In this document: positions 1 to 64,000 of the stretch, one piece after another
How the letters are laid out: every line of letters starts with the position of its first letter
How positions within the stretch are numbered: position 1 is the first letter of the stretch
NCBI GenBank assembly: GCA_903813345.2
Contig: CAIIXF020000002.1
Coordinates: 1,342,001-1,406,000, forward strand
DNA length: 64,000 nucleotides
Direction of reading: 5' to 3'
Origin: Owenia fusiformis
Taxonomy: Eukaryota > Annelida > Polychaeta > Sabellida > Oweniidae
Notes under the pieces: generated by a model
Told to the model about the DNA's origin: nothing
Database searches by the model: none
The model's input: only the letters and a program-made list of their open reading frames with translations
Translations under genes and position numbers: made by a program

Positions 1-577
1 CCTCCACAGAGCCAACATTACTGAAGATACAGTAGATTAAGCCTATTCCATGGCCACACAACTACCCCAGGCTCACTATTCCCCAGACCTGGCCCCACGT
101 GACTAAATTCTTTCCAAATGCAAGGATGTTGTTACGGAGAGTCCATTTGGGCAGCAATAAGGCAATCATTAAAGCTTTCAATGGCAGTTTGCAGTCATTG
201 AATGGTGCCATGTTGCACTTCTTTAAGGACGGAGTGAAACATTGCCTCAACTGCATTGACTTTGGTGGCGATAGATTTGAAGGACTCTTTGTTAAAATGT
301 AGTCTTACATTTGAATTTGATATATTTGGAGGTATTACAACATGTAGAAAAACTCTACAAATTATCTTCAAACGCCACTTTAAACAGGGTGCCCCGCCTA
401 CCCAAAACAATTGTCACCATAGCAACAGCAATAACAATGTAATTGACGCTAACCCATTGTCCTTGGTCTTCTTTAATAGGTTAATATTTTCTACATCATC
501 TGTGAAAATTTCAATGTGATTGAATAAAGTATGGAGAAATAAGAGCAGTTGGTTACTTACTTTCTGATCGGGCCTCG
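1..577 (+). mobile_element. mariner-type transposon, 3' part
   Basis: The plus strand encodes a decayed C-terminal part of a mariner transposase. Around 62-110 the reading PQAHYSPDLAPRD, followed by a stop, matches the SPDLAP motif before the last catalytic acidic residue of mariner (DD34D) transposases. Around 215-290 the reading ends in NCIDFGGDRFEG, like the usual mariner C-terminus. The reading is broken by stops, so this is a fossil. The element ends with the terminal repeat ACTTTCTGATCGGGCCTCG at 577 and is followed by the target dinucleotide TA (578-579). The same terminus occurs twice at 17303-18342. The 5' part lies outside the window. Confidence 0.75.
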
Positions 578-579
578 TA

Positions 580-1663
580 GTACACTATATAAGATTACTA
601 AACAATGTTAATGTGGAAATGACAGAACATAGATTACTAGACATTGTTAATGTGGAAATGACAGAACATGGTACACTCTATGATATTACTAAACATTGTT
701 AATGTGGAAATGACAGAACATAGTACACTGTATGAGATTACTAAACATTGTTAATGTGGAAATGACAGAACATAGTACACTCTATGATACTACTGAACAT
801 TGTTAATGTGGAAATGATAGAACATAGTACACTCTATGATATTACTAAACATTGTTAATGTGGAAATGACAGAACATAGTACACTGTATGATACTACTGA
901 ACATTGTTAATGTGGAAACGACAGAACATAGTACACTCTATGATATTACTAACATTGTTAATGTGGAAATGACAGAACATAGTACACTGTATGAGATTAC
1001 TAGACATTGTTAATGTGGAAATGACAGAACATAGTACACTGTATGAGATTACTAGACATTGTTAATGTGGAAATGACAGAACATAGTACACTGTATGAGA
1101 TTACTAGACATTGTTAATGAGGAAATGACAGAACATAGTACACTCTGAGATTACTGAACATTGTTAATGTGTAAATGAGAGAACACAGTTCACTATATGA
1201 GATTACTAAACATTGTTAATGTGGAAATGACAGAACATAGTACACTATATACGATTACTAAACAATGTTTATGTGGAAATGACAGAACATAGTACACTAT
1301 ATGAGATTACTAAAGAATGTTAATGTGGAAATGACAGTACATAGTACACTCTATGAGATTACTAAACATTGTTAATGTGGAAATGACAGTACATAGTATA
1401 CTATATGAGATTACTAAACAATGTTACTGTGGAAATGGCAGTACATAGTACACTCTATGAGATTACTAAACATTATTAATGTGGAAATGACAGAAAATAG
1501 TACACTGTAGTGGATTACTAAACAATGTTAATGTGTAAATGACAGAACACAGTACACTGTATGATATTACTAAACATTATTAATGTGGAAATAACAGAAA
1601 ATAGTACACTGTAGTGGATTACTAAACAATGTTAATGTGTAAATGACAGAACAGTGTACCCTG
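580..1663. repeat. 52-bp minisatellite array
   Basis: About 20 head-to-tail copies of a 52-bp unit containing ATTGTTAATGTGGAAATGAC. Copies differ by single substitutions and a few small indels. The array begins directly at the TA that ends the mariner fragment and stops about 20 bases before the last zinc-finger exon (stop codon at 1686), so it lies immediately downstream of the gene's most distal terminal exon. No open reading frame of note is seen in it. Confidence 0.9.
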
Positions 1664-1685
1664 TATGAGGATAACAATATTCAGA

Positions 1686-2098
1686 TTATGGAACGGAATG
1701 TTGCTGTTTATGTAGAGCCAGCATATATGGATGGGCGAACCCTGTTTCACATATATCACATTTAAATGGTTTCTGTCCAGTGTGAATGTTCATGTGGACA
1801 TTGAGACTTTGTCTTGTACTGTACATCTTCCTACACACTTCACATGCGTATGTCTTTGCTGTATGTCGTCTTGTGCGCTGTCTCGGTTTCAATTCAATAT
1901 CTTCCTGGCGACCACTAAATTGAGACAGATCTACGCCTTCAAATACCATCCCTTGTGGTATACAGGTCATGTCATTTGCTTTGGGATATTTGTATGATGG
2001 TATGTTAATATATTGTAATTCCGTAACGCCTGGGACGTCTGTGATTGCTTGCATGTTGTGTGCACTTGCTTGTTCTGTTAATCCTTCTGGTAATTTAT
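1686..2098 (-). CDS. alternative terminal exon T14, two C2H2 fingers
   Basis: Most distal of the phase-matched terminal exons. The acceptor reads TTTTTTCCAG (AG at 2099-2100) and the exon opens with AT, giving codon G|AT (Asp) with the shared donor. It encodes about 137 residues: an ~80-residue linker ending in a basic stretch (KPRQRTRRH), then finger 1 (CEVC, helix TRQSLNV, H-x3-H) and finger 2 (CDIC, helix HPYMLAL, H-x4-H) joined by the linker HTGQKPF, and a stop four residues later. The linker is longer than in most sister exons. Expected role: the DNA-binding end of one isoform of a nuclear regulator. The translation and splice phase are seen directly; the isoform itself is inferred. Confidence 0.85.
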
Positions 2099-2154
2099 CT
2101 GGAAAAAATGAAAAATGCAAATTATTGTTTTTTCTTGATGTATTTATTCCATGA

Positions 2155-2237
2155 GGGAGCATGCATTATTTACATTCAGGGGAGAGAGAGCATGCATTAT
2201 TTACATTCAGGGGAGAGAGCATGCATTATATTTACAT
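2155..2237. repeat. short tandem repeat, ~30-bp unit
   Basis: Nearly three copies of a unit containing GAGCATGCATTATTTACAT, just upstream of the acceptor of T14 in the intron. Confidence 0.8.
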
Positions 2238-3851
2238 AAGGAGATAACTGACAAAAGATGGTGACATTCTGCTGAGTAACAGATGAAATGAGTAACATGT
2301 TTTGGACCACAACCAAAGATGGCTGAAGATCCCTGAATCTTAAACCTAACCCTAAAGAAGAATCTGAATTTTGCCCGACCATCTTCAGTGTGCTGCATCA
2401 GTGCTCTTCAATATGGAATTGTCAGAATTTAGAAATTGTCTGTACATGTATTTTCTGACCAATTTATATGGATTGATTTCCCTACAATTATCACAAAGTA
2501 TATAATGTAGAGATGTCCGCATTCTAAAAAAACTGTCAGAAATTGCTTGCATTATTTTGCAGGCTTCTTTGGATGATTTCAATAGTGAATAGTCTTGATT
2601 TTATAAATATTGAAGTGAAAGACAAACCAACATTATGAATTTCGTTAGATGAGGGTTATGGGATGGGAAGAGGGTAAACCATAACGAATTAAATCAATCC
2701 TATAAGAATATGGTTTGGGATATTTGGGTTTGTTTACTTTATGACTGGTGTCCTTTTTGATTTTTTCTTTTTTTTGCTGCGTTCTTTAACAATTTTTGGT
2801 CCTTATCCTTTGGCACTAAATATATTCAAAAACAAAAGCATTAGGATAGTAACCCAACTGAATCATACGACTCAAAAAATAAAGCAAATGGGTGCACCAA
2901 CATGCAGCGCTTACCTGAAAATCAATTTGCTTTCACTTAAAAAAGAGAAAAATCATGAAAAACTGGCAATATTTTGACCAATTTTGATCAGAATCGCAAA
3001 AATGAGAAATTTGCACCCACTTGAGAAAAAACCTGTGGAGAACACTATGTAGATTGTAGATAGCAGTCAAACTGGCAATGCATCATTCTAAGTTTCGGAT
3101 TCTCATATGTAATACATTGCAGAATACAACACAAATGTAAGAAGCATTCACAAGCAGTATCCTAATTTATTTTTGCTCACTGCCTTGTTAATTACATTTA
3201 AACATAATTTAATTTTCAGTTGCATGAAAAAGATTTAAAGAATAAATCGAAATATTGTAAAACTAAATCAATTTGTTATTGTAACATAAAAACAACTTTA
3301 TTTAAACATCATGAAAGGAATTCAACTAGTTTCATAAAACAAATACTGGCAGAGATCATTCTAATAATCAGATACTAAAATTTCAAGGACAACAGTGTAA
3401 CATTAAGTACTTAACACAGTATAAATATATGAACATTATCATATGTTCATTAAAATTAATCTATATTACTTTTACTCACTGCCTGGCTAATTATATTCAA
3501 ACCATTTTGAGAGATATTCATGAACAGATTTAAATAGAATTATGAAAATAATATTGCAGTAAAATTATTTGCACTATACTGCAAATATCTTGCACAATAA
3601 ACTGACTAAAACCAAATTTTCAATTCTCAAGTCATTCAATTAATGAGGATTTGTATCAAGTTTAAAATAAAAGATTGTGCCAAAAATAAATATAAAAATT
3701 AAAATGCATCAATTTTAAATGGAAATAAACTGTCAAAAATATATACTAAATTTACTACTAAATCTTCACTATTTAGTATAATGGCTATTTCTCACAATAA
3801 ACTAATGCTAAAAAAACTGCTATCACAGCTAACTAATAACAAAGTCTACAA
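2238..3851. other. intron-like spacer, no gene seen
   Basis: AT-rich spacer between T14 and T13. I see no finger motifs, coding exon or clear transposon ends on either strand. TTTATT at about 3297 could serve as an AATAAA signal for T13 on the minus strand but is far from its stop codon. Confidence 0.5.
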
Positions 3852-4141
3852 TCAATGATCAAACTGTTTCTGGTGCCATCTATAGACAGTATGATGTGTA
3901 AAGTCTTCCCCACAGACATTACACTTATAAGGCTTCTCGCCTGTGTGAATGTTCATATGTCCTCTAAGATTGCGTTCAGATGCAAATGTCTTCAAACATA
4001 TACTACATGTGGGTCTGCTTTGCATTGTTGGTCTTCTTTGCTCCTGTGGTTTATCAAAATGTGGGTTGACTTCTTGTGTATGGGCATATGGCAGACTTGG
4101 AACTGCTGGTTGGTTTGTTAGTAAGAACTGCAATTGGTCAC
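3852..4141 (-). CDS. alternative terminal exon T13, two C2H2 fingers
   Basis: The acceptor CACTATTTCAG is followed by GT, giving codon G|GT (Gly). About 96 residues: a linker starting GDQLQFLLTNQPAVPSLPY, then finger 1 (CSIC, recognition helix SERNLRG, HMNIH) and finger 2 (CNVC, helix HHTVYRW, H-x5-H) joined by HTGEKPY, then TGA. It is a close relative of T12 and T11: the linker, the CLKTF core and the FTHHTVYR finger are shared. The helix of finger 1 and position 6 of finger 2 (W here, R in the sisters) differ, which would change the DNA target in known C2H2 logic. The final H-x5-H spacing is unusual but occurs in C2H2 fingers. Confidence 0.88.
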
Positions 4142-4919
4142 CTGAAATAGTGAAATACAGATAAGAAATAAAGAGTGTATGCTTTATTGATTTGGGGTCA
4201 AAATGAAACTTATCATATTTCAAATTGAAGTTTTCTCTCCTCTCACTTAATCAATGAATAAAAAGTTGTAACTTGTAGATCTACTTGTAGTTTCATTTTT
4301 TATTTGTTCATAAAATCATTATTTGCTTCATCTTACAATCAAAACTTTAACAAAATGTCCTACATGAATAGGAGATAGTATACTCTCAAAATGGGGCAGA
4401 TGCACTTATAAATGTGACCTTGGGTGCAGCACTCGGGATAAAATGTCCACCCATTAACTCTACCTCCAATTACAAATATCTCTAGAAACATTCTGTAGAG
4501 GAAAAAAACTTATACACTTAAACTGGTAAAGTTGAACACCTAGATGTAAGTGTAACACATCCATACAAGTTGAACATTTTTTACATTTCTGTTATCCAAT
4601 AACTTATAATATTAACTTATAATATGTAAAATGAAACTATGTGAGTGAAAAATCACAGCCACACGTTTTCCTTGCCTTTAGGATGGCCTTTCAGTGTATC
4701 CAATTATGAGTAAAGCTTAATAAGAACCACTTAACAATACATTTACAGTGAATCCTGTATATCTGAACATATCCTTTATCATGCCACCTTTCAATACGAA
4801 CTTTTCCGCAGTCCTAAAAACATAGTACTATGTTATCACCCATTGATTTAGATATTTTAGAAACCTTGATATACCAATCTGTGGCATTCAAATAAGCAGG
4901 TTTTACTGTATGCCTTGAT
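4142..4919. other. intron-like spacer, no gene seen
   Basis: AT-rich spacer between T13 and the exon-end stub at 4920. I see no reading frame or repeat structure beyond short AT runs. Confidence 0.5.
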
Positions 4920-5003
4920 TTCAGTGATTATAATTTCTCTGATGTCGTCTATGTACAGTATGATGTGTAAAGTCTTCCCCACAGACATTATACTTATAAG
5001 GCT
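4920..5003 (-). pseudogene. partial copy of a T12-type exon end
   Basis: About 85 bases repeat the last ~80 bases of T12: on the minus strand they encode the second half of finger 2 (the CGEDFTHHTV region) and the stop region. There is no acceptor or finger 1. The stub abuts T12 at 5004, so the exon end has been tandemly duplicated and left behind as a non-coding stub. Confidence 0.75.
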
Positions 5004-5272
5004 TCAGTGATTATAGTTTTTTTGATGTCGTCTATATACAGTATGATGTGTAAAGTCCTGGCCACAAACATTACACTTATACGGTCTATCACCAGTGTGA
5101 ATGTTCATATGGCTCTTTAGATTGCCCTTTGACGAGAATGTCTTCAAACAAATTCTACATGTAGGCCTTTGATCCTGTGACTTTTCAAAATGTGGGTTGA
5201 CTTCCTGTGTATTGACATATGGCAGATTTGGAACTCTTAGTGGGTTGGTTAGAAAATTGTGCAGCTGGTCGT
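5004..5272 (-). CDS. alternative terminal exon T12, two C2H2 fingers
   Basis: The acceptor CCCTATTTCAG is followed by AC, giving G|AC (Asp). About 89 residues: linker beginning DDQLHNFLTNP, then finger 1 (CRIC, helix SKGNLKS, HMNIH) and finger 2 (CNVC, helix HHTVYRR) joined by HTGDRPY. It is a member of the T11-T13 duplicate group. The linker is shorter than in T13 by a few residues before finger 1 (SQDQRPTC). No frameshift or stop interrupts it, so it looks functional. Confidence 0.88.
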
Positions 5273-5539
5273 CTGAAATAGGGAAATACAGAAAGATGAG
5301 AAACATAAACAATGTATGATTTATGGATTTGGTGTCAGAATGTTACTTATTACATTTCAATCCTCTATTTTACTTGATCAATAAACAATAAATAAAAAAG
5401 CTGTAAGTTGTTATTTTTTGTTTTTTTATTTGATTTTTTAATGTTTTTTCCTTTTTAGTAATATACAATACAATATATAAATAGAGTTATAGTTTACAGA
5501 AATATTAGTATAAAAACAAAATACAAAACTTCTCAAAGT

Positions 5540-7080
5540 CTTGCTTTCAAATAACTTTATGTAAAATGAACCTCTATAAGCTTAACCCATCCATAAGTAC
5601 TTCTCAAAGTTCTGTTATCAAATAACTTTATGTAAAATGAACCTCTATAAGTTTTACCCATCCATAAGTACTTCTCAAAGTTCTGTTATCAAATAACTTT
5701 ATGTAAAATGAACCTCTATGAGTTTAACCCATCCATAAGTACTTCTCAAAGTTCTGTTATCAAATAACTTTATGTAACCCTACTATCACACCAAACTAGT
5801 TCTCACTACGTTCTCGAAAACGGGCTTCAACTGTGTACGAACGGACTGGACGTACTAAGAACCGTTTGGGATCTATTTACAAACTTCATCAAACGTACTC
5901 GAACGGGTAGGTCCTCTAGAACTTAGACAATGCTCAAAATGTTCTCGTGGTCGTCACGTTCTACAATTAGAACGAATGACAACGTACTAACGACGAGCTG
6001 GACGTACTACGAACGGAACCGTCGTACTTCAATCCTACTAGGGACGTTTTAACAACGAGTTGAACTGTCTGAGGACGTGTTGAGAACGAGGTAGAACTAA
6101 TTGCAAACGTGTTTAAACTGATTAAGAACGTATTTAACACTGTTTATGAACGAGTTAGCAAAAATATAGCTATCACACCAAACAAGTTGCCACTGCGTTC
6201 TTCAAAACTGGTTCTAAACTATGTGTGAACGGAATGAACGTAGCTGCAACTTTCTAAGGTCTATTTACGAACTTTATGAACGTTCTTAGACGGGAATGTG
6301 ATTTTAGAATTTTGAATCGATTCAAAATTCGATTGCGACCATACCGTTCTGTTATCAGGTCATGATGACCTTCTAGACTAAGGGACGCGTTCTACGGCGT
6401 TGCACACCGACGTGGTGCGACCTGAACGAACTGCGAACGAGATGGACGTATTGAAGACTGTTTAAGAACGAAGAAGCTAATTATTTCAGACATATTTCCC
6501 GACCACAGCCAGTTTGAGCCCGTTTTACGACGTTTTCGTAGGACTGGCAAGAACGGGTTAGAACGAGTTTGGTGTGATAGGGGGGTTAAATGGACCTCTA
6601 TAAGCTTAACCTATCCTTAAGTACTTCTCAAAGTTCTGTTATCAAATAACTTTATGTAAAATGAACCTCTATAAGTTTAACCCATCCATAAGTACTTCTC
6701 AAAGTTCTTTTATCAAATAACTTTATGTAAAATGAACCTCTATAGGCTTAACCCATCCATAAGTACTTCTCAAAGTTCTGTTATCAAATAACTTTATGTA
6801 AAATGAACCTCTATTATATCCATAAGTACTTTTCAAAGTTCTGTTATCAAATAACTTTTATGTAAAATTAACCTCTATAAGCTTAACCCATCCATAAGTA
6901 CTTCTCAAAGTTCTGTTATCAAATAACTTTATGTAAAATGAACCTCTATAAGCTTAACCCATCCATAAGTACTTCTCAAAGTTCTGTTATCAAATGACTT
7001 TATGTAAAATGAACCTCTATAAGTTTAACCCATCCATAAGTACTTCTCAAAGTTCTGTTATTAAATAACGTTATCAGTGG
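5540..7080. repeat. 71-bp tandem repeat, split by a transposon
   Basis: About ten copies of a 71-bp unit containing CCATCCATAAGTACTTCTCA, three to the left and about seven to the right of an 808-bp inserted element (5778-6585). Units are highly alike, with one short variant around 6810. The array is intronic, between T12 and T11. Confidence 0.9.
5778..6585. mobile_element. PIF/Harbinger-like non-autonomous element, copy 1
   Basis: Terminal inverted repeats: the left end CCCTACTATCACACCAAAC faces a right end whose reverse complement is CCCCCCTATCACACCAAAC. The target duplication is 3 bp, TAA at 5775-5777 and TTA (one change) at 6586-6588; TWA duplications are typical of PIF/Harbinger. There is no transposase frame. 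The inside contains a second, diverged copy of the left end starting near 6170, so the element is a head-to-tail dimer. It is full of CGTTC/GAACG pentamers. Copy 2 is at 42389-43175. Confidence 0.85.
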
Positions 7081-7334
7081 AACTCTATTTTGAGCTTCCA
7101 GTCAGGTGCTTCTCGTCTACAGGTTTTACTGTACTGATGGATGGGCTAGCTTTCAGTGTATCTGATTATGAGTAATTTAAGTTTAAGCAGAACCCCCTAT
7201 CAACATATTTACGGTGAAACCTGTATACCTAACACCTCTCCAATCCAAACACCGCTCTATATGAACATGTTTCCTTGGTTCCATATTCCATTGACTCAGA
7301 CTAAACATCTGCTAATCGAAATGCACTGTCTATG

Positions 7335-7681
7335 ATTTCAGTGATTATGATTTTTCTATTGTCCTCTATATACATTATGATGTGTAAAGTCTTCCTCATA
7401 GACATTGCACTTATAAGGCTTCAGTGATTATAATTTTTCTGATGTGGTCTATATACTAATACAGTATGATGTGTAGTTTTCCTCAAAGACGTTACGCTTG
7501 TAAGGCTTCAGTGATTATAATTTTTCTGATGCCGTCTATATCCTAATACAGTATGATGTGTAGTTTTCCTCAAAAACATAACGCTTGTAAGGCTTCAGTG
7601 ATTATAATTTTTCTGATTTTGTGTATATACTAGTAGAGTATGATGTAAAGTCTTACCCACAGACATTACGCTTGTAAGGCT
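7335..7681 (-). pseudogene. four tandem partial copies of the T11 exon end
   Basis: Four units of about 85-93 bases repeat the last part of T11, from the CNVC region of finger 2 to beyond the stop codon, each starting near GGCTTCAGTGATTATAATTT on the plus strand. They lie directly downstream of T11 in transcription terms, lack acceptors and finger 1, and carry indels. They look like a slipped or stuttered tandem duplication of the exon end. Confidence 0.85.
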
Positions 7682-7947
7682 TCAGTGATTATAATTTTTC
7701 TGATGCCGTCTATATACAGTGTGATGTATAAAGTCTTCCCCACAGACATTACATTTATAAGGTCTATCACCAGTGTGGATGTGCATGTGGCGCTTAAGAT
7801 TGCCCCTTAACGAGAATGTCTTCAAACAAATACTACATGTAGGCTTTTGCTCTTGTGGTTTTTCAAAATTTGGGTTGACTTGGTGTGTATTGGCATATGG
7901 CAGATTAGGGACTGTGGGTGCATTTGTTAGGAAATTGCTCAGCTGGT
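7682..7947 (-). CDS. alternative terminal exon T11, two C2H2 fingers
   Basis: The acceptor TTTCTATTTCAG is followed by AC, giving G|AC (Asp). About 88 residues: linker DQLSNFLTNAPTVPNLPY, finger 1 (CSIC, helix LRGNLKR, HMHIH) and finger 2 (CNVC, helix HHTVYRR) joined by HTGDRPY. It is closest to T12. Relative to T12, finger 1 differs at helix positions -1 (L for S) and 6 (R for S) while N at position 3 is kept, which points to a changed base preference at the edges of the triplet. Confidence 0.88.
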
Positions 7948-9717
7948 CTGAAATAGAAAAATACAGAATATAAGTTGCATGATTAGTAATACAGACTGAG
8001 TGAAACACACAATGATAAGTATCACACTTCTTTTGATAAAAAATTCAAAATGGCCACCGAGTCATTTAGCATGCCCAAACCTTATCAGATCTTGGTACAA
8101 AAATCTACTATCATAGCTATTAAAATCAAAAAGGTACGCTGTTTTCCTTGCATTTCGAAGGCAAGATTTATGTGGCCCACTGCCCACACGCCAAGACAGA
8201 CACATGCCCATCAGCACAAGAGTGTGACAATATAGCACTTTAGATAGGTGTTGTAAAACCTAGGCTAGGAAAAACAATGAGGCTCAGTTCTTTGATCTCT
8301 AATGTCCAAAGTGTTTTAAGATGAATGAGCATGAATGTAACCCTAAAACCATATACTTTTGATCATAGATCATTCTATAATTTACATTGTGCAGCACTTA
8401 ATTAGTATAGTTGAACTTTCCCCAAAAATTAATAAAAGACCTGTTGACAAATTCACTTCATTCCTGACATCAACCGGTAAGGAAAAATCATGAAATTCAG
8501 AATTCAGTTTCTTTGAAAATATATTTTATTAAATTGCTACAGTTTGCAAAATGAAGGCTTCCTGATTTCCAGCTTATCCAGTAAACCCCTCCCCTTCCTC
8601 GATAAAATGAAGGCTGATTGAGGATAACAAACATGAGCTCAATTATACCACACCATAATTAAAGGCAATTTATTTCTTTATTATAAATTACAGTACAATC
8701 AACGGCTACTAATAATGAAGAACAAGCACAAAAGTATATATTCAAATATCTTTTTAAAAGTTTGTGCCAGGCTGACATGTTTCTATGCTTTATATAAGAC
8801 CAAAACATATTTTCCAACATGCATGATGCCCTGTTACAAAAGATTCAATAACATAGAATCGACATAGAAATCACTTACTAGGTAGTTGTATACTGGCTAT
8901 AGGTGGCTCCATGCTATAGCATAGGAACAATGATTTGACAAAAAGTATATGTTTCAGCCTCAGGAAAACGATTATCTTAATGTCTGATGTATAAATGTTT
9001 CAATGTTAATAAATTAATTTTTTAAAAAATGTCTGATTTAAAAGCATATCAGTTTTATCCCAAGTGTCTGTTCAAAGTTTGGAATATAATTGCATACATT
9101 GTGGTGGGCTATTTATGTATGGCCACTTTCAGGCAACTATGACATTACATTCATCTTGTGTATGAGTAACCTTGCTGAAAATCCTGTTGAATGTTAATTG
9201 GTGAGAACTTATCTTGATGAAATCTTGAATCATGTGTGTAATATTTTTAAGTATCTTTAAGGTAAAATGATCTGAGTACACACATAGATTATAGTTTGGA
9301 ATATTTGGGGTTTGTCTTCCTAAGAAATGGTTATCTTAGCTGTTTCATTTCCTTCCTCTGTTTTGTTACATATTTTAGTTTTCCTTTGCGGCATGTACAT
9401 CACACTACTATACCCCCATACTGTATCCTGTATTCCTTTAAAAGAAGTACAGGCTACAGGGAAGTTGCAAATGGAGGACGTTTGTTTATTTCCATAGTTC
9501 TGAATGTATACTAGATTTTACACATATTCTAAGTGTTCTACTATACATTGTATAGATTCATCGAGCAGTTTGCAATGTATTATTACCAGAAAAGCCCAAT
9601 GGACAAAGATAGAGAATACCCACTCCATTTCCAACTTAACCGTACCCTGTATCATTTTTAAATGTGGTCACGTGGTAGGGTAGTGTGTACATACAAGAAT
9701 ATAAATGAATCCATTTA
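7948..9717. other. intron-like spacer, no gene seen
   Basis: Spacer between T11 and the T10 remnant. No finger motif, splice-framed exon or transposon ends are visible. TTTATT at 9714-9719 would read AATAAA on the minus strand about 220 bases after the T10 stop and is a candidate poly(A) signal. Confidence 0.45.
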
Positions 9718-9850
9718 TTGGTGTCATATTGAATTATTTATATGGGTGGTGTTTTTTCTTACATGCATTCAGGTGAAATGATGGGGATATGCCTTCTCAC
9801 AAATGCCACACTTGTGACTTGTCACATGAAGTTGGTTCATCCTTTTCTTG
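9718..9850 (-). pseudogene. decayed partial copy of exon T10
   Basis: On the minus strand this stretch resembles the C-terminal finger of T10 (the region around [11 protein letters not shown]), with several substitutions and no finger 1 or intact frame. It lies 90 bases downstream of the T10 stop codon, the same position as the stubs beside T11 and T12. Confidence 0.65.
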
Positions 9851-9936
9851 GCTAATATTGTTACAGAGAAGGGTGTTTTTTTAATTTCAGATATGTAGGT
9901 ACCACCTTGGGGCTGGGGATTATGAGTCATTTTGCA

Positions 9937-10220
9937 CTATTTATCCGGATGGTATTTTCTCTTATGCATCTTTAGGCTGAAATGATGCGGATATGCTTTT
10001 TCACATATATTACACTTGTGAGGCTTCTCCCCTGTATGAATATTCATGTGAACTTTCAAATTCTTCTTATTCGTGAATGTCTTCAAGCATATTTTACACA
10101 TTGGTCTTTGGGAATATATGTCTGTATTGGCAGCCATACTTGTACCAGATATAGCTGCATTGGCTACCATATTGTATTCATTCTCTGGGATTCCTGTTAC
10201 ATACTCCCAATGTGTCCGAC
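9937..10220 (-). CDS. alternative terminal exon T10, two C2H2 fingers
   Basis: The acceptor TTACTTTTCAG is followed by GT (codon G|GT, Gly). 94 further codons including the stop. It opens [17 protein letters not shown], so the true coding start is the splice site, upstream of the first internal Met. Finger 1 (CKIC, helix [12 protein letters not shown]) and finger 2 (CNIC, helix HHFSLKM, H-x4-H) are joined by HTGEKPH. The exon ends HPDK then TAG. Confidence 0.88.
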
Positions 10221-11189
10221 CTGAAAAGTAAAATAGTAAACACTTTACAATTACAAAATAGAGACGAGAATTTTGATTTTATTGGAGAAACAAAATGAGC
10301 CTTGGAATATCTTTTGGGGACAAAATCAAAACATGTTTGTCTCATAAATGAAGTTAATGTTTATATATAAATACATTGGCAAAAATGACAGAAAAAATAT
10401 TGTGTACTACAAAACTATTTCTATTCTACTGATACTAAAAGCTAAAATTCACGAATTCAACCACCTGTTGCCAGCTGCTGGTTTTACCTACCATTTCATG
10501 GACAACTCATTTGAATATGTATAGTACCTGCCACTATTTTATTCATATTTAAATGAGTTGGCCATAAAATTAGAAGGAAATCCGTCAGCTGGCAGTTGAA
10601 TTTGCTAAGGTTCTGAGTTACCTAACATAAAAACATTTGTACAAATTGAATAATACTTTTATTTACAACAGCATATGAAGAGAAGAGCATATACAATCAG
10701 AACACTTACAATTAGACCCTATCTATTTAGGAATACAATACTAAATCCTTCCTTAATATGGATCGGTATAGTGACCATTAATTACTAGGAATACTAGAAA
10801 TACTAACAATTTAACAGATTTAACTGTTCTAACCTTTAAACTGTAGAGCTCTAACATGTCTAAGAAATATACTATTCTGTAAAATTTAGTGAGGCGGTTT
10901 CTTCCATTCCACTAGATGGAAATCCTTGACCATTGAGTGGAATTGTCTACCACGAGGTGTGTGGTAATAAGATTTATGTTCCCTTATGTTGAGAAGATGA
11001 GGTCTTCATTATTCATGCTAAATGAGTGTTCAGAACTTCTTTGTTCTTCATTAGTTGAAACCTTATCATTATTATGTCTGTCCTTACAAAGTACCACACA
11101 TTGACATTATCATTCACAGATGTAGTCTTTGAAGTTTTAAGTTATTTAAATTAATATTTTCCAAAATTATTTAAGTCTTAAAACTGCCA
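10221..11189. other. intron-like spacer, no gene seen
   Basis: AT-rich spacer between T10 and T9. There is an imperfect inverted repeat around 10490-10580 (CATTTCATGGACAACTCATT against AATGAGTTGGCCATAAAAT), possibly a short degenerate TIR element. No coding content. Confidence 0.4.
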
Positions 11190-11521
11190 TCATTTATTCT
11201 TATTGTGTCTGTTCTTCTTATGCAGTGTTAAACTGTAGTGGTGAGGAAATGCCTCCTCACAGGAATCACACTTGAACGGTTTTGCTCCCGTATGAATATT
11301 CATGTGGACCTTCAGGTTCTGATTGGTCTGGAATGTCCTTAGGCAGATTTGGCAACTTGGTCTTTTACCAGTTTGTTTCCTCTTTGTTGGGACATTCACA
11401 GGTGGAATGGTCTGACCATAAGATGGAATTGTCTGACCACTAGGTGGTATTCTTTGACCATTAGGCGACATGTTGCTGCTTCCTTGTGTTAACCATTCAC
11501 TGTACATATACTCCGGTAAAC
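11190..11521 (-). CDS. alternative terminal exon T9, two C2H2 fingers
   Basis: The acceptor TATTTTTAG is followed by GT (G|GT, Gly). About 110 residues, opening LPEYMYSEWLTQ, with a repetitive linker of three variants of an (S/P)xGQxIPP motif, then basic KRKQTGKR. Finger 1 (CQIC, helix [12 protein letters not shown]) and finger 2 (CDSC, helix HHYSLTL, H-x4-H) are joined by HTGAKPF. The codons just before the stop spell AATAAA, so a poly(A) signal overlaps the stop codon. Confidence 0.88.
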
Positions 11522-13092
11522 CTAAAAATACATATTTATAAATAAGTACTCGATAATCCTTATGCCAAAAAGAGAATTATTATTGTTGAATATGTTAAAT
11601 AAGAATGATCTGAATCGCACATTTTATTTATCTATATCTGAAATTACTCCACTTCAAATAATCTGCCATATTAAATAACATTAATTTTAAGTCTAACAAT
11701 AATAATGTCTTGAATAGTTGAGAATAAGGAGGTATGCAAGTAAATCACAAATGACACAGTTTCATCAAAAATATAGGTAATTCAGTGTTTATCTTACCAT
11801 TTATATTCAGAAATTTTGATATCTGAAAAAGGTCAGATGTAAATAAAATAATGTTAATATTTTCTTCAACCCTTTCCTGCCCAATCATGCTTGTTGTGTT
11901 AACTTGATATCCTTGTCTTGAATATCAATATTTTGGGTTTTTAATGCAATATATTTCAATGTTTTGCACTCATTTTGAGTGATAATGTATGTTTGATGTA
12001 TTGATGATAAAAGTTTTACATCAATCAATTTTGAAATAAATAATATCAAGGATTAAGCCAGCATTCACCAATTCAATTGCTGACTGACCAAATCATTTTA
12101 ATATGAATGGAATAGTGGTAGGCACTACTAATACATATATTAAATGTGCCCATAGAATAGTAGTTTAAACTGTCAGCCATCAGTTGAAATGATACTGAGT
12201 TTCATTTTTAAATACCCTGCAATTCCTTTTCATACATATCAACGGTATCTGTACACAACCTTTGACCGTAATCCATTGAAATCTGACAGAGTAATATTCT
12301 TGCATGTAAAAACATGGGAATTCAAGCAAACCCCCTCCCTGGAACCCTCCTCCCTTAGTCAAAAGTTATTTCAAAATTATGTACTTTTCACCATTGCAAG
12401 CACTTTTCCAGTGATTTTTTGAATTGTCAAATTCTCTAATTCTATAGACTCATATCGCCGACCACCTGACACCAAACACTATCAGCGAACACTGTCTACA
12501 AAAACATTGGGAATTACTACAATATGTCGCATCTTGTGGTATTGACATAAAAAACTAAACCATCCCCTTGGCAAAAGCTGGTTTTGTGCCTGTACCTTAT
12601 ACCTTTTATGATGTCATGTCCAAAGCCACCTTAAAAGATTTCCAAGATTGATCATATTTTCTTATGGGAAAATAAATGGCAAGACATCGGTATAATTCTA
12701 AATATCAAATTATATCAAATAACAGTTTTGTATATTCATTTTATATTCTGTGTAGTTTACATGATATTTCTGTGTACTTTGACTCATGGTAACAATTATG
12801 ATAAGCTATTTAATTGATCAGTCTACAAGGTAAACTGCCACAGCTTCAAGGACTACATTAGCAAAAACATAATATGTCCAGAGATAAGAGATAACCATAT
12901 GGTTGTTACTCAACATGGTGCTTTATCCTAATTTTACCAATTTTGGTCAAAATTTCTATAAATTTCTTCACTATGATGAAAATATGTTTTCCAACAACAT
13001 GGCATGAAATTGTATCATTTTCAAAAGAGTGCACCATTTAGTTGCTTTAATGTTGGGTAGATCACTGATGCATCTTGGACCCTGAGTCCTCT
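11522..13092. other. intron-like spacer, no gene seen
   Basis: AT-rich spacer between T9 and T8. I found no finger fragments, coding frames with splice sites, or clear repeat ends. Confidence 0.5.
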
Positions 13093-13388
13093 TCAAATTC
13101 CCGAATGATGCTTAATCTTATGCTGAGTCAGACTATATGGATGTGAAAATCCTTGTTGACATAGTTCACATATATACGGCTTGTTCCCTGTGTGAATATT
13201 CTGGTGTCTTTCAAGTATTTGTTTCGTCGTAAATCTTCGCATACAAAGTGGACACTCGAAACGTCTGATTTTCGGTCTATTGCTGCTTTTCACTTCCCAT
13301 TTTTGTTTTTTATTAAACGCTTCTGTACCCATGATAGAATATTCTCCCATTGATGTTTTAAATGACACGACTGGCAAGGCATCTGGTC
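13093..13388 (-). CDS. alternative terminal exon T8, two C2H2 fingers
   Basis: The acceptor TTATTTTTCAG is followed by GA (G|GA, Gly). About 98 residues: a linker opening PDALPVVSFKTSMGEY with a basic stretch (KKQKWEVKSSNRPKIRR), then finger 1 (CPLC, helix TKQILER, HQNIH) and finger 2 (CELC, helix HPYSLTQ, H-x3-H) joined by HTGNKPY. Only about 600 bases separate it from T7. Confidence 0.87.
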
Positions 13389-13983
13389 CTGAAAAATAAA
13401 TAATACAAATTAATTTATTGAGAAAGTATAAATACAAATTTTCTAATTTGTCATCATTAATTTACCACAACTTGTTTATTTAACTTGTTTATTTGGCACC
13501 TAGGATGATTTGTTAACTTAAGAAACAAAATATCACCAATTTCAAAACAGCAAGGAGAATTAACAGGTCTTAATGTAACAAATATGATACAACAGTGCTT
13601 ATACTGTGACATGTCATTATCATTAGGGTAGCTAATCTAGAAGTGAGTAGCTAAGATTTTTTCGTCCAATTTTTTAGGCTTAAACTGCTCTATACTTAAA
13701 CAAAATAATAAGTTCCGCCTTATCTGTTTTTTGATTTTTGCTATTCCCCTTTTTACATTGTAATTTTGATCAACTAATTAAAAACAATCCTTAGTGTATG
13801 GATGGAACTTTTCTTAATATTTCACATGATTTATGGTAACTGACTTTCTATACCCCTTGTCATCCTCGAAACACACAAGACTCAGGAACTAAGTCATAGA
13901 GATCTGCAAATGGAAGATGACCTTTTTACAATTGATAACCATCATCACCTTTTTGAAAGAAAATCACACTGCATATAGTCAGA

Positions 13984-14252
13984 TCAGCTCATGTGTGACT
14001 TTATTCTATGTTTGTTGAGGTTACTGGGATGTGAGAATGCTCTATCACACATGTCACACTTGAACGGCTTCTCTCCAGTATGGGTTAACATATGATATTT
14101 CAAGTTCTGGCGAGACATGAATGTCCTAAGGCATAGCTGACATCTCTCCAGTGTGGATCCCTGCTTTTGTCTCTTTCTGTGTGTTGCACCCGAAACATTC
14201 TGCAGCAGGTGTTCCTGGTCTGAAGGCAACATCATTGGAATGGGGAACATGC
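13984..14252 (-). CDS. alternative terminal exon T7, two C2H2 fingers
   Basis: The acceptor CATTTTCAG is followed by GC (G|GC, Gly), then ATG. About 89 residues. The linker contains a basic segment (HRKRQKQG) before finger 1 (CQLC, helix SRQNLKY, HMLTH) and finger 2 (CDMC, helix HPSNLNK, H-x4-H) joined by HTGEKPF. The exon is compact and intact. T7-T10 and T14 share the HP or HH start of the second helix. Confidence 0.88.
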
Positions 14253-15008
14253 CTGAAAATGAAAAGCAATCATTAATTATTATGAAAAAACAAAGGGCAA
14301 CATATTAATACTTTGAAAACACAAACGGATCCTTAAAAACTAATATATGAAGAATAGAATGCAACTGCAAAATACTTATTACTTTAGGCCAAAAGATGTG
14401 ATGCCTCAGTGTCTAGAAGTAGGTAACTTATTCTAATATAAGGGAAATTAGTGTAACCAACTGAATGACAGAGATTTATAAGACTAAACCTTCTCGACAC
14501 ACTGCATCAGGAATTATAGGCAATTAACAAAACTTAACATTGGCTTTTTATGAATGAATAAGCTCAAATAAATGTGCTCGATGGCACAATGACATTAAAT
14601 GAATAACACTGACCCCTACTCAAGAAAATCAGCTCGGGCAAATGAACTTCTTAGGAAATTAAAAACTTACTTCACAATGTATACTTTCCTTATTGTCATT
14701 AACCCACATAGTGCTAAACATACTGAATTTATTATATTCTTATATATTTTCTTTTATATTCTATATTAAACAATTGTTAATCAATCATCAGGTTTCTCAA
14801 ATGTATTTTTTATTATATAATTTATTTGAGTAATAATTTAGAATCTATAAGTAATTCATTGCAGCTATAAGTCACTATCATCGTTCTCCATAATTCCACA
14901 CTACTGTATGCAGTTTTTCTCCTGAATGGTAAAAAATTATGATTTAGTCTCCACATATTCAGTCTAAATGACCAATGACCAGCCATTGATTTTGACTAGG
15001 TCAGCTTG
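14253..15008. other. intron-like spacer, no gene seen
   Basis: AT-rich spacer upstream of T7. No exon, finger motif or repeat structure is visible. Confidence 0.5.
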
Positions 15009-15110
15009 TTGATCTCACTGGTGAACTATTGAGGCAGCTGTTGATTTCACTGGTGAGCTATGGAGGCAGCTGTTGATTTCACTGGTGAACTATGGAAGCA
15101 GATGTTGGTG
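15009..15110. repeat. 32-bp tandem repeat, three copies
   Basis: Three successive copies of a 32-bp unit containing CACTGGTGAACTATGGAGG, with two to four differences each. No coding role is seen. Confidence 0.85.
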
Positions 15111-15222
15111 TTGCTTGCCTGTTGAATAATGATTCACAATACAGTATGATGACTATGCCATGATATATGAAATAAGAAATACAACTCTTTTAATTAGTTT
15201 ATCCAGTTAAGTAAGTGCTTTG

Positions 15223-15938
15223 AAAGGAGGAGGGAAGTTAGCGCAACAGATTTTGGACAGTCATATGTTTGATTTTAGCCATTTCCTGTGGATTTTAATA
15301 GGTGCATATGTTAGGCGAATGCATTACCTCCAGGAAAATCACTTCTAGAGATGATAAAATAATTTCGACTTTGAGACAGGGTAGATGCAAACAACCCACC
15401 CACATGTTTTTCTGAAATGTTTTCCTGATTTTCAACCCCTTCCATCCTTGTTTTTTTAATTTTTCTTGCATCAATATGTTGCGTTTTGACACACAGTTAA
15501 TCCCTTAAAAGGAATAAATGATTCCTTTTAGATAAAGTGGAAAACAATATTTCCCATGTTATTTTCCCATAGGAAAAATCATTGCTTTCAGCTAAGTTTG
15601 GTCACCCATAATGGGTATCTTTAAAACCCCTAAAGGAATCACTTATTCCTTTAAAGTGGTTAACTATGTGTCAAAATGCAACATATTGATGCAAGAAAAA
15701 TTAAAAAAGCAGGGATGGAAGGGGTCGAAAATTAGGAAAACATTTATAAAAAAACATGTGGGTGGGTTGTTTGCATTTACCCTGTCTCAAAGTCGAAATT
15801 ATTTTATCATCTCTAGAAGTGATTTTCTTGGAGGTAATGCATTGGCCTAACATATGCAATTGTTTAAATCCTCAGAAAATGGCCAAAATCCAACATATGA
15901 CTGTCCAAAATATGTTGCGCTAATTTCCCTCCTCCTTT
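15223..15938. mobile_element. foldback element with ~280-bp arms
   Basis: The left arm (about 15223-15500) and the right arm (about 15650-15938) are long inverted copies: outer ends AAAGGAGGAGGGAAGTTAGC and its complement, enclosing about 150 bases. The arms are about 90% alike by eye. Each arm holds a short open frame (KLKKQGWKG) on opposite strands, simply because the arms mirror each other. No transposase and no clear target duplication. It sits between T7 and T6 and would form a strong hairpin in the primary transcript. Confidence 0.8.
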
Positions 15939-16004
15939 GTGTTCTACTTTTAACAAAATAGTCTACTTTTACAAACTAGCCTACATGTTAAAAATGGTAG
16001 AAAT

Positions 16005-16360
16005 TTAAACGCACATTTTATGAACATTCTTCATGTGGCCTCTCAGGTGTGCAGTCTGCCGGAACTTCTTTAAACACAGGCTACATTGGAATGGTTTCTC
16101 TCCAGTATGGATTCTCATATGTCTCTGCTTATCCTGGGTCCGCACAAATGTTTTACTACAGTAATCACATATTATCTCTCCAGTATGTGTCCTTGTTTCA
16201 GGGATAATTGTCTCTCCAGTGTATTTATTCTCAAAGGTGATCGAGTTTGCACCAGTGTGTATTGTTTGCCCTTGGAGGTATACAGGATCCATACTGGTGA
16301 CTCCTGCAGAGCTGGATTGAGGCAAATAAGGGATGTATGGAATGTTAGGGAAAGTTTCAT
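16005..16360 (-). CDS. alternative terminal exon T6, two C2H2 fingers
   Basis: The acceptor CTTTATTTTCAG is followed by AT (G|AT, Asp). 118 codons after the junction including the stop. Opening reads [16 protein letters not shown]. The linker contains two HTG-like remnants ([17 protein letters not shown] and RTHTGE), as if extra fingers had decayed. Finger 1 (CDYC, helix [12 protein letters not shown]) and finger 2 (CSLC, helix QTAHLRG, H-x4-H) are joined by HTGEKPF. It belongs to the second subgroup (T1-T6), whose finger 2 core reads C-x2-CLKxF. Confidence 0.87.
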
Positions 16361-16789
16361 CTGAAAATAAAGATTAGAGATATTCCATTACTTCATTTTT
16401 CTGAGGGATGTTAATGATTAATGAATCTCACCTGAAAAAAATAGACTTATACTTAATACTCAATTTCACAGATTTTGGAGGTGTTTCTTGGAACATTTCA
16501 GTGTAGTTGTTTGCACTCGGAACTTGGCAAAATCCAGAATTTACTTAGTCAGAGGGTAGGGTGGGATGGCTCTTCAAGGGAATTCTGAATTTATTTAATC
16601 CAAGCAATAAAAATTCCAAAAGTAAGCATTTTACAGCTATTTGAATGAGGCATTAACATGCAAAATATCACCACCTACCAACAGCAACCACCAGATGATG
16701 AACAACTTCCACTGAACACCATCCACAAAAAAAGTTAGACTACAATATATCACCACTTGTGTTGGTGACATAAAAACAGGATGTCAGAT
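16361..16789. other. intron-like spacer, no gene seen
   Basis: Spacer between T6 and the CCAAT-rich repeat. No coding or repeat structure identified. Confidence 0.45.
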
Positions 16790-17275
16790 TTCATAACCAA
16801 TGCAACATTATTGGTATCTTTCTATGGCCAATTAGAATACAGCACATAATGTTTATGACCAATAAGAGTGCAGCACTTTATCTCTTAACCAATAAAAGTA
16901 AAGCACCTTTTATAGCCAATTAATATACAGCAAATTATGTTTTTGACCAATCAGAATGGAGCACTTAATCTCTTAACCAATGAAAGTAAAGCACCTTTTA
17001 TAGCCAATTAGAATACAGCAAATTATGTTTTGACCAATAAGAGTGCAGCACTTTATCTCTTAACCAATGAAAGTAAAGCACCTTTTATAGCCAATTAGAA
17101 TACAGCAAATTATGTTTTTGACCAATAAAAGTGCAGCACTTTATCTCTTAACCAATGAAAGTAAAGCACCTTTTATGGCCAATTAGAATACAGCAAATTG
17201 TGTTTTTGACCTATCAGAATGCAACACTTTATCTCTTTAACCAATTAAAATAAAGCACATATCTCTACAGCCAAT
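16790..17275. repeat. higher-order tandem repeat rich in CCAAT
   Basis: About five copies of a ~88-bp unit. Each unit is itself three diverged ~30-bp subunits, each starting with CCAAT: CCAATTAGAATACAGCA, CCAATAAGAGTGCAGCA and CCAATGAAAGTAAAGCA. The array carries about 15 CCAAT pentamers at near-regular spacing. It lies in the spacer between exon X (19720) and T6, directly beside a mariner foldback element. Confidence 0.88.
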
Positions 17276-17302
17276 AACACAACATCTCAAATTATTTATC
17301 TA

Positions 17303-18342
17303 CGAGGCCCGATCAGAAAGTAAGTAACCAACTGCTCTTATTTCTTCATACTTTATTCAATCACATTGAAATTTTCACAGATGATGTAGAAAATATTAAC
17401 CTATTAAACAAGACCAAGGACAATCGGTTAACGTCAATTCCATTGTTATTGCTGTTGCTATGGTGACAATTGTTTGGGTAGGTGGGGCACCCTGTTTTAA
17501 GTCGCGTTTGAAGATAATTTGAAGAGTTTTTCTACATGTTGTAATACCTCCAAATATATCAAATTCACATGTAAGATTACATTTTAACTCATATTCCTTC
17601 AAACTAAATCGCCACCAAGGTCAATGCAGTTGAGACAATGTTTCACCCTGTCCTTAAAGAAGTGCAACATGACACCATTCAATGACTGCAGAACTACCAT
17701 TGAAAGCTTAAATGATGGCTTCATTGCTGTCCAAACGGACTCTCCGTAACAACATCTTTGCATCTGGAAAGAATTTAGTCACATGGGGCCAGGTCTGGGG
17801 AATAATGAGCCTGGGGTAGTTGTGTGACCATGGAAAAGGCTTAATCTACTGTATCTATCTTCAGTAATGTTGGCTCTGTGGAGGTGGACCATTGACGTCA
17901 TGCCAGTAAAATTCCCCTCAGCAACATTTGACTGGATTGAAACTGCGACCGAATCATGACCATCATTGTGACAGATATACCCTTGATTTCTTTGTGTCAA
18001 TGACTTATAAATGGGAAAATGGAGCGTAGTTATCATTGTGATAATACATAAAACAAATTATTTAGTCTTGTATAAAAAATTGTTAGGTCATTTGGAGGAA
18101 TACAACATGTAAAAAACTCTACAAATCATCTTCCAAAGCTGCTTACAAAAGGGTGCCCCACCTACCCAAAACAATCATCACCATAGCAACATCTATAACA
18201 ATGGCATTGACGCTAACCCATTTTCCTTGGTCTTGTTTAATAGTTTAATGTTTTCTACATCATCTATGAAAATTTCAATCTGATTGAATGAAGTATGAAA
18301 AAAATGAGAGCAGTTGGTTACTTACTTTCTGATCGGGCCTCG
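17303..18342 (-). mobile_element. mariner derivative with two 3' ends inverted
   Basis: Bounded by TA on both sides (17301-17302 and 18343-18344) and by identical inverted ends CGAGGCCCGATCAGAAAGTA. The left part, read on the minus strand, contains a broken mariner transposase C-terminus (VHLHRANITED, then the proline-rich region in a shifted frame). The right ~235 bases are a second copy of the same 3' end in the opposite direction. So both ends are 3' ends and the 5' end is missing. The residues where the second catalytic Asp would lie read HLHRAN, so it is inactive. Confidence 0.8.
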
Positions 18343-18344
18343 TA

Positions 18345-19513
18345 TCATCATTCCTTTATGAATTTATTTACAAAGATAAAATGAATATAAAGTTTACAAA
18401 CGAAATGTTCTTACATGCACTTTATTCTATGTTGTTAAGAATTACATACTGGTGTCAAGTTATCCTAATATTGTTAAGAATTACATACTGGTGTCTAGTT
18501 TTAACATCATCTTATTCCACAAGCATGATCTTATATGTGAGAATCAAATATACATACATGTACAGTAAGTTCTTTATTCAGATGAAATCTCCAACATTAT
18601 CACTTATTCCAGTGAAGTGATTCATCAATTTATGAACATCCCTCTTAATCTAAGCATGAGTAAATAATTATTTCGAATACACAGTTTATAATGCCCTTGG
18701 TGTATTCTCCATCATTCTCACATTTTGCAATGGTGCAATTCACCAATTTTATGGACATCTCTCAAGTTCATAGAAAGATTTATTAACACTAACTAGTCAA
18801 AGATAATGATTGTCACTTTTTAACTTGGATGTTGCAGATTTTTATATTTCCATTTCAATTGATTACATCATTTGAACTAATACACAAATGGAAACTATCA
18901 CAAATTTATTTAGCATAAAAATCTTATCAAGCACAAACACATTACAATAGAAAAAAAATCTTCATTGTATTAACAATATCAAATATAATGTTACTCATAC
19001 AAATACAGTTTTTAATCGAACAAACACTAAGTAGATATCAGTCATTCTAAAGAAAACAAATGATCCAAATGTGGTTCTGGTCACCATTATCATGTAATAA
19101 GTATATGATGTCCATTTATTCAACAATCCAAAATGTAAATTTCCTTCAGTCATACATTCCTTAATTAAAGGGGTATTTCATAAGGGGCGCCACCTTTACA
19201 AGGCTGTAAAAAGATTTGCCCACCAGTGCCAAACCGGCACAGTTCTGACTTTGAATGTCAATTACATATAGATGAAGAAAATACAAAGACATAGTATACA
19301 TCCTAGAAAGCAACCAGCTCCATCGATTCCGCAGGACTAACTGGCATTGTTGGTCATATTAGAGACATTAAAATGTGCCAAAACTTTGAAAGTCACTGCC
19401 TTCAATTTAAGTGGCCAGTAAATGAGTTTGTCTACAGGTACTGATCAGATCTAAGCTAATAAATTCATTGAGTGGCCATGAAATTGCAAGGATTGTAAAG
19501 AAAATCATTTATT
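18345..19513. repeat. spacer with decayed T5-type exon-end copies
   Basis: Mostly AT-rich spacer. Around 18590-18660 and 18700-18780 are two copies of a motif (TTCTCCA..ATTCTCAC..GCAATGGTGCAATTCACCAATTTT) matching the antisense of the last ~60 bases of exon T5. No finger 1 and no acceptors. These are decayed tandem copies of that exon end. Confidence 0.5.
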
Positions 19514-19657
19514 AATGCCTTGGTCACATTTCTCAGATTTTCACTACGGCGCCCAGCCGATTGAATATTTTGTTCAAAATTGAATACAATATTGAGCAAA
19601 ACACTCAATCGTCCAGGCGCTGGCCGATGGATCGGAGCAAATGTGACCAAGGCATTA
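19514..19657. mobile_element. ~143-bp palindromic MITE, copy 1
   Basis: Near-perfect inverted ends, TAATGCCTTGGTCACATTT facing its complement, around a central AT-rich palindrome (TTCAAAATTGAATACAATATT). A close copy lies at 38213-38357. The boundaries end in TTA/TAA, which could be a 3-bp target duplication. No coding capacity. Confidence 0.8.
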
Positions 19658-19719
19658 CAGTTCAAAAGATAACATATTATATTCAAGGTATGATAGATCA
19701 AGATGTCCTTCATGCTGCT

Positions 19720-20088
19720 TTATTTGCTTTTATTATGTGTACTAATGTGAACTTTGATTGATGACCGCCATCTAAAACGTTTTCCACACACAGGACATAC
19801 ATGGACCCTTCCAGCATGTTTCCCTTCGATATGCTCTGTTAAATACCTTTTTGAACTAAACGTTTTCTGACAGAAAGAGCATATGTGAGCAGTTTTTTTC
19901 TCTTCCCATAAATGTTTATCTTTGTGATAAGACAAAGCCTGTCGACTGTTAAACAAATCACCGCATGTTTTACACTTATGGACAGGTTCGTAGCCGTGCT
20001 TTGAGCGCTGGTGATTTTTCAATGTGGATCGTTGACCAAATCTCATAAAGCATTCTTTACATTCATGAGATTTGTTTTGCAGTCGGAC
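19720..20088 (-). CDS. four-finger C2H2 exon, different splice phase
   Basis: The acceptor ATTATTTCCAG is followed by GTC CGA CTG. The open frame runs 123 codons to a stop at 19720 in phase 0, so the split codon of the shared donor would put it out of frame (stop after about eight codons). It encodes four fingers: ECKECFMRFGQRSTLKNH, HKCKTCGDLFNSRQALSYH, HICSFCQKTFSSKRYLTEH and HVCPVCGKRFRWRSSIKVH, with linkers unlike TGEKP. This is typical of a different multi-finger gene. It may be the 3' exon of a nested gene or use another upstream exon. The frame is clean, so recent function is likely. Confidence 0.7.
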   Translation of the reverse strand, partial: VRLQNKSHECKECFMRFGQRSTLKNHQRSKHGYEPVHKCKTCGDLFNSRQALSYHKDKHLWEEKKTAHICSFCQKTFSSKRYLTEHIEGKHAGRVHVCPVCGKRFRWRSSIKVHISTHNKSK

Positions 20089-21419
20089 CTGGAAATAATA
20101 TAATACTTTTTATTTAAACATAGCTTAAACTATGTAGATCTTGAGTCTATAGTTTAAGATAAGTAGCTAGGAAGCATTTTTTTTAAATAATCTCAAGTGG
20201 GTTGAATTTAATTTAGTTTTTGGCCAAAAAATTCCTTGAACAGTGCTCAAAATTGTAAAAATGTTTAGACGGGTGGTCGAATCCTTGTAAACTCTCTCAG
20301 TTCCATGGTTTTACGTTACGATTCTGATTCTTGATTTGAAATCATGGTCTTAATACTTTTGGTGATGAAATTAACTGTAGGAGGCAGATATTACATTGGG
20401 ACAGTTTTGAAATATTAAAATTACTTGAATTTTTTTAAAATTTACATTGAAAAACAATAAAAATAAAACATACGCGCTTTCCTGGATTTTTAGTGCCAGC
20501 CGATGCTCTAGTACTTTTGTCATCCGTTTCTTTTCTTGATACTGAAAGTAATCAATTTCAATTTCCTTATTTGTTTAATGTTGGAATCATGTCTATTAGG
20601 TTGCACTATATCAAAATATACACAGTATCAAGATATACTCAATATCAAGGCACATACACAATAAGGAACCCACAAAAGTAAACATAATATTAAGAGGGGG
20701 AGAGACCCCAGGGTTCAAAGATGACATACGCTTATAATGTAAATCTGTATTGAGATGACATTGTCGCTGATTGGTTTAGCGAGTCGATCGTTGATTGGTT
20801 TAAAACTAGGTCAATTTGAAAACTTTTAAAACCAAGATGGAGGGTACGTTTTCGACAAAAGGAGGTGCACGAAGGAGGAAATCGTATGTCATCAATTGAA
20901 TCATGGGGTTTTCCCTCCTCTTCATAATATTGTTTAAAATACATTGTCCTAAATGTTGTGTATTGAACATACATGTAATATAAGCTTCCTGTATGCAGTA
21001 ACCTGCTATAAAGTCACATTGGAAATTGAAATGCTTATAAGGAAAATTGCGAGCAAAGGGGCAAAACAAACTTGAACTCACAAAAAATGTTCTTTTTCTA
21101 TTTTCCCAAAGCAGAAAATAACTCGCTTTAGTAAGCTGTCTCACTATGGGTGTGGATATGTATTTTAAAACTTGAAAATGAAAATGAAAAGCATAATTTA
21201 TTTCAAATTTCTTACTTTACTTATTGTGTAGTAGATTTAAATGCCATGTATTAAGGGAGCCACTTTTGCATCTTAGTCTGGTAGTTCTGAAGTATGGGTC
21301 TGCATGGGAAATTTTATGAATTGACAGAACAAATTTGATAGTGAATTTATTTATATATCTATTATTATTATAATGGTATCATCAAATATTTTTTATTTCT
21401 ATTGTCACTGTACATTGTC
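20089..21419. other. spacer, no gene supported
   Basis: At 20769-20850 two ATTGGTT (inverted CCAAT) motifs precede a short frame starting at ATGGAGGG (about 20838, plus strand, 21 codons including the stop). This could be a small promoter with a first exon, but nothing confirms it. The rest shows no structure. Confidence 0.3.
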
Positions 21420-21712
21420 ATTCTCACTTTTCCGATGGCGCAATTAACCAATTTTTGATATTATGAGTAAATAATTATTTCACATACACATTAGTTATAT
21501 TACACTGGATGAAATCTCCAACATTCTGACTTTTTGTGATTTACCAATTTTATAAGCACTTCTCTCATGGGTGAGTAAATAATTATTTCAAATAAACTTT
21601 AGTTTTACAATACACATATTATGTATTCTCCAATATTAGTTTTACAATACACGTATTATGTATTTTCCAACATTTGTTTTACAATACACATATTATGTAT
21701 TCTCCAACATTC
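21420..21712 (-). pseudogene. tandem partial copies of the T5 exon end
   Basis: Three diverged units repeat, on the minus strand, the last part of T5 from about the HKRGVHKIGELHH region through the stop and a following AT-rich stretch (AATAATTATTTCA motif). They lie directly downstream of T5. Short 40-bp repeats (ACAATACACATATTATGTAT) lie at 21607-21702. Confidence 0.65.
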
Positions 21713-21975
21713 TCACTTATTGCGATGGTGCAATTCACCAATTTTATGCACACCTCTTTTGTGTATGAGTAAATTATCATTTCTCGTAAACTTTTTCAGG
21801 CACAATTCACATTGAAATGGTTTGTCCCCACTGTGTATTCGCATATGGCGATTGTACTTAGACTGATGGATGAATCCCATTTGACAAATACTGCATAAAA
21901 ACTTTGGTTGTCTATTGTCTTGTCCATCAGGTCTTAAATGGACTCCTTTATTGGGATAATTGAAGAAAGCCTGCC
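21713..21975 (-). CDS. alternative terminal exon T5, two C2H2 fingers
   Basis: This exon has no internal start codon and is found only by translating from its acceptor. The acceptor CTCTATTTTTCAG is followed by GG (G|GG, Gly), then 87 codons including TGA. Opening reads QAFFNYPNKGVHLRPDG. Finger 1 (CSIC, helix HQSKYNR, HMRIH) and finger 2 (CELC, helix RNDNLLI, H-x4-H) are joined by HSGDKPF. The tail is VHKIGELHHRNK. Phase and architecture match the other terminal exons exactly. Confidence 0.87.
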
Positions 21976-22240
21976 CTGAAAAATAGAGATGAGTACTATG
22001 AGTTTTCTTTGACCAAAGTGTACAAATAACTTATTAAGTGGCCTATTCTTATTGACATCTCTATTTTATACTCTACTCTACTACACAAAATGGGCTTAAA
22101 AATATGATGACAATATGAAAAATCAGCTAACGTCCCAGTCAGTCAGAATTTTTGTATGTGGTACCTACACATTAAGATACAATTCAACATACAAGCACAA
22201 CATATGGCACTCCTAAGTGTACTTCAATTATAAAGGTTCT

Positions 22241-22945
22241 CAGCGCTTGCATTAGGTTAGAAAATTTGTGAGTCCCAAGGACGCAATTTTTTTTTAAAAA
22301 GTGTGTCCTTTGAAAAAAGTGTGTCCCCTATTTCTCCCTATTTTTCCCTATATCGAACTCTGTTTCCCATTCGGGAATGTATGTTCTAACCTTACTTGTC
22401 ATATTTTCAGTTTTTGAGTGTGTCCTTTGAAAAAAAAGTGTGTCCCCTATTTCTCCCTATTTTTCCCTATATCAAACTCGGTTTCCCATTCGGGAATGTA
22501 TGTTCTAACCTCACTTGTCATATTTTCAGTTTTTGATTTCTTGCCGCGAATTTAAAACGGAAGTAAACGTTAAGTACGGACTGAATAAATGCATGTTTGT
22601 TCATTCGACAATGAATACATTTTATTTCATGAATAACCTAATATTTGTTTCTGAATAGGAAAAACTGTGACGTGTCATAGTTTCAAATCTAAAAATAAAC
22701 AAAGTCGAAAAAATTCGAGAGAATCATGATTATTTGTAAATATTCAACATGTTGAGCCTTATTTACGATTCAAATAAAGGTCAGAGATCATAATTATTTG
22801 TTTTTGTTAGGTATCATTGTAAACACATTGTAGTATTGACCTAAAAAAATTTGCATCCAAAAAACGGAAATATTTTCAATTTTTGCATCCTCCAAATTAT
22901 TTTTGAGTCCTTAACATGTACGGGACGCCGTTAATGCAAGCCCTG
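22241..22945. mobile_element. possible hAT-like non-autonomous element
   Basis: The left end CAGCGCTTGCATTAG and the reverse complement of the right end CAGGGCTTGCATTAA form ~15-bp inverted termini of the CAGNG type seen in hAT elements. I do not see a clean 8-bp target duplication; the flanks share only GGTTCT/GGTCCT. Inside, a 117-bp block containing GTGTGTCC and TTTCCCATTCGGGAATGTAT is tandemly duplicated (22301-22535). No transposase. Confidence 0.5.
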
Positions 22946-23122
22946 GTCCTATTAACAATAAGTCAATAAGTAGCAGGACTTCTAAAAGCATTCCACTTAT
23001 GGAGATGATGAACTTACAGAGGTGTTCCATTTATAGAGGCATTCCATTTACAAAGGTGTTTCACTTACAAAGATGTTTCACTTAAAGAGGTGGTTCAATT
23101 TATAGGTTTTACTATATACATT

Positions 23123-23361
23123 TTATTTTCTGCTATGTGTTTTCCAGTGAATCTCCAAATGGTCCCTTCTTTTAAATGACTTAAGACAAAGCTGACATTG
23201 GAATGACCTCTCTCCCGTATGTTTGGTCATGTGACGTTCATAGTGTGATCGATAATGGTAATCTCTGCAGCATATTCTGCAATAATATGGCGAGTCTCTA
23301 GGATCCTGAGGCGACTTTTGATTTTCCAGATGGGCATTACTAGGGCTATGATGCCGAAACT
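23123..23361 (-). CDS. alternative terminal exon T4, two C2H2 fingers
   Basis: The acceptor GTTTACTTTTAG is followed by AG (G|AG, Glu). 79 codons after the junction including the stop; the shortest terminal exon. Linker FRHHSPSNAHLENQKSPQ, then finger 1 (CRIC, helix YRSHYER, HMTKH) and finger 2 (CQLC, helix RRDHLEI, H-x3-H) joined by a degenerate linker HTGERSF. It ends THSRK. Finger 1 has Y in place of the usual F (CCRDYHYRS). Confidence 0.87.
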
Positions 23362-24009
23362 CTAAAAGTAAACAAAGATGCATGTCAATTATTGAAATCC
23401 TAGATGTTTTCCTGGAAGTTTTTTGAGTAGTGTAGTATTATAAAATCCTAGATGTTTTGTCAGGCATCCATAAGACATGTCGAGCAGTCGGCAGAATTTG
23501 TGTAACTTTGGAATTATTTCAAACATAATACAAATTTGGATAGTTATATTTATTGTTCAACAAGTCGCGACCAATATTTTTATGTATACGTTAACAAAGT
23601 CTAATACAATTTTAATAAAGTACCATGTGTCACTAACTTATATATATAGTAGATGTTAAAGAGGGGTATAAAGAGCTCTTATTTAATTAAAAAAAGTTTG
23701 CCGTAATTATGCTGTGATAATGATGGAAATATAATAGATAATTTTGGAAATAAATATTCTTTATGATTAAAAAAATTAAAAAGCTTGTTTTATAGTCTTT
23801 CATTTCTTCACTTGTCAACCTATGCTTGCATTTTGACAAACTCTATTTACCTAACTCTCCAAAATGATTATCTAACAATTGTTTGTTCATTCATTCTTTT
23901 CTTGGCTAAATAATATCAACCAGTCCATTAAGGCAAACTCTTGGTTTATTTTGGAAAATGACAATGTCTTTGTCTTTTCTTGGGCTATATAATCAATAAC
24001 CTTAGTCCA
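23362..24009. other. intron-like spacer, no gene seen
   Basis: AT-rich spacer between T3 and T4. No motif of note. Confidence 0.5.
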
Positions 24010-24362
24010 TTAAGGTACGTTCTGTGTTATCTTGTGAACCTTAAGCCTGTGTACTTTCAACTGCTGCGGTTGTCTAAATGATTTCAGACACAATTCACAT
24101 TTATATGGTTTTTCTCCTGTATGGATCCGCATATGATATCTATAATTTGTAGAGTCTTTCAATCCTTTGTTGCAAATAGAGCAAATAAACTTTTCAGCTG
24201 CTTCTATTGAGGTATCCCCATATTGTTGGACATGTGGGTTAGAGTGAAGTTGATGTCCATGTGTCGGTGGCCTCGGGCTGTATGCATTCATAGGGTCTTT
24301 GACAGGAGTTGAATGTTGTCCATATGTATACAAATTGTCAATTCCTTGCTCCGAATACAAAC
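24010..24362 (-). CDS. alternative terminal exon T3, two C2H2 fingers
   Basis: The acceptor AATATTTTCAG is followed by GT (G|GT, Gly). About 117 residues, opening [19 protein letters not shown]. Finger 1 (CSIC, helix [12 protein letters not shown]) and finger 2 (CELC, helix QPQQLKV, H-x4-H) are joined by HTGEKPY, ending [10 protein letters not shown]. It is a recent duplicate of T2: same length, conserved acceptor and fingers, with most changes in the linker. The only change within the finger-2 helix is Q/H next to the recognition position. Confidence 0.88.
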
Positions 24363-24889
24363 CTGAAAATATTGTTATCATAAGTGAGTCAAATAATCAC
24401 TGAATGGAACAGATGTATAAGCAGAACTTTTTCAGCATTTCTAGTAGTTAATGATCAACCTGTCCATTAGGTATACTAGGAGTACTCAGCGCATCAATAT
24501 TAAATAGCAATATGTTTAATGTAGATCCAAAATGAAAGGCGGTCATTTTGTATTTAAAGGATATTGCAAAATTCAATCAAAAACTGGAGATCACTGATAG
24601 GTTGAGTACATATATTTGAGAAGGTAATGAAGTTACTGAAGACCATTTGAAAAAAATATGCATGTTTGAATCTTAATAATGGAAAGAATAGAGCAACCAC
24701 TCAGTGGTGATCTGACTCAATATTGACAAAATCAGTGCTATTTTCCACTTCAATACCTCCAAGGAAATTGCTATCCAACAAAGCAGAAATGACAAAGTAG
24801 CTAAAACGTACAACAATATTTTTTGTCTATTGTTGTCAGTAAGTTGTCAATGACTAGGCATGTATGCATGAGCACATACAATGATTTAA

Positions 24890-25190
24890 AATACACATTA
24901 TGGTGCAATTCACAATTTTTTTTCACCTCTCTTTTGAGTGAGTAAATAATTTCAAATACACATTAGTTTTATAATACACTTGATATTTCTCCAACTTTCT
25001 CACTTTTTTGCCATGGTGCAATTCATCAATTTTTTGATCACATCTCCAAGTCATTATTTCAACAAATGCACATTAATTTCATAACTCACTTTATGTATTC
25101 TCCAACATTCTCACTATTTGCAATGGTGCAATTCAACAATTTTTTTAATATCCCTCTTATGTGTGAGTGAATAATTATTTCAAATAAATT
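24890..25190 (-). pseudogene. decayed tandem copies of a T5-type exon end
   Basis: Three units of about 110 bases resemble the antisense of the T5 exon end (GCAATGGTGCAATTCA.CAATTTTTT) and its AT-rich downstream stretch. They lie just downstream of T2, although T2 itself ends differently, so these copies were left by an earlier duplication that included a T5-like exon end. Confidence 0.6.
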
Positions 25191-25269
25191 TGTTTTGTAA
25201 GATACTTGATTGACTTTGGAAAATGACAATGTTTTTGTCTTTTCTTGCCTAGAAATATCAACCAGTCCA

Positions 25270-25622
25270 TTAAGGTACATTCTGTGTTATCTTGTGAACC
25301 TTGAGTCTGTGTACTTTTAAATGCTGTGGCTGTCTAAATGATTTAAGACACAATTCACATGTATATGGTTTTTCTCCTGTATGGATCCGCATATGATATC
25401 TATAATTTGTAGAGTCCCTCAACCCTTTGTTGCAAATAGAGCAAATAAACTTTTCAGCTGCTTCTATTAAGGTATCTCCATACCGTGGGGCATGTGGGTT
25501 AGAGTGAAGTTGTTGTTCCTGTGTTGGTAGTCTGGGTTTGTATGCATTTACATTGTCTTCGATGGGAGTTGAATGTTCTCTGAATGTATACAAATTGTCA
25601 ATTCCTAGCTGGGAATGCAAAC
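25270..25622 (-). CDS. alternative terminal exon T2, two C2H2 fingers
   Basis: The acceptor AATATTTTCAG is followed by GT (G|GT, Gly). 353 bases, the same length as its duplicate T3. Opening [19 protein letters not shown]. Finger 1 (CSIC, helix [12 protein letters not shown]) and finger 2 (CELC, helix QPQHLKV) are joined by HTGEKPY. Fingers differ from T3 at only a few residues (GLRD for GLKD, TCEL for KCEL, Q to H in finger 2), while the linker has many changes, so purifying selection on the fingers is likely. Confidence 0.88.
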
Positions 25623-26536
25623 CTGAAAATATTGTTATCATATGTGAGTCAAATTAACACCGAATGGAAACAATACAACATGAACTGAAATTTCTCTGTC
25701 AGCTAACTGTCATCGTAACTGCTTTAAAACCCATACATTTTCAGTAGTATTAGTAATGGTAGTTAAATGGTCAATCTGTCCATTAAGGTGATCAGTGCTC
25801 TGTGAATGGCAAATTGCAAATTGTGTATTTTTGACCATTTTTCTTCCATGAAAACAATCTTCTACAATTTATCATTTTGCAGGACAATGAATAATATAGC
25901 TTATAGAGATTGTAATTTTAGAACCAGAATTTGCCACCTGATAAAATGTAAACTTATGTTGTTTAACTTTAGCTTGTTAAACAAAATAATAACTGTGTCA
26001 AGAATATGCTAAATTGATAATGTATACTGTATAAGTGTTTTCACTAATTTGATCCATTCTCCTATTTTTGATTTGATGCTAACATCAAATGCAAACATTT
26101 ATGCAGTCCAGTAAAACCTGTCTTAGTGATCATCTCTTAATGAACGCCCGACTCTAGTGACAGTCTCTCCCTGACTGCACATACTCTACTGACTTCCGTA
26201 TAGATTACCCTCAGTCTATGTAATGAAAACCTACCAACGATGAACGTTTTTTCTCGACAATTTTTTTTTCAGTGTACGAAGGTTTACTGCATATCAAAGA
26301 ATTTCTTTATAAAATCAGACTGATAAGATATTTATTTTCAGTACCAACTTTATTGCAATTGAATCCCTTTGCCTTAATTTTATGCGAAAAGTTATGGCAT
26401 TCATGTGCTGCTAGACAATACTTCTGAATACTTGTATATACTACTTATATATTAGCATGGTTCTTGAACGAACATACAAATCACAACTGATGTACATTAC
26501 AAGTGACTATACATCGATATTTTTGTTTATCAGTGA
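25623..26536. other. intron-like spacer, no gene seen
   Basis: AT-rich spacer between T1 and T2. No exon or transposon structure seen. Confidence 0.5.
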
Positions 26537-26886
26537 CTATTTTCTTTTGTTTTTTTGGATGTTTCTGCCATGTACCTTCTTTAAGTGTGATTTCATGTTA
26601 CTTCTAACGCTAAAATTCCGCAGGCAAAGTTCACACTGGAAAGGCTTTTCTCCAGTATGAGTCCTCATATGATTTTTATAATTTGTTAAATATTTAAATC
26701 CTTTTTGACAGGGTTCACATATATATTTCAATTCTTCAGGTGTTACTTTTGGTGCACTTTTGAGTGTGTTTACGTTATATTTATTGGTTAAGTCTGTATC
26801 TGCTTTCGAACTGGCATCTCCATCCTTACGTGTTTCTAGCACGTTAGTGTCATCCAGGCTCCAGTGCTTGTTCCAATTTGCTGTCC
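26537..26886 (-). CDS. alternative terminal exon T1, two C2H2 fingers
   Basis: First terminal exon reached by transcription after the shared exons, about 5.1 kb downstream of the shared donor. The acceptor GCACTTTTTCCAG is followed by GG (G|GG, Gly). About 116 residues, opening TANWNKHWSLDD. Finger 1 (CEPC, helix YLTNYKN, HMRTH) and finger 2 (CELC, helix VRSNMKS, H-x4-H) are joined by HTGEKPF. The tail is very basic (HGRNIQKNKRK), a possible nuclear localisation signal. Confidence 0.88.
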
Positions 26887-26989
26887 CTGGAAAAAGTGCC
26901 AAACCATTTAGAATTATGGCTGCTTCCAATGTTACGTTTTTATGATGTGTTGTTGTCATAGTAACAAGCTCCCAATCTTAACAGTTTAA

Positions 26990-27678
26990 CCTTTAGCAGA
27001 CCACCGGCGGCCGCGTCCGCCCATTCAAAACTACCCCCAGAATCCACCGGCGGATCCGGACGACACAAATCTAACTTTTGAAAACTTTACTTTTTCCCGC
27101 CGTTCTTATGATCCAATTAGATTGCCCGATTTATTCAGTCCTTAGTAGGTGACTTCCTGTTGACCTAGAAATGGCGATGTTTCGAAAAATCTTTCTCAAT
27201 TCAACAGTGTTTAAGTCGTTTTTAGTGAACAAATCGTACAAAATGACGGCCAAATACAATCACAACGAAAATGTGGAGGAAATGGATTGCGATTTCGAGC
27301 TCTTTAGGCTCTTGGAAGCCGATAATGGTCATCGAAAATAGAAACTAGAATATTTTCTGAACTGAAAAGAAGAACATTCGATCTCTGCAAATTCAGTTTT
27401 GGATTCTGACCAGACGTTGAATCTCCCGAGGGGCGAAACGGCGGATTCTGGAGGAGTATTCATGGTATATTCAAGCCCAGTCGTGTTTATGTACGAAAAA
27501 AATTCATGAGAACATTTTTCTCATGAGCCACGCTAGTGTATCTTCCCTTTGTGAAAATTTTATCCAGATTCATTCAGTAGTTATTGAGATATTAATTATT
27601 TAGTCCAGGCATATCATTTTTGAAAAATAAGTCAGATGCGTGGGATATATTTGCTGAAATAAGTCGGAGTGCAGAAGG
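26990..27678 (+). mobile_element. piggyBac-like non-autonomous element
   Basis: Flanked on both sides by TTAA (26986-26989 and 27679-27682), the piggyBac target. Ends are CCTTTAGCAG and, on the other strand, CCTTCTGCAC, an imperfect inverted pair that begins CCYT as in many piggyBac elements. It is GC-richer than its surroundings (GGCGGCCGCG near the left end). Inside is a 56-codon frame (27171-27341). No DDD catalytic region, so it could not move on its own. Confidence 0.6.
27171..27341 (+). pseudogene. 56-codon frame inside the piggyBac-like element
   Basis: Starts ATGGCGATGTTT and ends CATCGAAAATAG. It contains an acidic stretch (NVEEMDCDFELFRLLEADNG) that could be a leftover of a transposase N-terminus, since piggyBac proteins often start with an acidic region. 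The assignment rests on location and composition only. Confidence 0.3.
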
Positions 27679-27682
27679 TTAA

Positions 27683-29702
27683 ATAAAGTGTAGTTGTCAT
27701 AGTAACACAATGTATTAAATCATTGATCCACATCATAACCATGTCTTGTGTAATCTGAAAATGCCAAATAGTATTAATTGTTTAGCTATGTGGAATTTGA
27801 AAAGTGTGCTTTATATATTCCAAGCCTTTGCTTACTAAGCTAGCTACACCCCAGCACCTTTATAATGTTACATTAACACATTGCTAGGCTTGAAATATCA
27901 AATTCCAAATAATCAAATCACAATATTTCAAATAATTTGATTTCTTAAAATTACAACCAAGCACTATGGCTATTTACAGAATCATTGAATTATTGAATTG
28001 ATCATCAATTCATGCTACCACACTCATTCAAAGGTCTGAAAACAAGACATAATTTGTTAAATCAACCTACGAGTCATTGAACCGCAGGCTTAAATCCTTA
28101 AGTATTAACACTGAAATGACACATCATATTTTTATTTTTTTATTTTTCAGGAAAGTATGCTAATTAATCACATTTAATAGCTTTCTATTAGTGACAACAA
28201 TTCCATTAAGTTTCAATTTGTACAACTTATTCTATTTTCTCCCAGATTAACATTTTTCATTTCATCTTGCCATACAAGGAACTCGTGGGTAATGAATACT
28301 TCCACTTTAAAAGTAATTGATGACACACATAAATCAATTTGCATTGAGAGAAATGCTTTAATACTAACAGCATTCACATTTCTCATTCCAGAGGAATGCC
28401 CTTTGTTTCTAGATTTCAAATGTGTTTTTGGTCTAATCTATTATAAAAAAAATTCTGAACAATTTATTATAAAGCCATCAATTTGCCTCCAAATCATACC
28501 TAGATCTCGTAATTGCTGGAAATGAAAAGCATACCGTTAATTCTGTTTAATGTAGAGCTGTAACAAAATTCCATATTAACTAACTGCAACTTGGCTTATA
28601 TTCTTGGCTAAAATATTCATAAAGAAAAGTGTAAACCTAGAGTCAGAGCACAATTCGTGTCAACTGAAATGTATGAGTATACATGACAGCATATGAAGGC
28701 ATTAACACTGTCAATACACAGATGGAAACAAATCTTCAATGGTCTGTCTCAAATCAAAAAAGAAAACATTGACAAATTAGAAATATATACCGGTACATAT
28801 AAACAGACTTGAGCATTGACCAAAACTTTTCTTTGAACAGTTAAAAATGTGCAGTGAAATAAATGATCCTCCATGTACTGCATTCATCAATGTACGAATC
28901 TTCCACATGTCCACCACAAGGTCACACGTTATCTCTTCGAGTTTCTTAAAGAGGGCTGCATCAAAACCCTTTGGATAAAAAATAACCAATCAGACCTGAT
29001 GGTTCAAAAAGAACTCCCCGATTCATGTTCCAAGTGCTGTGTTTTCTGTCTTCATTTCATATTCAAACTTCTTCAAGCTGTGCTTGGGGCCATTGGAACT
29101 TATCATCAGCATCACACCTGTAAATCGGTTTTCCTCAGAGGTTGGAATTGCATTGCAGACCTCAGGGTGCGGAGTCAGTAATAACACGTAATAACACACT
29201 AATAAAGTGACTCCCACTGATTCTTATGAAACTTAAATTGGCCATGTTTTCTTCAATCAACCAAATTCATACAATTTCTATTAGTTCAACTTCGCTTCTT
29301 AAAAGACAGCTTCGGCTTCATCTTACTTTTTGCTAATCTCTACACTCAAGGTACCAAAGTGACTTATCAACTATAGTTTCACCGTAAAATGAATCCAAAT
29401 CATCACTAACATCTTCATGCAAATAACAAATACAAATAGGGTATGGTTAATATTCTCTCAATTTATTTTACTTATTGCAATTCTTGCATTAAGGGGATGA
29501 CTCAACCTTGAGGATGGCTAAACTGAATTTTTGTGCTGATCCCTAAAGCAAGTACAGTGAGACAAACTGCGAAATGTTAACCTTAAAGTCACTGTCTCGA
29601 TCAATGATCTTGATCATTTATGATCTTGTGATCATTCTCTCATTAGCTAAATCTTATATGCAACTCCTCTAATTGTTCTTACTACTTTACATATATATAA
29701 TA
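27683..29702. other. long intron part, no gene supported
   Basis: Between the piggyBac-like element and the repeat pair at 29.7 kb. On the minus strand at 28780-29215 two frames (KKLEEITCDLVVDMWKIR and HPEVCNAIPTSEENRFTG) might be joined by a frameshift and may be a decayed coding fragment of unknown type. I do not recognise it. No C2H2 exon is present here. Confidence 0.35.
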
Positions 29703-30105
29703 TTAATTTTCATTAATTTCATTATTTAAGAAAATATTTACATTACAAAGGTATACAATGATATAAATCAAGTATGTCGCCATCTCTATCTCAGCTACTT
29801 GCATACAAAATTTTCCGAAAATATTGCAGTAAATCTTTTTCCAAATTTTCTTGATACCGAGTAAATTTTGGTTATTGTAAACTTTGTGGTAGAACTCCTC
29901 AAACTGGTTACAATAACGGATTGGTTTTGGTAACAATATGGTGCAGATTCGAAAGTTCAATTTTTACAATGATTTTACGAGATGGAGGCAGAATTTTCAC
30001 GACCTTTTGGAACAGACATGTGTGAGCAAGAAAATCTAAGCCTCTGCAAGAAAAAAGTTCACAAGACGCTAAAATCATCAATATAATTCCCCACTTTTGT
30101 TCAGG
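29703..30105 (-). repeat. repeat-family copy with decayed frame (inverted partner at 30407)
   Basis: Two overlapping minus-strand frames read FQKVVKILPPSRKIIVK and ICTILLPKPIRYCNQFEEF then a lysine-rich stretch. The plus-strand frame at 30407-30694 reads VKKVLKILPKSHEIMKK, FDILLPKKICFCHRKFERF, so the two are homologous at protein level and point away from a ~300-bp centre. Family unknown. This looks like a dispersed repeat whose copies have a common decayed reading frame. Confidence 0.5.
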
Positions 30106-30406
30106 GGTTTCACTAGAATTTCTCACAACAGGCTGAATAAAAAAAAACAATGTACAAAATTAATGAAAATCTTAAATTTAACATGAAAAAGTTGAAAAGT
30201 CGCTAAAAACAACAGGCAATTTTGTGAAAACATCTGGTGAAAATCGCCTGTTGCCTGCTGCTAATGAAACACCTGATGTTGAATAAACGGTTAACATTCA
30301 CAGTTTTTATCTTTCCTGTTAACGTAATAATAGAGTGGAATTGTTTTGATCATTCCCGTGTTACATAAACTAATTCATTTGCTTACGCTTAATTGATCTG
30401 AAAAAC

Positions 30407-30694
30407 ATGATGCTGACAAATGTTTGTGTCAAAAAAGTTCTGAAAATTCTGCCTAAATCTCATGAAATCATGAAAAAAACATACTTTCAAGTCTTTGACA
30501 TTTTGTTACCTAAGAAGATCTGTTTTTGTCACCGCAAGTTTGAAAGATTTCAAAACAGTGGTAAATTGATTTTCCATGTTTATGAGGAGAAATTTGAAAA
30601 AAGTTTTTTTGGCCCACCCTGTATTTCAAATCATCAGATCTATGCCTCATCAAATTCTAATGAGCCGATGACCCATAATCTGTTGGATTCCTGA
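30407..30694 (+). repeat. repeat-family copy with a 95-codon frame
   Basis: Inverted partner of the copy at 29703-30105. The frame is open for 95 codons, is rich in Lys and Phe, and shows no recognised domain or signal peptide. Conservation at amino-acid level between two diverged copies suggests the ancestral repeat encoded this peptide. Confidence 0.45.
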
Positions 30695-31179
30695 ATATAT
30701 TGTGTGATTTCAATGGCTACATACTTGTTTTAATCATTGGTTGCCAACTCAACATGCCAATTACATGTGATTGTGTCTTTGTTGTTAATGTGTTGTGTTT
30801 TGGTAAAAGTGTTTATTTATCAGGTTTTTAATAATTTGTGGATTTGTAGAGTGTTGCATACTTCAAAATTTACTCAGTGAAGGCAAATGGCACAAAATAA
30901 ATTTAAACTATTTTTTGTTTTACCGAAGAGGATCAAAATCAGAATTGGAATTTGAAGGTTGTTTTCACAAGTTATTGCTCTTCCAAAAAAAAGCAGAAAT
31001 TTAATTGCTCAATGACCCTTTTAACATCCTTTGACATCATTATTTTGACATACAATAAGTAAATTTGATAAGGTGGGTTGGATAATTAACTGGACTGATC
31101 TATAATCATTGTTTGTGTCTAGAAGCTATGTGACAAAGTGTTTTGCACTGTGTAGACAGCTGAAGATGAACTTTGATAC

Positions 31180-31340
31180 TGTAAAATGGTGGTGTATACA
31201 ATGATGGTGTAAAGTGATGGCGTGTATACAATGATGGTGTATACAATGATGGTGTAAAATGATTGATGGTGTATACAACGGTGGTGTAAAATGATTGATG
31301 GTGTATACAATGATGGTGTATGTACAGTGGTGGTGTCATA
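31180..31340. repeat. ~15-bp minisatellite
   Basis: About ten imperfect copies of GATGGTGTATACAAT or the shortened GATGGTGTAAAAT. The unit length varies. Confidence 0.85.
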
Positions 31341-32009
31341 TACATGAATCTTGCATCAAAGCATTAATTTCTGAAATCCAGCCAGTCTGTTCAATTCCTC
31401 TCTGACAATCTTACTTAATTTATTCCCAATGATCCCATTCTCACAGGGAAATGATGTCATTCAATTGAAATTAAGATGAACCAGTATAGAATGGTACATG
31501 TAAAAATTCATAGATGAATAGACAGAGGATAGCATCCTCCGATCACAGGGCTTCAAAATCCAGGATATATTCTTTCTTTTTACCCCCTGCGATAAGCAGT
31601 TAGCATTTCCCCGATTAAGAACTCGCAATCTGATTGGCTGTCGCAACATTGCAACAGAAATCATGTATGATTAGATCGCATGGTTCAGTTAAATCGGGAG
31701 CTTCCAAATTGGTTATAGCAGGGGGAAGAAGGAGGAACAGATTCTGGACACCTGCTTAAGAGGATGGAGTATAGAGGAATTTATAGATTTAAACTTATCG
31801 TTATGCATTAAGTTGAATCTATACAGGTTTGGTTCATCTAAGAAAAGTTTACCGATTATTTCAGGGATATTTCCCCCTCTCATATATTCAAATGTTGCCC
31901 CTTTAGGTTGAGTGTTGATGAGTGAATCCTTGATGCAAGATAACTTGTAATAGTGTGCATATAATTTGACATATATCGAGTTGGCAAAAGTGAGGAAAAT
32001 CATATTCAC

Positions 32010-32306
32010 CTGTATTTGGATTTATTGTGTTATCAGCTGATGAATCTAAAGTGTTATCTCCCATCCAGCTAGCACCTGCGGTTGAGTCACCGTCATATCC
32101 ACCTCCTTCTTCTTCCTCGTCATCATCATCTAGTTCTATAGTAATAGGTTCTTCTTGTTTAATGTTAACATTGTCCATATTTTGTTCAGTAGCACCTGTT
32201 GTTTGATCAAGTTTTTGTTGTTTATCCGATGATTGGTCGTGAGTGTCTTGCGGAGTGTCTTCAGATATGGATCGTTTGATGCCTTTTGGGGAGGAAGGTG
32301 GCTCCT
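32010..32306 (-). CDS. shared exon 2 of the zinc-finger gene
   Basis: The acceptor ATGTTTTTCAG is followed by AG; with the G left by exon 1 this makes GAG (Glu), opening EEPPSSPKGIKRSISED. The donor is ACAG|GTGAATA at 32009-32010 and leaves one G, which matches all 14 terminal exons. It encodes about 98 residues with no fingers: a Ser/Pro region, a Lys-Arg pair, then NIKQEEPITIELDDDDEEEE. I-K-Q-E fits the SUMO acceptor consensus, and ITIEL followed by acids fits a SUMO-interacting motif. Reading through the donor reaches a stop at 31903, so intron retention would yield a finger-less short form. Confidence 0.85.
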
Positions 32307-32640
32307 CTGAAAAACATATCCGAATGAAGCACATTGAAAAGTAAATTTCAAAAGGTCAGTTTCTAGATTGAGCACTCATTACTCAACACTCTTACACAGC
32401 ATTGTATTCTCTAAGGGCTGAGAAGTATGACAGTGTGTCAAGAATAACTTAATCGTCACTAAATGTAATTTCACTAAATTTATACTAAATAGGAATGAAA
32501 TTGACGACTAACTAGACAAATATGAGTTTTCTTTCATAAACTTGTTGAATCAATTTCTATGAATATGTAATTGTTTGATTGTTAATGACCAAGAATTTAT
32601 ATTTTGTAAACTTCGCATCTAAATGAATTTCATCCTTTAC

Positions 32641-33148
32641 CTTTTATTGTAAATTCATCAGAATCTCCCACTCTGCCTCCAGGTGTTTCTTGTGTAGCAC
32701 TTGGAATTTGTGGGTTAATACTTGACATGGAAGAGTTAATAGAAGGTTGTGTAGGATAACCATATGAACTTGGAGGTGCTGTTACAGGAGTTCTGTTAAT
32801 ATTATTGTCTCTACTCATCGGTATCCGTTGCCTTTGAGGGGTACTGTGTTGATTTGGTCGATGATGACTGGGGTCTTGAAATTGCCTAGGTGTTCTTATA
32901 GTCTGGTTAAATCCAAAGTCTGAGATAGTGTCATGGTCCTGAGAGTATAATCCGGGGCTCTGTTGAGCTTGGTTTGGTTTCACAATTGTTCGATGCATCT
33001 TTACAACTATTTCCTTCGCTTCTTCCCCAGGGGAGACACATATTATCCCATCAATCTCGAGCGATTTACTAAATACAACATTCTGTGTGCAAAGTTTAAG
33101 AACTGCATCCTGGATGACTTTCGTCAGTAGTTCACTCGTAGTTTCCAT
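32641..33148 (-). CDS. shared exon 1 with start codon, zinc-finger gene
   Basis: The ATG (33146-33148) is preceded in frame by TAG 9 bases upstream, so it is the true N-terminus. The exon begins at an acceptor (CATATTTCAG, exon from 33180), so a non-coding 5' exon lies upstream. It ends AAAAG|GTAAAG at 32641, leaving one G. The first ~57 residues (LTKVIQDAVLKLC.. then SLEIDGIICVS.. and EIVVKMHRTIVK) suggest a helix followed by two or three strands, a compact domain that I do not recognise and that is not BTB, SCAN, KRAB or ZAD by its visible motifs. The next 110 residues are low-complexity, rich in Pro, Gln, Ser and Asn. With exon 2 it forms the constant 268-residue part of every isoform. Confidence 0.85.
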
Positions 33149-33180
33149 TTTATCTGTCTATCAATCAATGTTATTTCTAC
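33149..33180 (-). other. 5' UTR part of shared exon 1
   Basis: 32 bases between the acceptor (AG at 33181-33182) and the start codon. They contain the in-frame stop TAG that defines the start. The first transcribed exon and the promoter must lie at higher coordinates and could not be placed. Confidence 0.7.
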
Positions 33181-33182
33181 CT

Positions 33183-35436
33183 GAAATATGAAGATACATT
33201 TCACAATTAATCACACAATTGATGAAATGTATAATATAACATTTGTTTATAGAAAATTTGACAAAACAAATAGGTACATTTATTGTGTGTCTCATACTGC
33301 ACTGTTTTTCTTCAAAATTATTCCATTCAAAGCAAAACAAAATTGCCTTTCTGTTGGTGCATTGATTTATGGTAAAGAGAGAGATAGAAAGCTAAACCAC
33401 AAAAGTACTTGATGAAAACTGCACTGCACTGTCATGGGCGTAGCGCTATTTTTCTAAGTAGTACGCCACAGCTGGAACAAGAGTTGAGCGAAGCAAAAAA
33501 CGAGCGTTTAGGGGGGTCTAAGGGGTTCTCCCCCTAAAAAATGTTGGTATTTGGTTGTCTTTGGAGCGAATTTGCATCCATCTGGTACGCCTGTGCGTAC
33601 CCAGCGTAACGGACTGTCTGCCTATGACTGTCTGAAGATTTGATTTTGAATCACAGGTGCACCATGGGAATAAGAGTATGTGGCCGTCCTGCAATGTATA
33701 TAAGGGACCCACACTTTTATTACCCATGGTCCACGTGCAAGGCGAACAGATCTACAATTTTTGGCTTGCCTGACTTTACACAAAGAAACGCCATATCTCT
33801 AAAATCTGTCTAGACATTATGCAAAACATCCATGAATTTGAACTTTAAATGAAATATATTTAAAATCAGTTTTGGTATTATTTATCGGCAATCTTACCGT
33901 ACAAACGCAATACAATGAGATGGCATTTCTTCCTTTCTTCTTCAATTGGTTGTGGCGTGTCATGAATTCAATTATAACGTTATTGCATTACTTATACGAA
34001 CGATGTAAATAGTTAAAATCGAATTGTGTTCGTACTTTTCTACATCTACATCAATAATCTTCAAAGGGCCATTCTTATTTCTGAAAGTACCAGTACCTTA
34101 TCAGTCAAAATGGAACACGAGTCATATTCTTTAGAATAAGATGGGCCGAATAATGGTATACAAGACAATAACAAAATGGAAGTGAATAAAAATTCAGTTT
34201 TCAGGGCAGTATTTTGATATTTCAAAAACAAGACTGCATAAAAAAGATGTGTTTTATTAATTGTTAATAAGTATTGCTCTGCACGGCCTACATATACACA
34301 TGATTGCATAGACGAAAACATGAGTTTTTAGAAATTACTACTCAAATGTTATGAAGACCTAAACTTAGACCTCTGTTTTCTCAATATCAGCGAAAATGCG
34401 GAAATAATGGGACGACATTGTATGGTACACTCATGCTGATCTATCAATAGTTTATTTAGCATTTTATTCAATATTTAATATGAGAAATATCTCGGAAGTG
34501 GAACATTTTTGGGCGTAACTAAGAGCATATCGATTACAAGTCAGCCAAATAAAAATGTAAAATATACAAGTTGGGCCAAAAAGTTCATATTTTTTATTTC
34601 TATATAACATTTTTGAAAAAGCATGGATTTCAATAACATTTTGACAGGGTATGCACAAATAAATTGTTCTTGAAGTGGGATGAATAAATCTCTGGGGATG
34701 GGATTTTTTCGAGTAGTAATGTTAAACAGACACTCTGTTTGGAAAATTAAAGATTTCAGCAGAATGTTATTCGAAGCAACAATTTTATAAACTGGTATTA
34801 GACGTGCCTCAAATTAAAGTACCAGATTGACATATTAGTCAGTCTATCAGAAAAAACATATTGGATAGGGTCTTCAGTATATTCGTAATTTCCAGAAAAA
34901 TGATTCAGAATCAAGAGAAAGCAGTGATTTGGGAAATTTGTCTTTACAACATCGATATGGTGCTTGATTGAGCCCAAATATTAAAGAACTTATTTCTTCA
35001 TTGTCCTTTAAGACTCATATCAATACTAAATAATATGAATTACATCATACATAACATGTTTCTCTGGCTTGATGTATAAACTTGAAAGCCGATCTCGAAA
35101 TGTATATGAGGCATGACTATTGTATAAAATGTTGCTTTGGATTTCATCATGAAATCTGTAATTTGTATATAGATCCCCTGTCTGTTTACCTTCATTTTTC
35201 CAAAAAAAACTTAAGATTTATTTATTCAAATTTTCGAACATTTGTGAACCAATCTCACTGAATTGATAATTATTGTCCGCATTTCGTTATTTTTTTAAAA
35301 AAATAATGAAAATGTACGTGATAATGAGTGTTATGTTCTTCATTGTCTTCTACCTAGTATGTTAAACCCCTCGTGGGTACGTAAAGAGCCTGGTTGAAGG
35401 CAGAAGGCGTCGATTAGTTGAAAAGCTGAAGGCGGT
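33183..35436. other. upstream flank of the zinc-finger gene, no coding exon seen
   Basis: Should contain, or lead to, the non-coding first exon of the zinc-finger gene. A GC-richer block at 33430-33640 (GGGCGTAGCGC .. GCGTAACGGACTG) resembles a short dispersed repeat. No reading frame of interest. Confidence 0.35.
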
Positions 35437-35730
35437 AATTAATTCTGCTATTAGACATTTTAATTCTTCAAAACAACTTGGTGCGACTTGGTGCAAAGAG
35501 CAATAACCAAAAGACTGTTTTGTTAAGACATATCTTAGATATTTTGTCACATCCACACCAGGAAGAAACAGGGGCCGATCATATTTCATAATGCCGCCAG
35601 CAAGGGATCTAGAGACGGTGGTGTGGCCACTCATACTTCTGAACATGGTAGCGGGCGTTATTCTGACCACACTCTTTATGAATGCGCTTCGGGGCGAAAA
35701 ACAATGGCGGGGTTTACTTACTTATTAGCG
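35437..35730 (+). pseudogene. broken duplicate of GPCR exon 1 and 5' flank
   Basis: From ATGCCGCCAGCAAGGGATCT (35591) the frame reads PPARDLETVVWPLILLNMVAG and continues to GLLTY then TAG at about 35730, 46 codons. It is clearly a copy of the first exon of the GPCR at 38794 (PARDLVTLMSPLILLNMVAS), about 65% identical in protein. The upstream 150 bases also match the 5' flank of that gene (CTTGGTGCAAAGAGCAAT). The copy stops before transmembrane segment 2, so it is a truncated segmental duplicate. Confidence 0.8.
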
Positions 35731-36725
35731 CGGGAGGGTTCTGTTTGCTTTGCAGCAAAGTTGGCATGCATCTCGGGATGGTGGCCATTTTGAATGTTCC
35801 GTCATTTTTTGTAAACCATCTGTTCAAAATAATGGCTAAATCAAATATTATAGTCATGTTGGCAGAAAAAATAATCATGTAGGGAAGAATTATGAAATTA
35901 AACACTTAGGAACTTATGTCATTTCTTCAGCGTCTTTATTCGATTTTTTCGGTTTTATGTTTGATATTTATTTTTCGTTTAAATTTTCACTTTTCAATTC
36001 AAACTTTTGTTCAATCTTATGAATTCCATGTTTGATAAATTATAATTATTGTTTGATATCGCACTCTTCAATTCAAACTTTTAACGTTTTTGTACAATTC
36101 TTAGTAACGTTTATTTAAAAGTCTTCAATAATATTTGATATTTCAAAGTTACAATTACACGTCTCATCCATGTTTAAATCAATTTTAAAACTAGCTTATT
36201 TATATATTTCAAACTGTGAAAAAAGATTTGTAAACATCAATAACACAAAATCATGATGTTAAACACTGAAAAAGTCTTTCATTGCAGGATCAATGGTAGC
36301 TTCGGTGTTCAATTTTCAGCATTCAAAAAGATTGAAACTAAAATTCCAAAGTCTTATTTATTCAATTTTCGATTCAAAAGTTTAAACCAAGTTCGAACCA
36401 AAATGGTCTAATAGTGTTCGAACTAAGAAATCAACACACTTGTAAGATCATTTTTCTATTCAAACAGTTCTGCATTCTGGATTCTGTTAGAATAGAAAAA
36501 TGAAAAGTTAAAATATGAAAAATCTACATAGGTTCGGGCTGCAGAATACCGTTTAAAGGAGAAAGAGTCGAAGGCATGCGAGGCGAATCCTGGAAACCCG
36601 GGTTTGGGAAACCAGGGTTCACTGTTTGTTTCCGTTGACAAGTGTGCGAAACTACATTCATAATTCATACGAGAGTGAACAGGAGGTTTACAGTCAGACC
36701 CGGGTGCGCCAATCCCTTATTTAAA
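35731..36725. other. spacer, no gene seen
   Basis: AT-rich sequence. Nothing coding is supported. Confidence 0.45.
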
Positions 36726-36925
36726 TGTTTGTTTAGCGGACCATGCTTTAAGGCCATTCCAAACGAAATAAGTATTTAATGATGCCACAAAATATAAAAG
36801 TTTGTTTTATTAGAAATTTTGTTTCGCGGACCATGCTTTAAGGCCATTCCAAACGAAATAAGTATTCAATAAGGCCACGAAATATAAAAGTTCGTTTTAC
36901 TAGAATTTTATACGTGTTATTTTGT
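36726..36925. repeat. 90-bp tandem duplication
   Basis: Two copies of a 90-bp unit starting GCGGACCATGCTTTAAGGCC (36736 and 36826), about 90% identical. Confidence 0.85.
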
Positions 36926-37319
36926 ATCTACCAAGACGTTAAACATATTGGAAATAGTTACGTATTATGACTGGTCTAAAATGTGCAAAGCTAGAAGACC
37001 CCTTATACTCGTTCGTTCCCTATTTTGACTAAGATAATATATCAGTACAACGGCTACTAAAACAAGGAAAATTGGCCAGTAGAGATGACGAACTTGAAAC
37101 AAATTAATTTTTATTCAAATATATGAATAATATTTGATTTAAATACAATTCCACGCTATTACCACCCTCCAGTGTTGCAATTTCTATTGTGTCTGTCTGG
37201 GATAAAATCTTACATATTACAATTGATAATGAGGAACCCTTCAAATAAAACCAATTAAATCCAGGTTTGAAAACTCGCGAAAATAACACGAACGAGTCTA
37301 ATTATGAACCGTTCACATT

Positions 37320-37630
37320 TTTGCAAAGGCGGATTTGGATGACGTCAAACCCGGGTTTTGAGGGCGCTTATGGCAACGAGTACTTCTGGTCTAAAGGGTT
37401 CCGATAAGCTTCCCGTATAAAAAACAATATGGCGGCTCCAGGCGAGTCAACTGGATCAGTCCATATTTAAGAAATAAGGGGAGTTTTGTAAAAATCCAGT
37501 TAATTGAAATTGTCTTGGAGATGATCCGTTTATAATGATTCTGAAAACATTAATGAGAAAGTGACTGTTCACAGAATGCATGTACAACAGCCAATATAAA
37601 TCTTTGTTTTAGAACTACTTTGTTTCATTT
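37320..37630 (+). repeat. dispersed repeat with an ATGGCGGC motif, copy 1
   Basis: The block from about 37391 (AAAGGGTTCCGATAAGC) to 37620 recurs at 63668-63895 with about 88% identity, and its first ~70 bases recur in inverted form at 63520-63600. It carries AATATGGCGGCTCCAGGC, which fits the YY1-type promoter motif and also a 12-codon frame conserved in both full copies. A perfect TGACGTCA lies just upstream (about 37340). Confidence 0.65.
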
Positions 37631-38212
37631 GGAGGATATTTCATATGCCAAGCTGCATGTGCACTAATTAACGTTATGGGGAATTTTAGATGTCAATTTT
37701 TCCTTATTATACACAAATAGAAGATCCCGAAAGTTCACCCATAAATGTGAAATTGATTTGTCAAAATAAAAATATCCCTTTATAAATGTGTGACGATCAA
37801 TAATATACTAATGCTACATATAACAGTTAGAGGTGTTGACACAATGACCTCGAGCCTGTGAACCCTTGAGTATAATTCGGGATCGGGCCTTAACGGTGAG
37901 CAACGTCAGATACGAGCGTTCACTTTGCTAAACGATATGTGTCACCCTTTAAATACTTTATAAAATAAACACGTTTTTGTAAAAGAAAATCTATGTTATG
38001 CAATGAAATTTCATAATCTTTTGTAAGGAATACCTCCCAATACCCCGCAACATTTTTGGGTGCACCAAGGGCTTTCCGATTAAGTAAGTTTTGTCGTATT
38101 ATAATGAGTATAGAGTTTTTGAATTGGCATTTTCAATCTGTGCTACATGTGAATCTTTAATAATCAATAATTTGAATAAAAATGATATGATATTAACTTT
38201 GAATCGTTCACT

Positions 38213-38357
38213 AATGTCTTGGTCACATTTGCCCCGATTTTCACTACGGCACCCGGGCGATTGAGTATTTTGTTCAAAATTGAATACAATATTGAAAAAA
38301 CACTCAATCGACCGGGCGCCGACCGATGGATCGGAGCAAATGTGACCCAGGCATTTA
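38213..38357. mobile_element. ~143-bp palindromic MITE, copy 2
   Basis: Same family as 19514-19657. Ends read TAATGTCTTGGTCACATTTG and GCAAATGTGACCCAGGCATT. The centre is the same TTCAAAATTGAATACAATATT core. It lies about 450 bases upstream of the GPCR start codon. Confidence 0.8.
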
Positions 38358-38793
38358 TCTGTGATTAGTGTCTGCGTTTTATTGTTTTTTGAACGAAAAT
38401 AATAAATCAACGTGTTAATACGTGCTAATGTCCCCCTCATGTTATTGTCGTCAAACGTGGCCAGGCAATGCTGCTATGAAAAGAGCCAAGTTGAATGAAG
38501 ATGTGATGTTGAAGGCGCTAATAAATCTTGTAATTAACCTCTTCAAAACAACGTGTCTTGGTGCAAAGAGCAATTACCGAGAGAAGGGGTAGTATTAGGA
38601 ATATTTAAGACTGATATTAAGAGATGTTCTCACATTGGCGAAAACTTTTCGAGACAATAACAAATTGTATAACCAGCGGGTATTGGTGTTACTTAAGATC
38701 TGAACGTTAGAGATTACTGTCACTTGTTAGGCTAGTTCGTTCCTCGACACAACTATAAACACCCACCTCAAAATAACTAGGACTGATTTCATC

Positions 38794-39037
38794 ATGCCAG
38801 CAAGAGATCTTGTGACATTGATGTCGCCGCTTATACTTCTTAACATGGTGGCGAGCGTTGTTTTAAACGCGCTCTTTGTGAGTGCAATTCGACGCGAGAG
38901 GCAACTACGGACTTTACTCGCCACACTCTTCTTGTCGAACATGATAGGCGTCGTCTTGATGTCCCTCGTCTCGCAACCAGTTGGTTTTGGACATACCAAA
39001 AATGTTGAAGAACATCGGCGTAAAGCTTTGATAACAG
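38794..39037 (+). CDS. GPCR-like gene, exon 1 (TM1-TM2)
   Basis: ATGCCAGCAAGAG opens an 81-codon exon ending ACAG|GTAAAA with one base of a split codon. It holds TM1 (about residues 6-32, SPLILLNMVASVVLNALFV), a basic first intracellular loop (RRERQLRT) and TM2 (about 40-66, LLATLFLSNMIGVVLMSLVS). TM1 has an N-x-x-A-S-V pattern rather than the usual GN-x-x-V. This exon and its flank were duplicated to 35437-35730. Confidence 0.75.
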
Positions 39038-39292
39038 GTAAAAAAAAAATTGGAGGAAATTGTCAATCATTTGACGTGGTGTAACTAGGCCTACTAGATG
39101 CACCCAGTAAGCTAGAGCACCCACTTGCATTTAACAGATATACTTAGCAAAATATTATTTTAGTGAAAAAAACGATCCAATTTCGCACTACAACTGACTT
39201 ACACTTTAATCAACTTGTGACAATGGATTGTCAATTATGCATATTTCCCTTTAGCGCCTTGTCTAGTTATTCAAAGATACTCTCTATTTCAG

Positions 39293-41022
39293 ATTCGATG
39301 GAAATGTTCTTTGCTGTTGTCAACAGCACGTTGATGTGTTCAATTGCGGCTATGCGTATTAAAATAATCACAAGCAAATTCGCCGTTGGGACTTCTCCTA
39401 TTGTCTCGAAGATATCTCTGGGTTGCGTGGCCTTCTCTATACTATATGGCGTGACATGTGCAATATGCTCTGTTTCTCCATCGATCTTTTCCAATCATCA
39501 GGGTTCCTCGAATAATTCCAAACTACCTAATTTGATCGATGATGAAGATCACGTTAGCGTTAGTGCGAAGGTTTATCGTAAAAACAAACTGATTACTGAG
39601 TTTTGTAGTGTTTCATTCGGTATTCTTGTACCGTCAATTATAACAGTGTTAGTATACGTGAATATAATATTGATAAGCAAAAGGCGCATTGCTGTAATGG
39701 AATACAGTTCTCCTGTTATTGAAAATGTAACTCTTTCAATAACTGGGAGACGGAACATAAACATTGCCCCATTAGAACTACCCGTGTCTTCGAACGCTTC
39801 AAACTATGATCGTTCCAGTTTCCAGAATAATCCAACAAATAACATACATCCTCACCAAGCTAAAAACGCCATCAACAATCTTGCTACCCCACATGTACAT
39901 GAGCATGGTAGGCGGTTTGGCCTTGACATAGGCAAACTAAAAAGACTGTCCACGAAAAGGAAGAGTCGAGGCCGTGACTGCAATTTAGTACGCTCTGGCC
40001 AAATAAAATTGGATGGTCCAACAGTTTTATCGATACAAGGAGAAAGCACTCTTGCCAGATCGACGCTAAATGAAGAGCAATCTTTTCGGAGCAGATCTAC
40101 AGTAACACGCTGCAAAAATAATCCAAGGTATCGTCACTATCGAAAAGCAGTGGAACGCAGCATTATCATTATTGTACATGTTTTTTTGTTCAATCTATTA
40201 TACGTGGCGCTACGCATTGCTGGTGTGACGCAAAAAAGCGAGGTCTTGCGATGTTTTGCGACGTACATTTTTCTTGTTGGTATCACAATCATGCCAATAA
40301 CATTTGGAATATTGGGTAAAGAACGTCGTGACATCATCAAAGAAACTGTGAAAAAAACTTCTGACAGATTATCTCGTTTCTTTGCAATTAGGAATCCCAC
40401 TGTAATTCCCGAAACTATTACATATATAGCTACCCCTGGTTCTACTCCCGCCTTACTGCTGTCAACGATAGGGGAACAAGCTGTAGAAGAAGATCTAACA
40501 AGCAACGGTCCTATCACGTGTGAATCGCAAGCGAAAAGTGTCCGGACGCTCTCGGTCAATGAATTCAAAAAAACTTACAACACAAAAAGTTCAGCACTTG
40601 GTAGAATTTCTCAATCTGAGTTGATGAAGCGAAGATTTCGCTTCTTATTTTCAGATATTGGAACCACAGCTTCGTCTGACAATATTGTTGGGCATTCGAG
40701 TAGATCAATCGCCAGTACAATCCGATCAAGATCTAGGCAAGGCTCAATAGAGAGTAGATACCCGCATACTCCGGGCAGTAAATCAATCATGTCATGTCTC
40801 ACCGTTACACCAAACATTTCGACGCCATCAAATGCTCTGTCACCAATGACGCCAACTTATGCTCTGTCACCTATGACGCCAACATATGTTTTGTCTCCTT
40901 TCAGAACAAGTCCAGGCCTGTCGTTTCTTGGAACAGAATATATCCCTCCAAATGCATGGTCAGAAAAGCATCTCCAGACATTCGTTTCAAATGTGAAAGG
41001 GTCACCTTCCTTCAATACATAA
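39293..41022 (+). CDS. GPCR-like gene, exon 2 (TM3-TM7 and tail)
   Basis: The acceptor CTCTATTTCAG is followed by AT; with G from exon 1 this gives GAT (Asp), so the phases agree and the protein is about 657 aa. Exon 2 encodes TM3 (EMFFAVVNSTLMCSIAAM), TM4 (SLGCVAFSILYGVTCAICSV), TM5 (FGILVPSIITVLVYVNIILI), a long basic Ser/Thr-rich third intracellular loop of about 150 residues, TM6 (SIIIIVHVFLFNLLYVALRI) and TM7 (ATYIFLVGITIMPITFGIL). The DRY motif after TM3 reads MRI and the NPxxY motif in TM7 reads MPITF, so it is a divergent rhodopsin-class receptor; the ligand is unknown. The long tail has two copies of ALSPMTPTY and more S/T-P sites. The frame is open throughout. Confidence 0.75.
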
Positions 41023-42388
41023 ACGACTAGAGCCTGCACGTGGTCACAGATGTCCTTTTAAATTGGACTGTATTCTTTATTCACAAGTTTTCAGTTTCTC
41101 AAAGTTCACCTTGATATCTATAGTATTTAATTCAATTGCGCAAAGGAACCACAATGCTAATGACACTTTCATAGCAAAAAATGTTCACTTATCCCCAGTT
41201 TGAATATACAAGGCAAACAAATGAAACTCGAATTTATAAGTGGGATTTCTCTTGGAACAGTATTTGGACACCTTTGATTGATGTTACAACACCACGCAGT
41301 AGCACGAAAAAAGGTGTGTCAAAAGTTAAAATCACCTTTGAGGTCGAAGATGTTTGACTAAATGGTATCATATTTCTTTCCAGGAATGCCAAATTACATC
41401 GTTAAACACTGAGGACATCAATCTACCAAACGCATTAATTTGATTGACAATTTTGTACAAAGCGTTGTTGCTCAACCTCCAAAATCAAACAGCTGAGTTA
41501 TAAACATACATGTACCAAAATATATTGTTTATTTATTGTGTTACCACCGTTTTCTGCTGTCATTGTATATATTACTTACAATCTCTTCGAAAGAGAGCTG
41601 GTCTTATTGTGCAAATTTTAAAGTTTAGAAATGTTTCATCTTAGGACCGCAATAAATGCAGTTGATACTTAATTTTATGTAGTAGATTGTCAACAAGGTG
41701 TCCGTCTGTTTTGCTTTAACTCAATACTTTTGCTCTGGGTAAATAATTAGAAATATAAAGAGCTCCCAAATAAAAATAAACAGTTCCTGAGTTGTTTTTG
41801 TACATTTTCATAATTTATTTCAATAATCTCAAATTGTTTTTATGAAGTATTTGTTTTTTGTATATTTAGTGAAATAAAAATAGTATATGTTTTTCATCGC
41901 ACGATACTGGGGACAATGATCAAAACGAATATGGGTTTGAGAGACAAAACAAGTCTTCATGAAGTTGTAGACCGCAAACGGCCTTATATGTTAAACACTT
42001 TTTACTATCAACAAATAATCTCTCAAAAATTGATTTTCTTGAAATCTAATGCGTCGTTGTAAAATTGGTATATCGCATTTCAAATTTCTGAGAAAATGTG
42101 TGAAAAAGCGTGCATAAATACACCAAAATAATATGATTAAGATTTGACGAGCCTCTCTGATCTTTCTTCGCACTATGATTTTATTTTTTATACAAACAAT
42201 TTACAAAATACAATCACCAAAAATGTTTAAAATAAGCGGCAATTTTATGATTGCATAAGATAATCCTTATTCGATACATAAGTTGACACCAAATTGGAAA
42301 ATACCTCTTAGTTTTGTTATTGTCCCCATGTTCGTGTGCGTCATATACTTACATTTATCCCATACTTGAACGTGTTATAGGTACATAA
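41023..42388. other. 3' flank of the GPCR gene
   Basis: AT-rich, no coding content. AATAAA-like signals occur at about 41650 (GCAATAAATGC) and 41770 (AAATAAAAATAAAC), so the likely 3' end is within about 850 bases of the stop codon. Confidence 0.45.
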
Positions 42389-43175
42389 CCCTACTATCAC
42401 ACCAAATTAGTTTTCACTACGTTCTCGAAAACGGGCTTCAACCGTGTACGAACGGACTGGACGTACCTAGAACCGTTTGGGGTCTATTTATAAACTTCAT
42501 CGAACGTACTCGAACGGGTAGGTCCCCTAGAACTTAGAACATGCTCAAAATGTTCTCGTGGTCGATACGTTCTACAATTAGAACGAGTGACAACGTACTA
42601 ACGACGAGCTTGACGTACTACGAACCGAAACGTCGTACTTCAATCCTACTAGGGACGTTTTAACAACGAGTTGAACTGTCTGAGGACGTATTGAGAATGG
42701 GTTTAAACTGATTGAGAACGTATTTAAGACTGCTTGTGAACGAATTGGCAAAAATATAGCTATCACACCAAACAAGTTGCCACTGCGTTCTTCAAAATTG
42801 GTTTTAAACTGTGTGCGAACGGAATAAACGTAGCTGCAACTTTCTAAGGTCTACTTTCGAACTTCGTGAACGTTTTCAGACGGGAAGGTGATCTTAGAAT
42901 TTTGAATCGATTCAAAATTCGATGGCGACCATACCGTTCTGTAATCAGGTCATGATGACCTTCTAGACTAAGGGACGCGTTATACGACGTTGCACACCGA
43001 CGTGGTGCGACCTGAACGAGCTGCGAATGAGATGGACGTATTGAAGACTGTTTATGAACGAAGTAGCTAATTATTTTAAACATATTTCCCGGCCACAGCC
43101 AGATTGAGCCCGTTTTACGACTTTTTCGTAGGACTGGCAAGAACGAGTAAGAACTGGTTTGGTGTGATAGGGGGG
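42389..43175. mobile_element. PIF/Harbinger-like non-autonomous element, copy 2
   Basis: Second copy of the element at 5778-6585, about 93% identical by eye with one ~20-base deletion. The target duplication TAA is perfect (42386-42388 and 43176-43178). The same internal half-copy of the left end lies near 42760. No transposase frame. Confidence 0.87.
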
Positions 43176-43320
43176 TAAAGCCGGTTTGTAAAAACTTATA
43201 TTTTCATCAGCGGGCAGATATAGCTTTACGTCCCGCTCTGAGCAGGCAGATATAGTAAATCTGCCCGCTACGTCATTATCGCCGCTCGCATATTTGTTCA
43301 TAATTTGTACCGTTCGCGTA

Positions 43321-43554
43321 ATGACTGTAAACGACAATGGAGAAAACACAGATAATCGGGATCTGTTTCATGGTTTAAAAAAGGGAAGGAGCATCCACTT
43401 AATCAATCAAAAATTCGAGAAAATAAATGTGGGAATATTTGAGGGAACAGGAAAATCCGCCCACGGCCAAGAAAACAAAACTGGACATGAATATTCTAAA
43501 ATATTTCCACGATTGAACAATGTGTACCGGATGACCAAGATTGGTATGAGATAA
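43321..43554 (+). CDS. 77-codon open frame of unknown nature
   Basis: Opens MTVNDNGENTDNRDLFHG and ends KIGMR. It is hydrophilic, with no signal peptide or recognised domain. It lies between the Harbinger element and a palindrome. It may be chance, or a coding piece of a repeat. I cannot assign it. Confidence 0.2.
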   Translation: MTVNDNGENTDNRDLFHGLKKGRSIHLINQKFEKINVGIFEGTGKSAHGQENKTGHEYSKIFPRLNNVYRMTKIGMR

Positions 43555-43558
43555 ACAT

Positions 43559-43700
43559 ATTATCCTATAGTCGGTTCAGGATATTGGGATTATCCCTTGG
43601 CCAATATAATATATTTTCCCTCGGGACCTGCGGCCCTCGGGCAAATATATTATATTAGCCTCGGGATAATCCCAATATCCTGAACCTCATATAGGATAAT
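43559..43700. repeat. 142-bp near-perfect palindrome
   Basis: Arms of about 65 bases: ATTATCCTATAG..TTCAGGATATTGGGATTATC mirrored at 43640-43700, meeting at a GC-rich centre (CCTCGGG..CCCTCGGG). Probably a small foldback MITE. No coding capacity. Confidence 0.8.
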
Positions 43701-43910
43701 CTCTATATATCTAAAGGCAAAGTTTTTTATTTGTGTACTTACATTAAAAACACAACATCGCCAACATATACTTTTTGCCCTTGTACTATTGATTTCAAAG
43801 GAAGTATAAAAATCGACCATAAACAAGTCCTATTGGACGACTTTCTGAAAAAAGGGAAGATACAAATTGTATGGATGAGGCGAGTTTGATGAATCGATAT
43901 CATTATTATA

Positions 43911-44891
43911 CAGTGTGTCTCAAAAAAAATGTTACACTCACAAAAAGTTCAATATCTTTCATAATTTTTATTTTTCCCTAAAATATACTTTGGATACCAA
44001 AAGACAAATCTTTTTCGAATAATTTGACACCATCAAATTCAAAATCTGTCATTGATTGGCTCCATATGACAGCTTTTAGTGTCCAATGGTAAAATCTGAC
44101 TTGCGCCAACTTCTAAGTGATTGGATGGACCAAATGACAAAAGAGTAACAGTTTCTTTAATATTTAACTTTCTTCTGAGTAGAAGCTTGACCTTAAACTG
44201 AGTCATTGTGTAATTTTCTTATTTGTCTTACATATGACAATTGAGTCTATCCACATAAACATGGGGTCCCCTCAACATGTTCTCCAAAGCAAATCTGAGG
44301 TACCCTTGCCCATGCACACATGGATTGCAATGTCACTCTGATTCTATCAATTATTTCTGCAGAAGTTCATTTAGGTCAGTTTGTGATGCCCTAAACCGCT
44401 TTCAGAGGCTCTTCAAAAACTCAAGGGTGTAAAGTGGGATGACCCTCCAATCCATTGGGTAATTCAATGCTATCTTCTGATTTCCAAAGAATTCTACCAA
44501 ACGATCTGCCACAGGCCTTTGCACAATCCTGTTGCCATCGATCATACGTAACAAAATTGAACACTCTGACAATGAAATCTTGTATTTCTATCCAGGAAAG
44601 AAACAACTGGATCATTGATCATATCAAGATATTACTGTCCACAGCATTCACACCAAAAAAGAATTGATCACCACATGTCCAGCCACTGAGAAATTGGCGC
44701 AAATCAGATTTCACATGCGTCTATAAAATCTGTCCAGTGCAGTCAATCTTGGACGGATTTTGAATCTGATGGTGTGAATTTATTCGAGAAAGAATGGTCT
44801 TATTGTATCTAAGTATATTTTAGGGGAAACGTCGAAATCATGAAAGATATTGAACTTTTTGTAAGTGTAACATTTTTTTTGAGACACACTG
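43911..44891. mobile_element. Tc1/mariner-type TIR element, 981 bp
   Basis: Flanked by TA on both sides. Inverted ends of at least 50 bases begin CAGTGTGTCTCAAAAAAAAT, with the further match AAAAAGTTCAATATCTTTCAT. The inside has only broken frames; the minus-strand 64-codon frame (DFIVRVFNFVTYDRWQQDC) is unassigned. It is a non-autonomous derivative. Confidence 0.8.
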
Positions 44892-44919
44892 TAGAGAAAA
44901 ACATTAATTTATAGCAAAG

Positions 44920-45045
44920 ACACTCTTAAACGGTTTTCAAAATGTATTATATGTCACCTGTTGTTTGTAACACACGCCAGGACGTCAAAGCAATGTAAAC
45001 ATGAAGATATCTTTTGAAAACTGTTTTAACAGAGTGTCTTTGCGT
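44920..45045. repeat. ~125-bp imperfect palindrome
   Basis: AAAGACACTCTTAAACGGTT faces its near-complement ending AGAGTGTCTTT, with flanking TAGAGAAA/TTTCTCTA also inverted. It is directly beside the TIR element ending at 44891. Likely another foldback MITE. Confidence 0.65.
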
Positions 45046-45109
45046 TTCTCTATAAATAAAGATATAGAGAAACACTAGAATTCAAAGAAAAGTCACTCTG
45101 TTGTAACAG

Positions 45110-45640
45110 CCTCAAAACATGGTTGGTAACGCATTACATTAAGCAAACTGAACACTTTGCTACGTTAACTCATGTTGGGTAGCGCATAACATTTAGCAAA
45201 TTGAACACTTGTTATCTAAACGCATATTGGGTATCGCATAACGTTTAGGGAATTGAACACTTGTGACATTAACACGATCATGTTTGGTAAAGCATAACGT
45301 TTAGGGAATTGAACACTTGTAATATAAACACACGTTTGGTAAAGCATAACGTTTAGGGAATTGAACACTTGTAATATAAACACACGTTTGGTAAAGCATA
45401 ACGTTTAGGGAATTGAACACTTGTAATATAAACACACGTTTGGTAACGCATAACATTAAGCTGACAGAACACTTGTTATCTTAACACATTTTGGGTAACG
45501 CATAACATTAAGCAATTTGAACACTTGTAATTTGAACAAATATTAGGTAACGTATAACACTTCGCAGATTGAATACCTGTAATCTTAACACATGTTTGGT
45601 AACGCATTACATTTAGCAAATCGAACACTTAAAATCTAAA
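45110..45640. repeat. 52-bp minisatellite array
   Basis: About ten copies of a 52-bp unit containing GCATAACGTTTAGGGAATTG. Three central copies are virtually identical, the outer ones diverged, as in arrays that expand from the middle. No similarity to the 52-bp array at 580-1663 apart from the length. Confidence 0.88.
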
Positions 45641-45719
45641 ATAAAATATTTCGTATCCTTATCAATATTGTGTACTAGTCTTATCTTAATATTGCAGCAG
45701 CAACATTTCCATCTGTTTA

Positions 45720-46345
45720 AACATTTTATTTGGTCGCGAGATAGGGAATATCTTTCAGAAACGACAGGTTATAGAATTGCACGTATTGACACAGAATATA
45801 GTGTAACGACCCTTGGGCACGCTCGTCGGGGAGCTGTAGTGTACCGAGCCAGATACTAGACTCGAAAGAGAATGTGCTAAACTCAATGCCCCATACGGGA
45901 ATTCGAGTCAGACGCTCTACCCCTGAGCCATAAGGGCTAGCCACTACAGCTGAGACTGTAGTAGCGACTTGCTATCGAAGGTCATTACAATAGTAACACC
46001 CAGTTAGGTAACTTGTTTGTTAAGTTAAGAGCCTGCGAGAAAACAGACAATTAGTAAGCGAATGTTGTTAATTTTCATTGCGTATTACAAAGTACCCCAC
46101 ACACATTGCCCCGAACTTTGTTGCAAGAAAAATATTTTACTTGGTCGCGAGATAGGGAATATCTTTCAGAAACGATGGGTTATAGAATTGCACGTATTGA
46201 CACAGGATATAGTAACACCCAGTTAGGTAACTTGTTTGTTAAGTTAAGAGCCTGCGAGAAAACAGACAATTAGCAAGCGAATGTTGTTAATTTTCATTGC
46301 GTATTACAAAGTACCCCACACACATTGCCCCTTACTGTGATGCAG
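45720..46345. repeat. tandem segmental duplication, ~200 bp
   Basis: The block TTTGGTCGCGAGATAGGGAA .. CCCACACACATTGCCCC occurs at 45730-46105 and 46139-46330, about 97% identical. The first copy is interrupted by the insertion at 45802-45989; the second is not. Confidence 0.88.
45802..45989 (-). mobile_element. 188-bp tRNA-like insertion with short TIRs
   Basis: The minus strand contains TGGCTCAGGGGTAGAGCGTC, a good match to a tRNA A box, followed too closely (about 15 bases) by a B-box-like CTCGAATTCCC. The ends are TGTAACGACC and its near-complement GGTCATTACA, and the flanks are ATAG on both sides (45798-45801 and 45990-45993). The neighbouring copy of the host repeat has a single ATAG and no insertion. 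It is probably a SINE-related or tRNA-carrying MITE. Confidence 0.7.
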
Positions 46346-47304
46346 GAAAAATATAAAAGAAGATTTTGCGAAATTTTTAACATAACATTTTGCATACTTA
46401 TATAATATATTACATATTTGTTTACTTGTATATTTCACATATTTACTTACACTGTCTAATGTCTCGTAGTCTGCGAAGGTTTCTACCAATACGTCCCCAG
46501 TACATCGAGGATATATTAATTGTTATAAAAATATATATTGATTACATTTTGATAATAGTGCAGATGCTTCGAGATAAATCAGTTCATAGTATTCAATTAT
46601 GTAAATATACATTGCATTCTATGTACATAATTGTCTCCAATTTCTACCAATCATACTCGCAGCGCGACTTATCTAGCTGATAAGACAGGTACAATCTACC
46701 GTTCTGGTTGTTTAAAAGTGAATTAGGGTTACTTGGGCTTTCCCCGACAATCACGGTCCCGCAGGACAAAAGTTCTACAAAGCTGGTGGGAGGACATCGC
46801 GCATGTTCTCAACTCTAGCACTGATTGTCAAACTCCTCAGTTAATTCTACTTAATTAATTAAAGCAACGCAATTGCGTCACAGCAGTGACTCCGAACGCT
46901 ATCATTTTCAATGAAGATTCTTTGAGGCAAAGGAGAATAAAGTCAATTAATAGTTGATTGTATATATTTATGCTCGAAATTGAATATATTCACATTTTAT
47001 TATATATAATTGATTGTTTTATTGTTAGACATAAATTGGCGATGTTCTGGAAACATCATGGGCGTATTTGCAGGTGAGGAAAATACGCTTTTCCGTCCAA
47101 TGAACTCGTTAAACATGTTTTCGAACTGAACGTTTTTGTATATTTTGAAACTCATTAAAAGCAGAACTTAGTAAAGTTGAAAAGGTCATTGTTCTCCAAC
47201 TTTGACGTCATAACAAATATATGGTTAACGCAATTGATCTATTATAAACTCCCAACCTTAGGACGTTTCTGTTAATGACCTATTGGAATGTTGTAGATGT
47301 TATA
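46346..47304. other. spacer, no gene seen
   Basis: AT-rich. From 47150 to 47283 it resembles 48590-48730, part of a segmental duplication that includes the pseudo-exon at 47871. Confidence 0.4.
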
Positions 47305-47836
47305 CAGGGTGTCAAATAAGTCCCGTCCCCCCTTTACAGCCAAGACCAAGTTATATGGTACCAAATTATTACATTATATCAATCGAGGTGACCATAGGCC
47401 TAGAAACATGGCAATTTGGCATATTTGGCAGGATTTTAAGAATTGGGTATAAGAAAGGTCAAAGGACCTAAAGTTGACTACATATGTATATGGCAATGAA
47501 TTCAACCAATTTCTGGATAGGGTTAGATGTGTAGAAAATAGAGGTGCATGGAAAAATGGTAAAAACCTTTTTGTTTCAAGTTGAATGCGAAAAAGTTTAA
47601 CTTTTTGACATATTTCTGAGGTCAAATCATTCGCATTTTGACGCAATGAAAGCTGCTTAAGGAGGGTACGGTAACTATAAAGGACATAATGAAAATATAG
47701 GTGAATTTCATTTAAAATACTTGACAGTTGGTGAGTTAACATAACTTTGGGTGATCTCTCCAATGGTATATCACACTAGGTACCATCTATTAGGGTTTTA
47801 GCTGTAGCAGGGGGACGGGACTTATTTGACACCCTG
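47305..47836. mobile_element. Tc1/mariner-type TIR element, 532 bp
   Basis: TA on both sides (47303-47304 and 47837-47838). Inverted ends of 27 bases or more starting CAGGGTGTCAAATAAGTCCC. The internal frame on the minus strand is long but shows no transposase motif. It interrupts one copy of a segmental duplication (47150-48050 against 48590-49080). Confidence 0.82.
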
Positions 47837-47870
47837 TAGAAGACTATTTCATTTTTTTCAAATGTCTTAC

Positions 47871-48039
47871 CTTATTTTGTCATTTTTTGGTACAATTGTC
47901 CTTGAGTGATTGGGTAAGAACGACAAGATCTGGAATTGCCTCGGCGAAGCTGTCATCCGTTTTCATGTTAATTTCTACGGTCGACCGACGGACAAGTTGC
48001 ATTGAAGCGCACACATAAATCAGTTTGCCTTGGACTTAT
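47871..48039 (-). pseudogene. broken copy of dehydrogenase exon 6
   Basis: Keeps both splice sites (ATTGGATTTAG acceptor, AG|GTAAGAC donor) and about 75% identity to exon 6 at 48897-49063, including CGCTTCAATGC. It has a net 4-base insertion after TGTCCGTC and then an in-frame stop. It lies downstream of the gene's last exon and is likely a leftover of a duplicated gene. Confidence 0.8.
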
Positions 48040-48400
48040 CTAAATCCAATGATTGAAATTGATTTTAAAAAAATATTCGAAAAAATTAAAACAAAATCCC
48101 CCCAAAATAGATAAAAATCAAGAAAAACCTTTTATTTTATTAACAAGATACTTTTTTAAAATCAACCAAAATTTCCTTTGTACAATTTCAATATTGAGAG
48201 ACCTAAACATGTTATGTTTATGTCGTTTTGATCCACTAGGTTCGGAAAGATGTTTCATTTCACTCTGGAAACATGAAACAACTTTTTCTCTTGATAGTTG
48301 TGTGTGATAAATAGGATTACTATAAGTTAACAGGTAATAGTGTCTATATTGCATTGATTTATATAAACCATTGTATTAGTAGACAGTATGTTCATAAGTA

Positions 48401-48521
48401 TCACATATCCACTACTGCAGCGTCCACGAACGTTGTCTTCCCTTTTAGAACCACGAGGGTTTTTCCATTCAATGCATCATCTTTTATTATCCTGACGTAC
48501 GTTTCAGCCACCTCAGACGGA
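48401..48521 (-). CDS. short-chain dehydrogenase, exon 7 (last)
   Basis: Acceptor TTTTTTAAG, then T completing AG|T (Ser). It encodes PSEVAETYVRIIKDDALNGK, then TLVVLKGKTTFVDAAVVDM and TGA. This is the C-terminal helix and last strand of the 15-PGDH-like fold (the PxxVAxxxxxLxxDxxLNG pattern). Homologous to the last exon of the next gene at 63283. Confidence 0.85.
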
Positions 48522-48896
48522 CTTAAAAAACAAAAATACAAAACCCATGATTATCAACATTTACATCCCCCTCCATAAGTTTGGCATCTTTTTTCACACA
48601 ATGAATATAAACTTAGTGAAGTTGAAAAGTACATCAATCTCTTATTATGGCGTAACTATATCTATGGTTACCGCAACTGGTTTACCGTGAATTTCCAACT
48701 TTGATGATAATTCTGCTAATAACCCACATTAATATTGTTAATCGTATGTGTCAAAGACATTGTTTATTGATTATGTTTTTCTGGGTATATCATAGGTTTG
48801 CACTTAAAGTTTGCTTTACAGTTTTTACAATTTTTGGTCCTTTCCTTTGGTACTTGAATTTAGTTACTTATTTATATTTAGTTTAAAATGTCTTAC

Positions 48897-49063
48897 CTAA
48901 TTTTGTCATTGTATGTATTCTTATTGTCCTGCATTACTTTGTCGAGAACGACAGGATCTGTAATTGCCCTAGCAAAGTTGTCTTCCGTTGTCATGCCAGT
49001 TTCCACCGATGACGGACAAACAGCATTGAAGCGTACACCCCAGTCATTTTGCCTGGGACTCAT
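48897..49063 (-). CDS. short-chain dehydrogenase, exon 6
   Basis: Acceptor GGATTTAG, phase 0 in, phase 2 out (ATTAG|GTAAGA). It encodes SPRQNDWGVRFNAVCPSSVE after Met, the conserved GVRxNAxCP segment of classical SDRs that helps bind the cofactor and shape the substrate pocket. A ~50-residue variable region follows. Confidence 0.87.
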
Positions 49064-49440
49064 CTAAATCCAGAGATATATAGAATATCGTAACAGTAAC
49101 ATGATATAAAAAATTCATCAAATTAAATACAAGTAAACGTGTCCTTCAGTTATTACAATCAGTTCAATTATTAAATCACAAAGACAGTAGAATAAAAGGA
49201 GTCTCAAACATGATGCATTTCTCTAATATCTCAGGTTATACAACTACATATTAATTTTTGTTATATGAATTAATTTAAATGATAGTGCTAAGGGGAAACA
49301 GTCAAAGGGAAGAACAAAAATGAAACACTCATGTTTTGGACTTATTTTCCCAAGTAGTATGTTTTCAAAATTATAAGAAAACCATTTTTCTGAAGGATAT
49401 AAATATCAATTTTGGATCACAGGTGTTTTTTACCACTCAC

Positions 49441-49517
49441 CGCCATACTACGAACGAATCCGACTATCCCGTGTTTTGCTGCAGCATATACAGGGAACGT
49501 ACCAATAGGAATAACAC
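49441..49517 (-). CDS. short-chain dehydrogenase, exon 5 (active site)
   Basis: Acceptor TCATTTAG, then GT completing G|GT (Gly); donor GCG|GTGAGT. It encodes VIPIGTFPVYAAAKHGIVGF, with the catalytic YxxxK (Y-AAA-K), then VRSMA. The KHGIVGF segment is typical of the 15-PGDH group. Its 9-kb upstream intron contains most of the repeats of this region. Confidence 0.9.
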
Positions 49518-49951
49518 CTAAATGATTGATAAACTTTTTGTCAGTATGAATTTGATTTTTCTGATGATCTCTGCATCTTTTCATTATCTTACATCATTCA
49601 TTTATGATCATTAAGCTTTGATTCTCAGAGTCTGGCCCTAATGAAGCATGTAAGCATCCCCAATGACATTACATGATTCACATGGTCAATTTATTTAAAG
49701 TAAAAGCGTTTAACAACATATCTAAGATAATATTTTAATGTGTGTGATAATTTATGACAGTTTATTACTAGTAGTATGTATGTAAATATGGTTTAACCAT
49801 TTAATTAAAGGGAATGCGAAGTTTTGTCCCTTAAACTTGATAATAAGTTAGAATAAAGATACATCTTTCAATCTAACTTCATTTTATTGTTCTATCATTA
49901 TCCCCTTAATTGTTATTGAGCCCCGGGTCTGCCCCGGGTTTTGCATGTGAA

Positions 49952-50416
49952 GGCCCAAATGCCCTAATACGTCACTTCCGCTGAATAGAAAAAAGTAGTA
50001 TTCAAAAATAAATGTAGTCCCAACACAATTGTGATCATGCCGAGTCAGTAAGCTAGTATGTAGGCACAGTTGCCATCTTTTTGCAATGACAACATGCCAT
50101 TTCTTCTGAAAATGCGTTTATTTGGGTTATCTGAAGGAAATTTTCGAGTCAAGTGGCGTATTAATTTTGCCTTCATTTTTGTGAATTTCAATTTGTGTCG
50201 GCAGAGAGAGGGGGTAGTGTCACAATTGACCAATTATTTCAAAAAGTAGATGTTTGGCCCCTATTGAGTTTAGTGTCAAAATGTAGCTTAGACATAGCTT
50301 TAGAACCTCAGATAGGCCAGTGAGGCCACATAAATCCATAACTCGAGATAAAAAGTCAGGCGTTTGCCCTTTTGCCCATTGACTAGTATGGTGACGTGAA
50401 TTAGGGCAGTTTGGCC
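49952..50416. repeat. 465-bp direct repeat, copy 1
   Basis: Nearly identical to 51280-51744 (about three differences). Each copy has its own inverted ends: GGCCCAAATGCCCTAATACG against GGCCAAACTGCCCTAATTCA (reverse complement of the right end). Each contains a 62-codon minus-strand frame starting MVNCDTTPSLCRHKLKF that differs by one residue between copies. Confidence 0.88.
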
Positions 50417-51279
50417 TATTAGTCCCATGTGAGAGTGACCAAAATTTTTTTAAAACTACTCAGAATCGCCAAGAATTGAAGTTTATTAGTATGAAACATA
50501 TTCTGGACGGGGCAAAAAGGGGAATTTTCTTGAACAAATTTAAAGTTTTTGCTGAATAAGCAGTTTTCGCTTTTTAGCCCAAAAAACACAGATTTTGACG
50601 ATATTTGGCCACAATTTCGTCCTTAATGACCCCAAGATGTCATATGTTGTCGTAAATGGGCAAGCCAATGAGTTCCTGTTCATAATAAAGATTGAATTTT
50701 CCATCTTATGGTTTTTAGTAAAGAATGAAGGTACATATCAGGGGTACAGTCAGAGATTGGTCAGTTAAGTGTCAATTTTTTATGTATTTGTCCACTCTGA
50801 ATGACCAAATTCGAGCTAAAACTATCTCAAAAGTCCCAATTCTCCAGGCCAGAGTCAAATCTGATCAAATTTGTCATCATTTTTCAAATCAGGAGGTTGT
50901 TGAATGGAATAAAATATCAAAAAATGATGATTTTAGTAAAATTTTGCCTAAGTAGGCCAAATTTGCCCAATTTTCCTGGTTCACGGTTCAGTGATTTTGG
51001 CTAAGAATCGCAATATGCAATTAAATACTCAATTTCTTGACACGACATTGTAAAATGTCACCATCAGGTAGTAGATTACATGATGTAAATGGAAAACTAG
51101 TCAAATTTAAAGGAAAACCATTGGGTTCTTGGGAAAATGACCCCAGGGGTAATAAAGTAGCCATATTTTTCATAATTGCTGTCAGAATATTCTTGAACTG
51201 CACAAAAGTACTTGAAAAACTCTAGTAAATTGGAAAAACGCAATTTCAAGCAAGAAATCATCCAACCATGTTGCTATTA
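50417..51279. other. 863-bp segment between the 465-bp repeats
   Basis: Bounded by TATTA on both sides. No clear coding content. Several phrases (GGCCAAATTTGCCC, TTGGCCACAATTTCG) share composition with the repeats, so the whole 49952-51744 block may be one mobile unit. Confidence 0.5.
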
Positions 51280-51744
51280 GGCCCAAATGCCCTAATACGT
51301 CACTTCCGCTGAATAGAAAAAAGTAGTATTCAAAAATAAATGTAGTCCCAACACAATTGTGATCATGCCGAGTCAGTAAGCTAGTATGTAGGCACAGTTG
51401 TCATCTTTTTGCAATGACAACATGCCATTTCTTCTGAAAATGCGTTTATTTGGGTTATCTGAAGGAAATTTTCGAGTCAAGTGGCGTATTAATTTTGCCT
51501 TCATTTTTGTGAATTTCAATTTGTGTCGGCAGAGAGAGGGGGTAGTGTCACAATTGACCAATTATTTCAAAAAGTAGATGTTTGGCCCCTATTGAGTTTA
51601 GTGTCAAAATGTAGCTTAGACATAGCTTTAGAACCTCAGATAGGCCAGTGAGGCCACATAAATCGATAACTCGAGATAAAAAGTCAGGCGTTTGCCCTTT
51701 TGCCCATTGACTAGTATGGTGACGTGAATTAGGGCAGTTTGGCC
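51280..51744. repeat. 465-bp direct repeat, copy 2
   Basis: Same length as copy 1 and offset by exactly 1328 bases. More than 99% identical by eye, so very recent. Together with copy 1 it could be the two terminal repeats of a small LTR-type (TRIM-like) unit, although the ends are not TG..CA, or a tandem duplication of a MITE with its spacer. Confidence 0.85.
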
Positions 51745-51924
51745 GAACTGGACCACGGAGCTGCCATTTCAACCGTAAAGTGGTTCTTTGCGACATTGTT
51801 ATGACGTCATTGATGCCAGATTGATGCCTTGGCAGTCCCAAAGTTTTGTGGCGCCATTTTTTAATCAAAAATTAAATGCCGAGTCGTTGCCATTCCAAAA
51901 CCAAATAAATCATTTTAAAGATTC

Positions 51925-52015
51925 TCGCAATCTTTATCCAATCAGCGTTTGCGAGTGTGTCGGCTCACGTATAAAAGGCGAATCCAACTCAAATCCATGC
52001 AGGGGTGTATGAGGT
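51925..52015 (+). promoter_or_regulatory. candidate TATA promoter, target unknown
   Basis: CACGTATAAAAGGCG at about 51967-51981 is a strong TATA box, preceded by CCAATCAGCG (CCAAT box, about 51939) and an upstream TGACGTCA (about 51803). No gene follows on the plus strand, so it may be the promoter of a decayed mobile element. Confidence 0.4.
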
Positions 52016-52484
52016 ACTCGAATATGAAAGAGCTCGTGAAATCTGAATTTATATGCACATGGTCAATGTTTACACATGTTTGGAGTTATTGAAGAAAATG
52101 TGATATGGGTGTGGTTCCGGATTTGAAGTCATTGCTGGAAAATATGATTTTAATACGTGAAATTATATCTATAAATACAGCACTAAAAATAACAGTACAC
52201 TATATACATGTATGATTGTGTCCAGAAATGTTTGAAACCCTTACGGAAAATTCTGTCTACATTTTGTCACCATTGCTCTTTCTTCCCGCATTCTAGTGCT
52301 GTTTGAATGAATATATTAATTAATGTATTTCTAACTAAAATATATCACTTTTTTTATAAACCAAAAACATTTAGATCATAAAAAATTATTCAATACTTGA
52401 GTGAGCACGATATGCAAGGGTTACTAAGTTGACACAGTAAATGACCACTGATATTGTGTTAGTCCATGCACACAGCGTATTCTG

Positions 52485-52545
52485 CTAAGGCCATAAGAAG
52501 TAGATCCTCTGTTTTGCGTCCCCTTGCTTGCACGATTTTGACTAA
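52485..52545 (+). repeat. inverted repeat flanking the LINE, left
   Basis: AAGGCCATAAGAAGTAGATC, then TCTGTTTTGCGTCC, matches the reverse complement of 55905-55950. The two enclose the LINE, so the LINE may have landed in a TIR element or the pair may be two members of a dispersed family. Confidence 0.6.
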
Positions 52546-52649
52546 ATCAGAAAAAACACATCCAAATAGCAATCACAAGGGTCTGAAAGTACCATCGCAT
52601 TTCAGAATCAGATGAAATGGCGGATAATTTGATGTGCGTCAAAATTGAC

Positions 52650-55600
52650 AGTGTTATAATTATTTTTTCAATTCAATTTCAAAATAATTTATTTCAGTTT
52701 TCATTACAAAAATTACAACATTATACAGGCTATGACACCCCAGGGGGTGTATGACTGCCCATAATTAAATTTACAATAAACATGATAAACTGTGAACATT
52801 TAATGTGGTACATAGGTCAATACAATAATATAATATAAATACAATATACAAATACAATAATATGAGACAATAAAGAAATGAAATAAATGTTTTGGTTACT
52901 CTGTACTCAGGAGGTCAATTTTCAAACGAGATATGAGTGAATTTAATGGTTTATTTCTAATATCTTCATTGAGGGAATTCCATATATATGAACCATGGAC
53001 CTTAATAGAATTTTCACCAATTCTGGTTCTATGTTTAGGAATATCTAAGTTATGACCAAATCGAGTTATACGTTGATGTATGTTTTCTCTAGTTTTGAAA
53101 TAGTGATCGTATAATTTTGAAGGGAACTGTACAGATTTGCTTATAACTTTTTTCATGAATGAAACAGTTTGGATTGTGTGAATATGATAAATATTAAGTA
53201 TTTTAAGATCTTGAAAAATTGGGAATGTGTGAGCTAATCTATCTGAATTTGTTATTAATCTAACAAATTTCTTTTGCAATATCAGTAGTTTATTTAATAG
53301 ATTCTTACAAGCATTTCCCCATAAAATATTACAGTAATTAAGATGAGAAAAAATCAGAGAGTTATATATTATCATCTTTGAATTTAAAGTATGAGCATAA
53401 TTTGTTCGATATAACATTCCTATAACATTTGAAACTTTTCTATGAAGAGCATTGATATGGGGAGCCCAAGATAATTTTGAATCAATAATTACTCCCAGGA
53501 ATCCTATCTCATCTACTTTTTCAAGGTTAGAATTTGCAATTATTATTTCATTGTTCACAGATATATTTCTTTTATTTCCAAAGACCATGTATTTTGTTTT
53601 CTTAACATTTAAAGTGAGTTTATTGGCCAACAACCAATCATTGATGTCACACAGTTCAGAATTTACAGTTGTGGTCAAATTATCAAGATTGGAATCACTA
53701 CATAATATATTAGTGTCATCCGCATAAATCACCAGTTTGAGTTTTTCAGAAACTAGATAGAAATCATTTACAAATATGATAAATAGGAGGGGGCCTAGAA
53801 CAGACCCTTGGGGTACTCCACAGTTAACGATTGCTTCTTCAGACAAATATTTCTCGGATAAACTTTTAGAGTATTCAGTTTTCATTTTTCGATTTGATAA
53901 ATAAGATGAAAACCATTGAAGTGCAATTCCTCTTATACCATAATGTTCCATTTTTTTAAAGTAATATTGCATGATTAACAGTATCAAAAGCTTTTGATAG
54001 ATCCAAATATATTCCGATACAATATTCTTTGTTATCTAATGAATGTCTGACATTTTCAATAAATTCTAGGAGTGCCATGTAAGTTGATCTATGTTTCCGA
54101 AAGCCGTACTGGTGTAAATACAATAATTCATATTTCTCTAAAAAAGTAGATACTTTGTCATGCATTATTTTTTCAAACATCTTAGCAAATACACTTAAAA
54201 TAGATATTGGTCTATAGTTTGTGAATTTATCATGTTCCCCCTTTTTGAAAATTGGAATAACTTTAGCAAGTTTAAGTTCTTCAGGAAAAATACCTGTGGT
54301 CATAGAGAGGTTATAAATGAAAGTAAGAGGATCAGCTATATGATCATGTAATACTTTAACAACTTTTGGTTTAATATCATCAATGGCTGCGGCTGAGTCC
54401 TTTAAGTTCTTGATTTGATTTTGGACAGTATTAACATCAACAGGAAAGAAAATAGAATTAATATTACGTTCGATTTTATTAACATTATCAAGTGGGTCTT
54501 TATCCGAGTTAATTTCATTAGCTAGCTTTTCACCAATTGTGCTAAAAAATTTATCAAAATTGTCTGCTATGGATTTTCCATCATCAATTTTTCTTCCTTC
54601 ATGGATAAAATTATCATTAAGGATCTTCTTAGGTTGTTTACGTTTCAAAATAGAGTTTATTACATCCCAGGTCTTTTTTATATTGCCATTGCTAATTTCA
54701 AATTTTTTCTTATAATGAAGCTTTTCTGCATTCCTGATAATATGATTAAGTCTATTTTTATAATTAGTGTAAGTGAGTCTATTTTCATCAGTTGGACATT
54801 TTTTAAACTTAATATATAGTTTATTTTTCCTCTTAGCTGAAGTAATAATACCCAGGGATATCCATGGTCTTTCTAAGTTACAATATACAATTGTTGACCT
54901 CTCCAGAGGTCAACCGGCAAAATTGTATACCGAGACTGTAAACCGAGAAACTACTGTTGACAGAGACCGAAGGTCGAGGTCAACAGTAGTTTCAAGGTTT
55001 ACAGTCGAGGTATATGATTTTGACGGTTGACCGAATGGAGAGGTCTACAATTGTTTTGTTAGTCAGAAGAAACTAATAATACACATATAGACGACAATCA
55101 TATGGCTTCATTTCACAATCCTTTCTCCGAACCACGCCAGTGATATTAGTTAAACTCTCTTGTTTTCGGCACATCACTGCAAACTCACTAGTAAAGAAAT
55201 GTTAATTTTACGTTTCTATTTGTATTTTTGCTATACTTGTCGACTAGTAAAGTCAAAATATCACTTTCATCAACAACTGACTTTACTTTCTTCAGGTCCG
55301 TGCATCAACGTTTACAAAATGTCCGTCTACCATGTTTTTTCTGTAAACATTGTGACGTCATATTTCCCATAATTCACAAGTGTAGTACAGTAACATACGC
55401 GGTCAATAATATGATATCCCATGATGCACAAGTGAGGTACAGGCAAAAATGTTGACCGCTAATTGACCAATCAGATGCGAGTATTTACACTGAGGTACTA
55501 ACAATAAGTTTTGACAGTTTTAGTTAATATTGGGAGACATCTATTGTACACCTCAGTAAATTTGTTAATAAATATTGAATATACTTCATTGACATTGTCC

Positions 55601-55740
55601 TGTTGTTTTAAATCAGTCCATTCCATGAGACATATTTCATCTTTAAATCTGGTTAAGTTCTTATCAGAATATGAACGATAACTTATTTGACATACATTGT
55701 GTTTTTTCTTATTTTTTACCCTTGAATAATAGCTATATTT
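52650..55740 (-). mobile_element. non-LTR retrotransposon (LINE), interrupted
   Basis: Read on the minus strand from about 55735 it starts with the region between endonuclease and reverse transcriptase (RSYSDKNLTRFKDEICLMEW), is interrupted by an insertion (about 54885-55512), and resumes at RPWISLGIITSAKRKNKLY. RT motifs follow: KVIPIFKKGEHDKFTNYRPI, HQYGFRKHRST, LDLSKAFDTVNHAIL, GVPQGSVLGPLLF and YADDT (about 53715-53730). The reading frame ends at 52896. A single frameshift lies in an A/T run near 53958. The motifs fit the Jockey/CR1-like clades. The endonuclease is missing, so it is a 5'-truncated dead copy in intron 4 of the dehydrogenase gene. Confidence 0.88.
54885..55512. mobile_element. 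insertion in the LINE, with a palindrome
   Basis: Splits the LINE frame between KTVKT and RPWIS. Its left part is a ~165-bp palindrome (54888-55053) with arms containing GTTGACCTCTCC and CTACTGTTGAC. The right part has direct repeats around 55360-55450 (CATAATTCACAAGTG and CATGATGCACAAGTG). No target duplication could be fixed; AAGTT occurs near both edges. Confidence 0.6.
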
Positions 55741-55904
55741 TTATATATTGTATAAAATGTATAGATATGTGTTTGTAATCACTGCAAATTGGGATGTCAT
55801 CCTTTTTTATGCCCCTAAAATGTATATATTTCTCAGCAAACAAGTTTGTTTTTTTTTCTTGAGTTTGTGTTTGTTTTCCTTGTACCCTTGCATGATTTGG
55901 ATTT

Positions 55905-55950
55905 TGCCAGGACGCAAAACAAAGAATCTACTTCTTATGGCCTAATATAC
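55905..55950 (-). repeat. inverted repeat flanking the LINE, right
   Basis: Reverse complement of 52485-52545 (GGACGCAAAACAAAGAATCT, then ACTTCTTATGGCCT). Confidence 0.6.
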
Positions 55951-58517
55951 ATTTGCTAACACCCCCACTTTCATAGTGAAGTGACTAATTGGTTTATGTT
56001 TACGTTTTAATGTGTTTTGGGTTCCTTGTTACAGCAAGGTGGGCCAGTAAAGTAGACTAACATGTTTGCATGGCAAATTTTGATCGAATAAGTGAGACAC
56101 TTTAAAGGAACTAAAATAATACGTATATACCACCCATAATAAAGAACGATTTCAATAGAATATTAACGACGGCATTTTCGGAATTGCTTTTTACCTATCC
56201 AGACATGGAATGCAGGTTACATTTATTCGTTATTTACACTTGAAATAATCTGGGATTCGTGACTTTTTAACTTTCATTACGTCTAGCGCTAAATGCGAAC
56301 ACAGAATGCTTATTCTATCAGGCGAATGCAAATTATTTTAATAAAACATAATGCAATTAATTCAACCAACTCATCTTAAACTTCCAAGAATGCAATCCCG
56401 GTGATGATTTAATTTGCTAGTCTCATTACAAAAATACGTGTCCGTACTTTAATATTCATTGCATTTATGTTTATCTTTAACACAAGTATTTGCAGAAAAA
56501 TTTAAAATTGAATTTTAGAAACGTATTCAATTACTATCATGCATTCTTAGCCTCACGTCACATTTTACGGGGACCGTAAGGTCTATCATTTCTGCGGTAA
56601 GTAAAATTTCTACAGTTGCCTAAGTATTTCTGCAGTCAGATAATTTAGCAGTCACATTTGCTAAGATAGCGGCGTATTTTGATTATGAGTAAAAACAACG
56701 ATTCCCGTACGGCTGATAAATGATGACGCACGATCAGCATAGGGCGGCCCTACGATGTGCGTAGTTTTTCTTGAAGGCATCCACAAAGGGTTCTATGGTT
56801 CGGAAAGGTCAATTGTAACCTATGAAATCCAAGCGCAGCAGCAAGTCGACCGTGAACCCGACGCACGGCCGCCGTGGGACCTAAGGTTTGGCTGCTGCTT
56901 GTTGATATCTACGGTGACCACAGGAAAGAAAAAGTTATAACTCCGACTCTACGCCCTGTAAAACTTAATATGCCGTGTACGTAGACCGCAATGTGACCTT
57001 AAGGCGACAGTAGTTTTCGGTCGCATTGAGCAAATGTGACTAAAGCTTTTAAAGTTCCACTTAGTTTAGAGGAAACGATATGGAAAAACAAAAGGTTGTA
57101 TGCCATGAACTGTACTTACCACGGATGTTATATAATTAAATTCGAGCTCGAAATCAGGAATTGTTTTTAACAAAAAATAAATATATATTAAAATAAATAT
57201 TAAAAATATTGGCGTACTATCAATACGGCAATTGCCTTATCGTCTTTGAAATGAAATATCTAATCGACCCCATCGTCTCCCCGCATCACTGAATGTTAAA
57301 CATTACGTATTATTCTTTGAAGTATGACAGTGGCATGTCCTTGTAAAGCTATTGCCAATCTTAATATTTAGGAGATTGACATTCACATAAGTATCATTTA
57401 GACGACGTCGATTTTTCGTTTTTTGTTTGCGTTTTTCATCAGAATTTAAATGATTAAACACTTTATGGAGTTACTGTTTCATTGGATTACTGCTTTTCGT
57501 TTTATTTCTTTCATTCTCCAATATCCACCTATTCATATTTGAATAGACTACTACAGATTAGATAAGAAAGCAATTGCAGCAGTTTGCCTATTTGCCGACG
57601 TATACCTTATCGTTATATAAAATAATTCTAGTGGATATTCTCAAGTGGAATATAATGCGATGACTTTTCAGTCAAAACCAATTAAATTCCGAATCGCACA
57701 GCCATTATCGCATAAGTTTAGTGATTTTTCTACCTAGCCTATAGGCCTACTATATCACATTGGAGAAAATAAATACAAACATTTGAAAAAAGACATTGCA
57801 ACAATCCAATTTCTATGAAGAATATACTGAAACAACCTTTCCAAATATATAATATGATATGAACATGAACATGAACATGCGGCAACAATGTTAAGCGAAC
57901 AGAAATAGTTATAAAATAGCAGTGAAATGTGTTCTATTTCTGCGATCCGAGTATGACGTGCGACACTTCCCAGGCATCAATTTTAAGGCATCAATGACGT
58001 CATTGATACATATGGCGGCATCCGCAGCGATCCAGATATGGGTACTTTGAACTTGAATTGTATATTAGTTCAAACACGATATGTCCAATGAGTAAGCTGA
58101 AGTGATAGATGATGGTTATAAGTAGTCATCGTATAAATTAGAACATGAGAACTTCGCATTCCCTTTAAATTAAGGTCTTTCTCTCAATAATTTTTCTGGC
58201 CACAGTCACGATTTTGGTCTTTTAACAATGAACAGAGAATAACATTTTCGGTCATATATTGCGCCATAAATCATAGAATCTCGGTCTTTATTCCTTAAGA
58301 AGAGACTATAATATTCAGGGTGTCCGAAACAATTTCCAACGAGAAAAACATGAAATAATTTTGTTAGTGGTGGAGTAATATTCTTGAAATATTTGAAAGT
58401 ATTTTTATCGAATTGAATTGAATTGATTGACATTTTAATTTGGCTTGATACTGTTTTAACATATGAATGTACGTCTTTGTTGACATCGTATTTTTGTTTT
58501 TGGGCAGATATATTTAC
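55951..58517. other. rest of dehydrogenase intron 4
   Basis: No coding exon. It contains a short GC-rich inverted repeat around 56830-56910 (GCAGCAGCAAG and CTGCTGCTTG), a perfect 18-bp palindrome ATCAATGACGTCATTGAT (about 57987) and AACTTCGCATTCCCTTTAA at about 58150, the exact reverse complement of a 19-mer at about 49806. Confidence 0.45.
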
Positions 58518-58614
58518 CGACTATTGAAGACGTGAATATTACAAGGCCTCCTCTCCCTCCATTATTGCAACCCATAAACTCCAAGGCGGTCATAGTACAT
58601 CGGATCTGAGCCTC
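58518..58614 (-). CDS. short-chain dehydrogenase, exon 4
   Basis: Acceptor TATATGTCTAG, phase 0 in; donor GTCG|GTAAAT, phase 1 out. It encodes EAQIRCTMTALEFMGCNNGG, then RGGLVIFTSSIVG, with the SSIxG segment carrying the catalytic Ser of SDRs. It was found by translating between the flanking exons. It joins exon 5 in frame as SSIVGVIPIGTFPVYAAAK. Confidence 0.87.
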
Positions 58615-58864
58615 CTAGACATATAAGAACAATTCAAATCTGCTTGCAACAAGAATACAAGTAAGTAATAACCTGTTACCTTGGTGATCCGAAACTAAGA
58701 CCGAAATTGCCAATTTTAATCCAATATTCTTATATTGTTAAGAATCTTGCAGCTTTGTTGAATTTTCTAGAAGCTGTCGTATCCTCCCTTTCTGAATTTT
58801 GTTTGATTTTCGACTGCGATAATTTTATTCCCCTTTTCAGAAGCAAATATAATGTGAAACTTAC

Positions 58865-58971
58865 AAAATTGATTGCAACAAGCCGAGTCCAATTCTGCTC
58901 ATCTAGAATACCTGCGTTGTTAACCATGATTGTGACGTCACCAAATCTGTTTTTTGTCACTTTAAAAACAC
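58865..58971 (-). CDS. short-chain dehydrogenase, exon 3
   Basis: Acceptor ACTCTCCAG, then GT (codon A|GT, Ser); donor AATTTT|GTAAGT, phase 0. It encodes VFKVTKNRFGDVTIMVNNAG, then ILDEQNWTRLVAINF. NNAG is the conserved structural motif after strand 4 of classical SDRs. The usual N at the start of helix 5 follows as AINF. Confidence 0.9.
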
Positions 58972-59814
58972 CTGGAGAGTAGTTTACAGAGATAATTACA
59001 CTAAACATCAGTTTTTGTTTTTAACCTGGAGAAGAACTACATAAACAAATTGTCCACTTTTCTTCTGCATCCTTCCAGGCAGGTGTCCAGATCCGTTCCT
59101 CATTCATTCTGGATTTTGAAGTCCTGTCGATCGGAGGATGTTGCCTCTGGTGTGTATAGGTTGGCACGCTGGACTTCTAATGCAAAGGTCCTGAACCCTT
59201 GGATTCTGTTAAAGCATGTCGCAAACAGAGCTGGATTATGTCAACTAGTACACCCCGGCAGGGAGGTGATTACTAGAGCGCTGCTGACTCGATAAAAGGC
59301 TGGTGCTGAACAAATCTGCCTACTGTCCTTGCCAGGATAAAGATACCAGGTACTGTCAGATTTACGGGGATCTGTTTGTTTTAAAAATGAGCAGATTCTA
59401 ATATGCATTTAATCAAAGAAGAGTTTTTAGTCATGAATTGCTTGATTTTTTCATGAAATTCAATAATATAGAGCTTTCTATATAAGTTATTTTGAATACG
59501 TATATACGCAAATCTGTACTTTAAAAAGTCAGGTATAACACTGGTGAGAAACTTTTGAAATGAAGATTAGGTGCTTTCATCCTTCAAATCACATCATAGT
59601 ATTCGGCAAGTATGTAAGTCGTGATTTCTGGTTTAAAAGTATGATTATAACAACAATAGAGCAACGAGGAAAATGTTCTAATGAAATCTATTTTCCCGGT
59701 TTCTTGGGAACCTTTCACCCTAGTTGTGTTTACCGTCGTCATTTAAAAGTTAAAGTTACAGTATAAGTTAAACATTTATATCCAAAGCTGTCTAATAAAG
59801 TTGTGCATACGTAC

Positions 59815-59935
59815 TCCTAATGTCGTCCTCCTTTGTTACATCACATTGTTGAAATATAACACTATCCTCATAGACTTGTCCAAGTTCCTTTATTGTGTTT
59901 TCACCCTGTATACTATTAACATCAGCAATGCATAC
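59815..59935 (-). CDS. short-chain dehydrogenase, exon 2
   Basis: Acceptor CCATATAG, phase 0; donor TTAGGA|GTACGT, phase 1. It encodes VCIADVNSIQGENTIKELGQ, then VYEDSVIFQQCDVTKEDDIR. The Asp after strand 2 (ADV) predicts NAD rather than NADP as cofactor, and CDVT is the adenine-binding Asp motif. Confidence 0.88.
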
Positions 59936-60575
59936 CTATATGGTCAAATCAAAAACAATACCAAATAGTCGATACTATTGAGTTGAAGATGTAATCACCG
60001 GAATTAGCATTTAATATTTAGTCTTTTATTTTATTATATCAATGGAATTTCTTTCACAAACACAGAATATACGAAACAAGCGTGCATCTTAAAAACATTT
60101 GAAAACATTTGATGAAGCTATGTTAAATAAGTATGTATCTCGATAGAGAAAAGGCAGGTTGCCCCCCCCTCTGTTGTGTTAATTCGTGGGACTGTCGTTG
60201 ACAGGGAAATACATTGTCATCCGTTTCACCAATTGGTCGGATCTTATCCAATGCGAGAGCCTAACGATATACTAAATATGTATACTTTGCAAAATATTGA
60301 ATTAAAGGAATGAATAAATGTACCTGAATAAATTAAAGTTCAAATCTTATACGGAACGTTATAAGAAAAGTAGGACTCGGTTATCATTAAATTTCCATTA
60401 AATCGATGAAAAGCTGGGCTTGTGTAGCTAAGTTACTTTGGTCAACTAAATTGAACAGTTGTTTCAGGACGTGCGTTTTTCAAATTATCGCCCTCTTGTT
60501 TATAAACGCTGGCATACCAAAGGGCTTTATAACTCCGACTTTATCGTGGTAGGCTTGTATAGACGGGTAACTTAC

Positions 60576-60668
60576 TTTGGCTCCGAGTTTGAGTAAAGAT
60601 ATCGCCACTGCTTTACCTATGCCCTGGGCCCCTCCTGTTATTATGGCGACGCTTTCCTCAATTTTCAT
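60576..60668 (-). CDS. short-chain dehydrogenase, exon 1 (15-PGDH-like)
   Basis: The start is taken as ATG at 60666-60668 (MKIEESVAIITGGAQGIGKA); in-frame ATGs at 60677 and 60698 could add 3 or 10 residues. It carries the Rossmann motif TGGAQGIG for the dinucleotide. Donor GCCAAA|GTAAGT, phase 0. With exons 2-7 the protein is about 260 aa, close to the 266 aa of vertebrate 15-hydroxyprostaglandin dehydrogenase, with every junction in phase. Likely role: a cytosolic NAD-dependent oxidoreductase of hydroxy-fatty acids or similar alcohols; the substrate is not shown by sequence. Confidence 0.88.
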
Positions 60669-60804
60669 TGTTGTCATAAATTGCAAGCCCTTCTCCAACC
60701 ATTGATTGTTACCACATTGGACTCTTGGTATCAGTTGGGTAATAAGTCAAACTATTTATCTCTGGTTATGTCATATCATATCATATAAACAAAGTTATCA
60801 CATA

Positions 60805-61009
60805 CTGTATAAGTGGTAATTTTGCCTAATCATTTAATTTGCCTATTTCCTAATTTTTGCCAGGTTCGGAAAATTAAATGTCGGAAATATTGTCTTGATA
60901 ATGTTATCCAATGGGAGGTTTCTTGTCATTAGGAAAATTAAAATTAGGAAAATGATGAAATTTGACCATTCGGAAAATTAACCACTCGGATTAAATACCA
61001 CTTATACAG
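60805..61009. mobile_element. 205-bp Tc1/mariner-type MITE
   Basis: Bounded by TA (60803-60804 and 61010-61011). Inverted ends CTGTATAAGTGGTAATTT and the complement of ATACCACTTATACAG. It is 140 bases upstream of the dehydrogenase start codon, so it could overlap its promoter. Confidence 0.75.
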
Positions 61010-61011
61010 TA

Positions 61012-63282
61012 TTCTAACGATACGCAGTTGGCCAACTGTCTAAAGTGGCTGTGATTTTTACGAAGATCGTGAACAATCATCAACTATTATCAGTTTTGGT
61101 TCAAATTAAAGGATGGCTAAATTGAATATTTGCCGAAATGAATATTTACTCACAGGTATTGTAAAACTTTTAATGACGTGTACGATCCTCTTTGAAAATT
61201 GACTATACCGTATTTGTAATAAAGATACATGTAATTAGTCCTTGCCTACCCCGTATTCTCGTGCTGTACAGTTCGGGGTAGAGAAAATAAGATCTATGTG
61301 ATACTTCGTTTTTTATTGGATATATTCTGATTCGATGTGTAAGGTAAGTACAAGATGTACATGAAACACGCGTGTTATCAAATAAATGACTGTGTTATAA
61401 ATGAAGTATTTGTGTTTTTTACAAGTAGTTTGAAGAATGGGTAAAATAACGTGTATCCGGTAATTAAAAATTAGTAAAATCAGTTCTTGCACAAGAGGAA
61501 ATAAAGTTAGAGAAAGTTTAGTATATGCTACACATTATCTCTCGCATCCTTTAACGCCATTATTTTCAGCTAATATATTAACCCCTTTACTTCCAACCTG
61601 TCTTAATCTGAGCCTGTCTCAACGGGTACGCGTGCGAAGTTTAATGACCCTAACATGTCAACTGCCTAAAGAAAATATACAAGTTCTTATATATAGATGT
61701 CACACGTTTAATCCATCGAATAAAATAAAAAAGTCTAGTTTGTAAAATATAAAAGTTGAATTTATTTGTGTTATAGTTTTACATACAGGTTTTATCAGAC
61801 GGTAAAGAACTTTGATAAAAAGGACATACTTGTAATGCTAATTTTGCTCTTATTAATTATATGGTGCTTCGACCACAAAGGTTATTCATGGAGAAAACAT
61901 GTATATATCTTAAAGCATGAGCGCATGTCTAATAAACAAATATTACCCGAGGGAAAAACCCGAGTGGATTATCAGAATAGATTATTTTATACGAATGAAT
62001 GCTTTTTTGTTTTTTATTACACTGTTGAATCCCACACATTCATAATGAATCAATAATCCAAAGTTTAATTCATTTAAAAGTCAGGGACACCGAAGCTTAT
62101 TTGGCAGCTCTTATAGACAATCAATTGGTAGTTGTACGTGTTGCGTGGGTCCTGTCGCTGTAGTTTCCAAGATACAAGAAACTCGTCTCTGCGATCACAA
62201 TTCACGGGTGTCTGTCCAAGATTTGTAACGATTGTCCTTCAACAAGTCTCGCTGGTCCAACAACAATCCGACAATTTGTATGACGTGCTCTCTGAAATGA
62301 TAAAAGTTGCTAGTCCTACTATTCCATAGTCTAAGAGAGAACATAACCTTCTAATTGTATCAAGGCATTTCGATATTAGACGAGGAAGGATTTGAAATAA
62401 GAGATTGTTTTAAAGGTTAAACCCATCCCCTCAAATCTATGTTTGCTGATAATCTTCGGGTTTTTGCTCGGAAATATGTCTCTCATTACAAAAGGTAAAA
62501 AACGTTAACATTTTCATTCGAATTTTTACACATTTTATAAGACCCAAAACGTTTATCTAAACATATTTACAATAAATTGGATTATCATTATATTGTTTAA
62601 ATTATTGTTTCAATGTAATTACCAGTTGTTATAAGACAGTGTAATTACACAAATCTGCTTATTATTGTCTGTTTAATTTTTCAAATATTGGTCAAGCAGA
62701 TTCAACAAAATTGTGTGAATCATTTTAAAAATCATAATTTCAAACATATGAGTTTTTTTTCTATTTGAAAGTTTTATCTATAGAATTTATCCTTATCATT
62801 GGTTGTGGGCTCTCGTGTTATTACGCAGAAATAAACAAGTATCAGTGTACTATAGCCACATAACATGATGGGGAGTGGGTGACATTGTTTCTCGTTAAAC
62901 TAAGGTTTAGGATAGTTTTTTTTCTTAGGACTGATGTCCTCTAAGATTTGTTCACATTCTCGCTGTTCTCTGTAACAATTTTTGGCATTTTCCATGTGGC
63001 ATTTAGTGCATAGGTTTATTCCTCATTGCACTCGTGATTTATATTAAATAGGAGTGATAAAGCGATGTAATTTGAAACATGCAAGGTAAAAATAAATAAA
63101 ACTTATTGTATGCAATTATTGCACTTCATTTTCAGTTTCACAAAAAATCTAGTATATATCGCCTTTTCATCCCAATACAAAATGATTTGTTCTCGCTTGT
63201 TAAAACTTTAAATTCCTATATAAAGATTTAAAGTTTCGTATATATATTATACGCAAATCTGCGAATGTCCAGAATTTTCAAT
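61012..63282. other. intergenic, no gene supported
   Basis: AT-rich spacer between the two dehydrogenase genes. A 96-codon plus-strand frame at 61766-62056 has one hydrophobic stretch (ILVMLILLLLIIWCF) but no other support. Confidence 0.4.
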
Positions 63283-63406
63283 TCAGGATAAGTCCAGAGC
63301 CGGTGGATCAACAAAAGTTGTTTTGCCCTTGGTAACTGCCAACGACGCCCCATTCAACGTTTCATCTTCTATCAGCTTAATCATTGCATCAGCTACTTCG
63401 GATGGT
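63283..63406 (-). CDS. second short-chain dehydrogenase, last exon (partial gene)
   Basis: Acceptor CTTTTTGCAG, then A (same phase as exon 7 at 48521). It encodes PSEVADAMIKLIEDETLNGA, then SLAVTKGKTTFVDPPALDLS and a stop. About 60% identical to exon 7 of the neighbouring gene and the same intron phase, so this is a tandem paralogue whose other exons lie beyond the right edge. Confidence 0.87.
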
Positions 63407-63519
63407 CTGCAAAAAGACAAAAGGATGGCTTCATTACTTCATCAACTTAAAACCAAGTCATTATCAGAACGACCTGCAAGAATCAATCAGAAATCAAAGT
63501 AATCACAGGTAACCATTTA

Positions 63520-63600
63520 TATACCGAACTCCCCTAATTTCTTTAAAATAGACTGATCCATTAGACTCGTCTGGAGCCATATTGTATTTATACGGGGAGG
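63520..63600 (-). repeat. inverted part of the ATGGCGGC repeat
   Basis: Reverse complement of 63680-63755 with some changes (CTGGAGCCATATTGTATTTA). With 63668-63895 it forms a hairpin whose loop is the Harbinger fragment at 63618. Confidence 0.7.
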
Positions 63601-63617
63601 TATACGTAATGCAATAA

Positions 63618-63667
63618 CCCTACTATCACACCAAACTAGTTCTCACTACGTTCTCGAAAACGGGCTT
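63618..63667 (+). mobile_element. 50-bp fragment of the Harbinger-like element
   Basis: Starts right after TAA with CCCTACTATCACACCAAACT and follows the left end of the other copies for 50 bases (to CGGGCTT), then switches to the ATGGCGGC repeat. Confidence 0.85.
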
Positions 63668-63900
63668 AAAGGGTTCCGATAAGCATCCCGTATAAAAACA
63701 ATATGGCGGCTCCAGGCGAATCAACTGGATCAGTCCATTTTTAAGAAATAAGGGGAGTTCTGTAAAATCCAGTTTACTGAAATTGTCTTTGAGATAAAGT
63801 AATCCGTTTATAATGATTTTGAAAACGTTATCCAAAGAGTGATTGCGTTCAAAGAATACATGTACAACAGCCAATTTAAATCCTTGTATTAGAACTAGTC
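63668..63900 (+). repeat. dispersed repeat with an ATGGCGGC motif, copy 2
   Basis: About 88% identical to 37391-37620. It contains AATATGGCGGCTCCAGGC and the same 12-codon frame MAAPGESTGSVH. Beyond 63900 the two copies differ; the last 100 bases of the window show nothing else. Confidence 0.75.
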
Positions 63901-64000
63901 CGGAAGAAATATGGGGTATTTTGGGGATCAATCGTTTTCTTCGGATTACAATGTTTTCTAAACTTTTCAGCATGAATATAGGGTTGGGACCTCAAAACCA

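Follow-up and report, generated by a model that had tools for sequence, protein, structure and literature searches.

The locus and its exons

The window, i.e., the whole stretch of 64,000 nucleotides that was analysed, carries on its minus strand two constant exons and, downstream of them, an array of terminal exons (T exons) with C2H2 zinc fingers. The features are listed below in window coordinates, with A and B denoting finger classes.

32641..33180, minus strand: constant exon 1, with an acceptor, an ATG at 33148, a ~58-residue alpha-beta-beta domain, a low-complexity linker and a phase-1 donor
32010..32306, minus strand: constant exon 2, bounded by phase-1 splice sites on either side, with an acidic linker
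26537..26886, minus strand: T1, two-finger terminal exon, class A
25270..25622, minus strand: T2, class A, recent duplicate of T3, claimed acceptor second-ranked
24010..24362, minus strand: T3, class A
23123..23361, minus strand: T4, class A
21713..21975, minus strand: T5, class A
19720..20088, minus strand: four-finger ORF within the array, with a phase-0 acceptor, out of frame with the constant donor
16005..16360, minus strand: T6, class A
13984..14252, minus strand: T7, class B in the tree, class B Asn absent, on the class A side in the order test
13093..13388, minus strand: T8, class B
11190..11521, minus strand: T9, class B, claimed acceptor second-ranked
9937..10220, minus strand: T10, class B
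7682..7947, minus strand: T11, lying in the class B region and lacking the Asn, the single out-of-place exon of the focal array
5004..5272, minus strand: T12, class B
3852..4141, minus strand: T13, class B
1686..2098, minus strand: T14, class B
-2416 to -10657 (C2:1331343-1339584), outside the window: T15-T18

The intron after constant exon 1 has its first base at 32640 and is of phase 1. The two constant exons contain 268 codons plus one base, so that the constant donor leaves one base, as the first-pass annotation had it, and T1-T14 lie where that annotation placed them, each with an AG acceptor, two bases, two C2H2 fingers and its own stop. Contrary to what had been claimed, the gene extends past 1686: the four exons to the left of the window bring the two-finger terminal exons to 18, and no additional finger exons were found in the 9 kb past T18. 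Because of its acceptor phase, the four-finger ORF does not fit the gene and is probably no part of it. On the plus strand, neither the window nor the 20 kb to its left has an ORF with two fingers. Scans for tRNAs and Rfam families in the window were empty, and a COX1 search gave no match.

The N-terminal domain of constant exon 1 has a helix-strand-strand order. A Pfam search with constant exon 1 returned no family at E up to 1, and the Pfam families listed for 46 aligned constant copies (n=16) included none that was convincing, with BTB absent; that alignment excluded L057, which is near-identical to L056, and L064, which has an insertion. The best match of the constant domain in a PDB profile search had E 1.7, and its best Foldseek match to PDB folds had E 0.93. 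The Pfam, PDB sequence and PDB fold searches thus gave no match to BTB or to another known N-terminal domain. Among the BTB matches listed on chromosome C2, which carries the locus, the nearest is >1.6 Mb from the focal gene; the list runs to E 1e-8 and does not hold the BTB pair on C8 described below. Constant exon 2 contains the motifs IKQEE, ITIELDDDDEEEE and STAGASWM, the first of which we take to be SUMO-consensus-like and the second SUMO-interaction-like.

Splice phase, class order and selection

Acceptors were scored without regard to phase. In 12 of the 14 exons within the window and in all four to its left, the top site was in the phase claimed, after the score had been re-weighted once; the earlier weights gave 11/14 (T2, T3 and T9 missed) and 4/4. 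The earlier claim that all 14 acceptors share the phase is supported by the best-scoring site in 12 exons; T2 and T9 have the claimed site in second place. The top 1% of all 1,881 AGs on the array strand includes 10 of the 14 claimed acceptors, with T4 at 3.4% and T2, T3 and T9 at 8-9%. We extended the comparison to the 78 ORFs with at least two fingers in three arrays, a set that counts in the four-finger ORF 19720..20088, and used non-finger ORFs as the control. The best acceptor had the fitting phase in 69/78 finger ORFs versus 79/209 control ORFs; it had another phase in the other nine, T2 and T9 included. In an array fetched later, the phase fitted in 9/9 two-finger ORFs. The best donor of the constant exon was of phase 1 in 42 of 48 scored copies, namely 47 fetched copies of the 51 tallied below and the window copy; the copies at 34404628, 34397817 and 19797930 have no donor score. 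It should be noted that the first-pass annotation put the chance of a shared phase at about (1/3)^14, and this estimate is invalid, since duplicated exons such as these inherit their phase.

The two finger classes are ordered along the arrays: in each of the three, class A lies nearer the constant exons and class B farther away, with one exon misplaced. Among 20,000 shuffles, 3, 9 and 0 matched the observed order in the three arrays, the focal row including the four-finger ORF. Two of the 78 exons, which have no clean finger pair, were excluded from the tree, from the dN/dS estimates and from the comparison of contact residues. Recent duplicates are under purifying selection: dN/dS is 0.10 for T2/T3, 0.13 for T11/T12, and 0.04, 0.05, 0.14 and 0.26 in other young pairs. 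Higher values were found in a 19.75-Mb group (0.21-0.48) and in a few distant pairs (about 1). Positive selection on DNA-contact residues was also considered; the contact positions vary widely, and since several non-contact positions do likewise, the claim was dropped.

A gene family mostly on one chromosome

The first-pass annotation presents one gene; 45 strong copies of the constant domain are found in the 498-Mb genome, 40 of them on C2, a chromosome of 36 Mb. The search listed 56 matches, of which 51 were tallied, including six weak members (E 8.5e-6 to 0.0043). Five matches were left out: on C2, those at 33050621 (E 1.9e-4) and 33047005 (E 1.0e-3), and, with E of 0.014 or above, two on C11 and a single one on C457. 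Identity to the focal domain is 40-71% in 40 of the 45 aligned copies, a similarity that may allow products of different genes to pair. Eight close pairs of constant copies are arranged head-to-head, two of which include a weak copy.

Two further arrays that were read whole share the layout, and the larger has 41 exons with at least two fingers, as well as some broken exons. Finger exons lie behind at least 23 constant copies and amount to more than 170 putatively interchangeable, mostly two-finger ends. This tally was compiled by hand from several searches and is a lower bound, because each search scored 150 of ~3,500 candidates. It covers C2 frames shorter than ~480 aa, to the exclusion of other chromosomes and of longer frames such as the 656-aa exon of the 19.75-Mb array; two places on C2 that are distant from constant copies, with frames of 265 and 385 aa near 24.1 Mb, are likewise excluded.

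Interpretation and comparison with known systems

Most probably, a single transcription-factor gene within a large family gives rise here to up to 18 proteins that share a constant part and differ in their two-finger C2H2 ends. Constant exon 2 (or exon 1) would be joined through its phase-1 donor to one terminal exon, such that every product would carry the 268-residue constant part, i.e., the alpha-beta-beta domain and the acidic SUMO/SIM-like linker, and would end in a different two-finger DNA-binding module. The small domain is probably for protein-protein contact and may dimerise. The T exons would be alternative ends of one transcript with predicted splice and poly(A) sites, and the fingers of different T exons may bind different DNA sites. 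The family probably grew by duplication of genes together with their arrays, plus local birth and death of terminal exons. A search for retrocopies spanning the spliced junction gave no hit.

We infer the mode of joining, in cis as against in trans, from the arrangement of the exons. If the T exons had their own promoters and were joined to the constant part from separate primary transcripts, as in mod(mdg4), the outcome of swappable ends would be the same and the joining step would differ. The two best documented insect loci of this layout do so (PMC4667647, PMC1947980), and the finger matches extend as far as 43 kb (focal gene) and 86 kb (largest array) from the constant exon. However, the multi-finger exons of all three arrays read whole are on the strand of the constant exon and downstream of it, so that no trans step is needed, and we consider trans-splicing unlikely. 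One plus-strand array has no visible constant exon; a run of N lies upstream within the 19 kb fetched and can explain the missing exon.

Cis-joining to one constant part also has to be weighed against the T exons being the last exons of small genes, each with an unrecognised first exon and promoter, a reading that we regard as improbable. Phase would pass on by descent, and an in-frame Met between acceptor and fingers in 45/78 exons makes own starts possible; the other 33, however, have none there. Poly(A) hexamers are uninformative: they were found within 300 bases past the stop in 38/78 exons versus 0.483 at random positions, and without enrichment they lend no independent support to separate terminal exons. 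Against separate genes, the focal T exons contain no constant-exon match, the only one being the gene's own constant exon, and constant exon 2 co-occurs with long arrays, being found behind 12 constant copies that include all 11 with at least four finger-exon matches.

It is slightly less probable still that duplication has left a largely dead array of T exons, of which one or few are used. One-finger ORFs do occur in paralogous arrays (6/47 finger ORFs at 34.3 Mb and 4/22 at 19.75 Mb), as do the broken copies; conversely, 18/18 focal two-finger exons are open, and the dN/dS of young pairs is far under 1. Serial splicing into one poly-finger protein, which the first-pass annotation named as a refuting outcome, is largely refuted itself and was rejected: long finger arrays are common in C2H2 proteins, and at least 20 of the listed finger places are in open frames of ~500 residues or more, yet each exon has its own stop and only 1/78 has a donor scoring >3 between the last finger and that stop.

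To our knowledge, genes with a constant front and swappable ends are peculiar to arthropods, where they are tied to BTB proteins of the TTK type. Clustered vertebrate KRAB zinc-finger genes are chromosomal C2H2 clusters that grow by birth and death, in which duplication copies entire genes, every one having a promoter and a long finger array of its own; the focal family, in contrast, multiplies terminal exons behind one constant part. Clustered protocadherins combine many variable exons with a constant part, but these are first exons with their own promoters, whereas the focal variable exons are last exons.

In Drosophila lola, the N-terminal exons are constant and followed by many alternative 3' exons, most with C2H2 fingers, and 17 of its 20 isoforms have such fingers (PMC1947980, PMC11426971), and its N-terminus is a TTK-type BTB domain described as arthropod-specific (PMC11426971). 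In Diptera and Lepidoptera, mod(mdg4) has one constant part with about 30 alternative 3' parts (PMC4667647). It combines BTB and FLYWCH domains, with opposite-strand 3' exons in some species and demonstrated trans-splicing. The comparison made by the first-pass annotation with both loci is valid for the architecture, i.e., constant 5' exons with a phase-matched array of C2H2 3' exons at one locus, or one constant part with many alternative 3' parts. It does not extend to family membership, because the N-terminus is not BTB. Unlike lola, the focal constant part has its own domain without a detected relative, and is part of a large family of genes, in which a single constant part has as many as 41 multi-finger exons behind it, in an apparently lophotrochozoan host. 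Unlike mod(mdg4), the focal locus shows no BTB, no opposite-strand 3' exons and, among the Pfam families listed for five of T1-T14, no FLYWCH.

A pair on C8 (12138508, minus; 12146008, plus) has its constant exons head-to-head and carries C2H2 terminal-exon arrays with phase-1 acceptors; the best donor is of phase 1 in the one copy read, and the plus copy matches PF00651 at E 8.4e-9. By predicted domain content (BTB with C2H2 exon arrays), this pair does match lola. Its exons mostly have 5-7 fingers versus mostly two in the focal gene, and the constant parts are unrelated.

The same layout is thus seen in many copies with an unrelated domain at the front, in what appears to be a different animal group, along with a BTB version elsewhere in the genome. 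If this is true, the architecture is a repeatable evolutionary solution and not a Drosophila oddity. The arrays would offer many natural replicates for studying how one among 18 to 41 terminal exons is chosen, and they bear on whether such genes need trans-splicing and why they are placed head-to-head. More tentatively, and as a possibility that we would not yet favour, these genes may represent an undescribed class of isoform-diversifying transcription factors: 40+ genes on one lophotrochozoan chromosome, with a new dimerisation-type domain, cross-gene heterodimers, possibly a cell- or neuron-identity code, and an origin independent of the arthropod BTB loci, alongside the BTB version in the same genome. 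The Hox cluster of the host supports the non-arthropod origin assumed in the first-pass annotation: one gene has KLTGP after the homeodomain (Lox5-type) and two are Lox2/Lox4-like, signatures that we take to be lophotrochozoan.

Terminal exons of the focal gene and their acceptor phase

The focal finding is real, and it is larger than the first-pass annotation could see. At each of the 14 positions where that annotation had placed a terminal exon (T1-T14), an acceptor AG is followed by two bases and then by an open frame that encodes two C2H2 fingers before its stop; the five T exons given to Pfam each contained two C2H2 stretches. The count of 14 holds for the window, but four further exons of the same type lie to its left, and no additional terminal exon was found in the 9 kb beyond the outermost of these, bringing the total for the focal gene to 18.

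Features of the focal locus (window positions, unless C2, the host sequence that carries the window, is named)
33180-32641, minus strand: constant exon 1, phase 1 at its 3' end
32306-32010, minus strand: constant exon 2, phase 1 at both ends
20088-19720, minus strand: odd four-finger C2H2 ORF inside the array, phase-0 acceptor, three or four fingers depending on the Pfam model
C2:1339584, 1337842, 1335324 and 1331653 (starts): four further terminal exons, left of the window

Because constant exon 2 is in phase 1 at both ends, direct joining of exon 1 to a T exon is also possible. The four-finger ORF, given its phase-0 acceptor, is out of frame with the constant donor and is possibly the last exon of a different gene.

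For the acceptor analysis, all AGs that lie within a finger ORF ahead of its first finger were scored, ignoring phase. The score weights were revised once, after version 1 gave the claimed phase (first codon preceded by two bases) in 11/14 window exons, and version 2, which was then fixed, gave it as the best acceptor in 12/14. Among focal ORFs with at least two fingers, the best acceptor had this phase in 16/19, the misses being T2 and T9, where the claimed site ranked second, and the four-finger ORF. The same test yielded 15/18 and 38/41 in two other arrays, so that the three arrays pooled had the fitting phase in 69/78 finger ORFs, compared to 79/209 non-finger ORFs of the same DNA; in an array fetched later, it was found in 9/9 two-finger ORFs. 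The chance of (1/3)^14 previously attached to the shared phase is not a valid probability because the exons are homologous. Across the whole exon, 12 window exons besides T3 are 22-39% identical to T2; the acceptor phase is retained while the exon sequences have diverged.

We consider it likely that a single gene uses the T exons as its alternative ends. That each belongs to a separate small gene is possible for the 45 of the 78 exons that have an in-frame Met between acceptor and fingers, whereas the other 33 lack such a Met, and no constant-exon match was found among the focal T exons. Splicing in series would need a donor ahead of the stop in each exon, and a donor scoring over 3 was present in one of 78. 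Poly(A) hexamers follow the stop within 300 bases in 38/78 exons, no more often than at random positions (0.483 expected); in DNA this rich in AT, the result weighs neither for nor against the model.

The constant part and its copies

The conserved piece of the constant part comprises the first ~58 residues (LTxxIQDAVLKLCTQ...F..SLEIDGIICVSPG....IVVKMHRTI.KP), for which AlphaFold2, run on 46 family members, predicted a helix (residues 4-23) and two strands (29-38 and 47-56), with pLDDT block means of 88-98 across residues 1-60. No convincing Pfam family was found for this domain, nor any match among PDB sequences (best E 1.7) or, using Foldseek, among PDB folds (best E 0.93, none <=0.001). It may be a protein-protein contact domain, because such a small helix plus hairpin with an exposed sheet often pairs. 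In constant exon 2, compared at three loci, STAGASWM and an acidic stretch, IKQE...EPITIEL.D, are kept; in the latter we read a SUMO consensus and, after it, a SUMO-interaction-like motif.

Searching the genome with the constant exon 1 protein gave 45 matches at E < 1e-10. C2, 35.75 Mb of a 498-Mb genome, holds 40 of them and C7 holds two; C1, C6 and the small contig C483 have one apiece. With six weaker copies the tally is 51, of which 45 are on C2. The C483 copy is near-identical to the one at C2:17912991 and could reflect an unpurged haplotype instead of an additional gene. Eight adjacent C2 pairs, two of them containing a weak copy, are head to head and 4-10.4 kb apart (e.g., 34397817/34404628), and a ninth lies within ~25 kb; no convergent or tandem pair on C2 is closer than 21 kb. 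The head-to-head arrangement suggests shared divergent promoters.

Five finger-pair searches, each scoring 150 of ~3,500 candidates and thus giving lower bounds, assigned at least 167 finger exons to 23 C2 copies, on the same strand and behind the constant exon: at least 40 to 34397817, 24 to 34667663, 17 each to the focal gene and 19797930, 16 to 19143092, and fewer to the others. Five further finger exons among the matches have no constant copy. Constant exon 2 was found 12 times, always <=3 kb behind a constant copy, namely at all 11 copies with at least four finger matches and at one with a single match; it was not detected at one copy with three. Two copies, 877417 (C2) and 5360086 (C7), are followed by just one finger exon with the acceptor phase of the arrays, and may represent a simple form that later expanded into arrays. 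At C2:32261107-32274237 (plus strand; L082/L083) there are nine two-finger exons; the 19 kb covered here contain no constant exon, and a run of N lies upstream. The neighboring array (minus strand) spans 32298315-32315929.

Composition and evolution of three arrays

The array behind 34397817 (34.3 Mb) contains 47 finger ORFs on the correct strand, six with one finger and 41 with at least two (26 two-finger, 12 three-finger, two four-finger and one seven-finger); that behind 19797930 (19.75 Mb) contains 22, 18 of them with at least two fingers. In the former, disrupted or one-finger exons, some plainly broken, occur at C2:34328000-34344000 and 34387301-34389178, indicating birth-and-death turnover among the terminal exons. 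In the latter (L008), two near-identical fragments at C2:19764092-19764413, with the second finger only (HTGNKPHECNMC...), lie directly behind an intact exon and are a partial tandem duplication. One of its 18 exons with at least two fingers, at C2:19767426-19769396, lies in a 656-residue frame whose two central fingers are flanked by long charged and Gln/Pro-rich stretches, which sets it apart from most of its neighbors.

Class B exons have an Asn two residues past the first His in finger 1; class A exons lack it. In all three arrays, including the focal one, class A lies near the constant part and class B is distal, with one misplaced exon per array; 3, 9 and 0 of 20,000 shuffles were as good as the observed order. 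In a tree of 76 finger pairs, where many forks are unresolved because it has 53 columns, the split between the classes is weak (84/79), and there are array-specific expansions, e.g., in the 34.3-Mb array, where 29 class A exons group at 86/80. The simplest reading is that genes with both classes duplicated first and the arrays then expanded locally. Measured on 45 finger-pair codons, dN/dS of young duplicates was 0.10 (T2/T3), 0.13 (T11/T12), 0.04, 0.05, 0.14 and 0.26, indicating that the exons were kept protein-coding, at least in recent history; values were higher in the 19.75-Mb group (0.21-0.48), and a few distant pairs were at ~1.

Comparison with lola and mod(mdg4), and other loci

Passages among PMC1947980, PMC4667647 and PMC11426971 give lola 20 isoforms, 17 of them ending in C2H2, and mod(mdg4) ~30, most with FLYWCH, and describe the BTB type of both as arthropod-specific. 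The likeness to lola proposed by the first-pass annotation stands for the layout; however, no BTB match was found in the C2 family, which is therefore not grouped with lola. Among the titles and abstract openings of the open-licence PMC papers covered, we found no account of comparable arrays in animals other than arthropods. The layout is already known; novelty, as far as checked, lies in the front domain, in the scale and in the host group.

On another host sequence, C8, a BTB exon at 12138508 (minus) stands head to head with one at 12146008 (plus); the two are ~7 kb apart and 82% identical across the BTB stretch. The plus copy has a Pfam BTB match at E 8.4e-9 and a best donor in phase 1; our BTB family search, with a cut-off of E 1e-8, missed both copies. 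C2H2 exons of ~220 residues extend away from both (C8:12062693-12168531; L079-L081); the best 150 of ~3,500 candidates per search, together with the loci read, give ~13 for the minus copy and 6 for the plus copy. Eight long exons were read on the minus side: seven, with five or seven fingers each by pattern, have a strong phase-1 acceptor, and the eighth is cut at the edge of the sequence covered; a ninth piece, with three fingers, looks damaged. The gaps between six of the exons are duplicated DNA with short open frames in common, so that small upstream exons may be present there. Judged by its domain, the C8 pair would be lola-like, in an apparent non-arthropod. In a Hox cluster (C1:18.02-18.47 Mb), KLTGP follows the homeodomain of one gene, and two other genes have homeodomains resembling those of Lox2 and Lox4, signatures that we take to be lophotrochozoan.

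Elsewhere in the window, a 624-residue open frame at 39148-41022 (plus) has GPCR-like hydrophobic stretches by eye and no Pfam match. Two exon-like ORFs at 58730-60746 (minus) resemble a short-chain dehydrogenase, with a match under the Pfam cut-off, and two frames with reverse-transcriptase matches at 52896-54909 (minus) are probably a broken LINE-type element.
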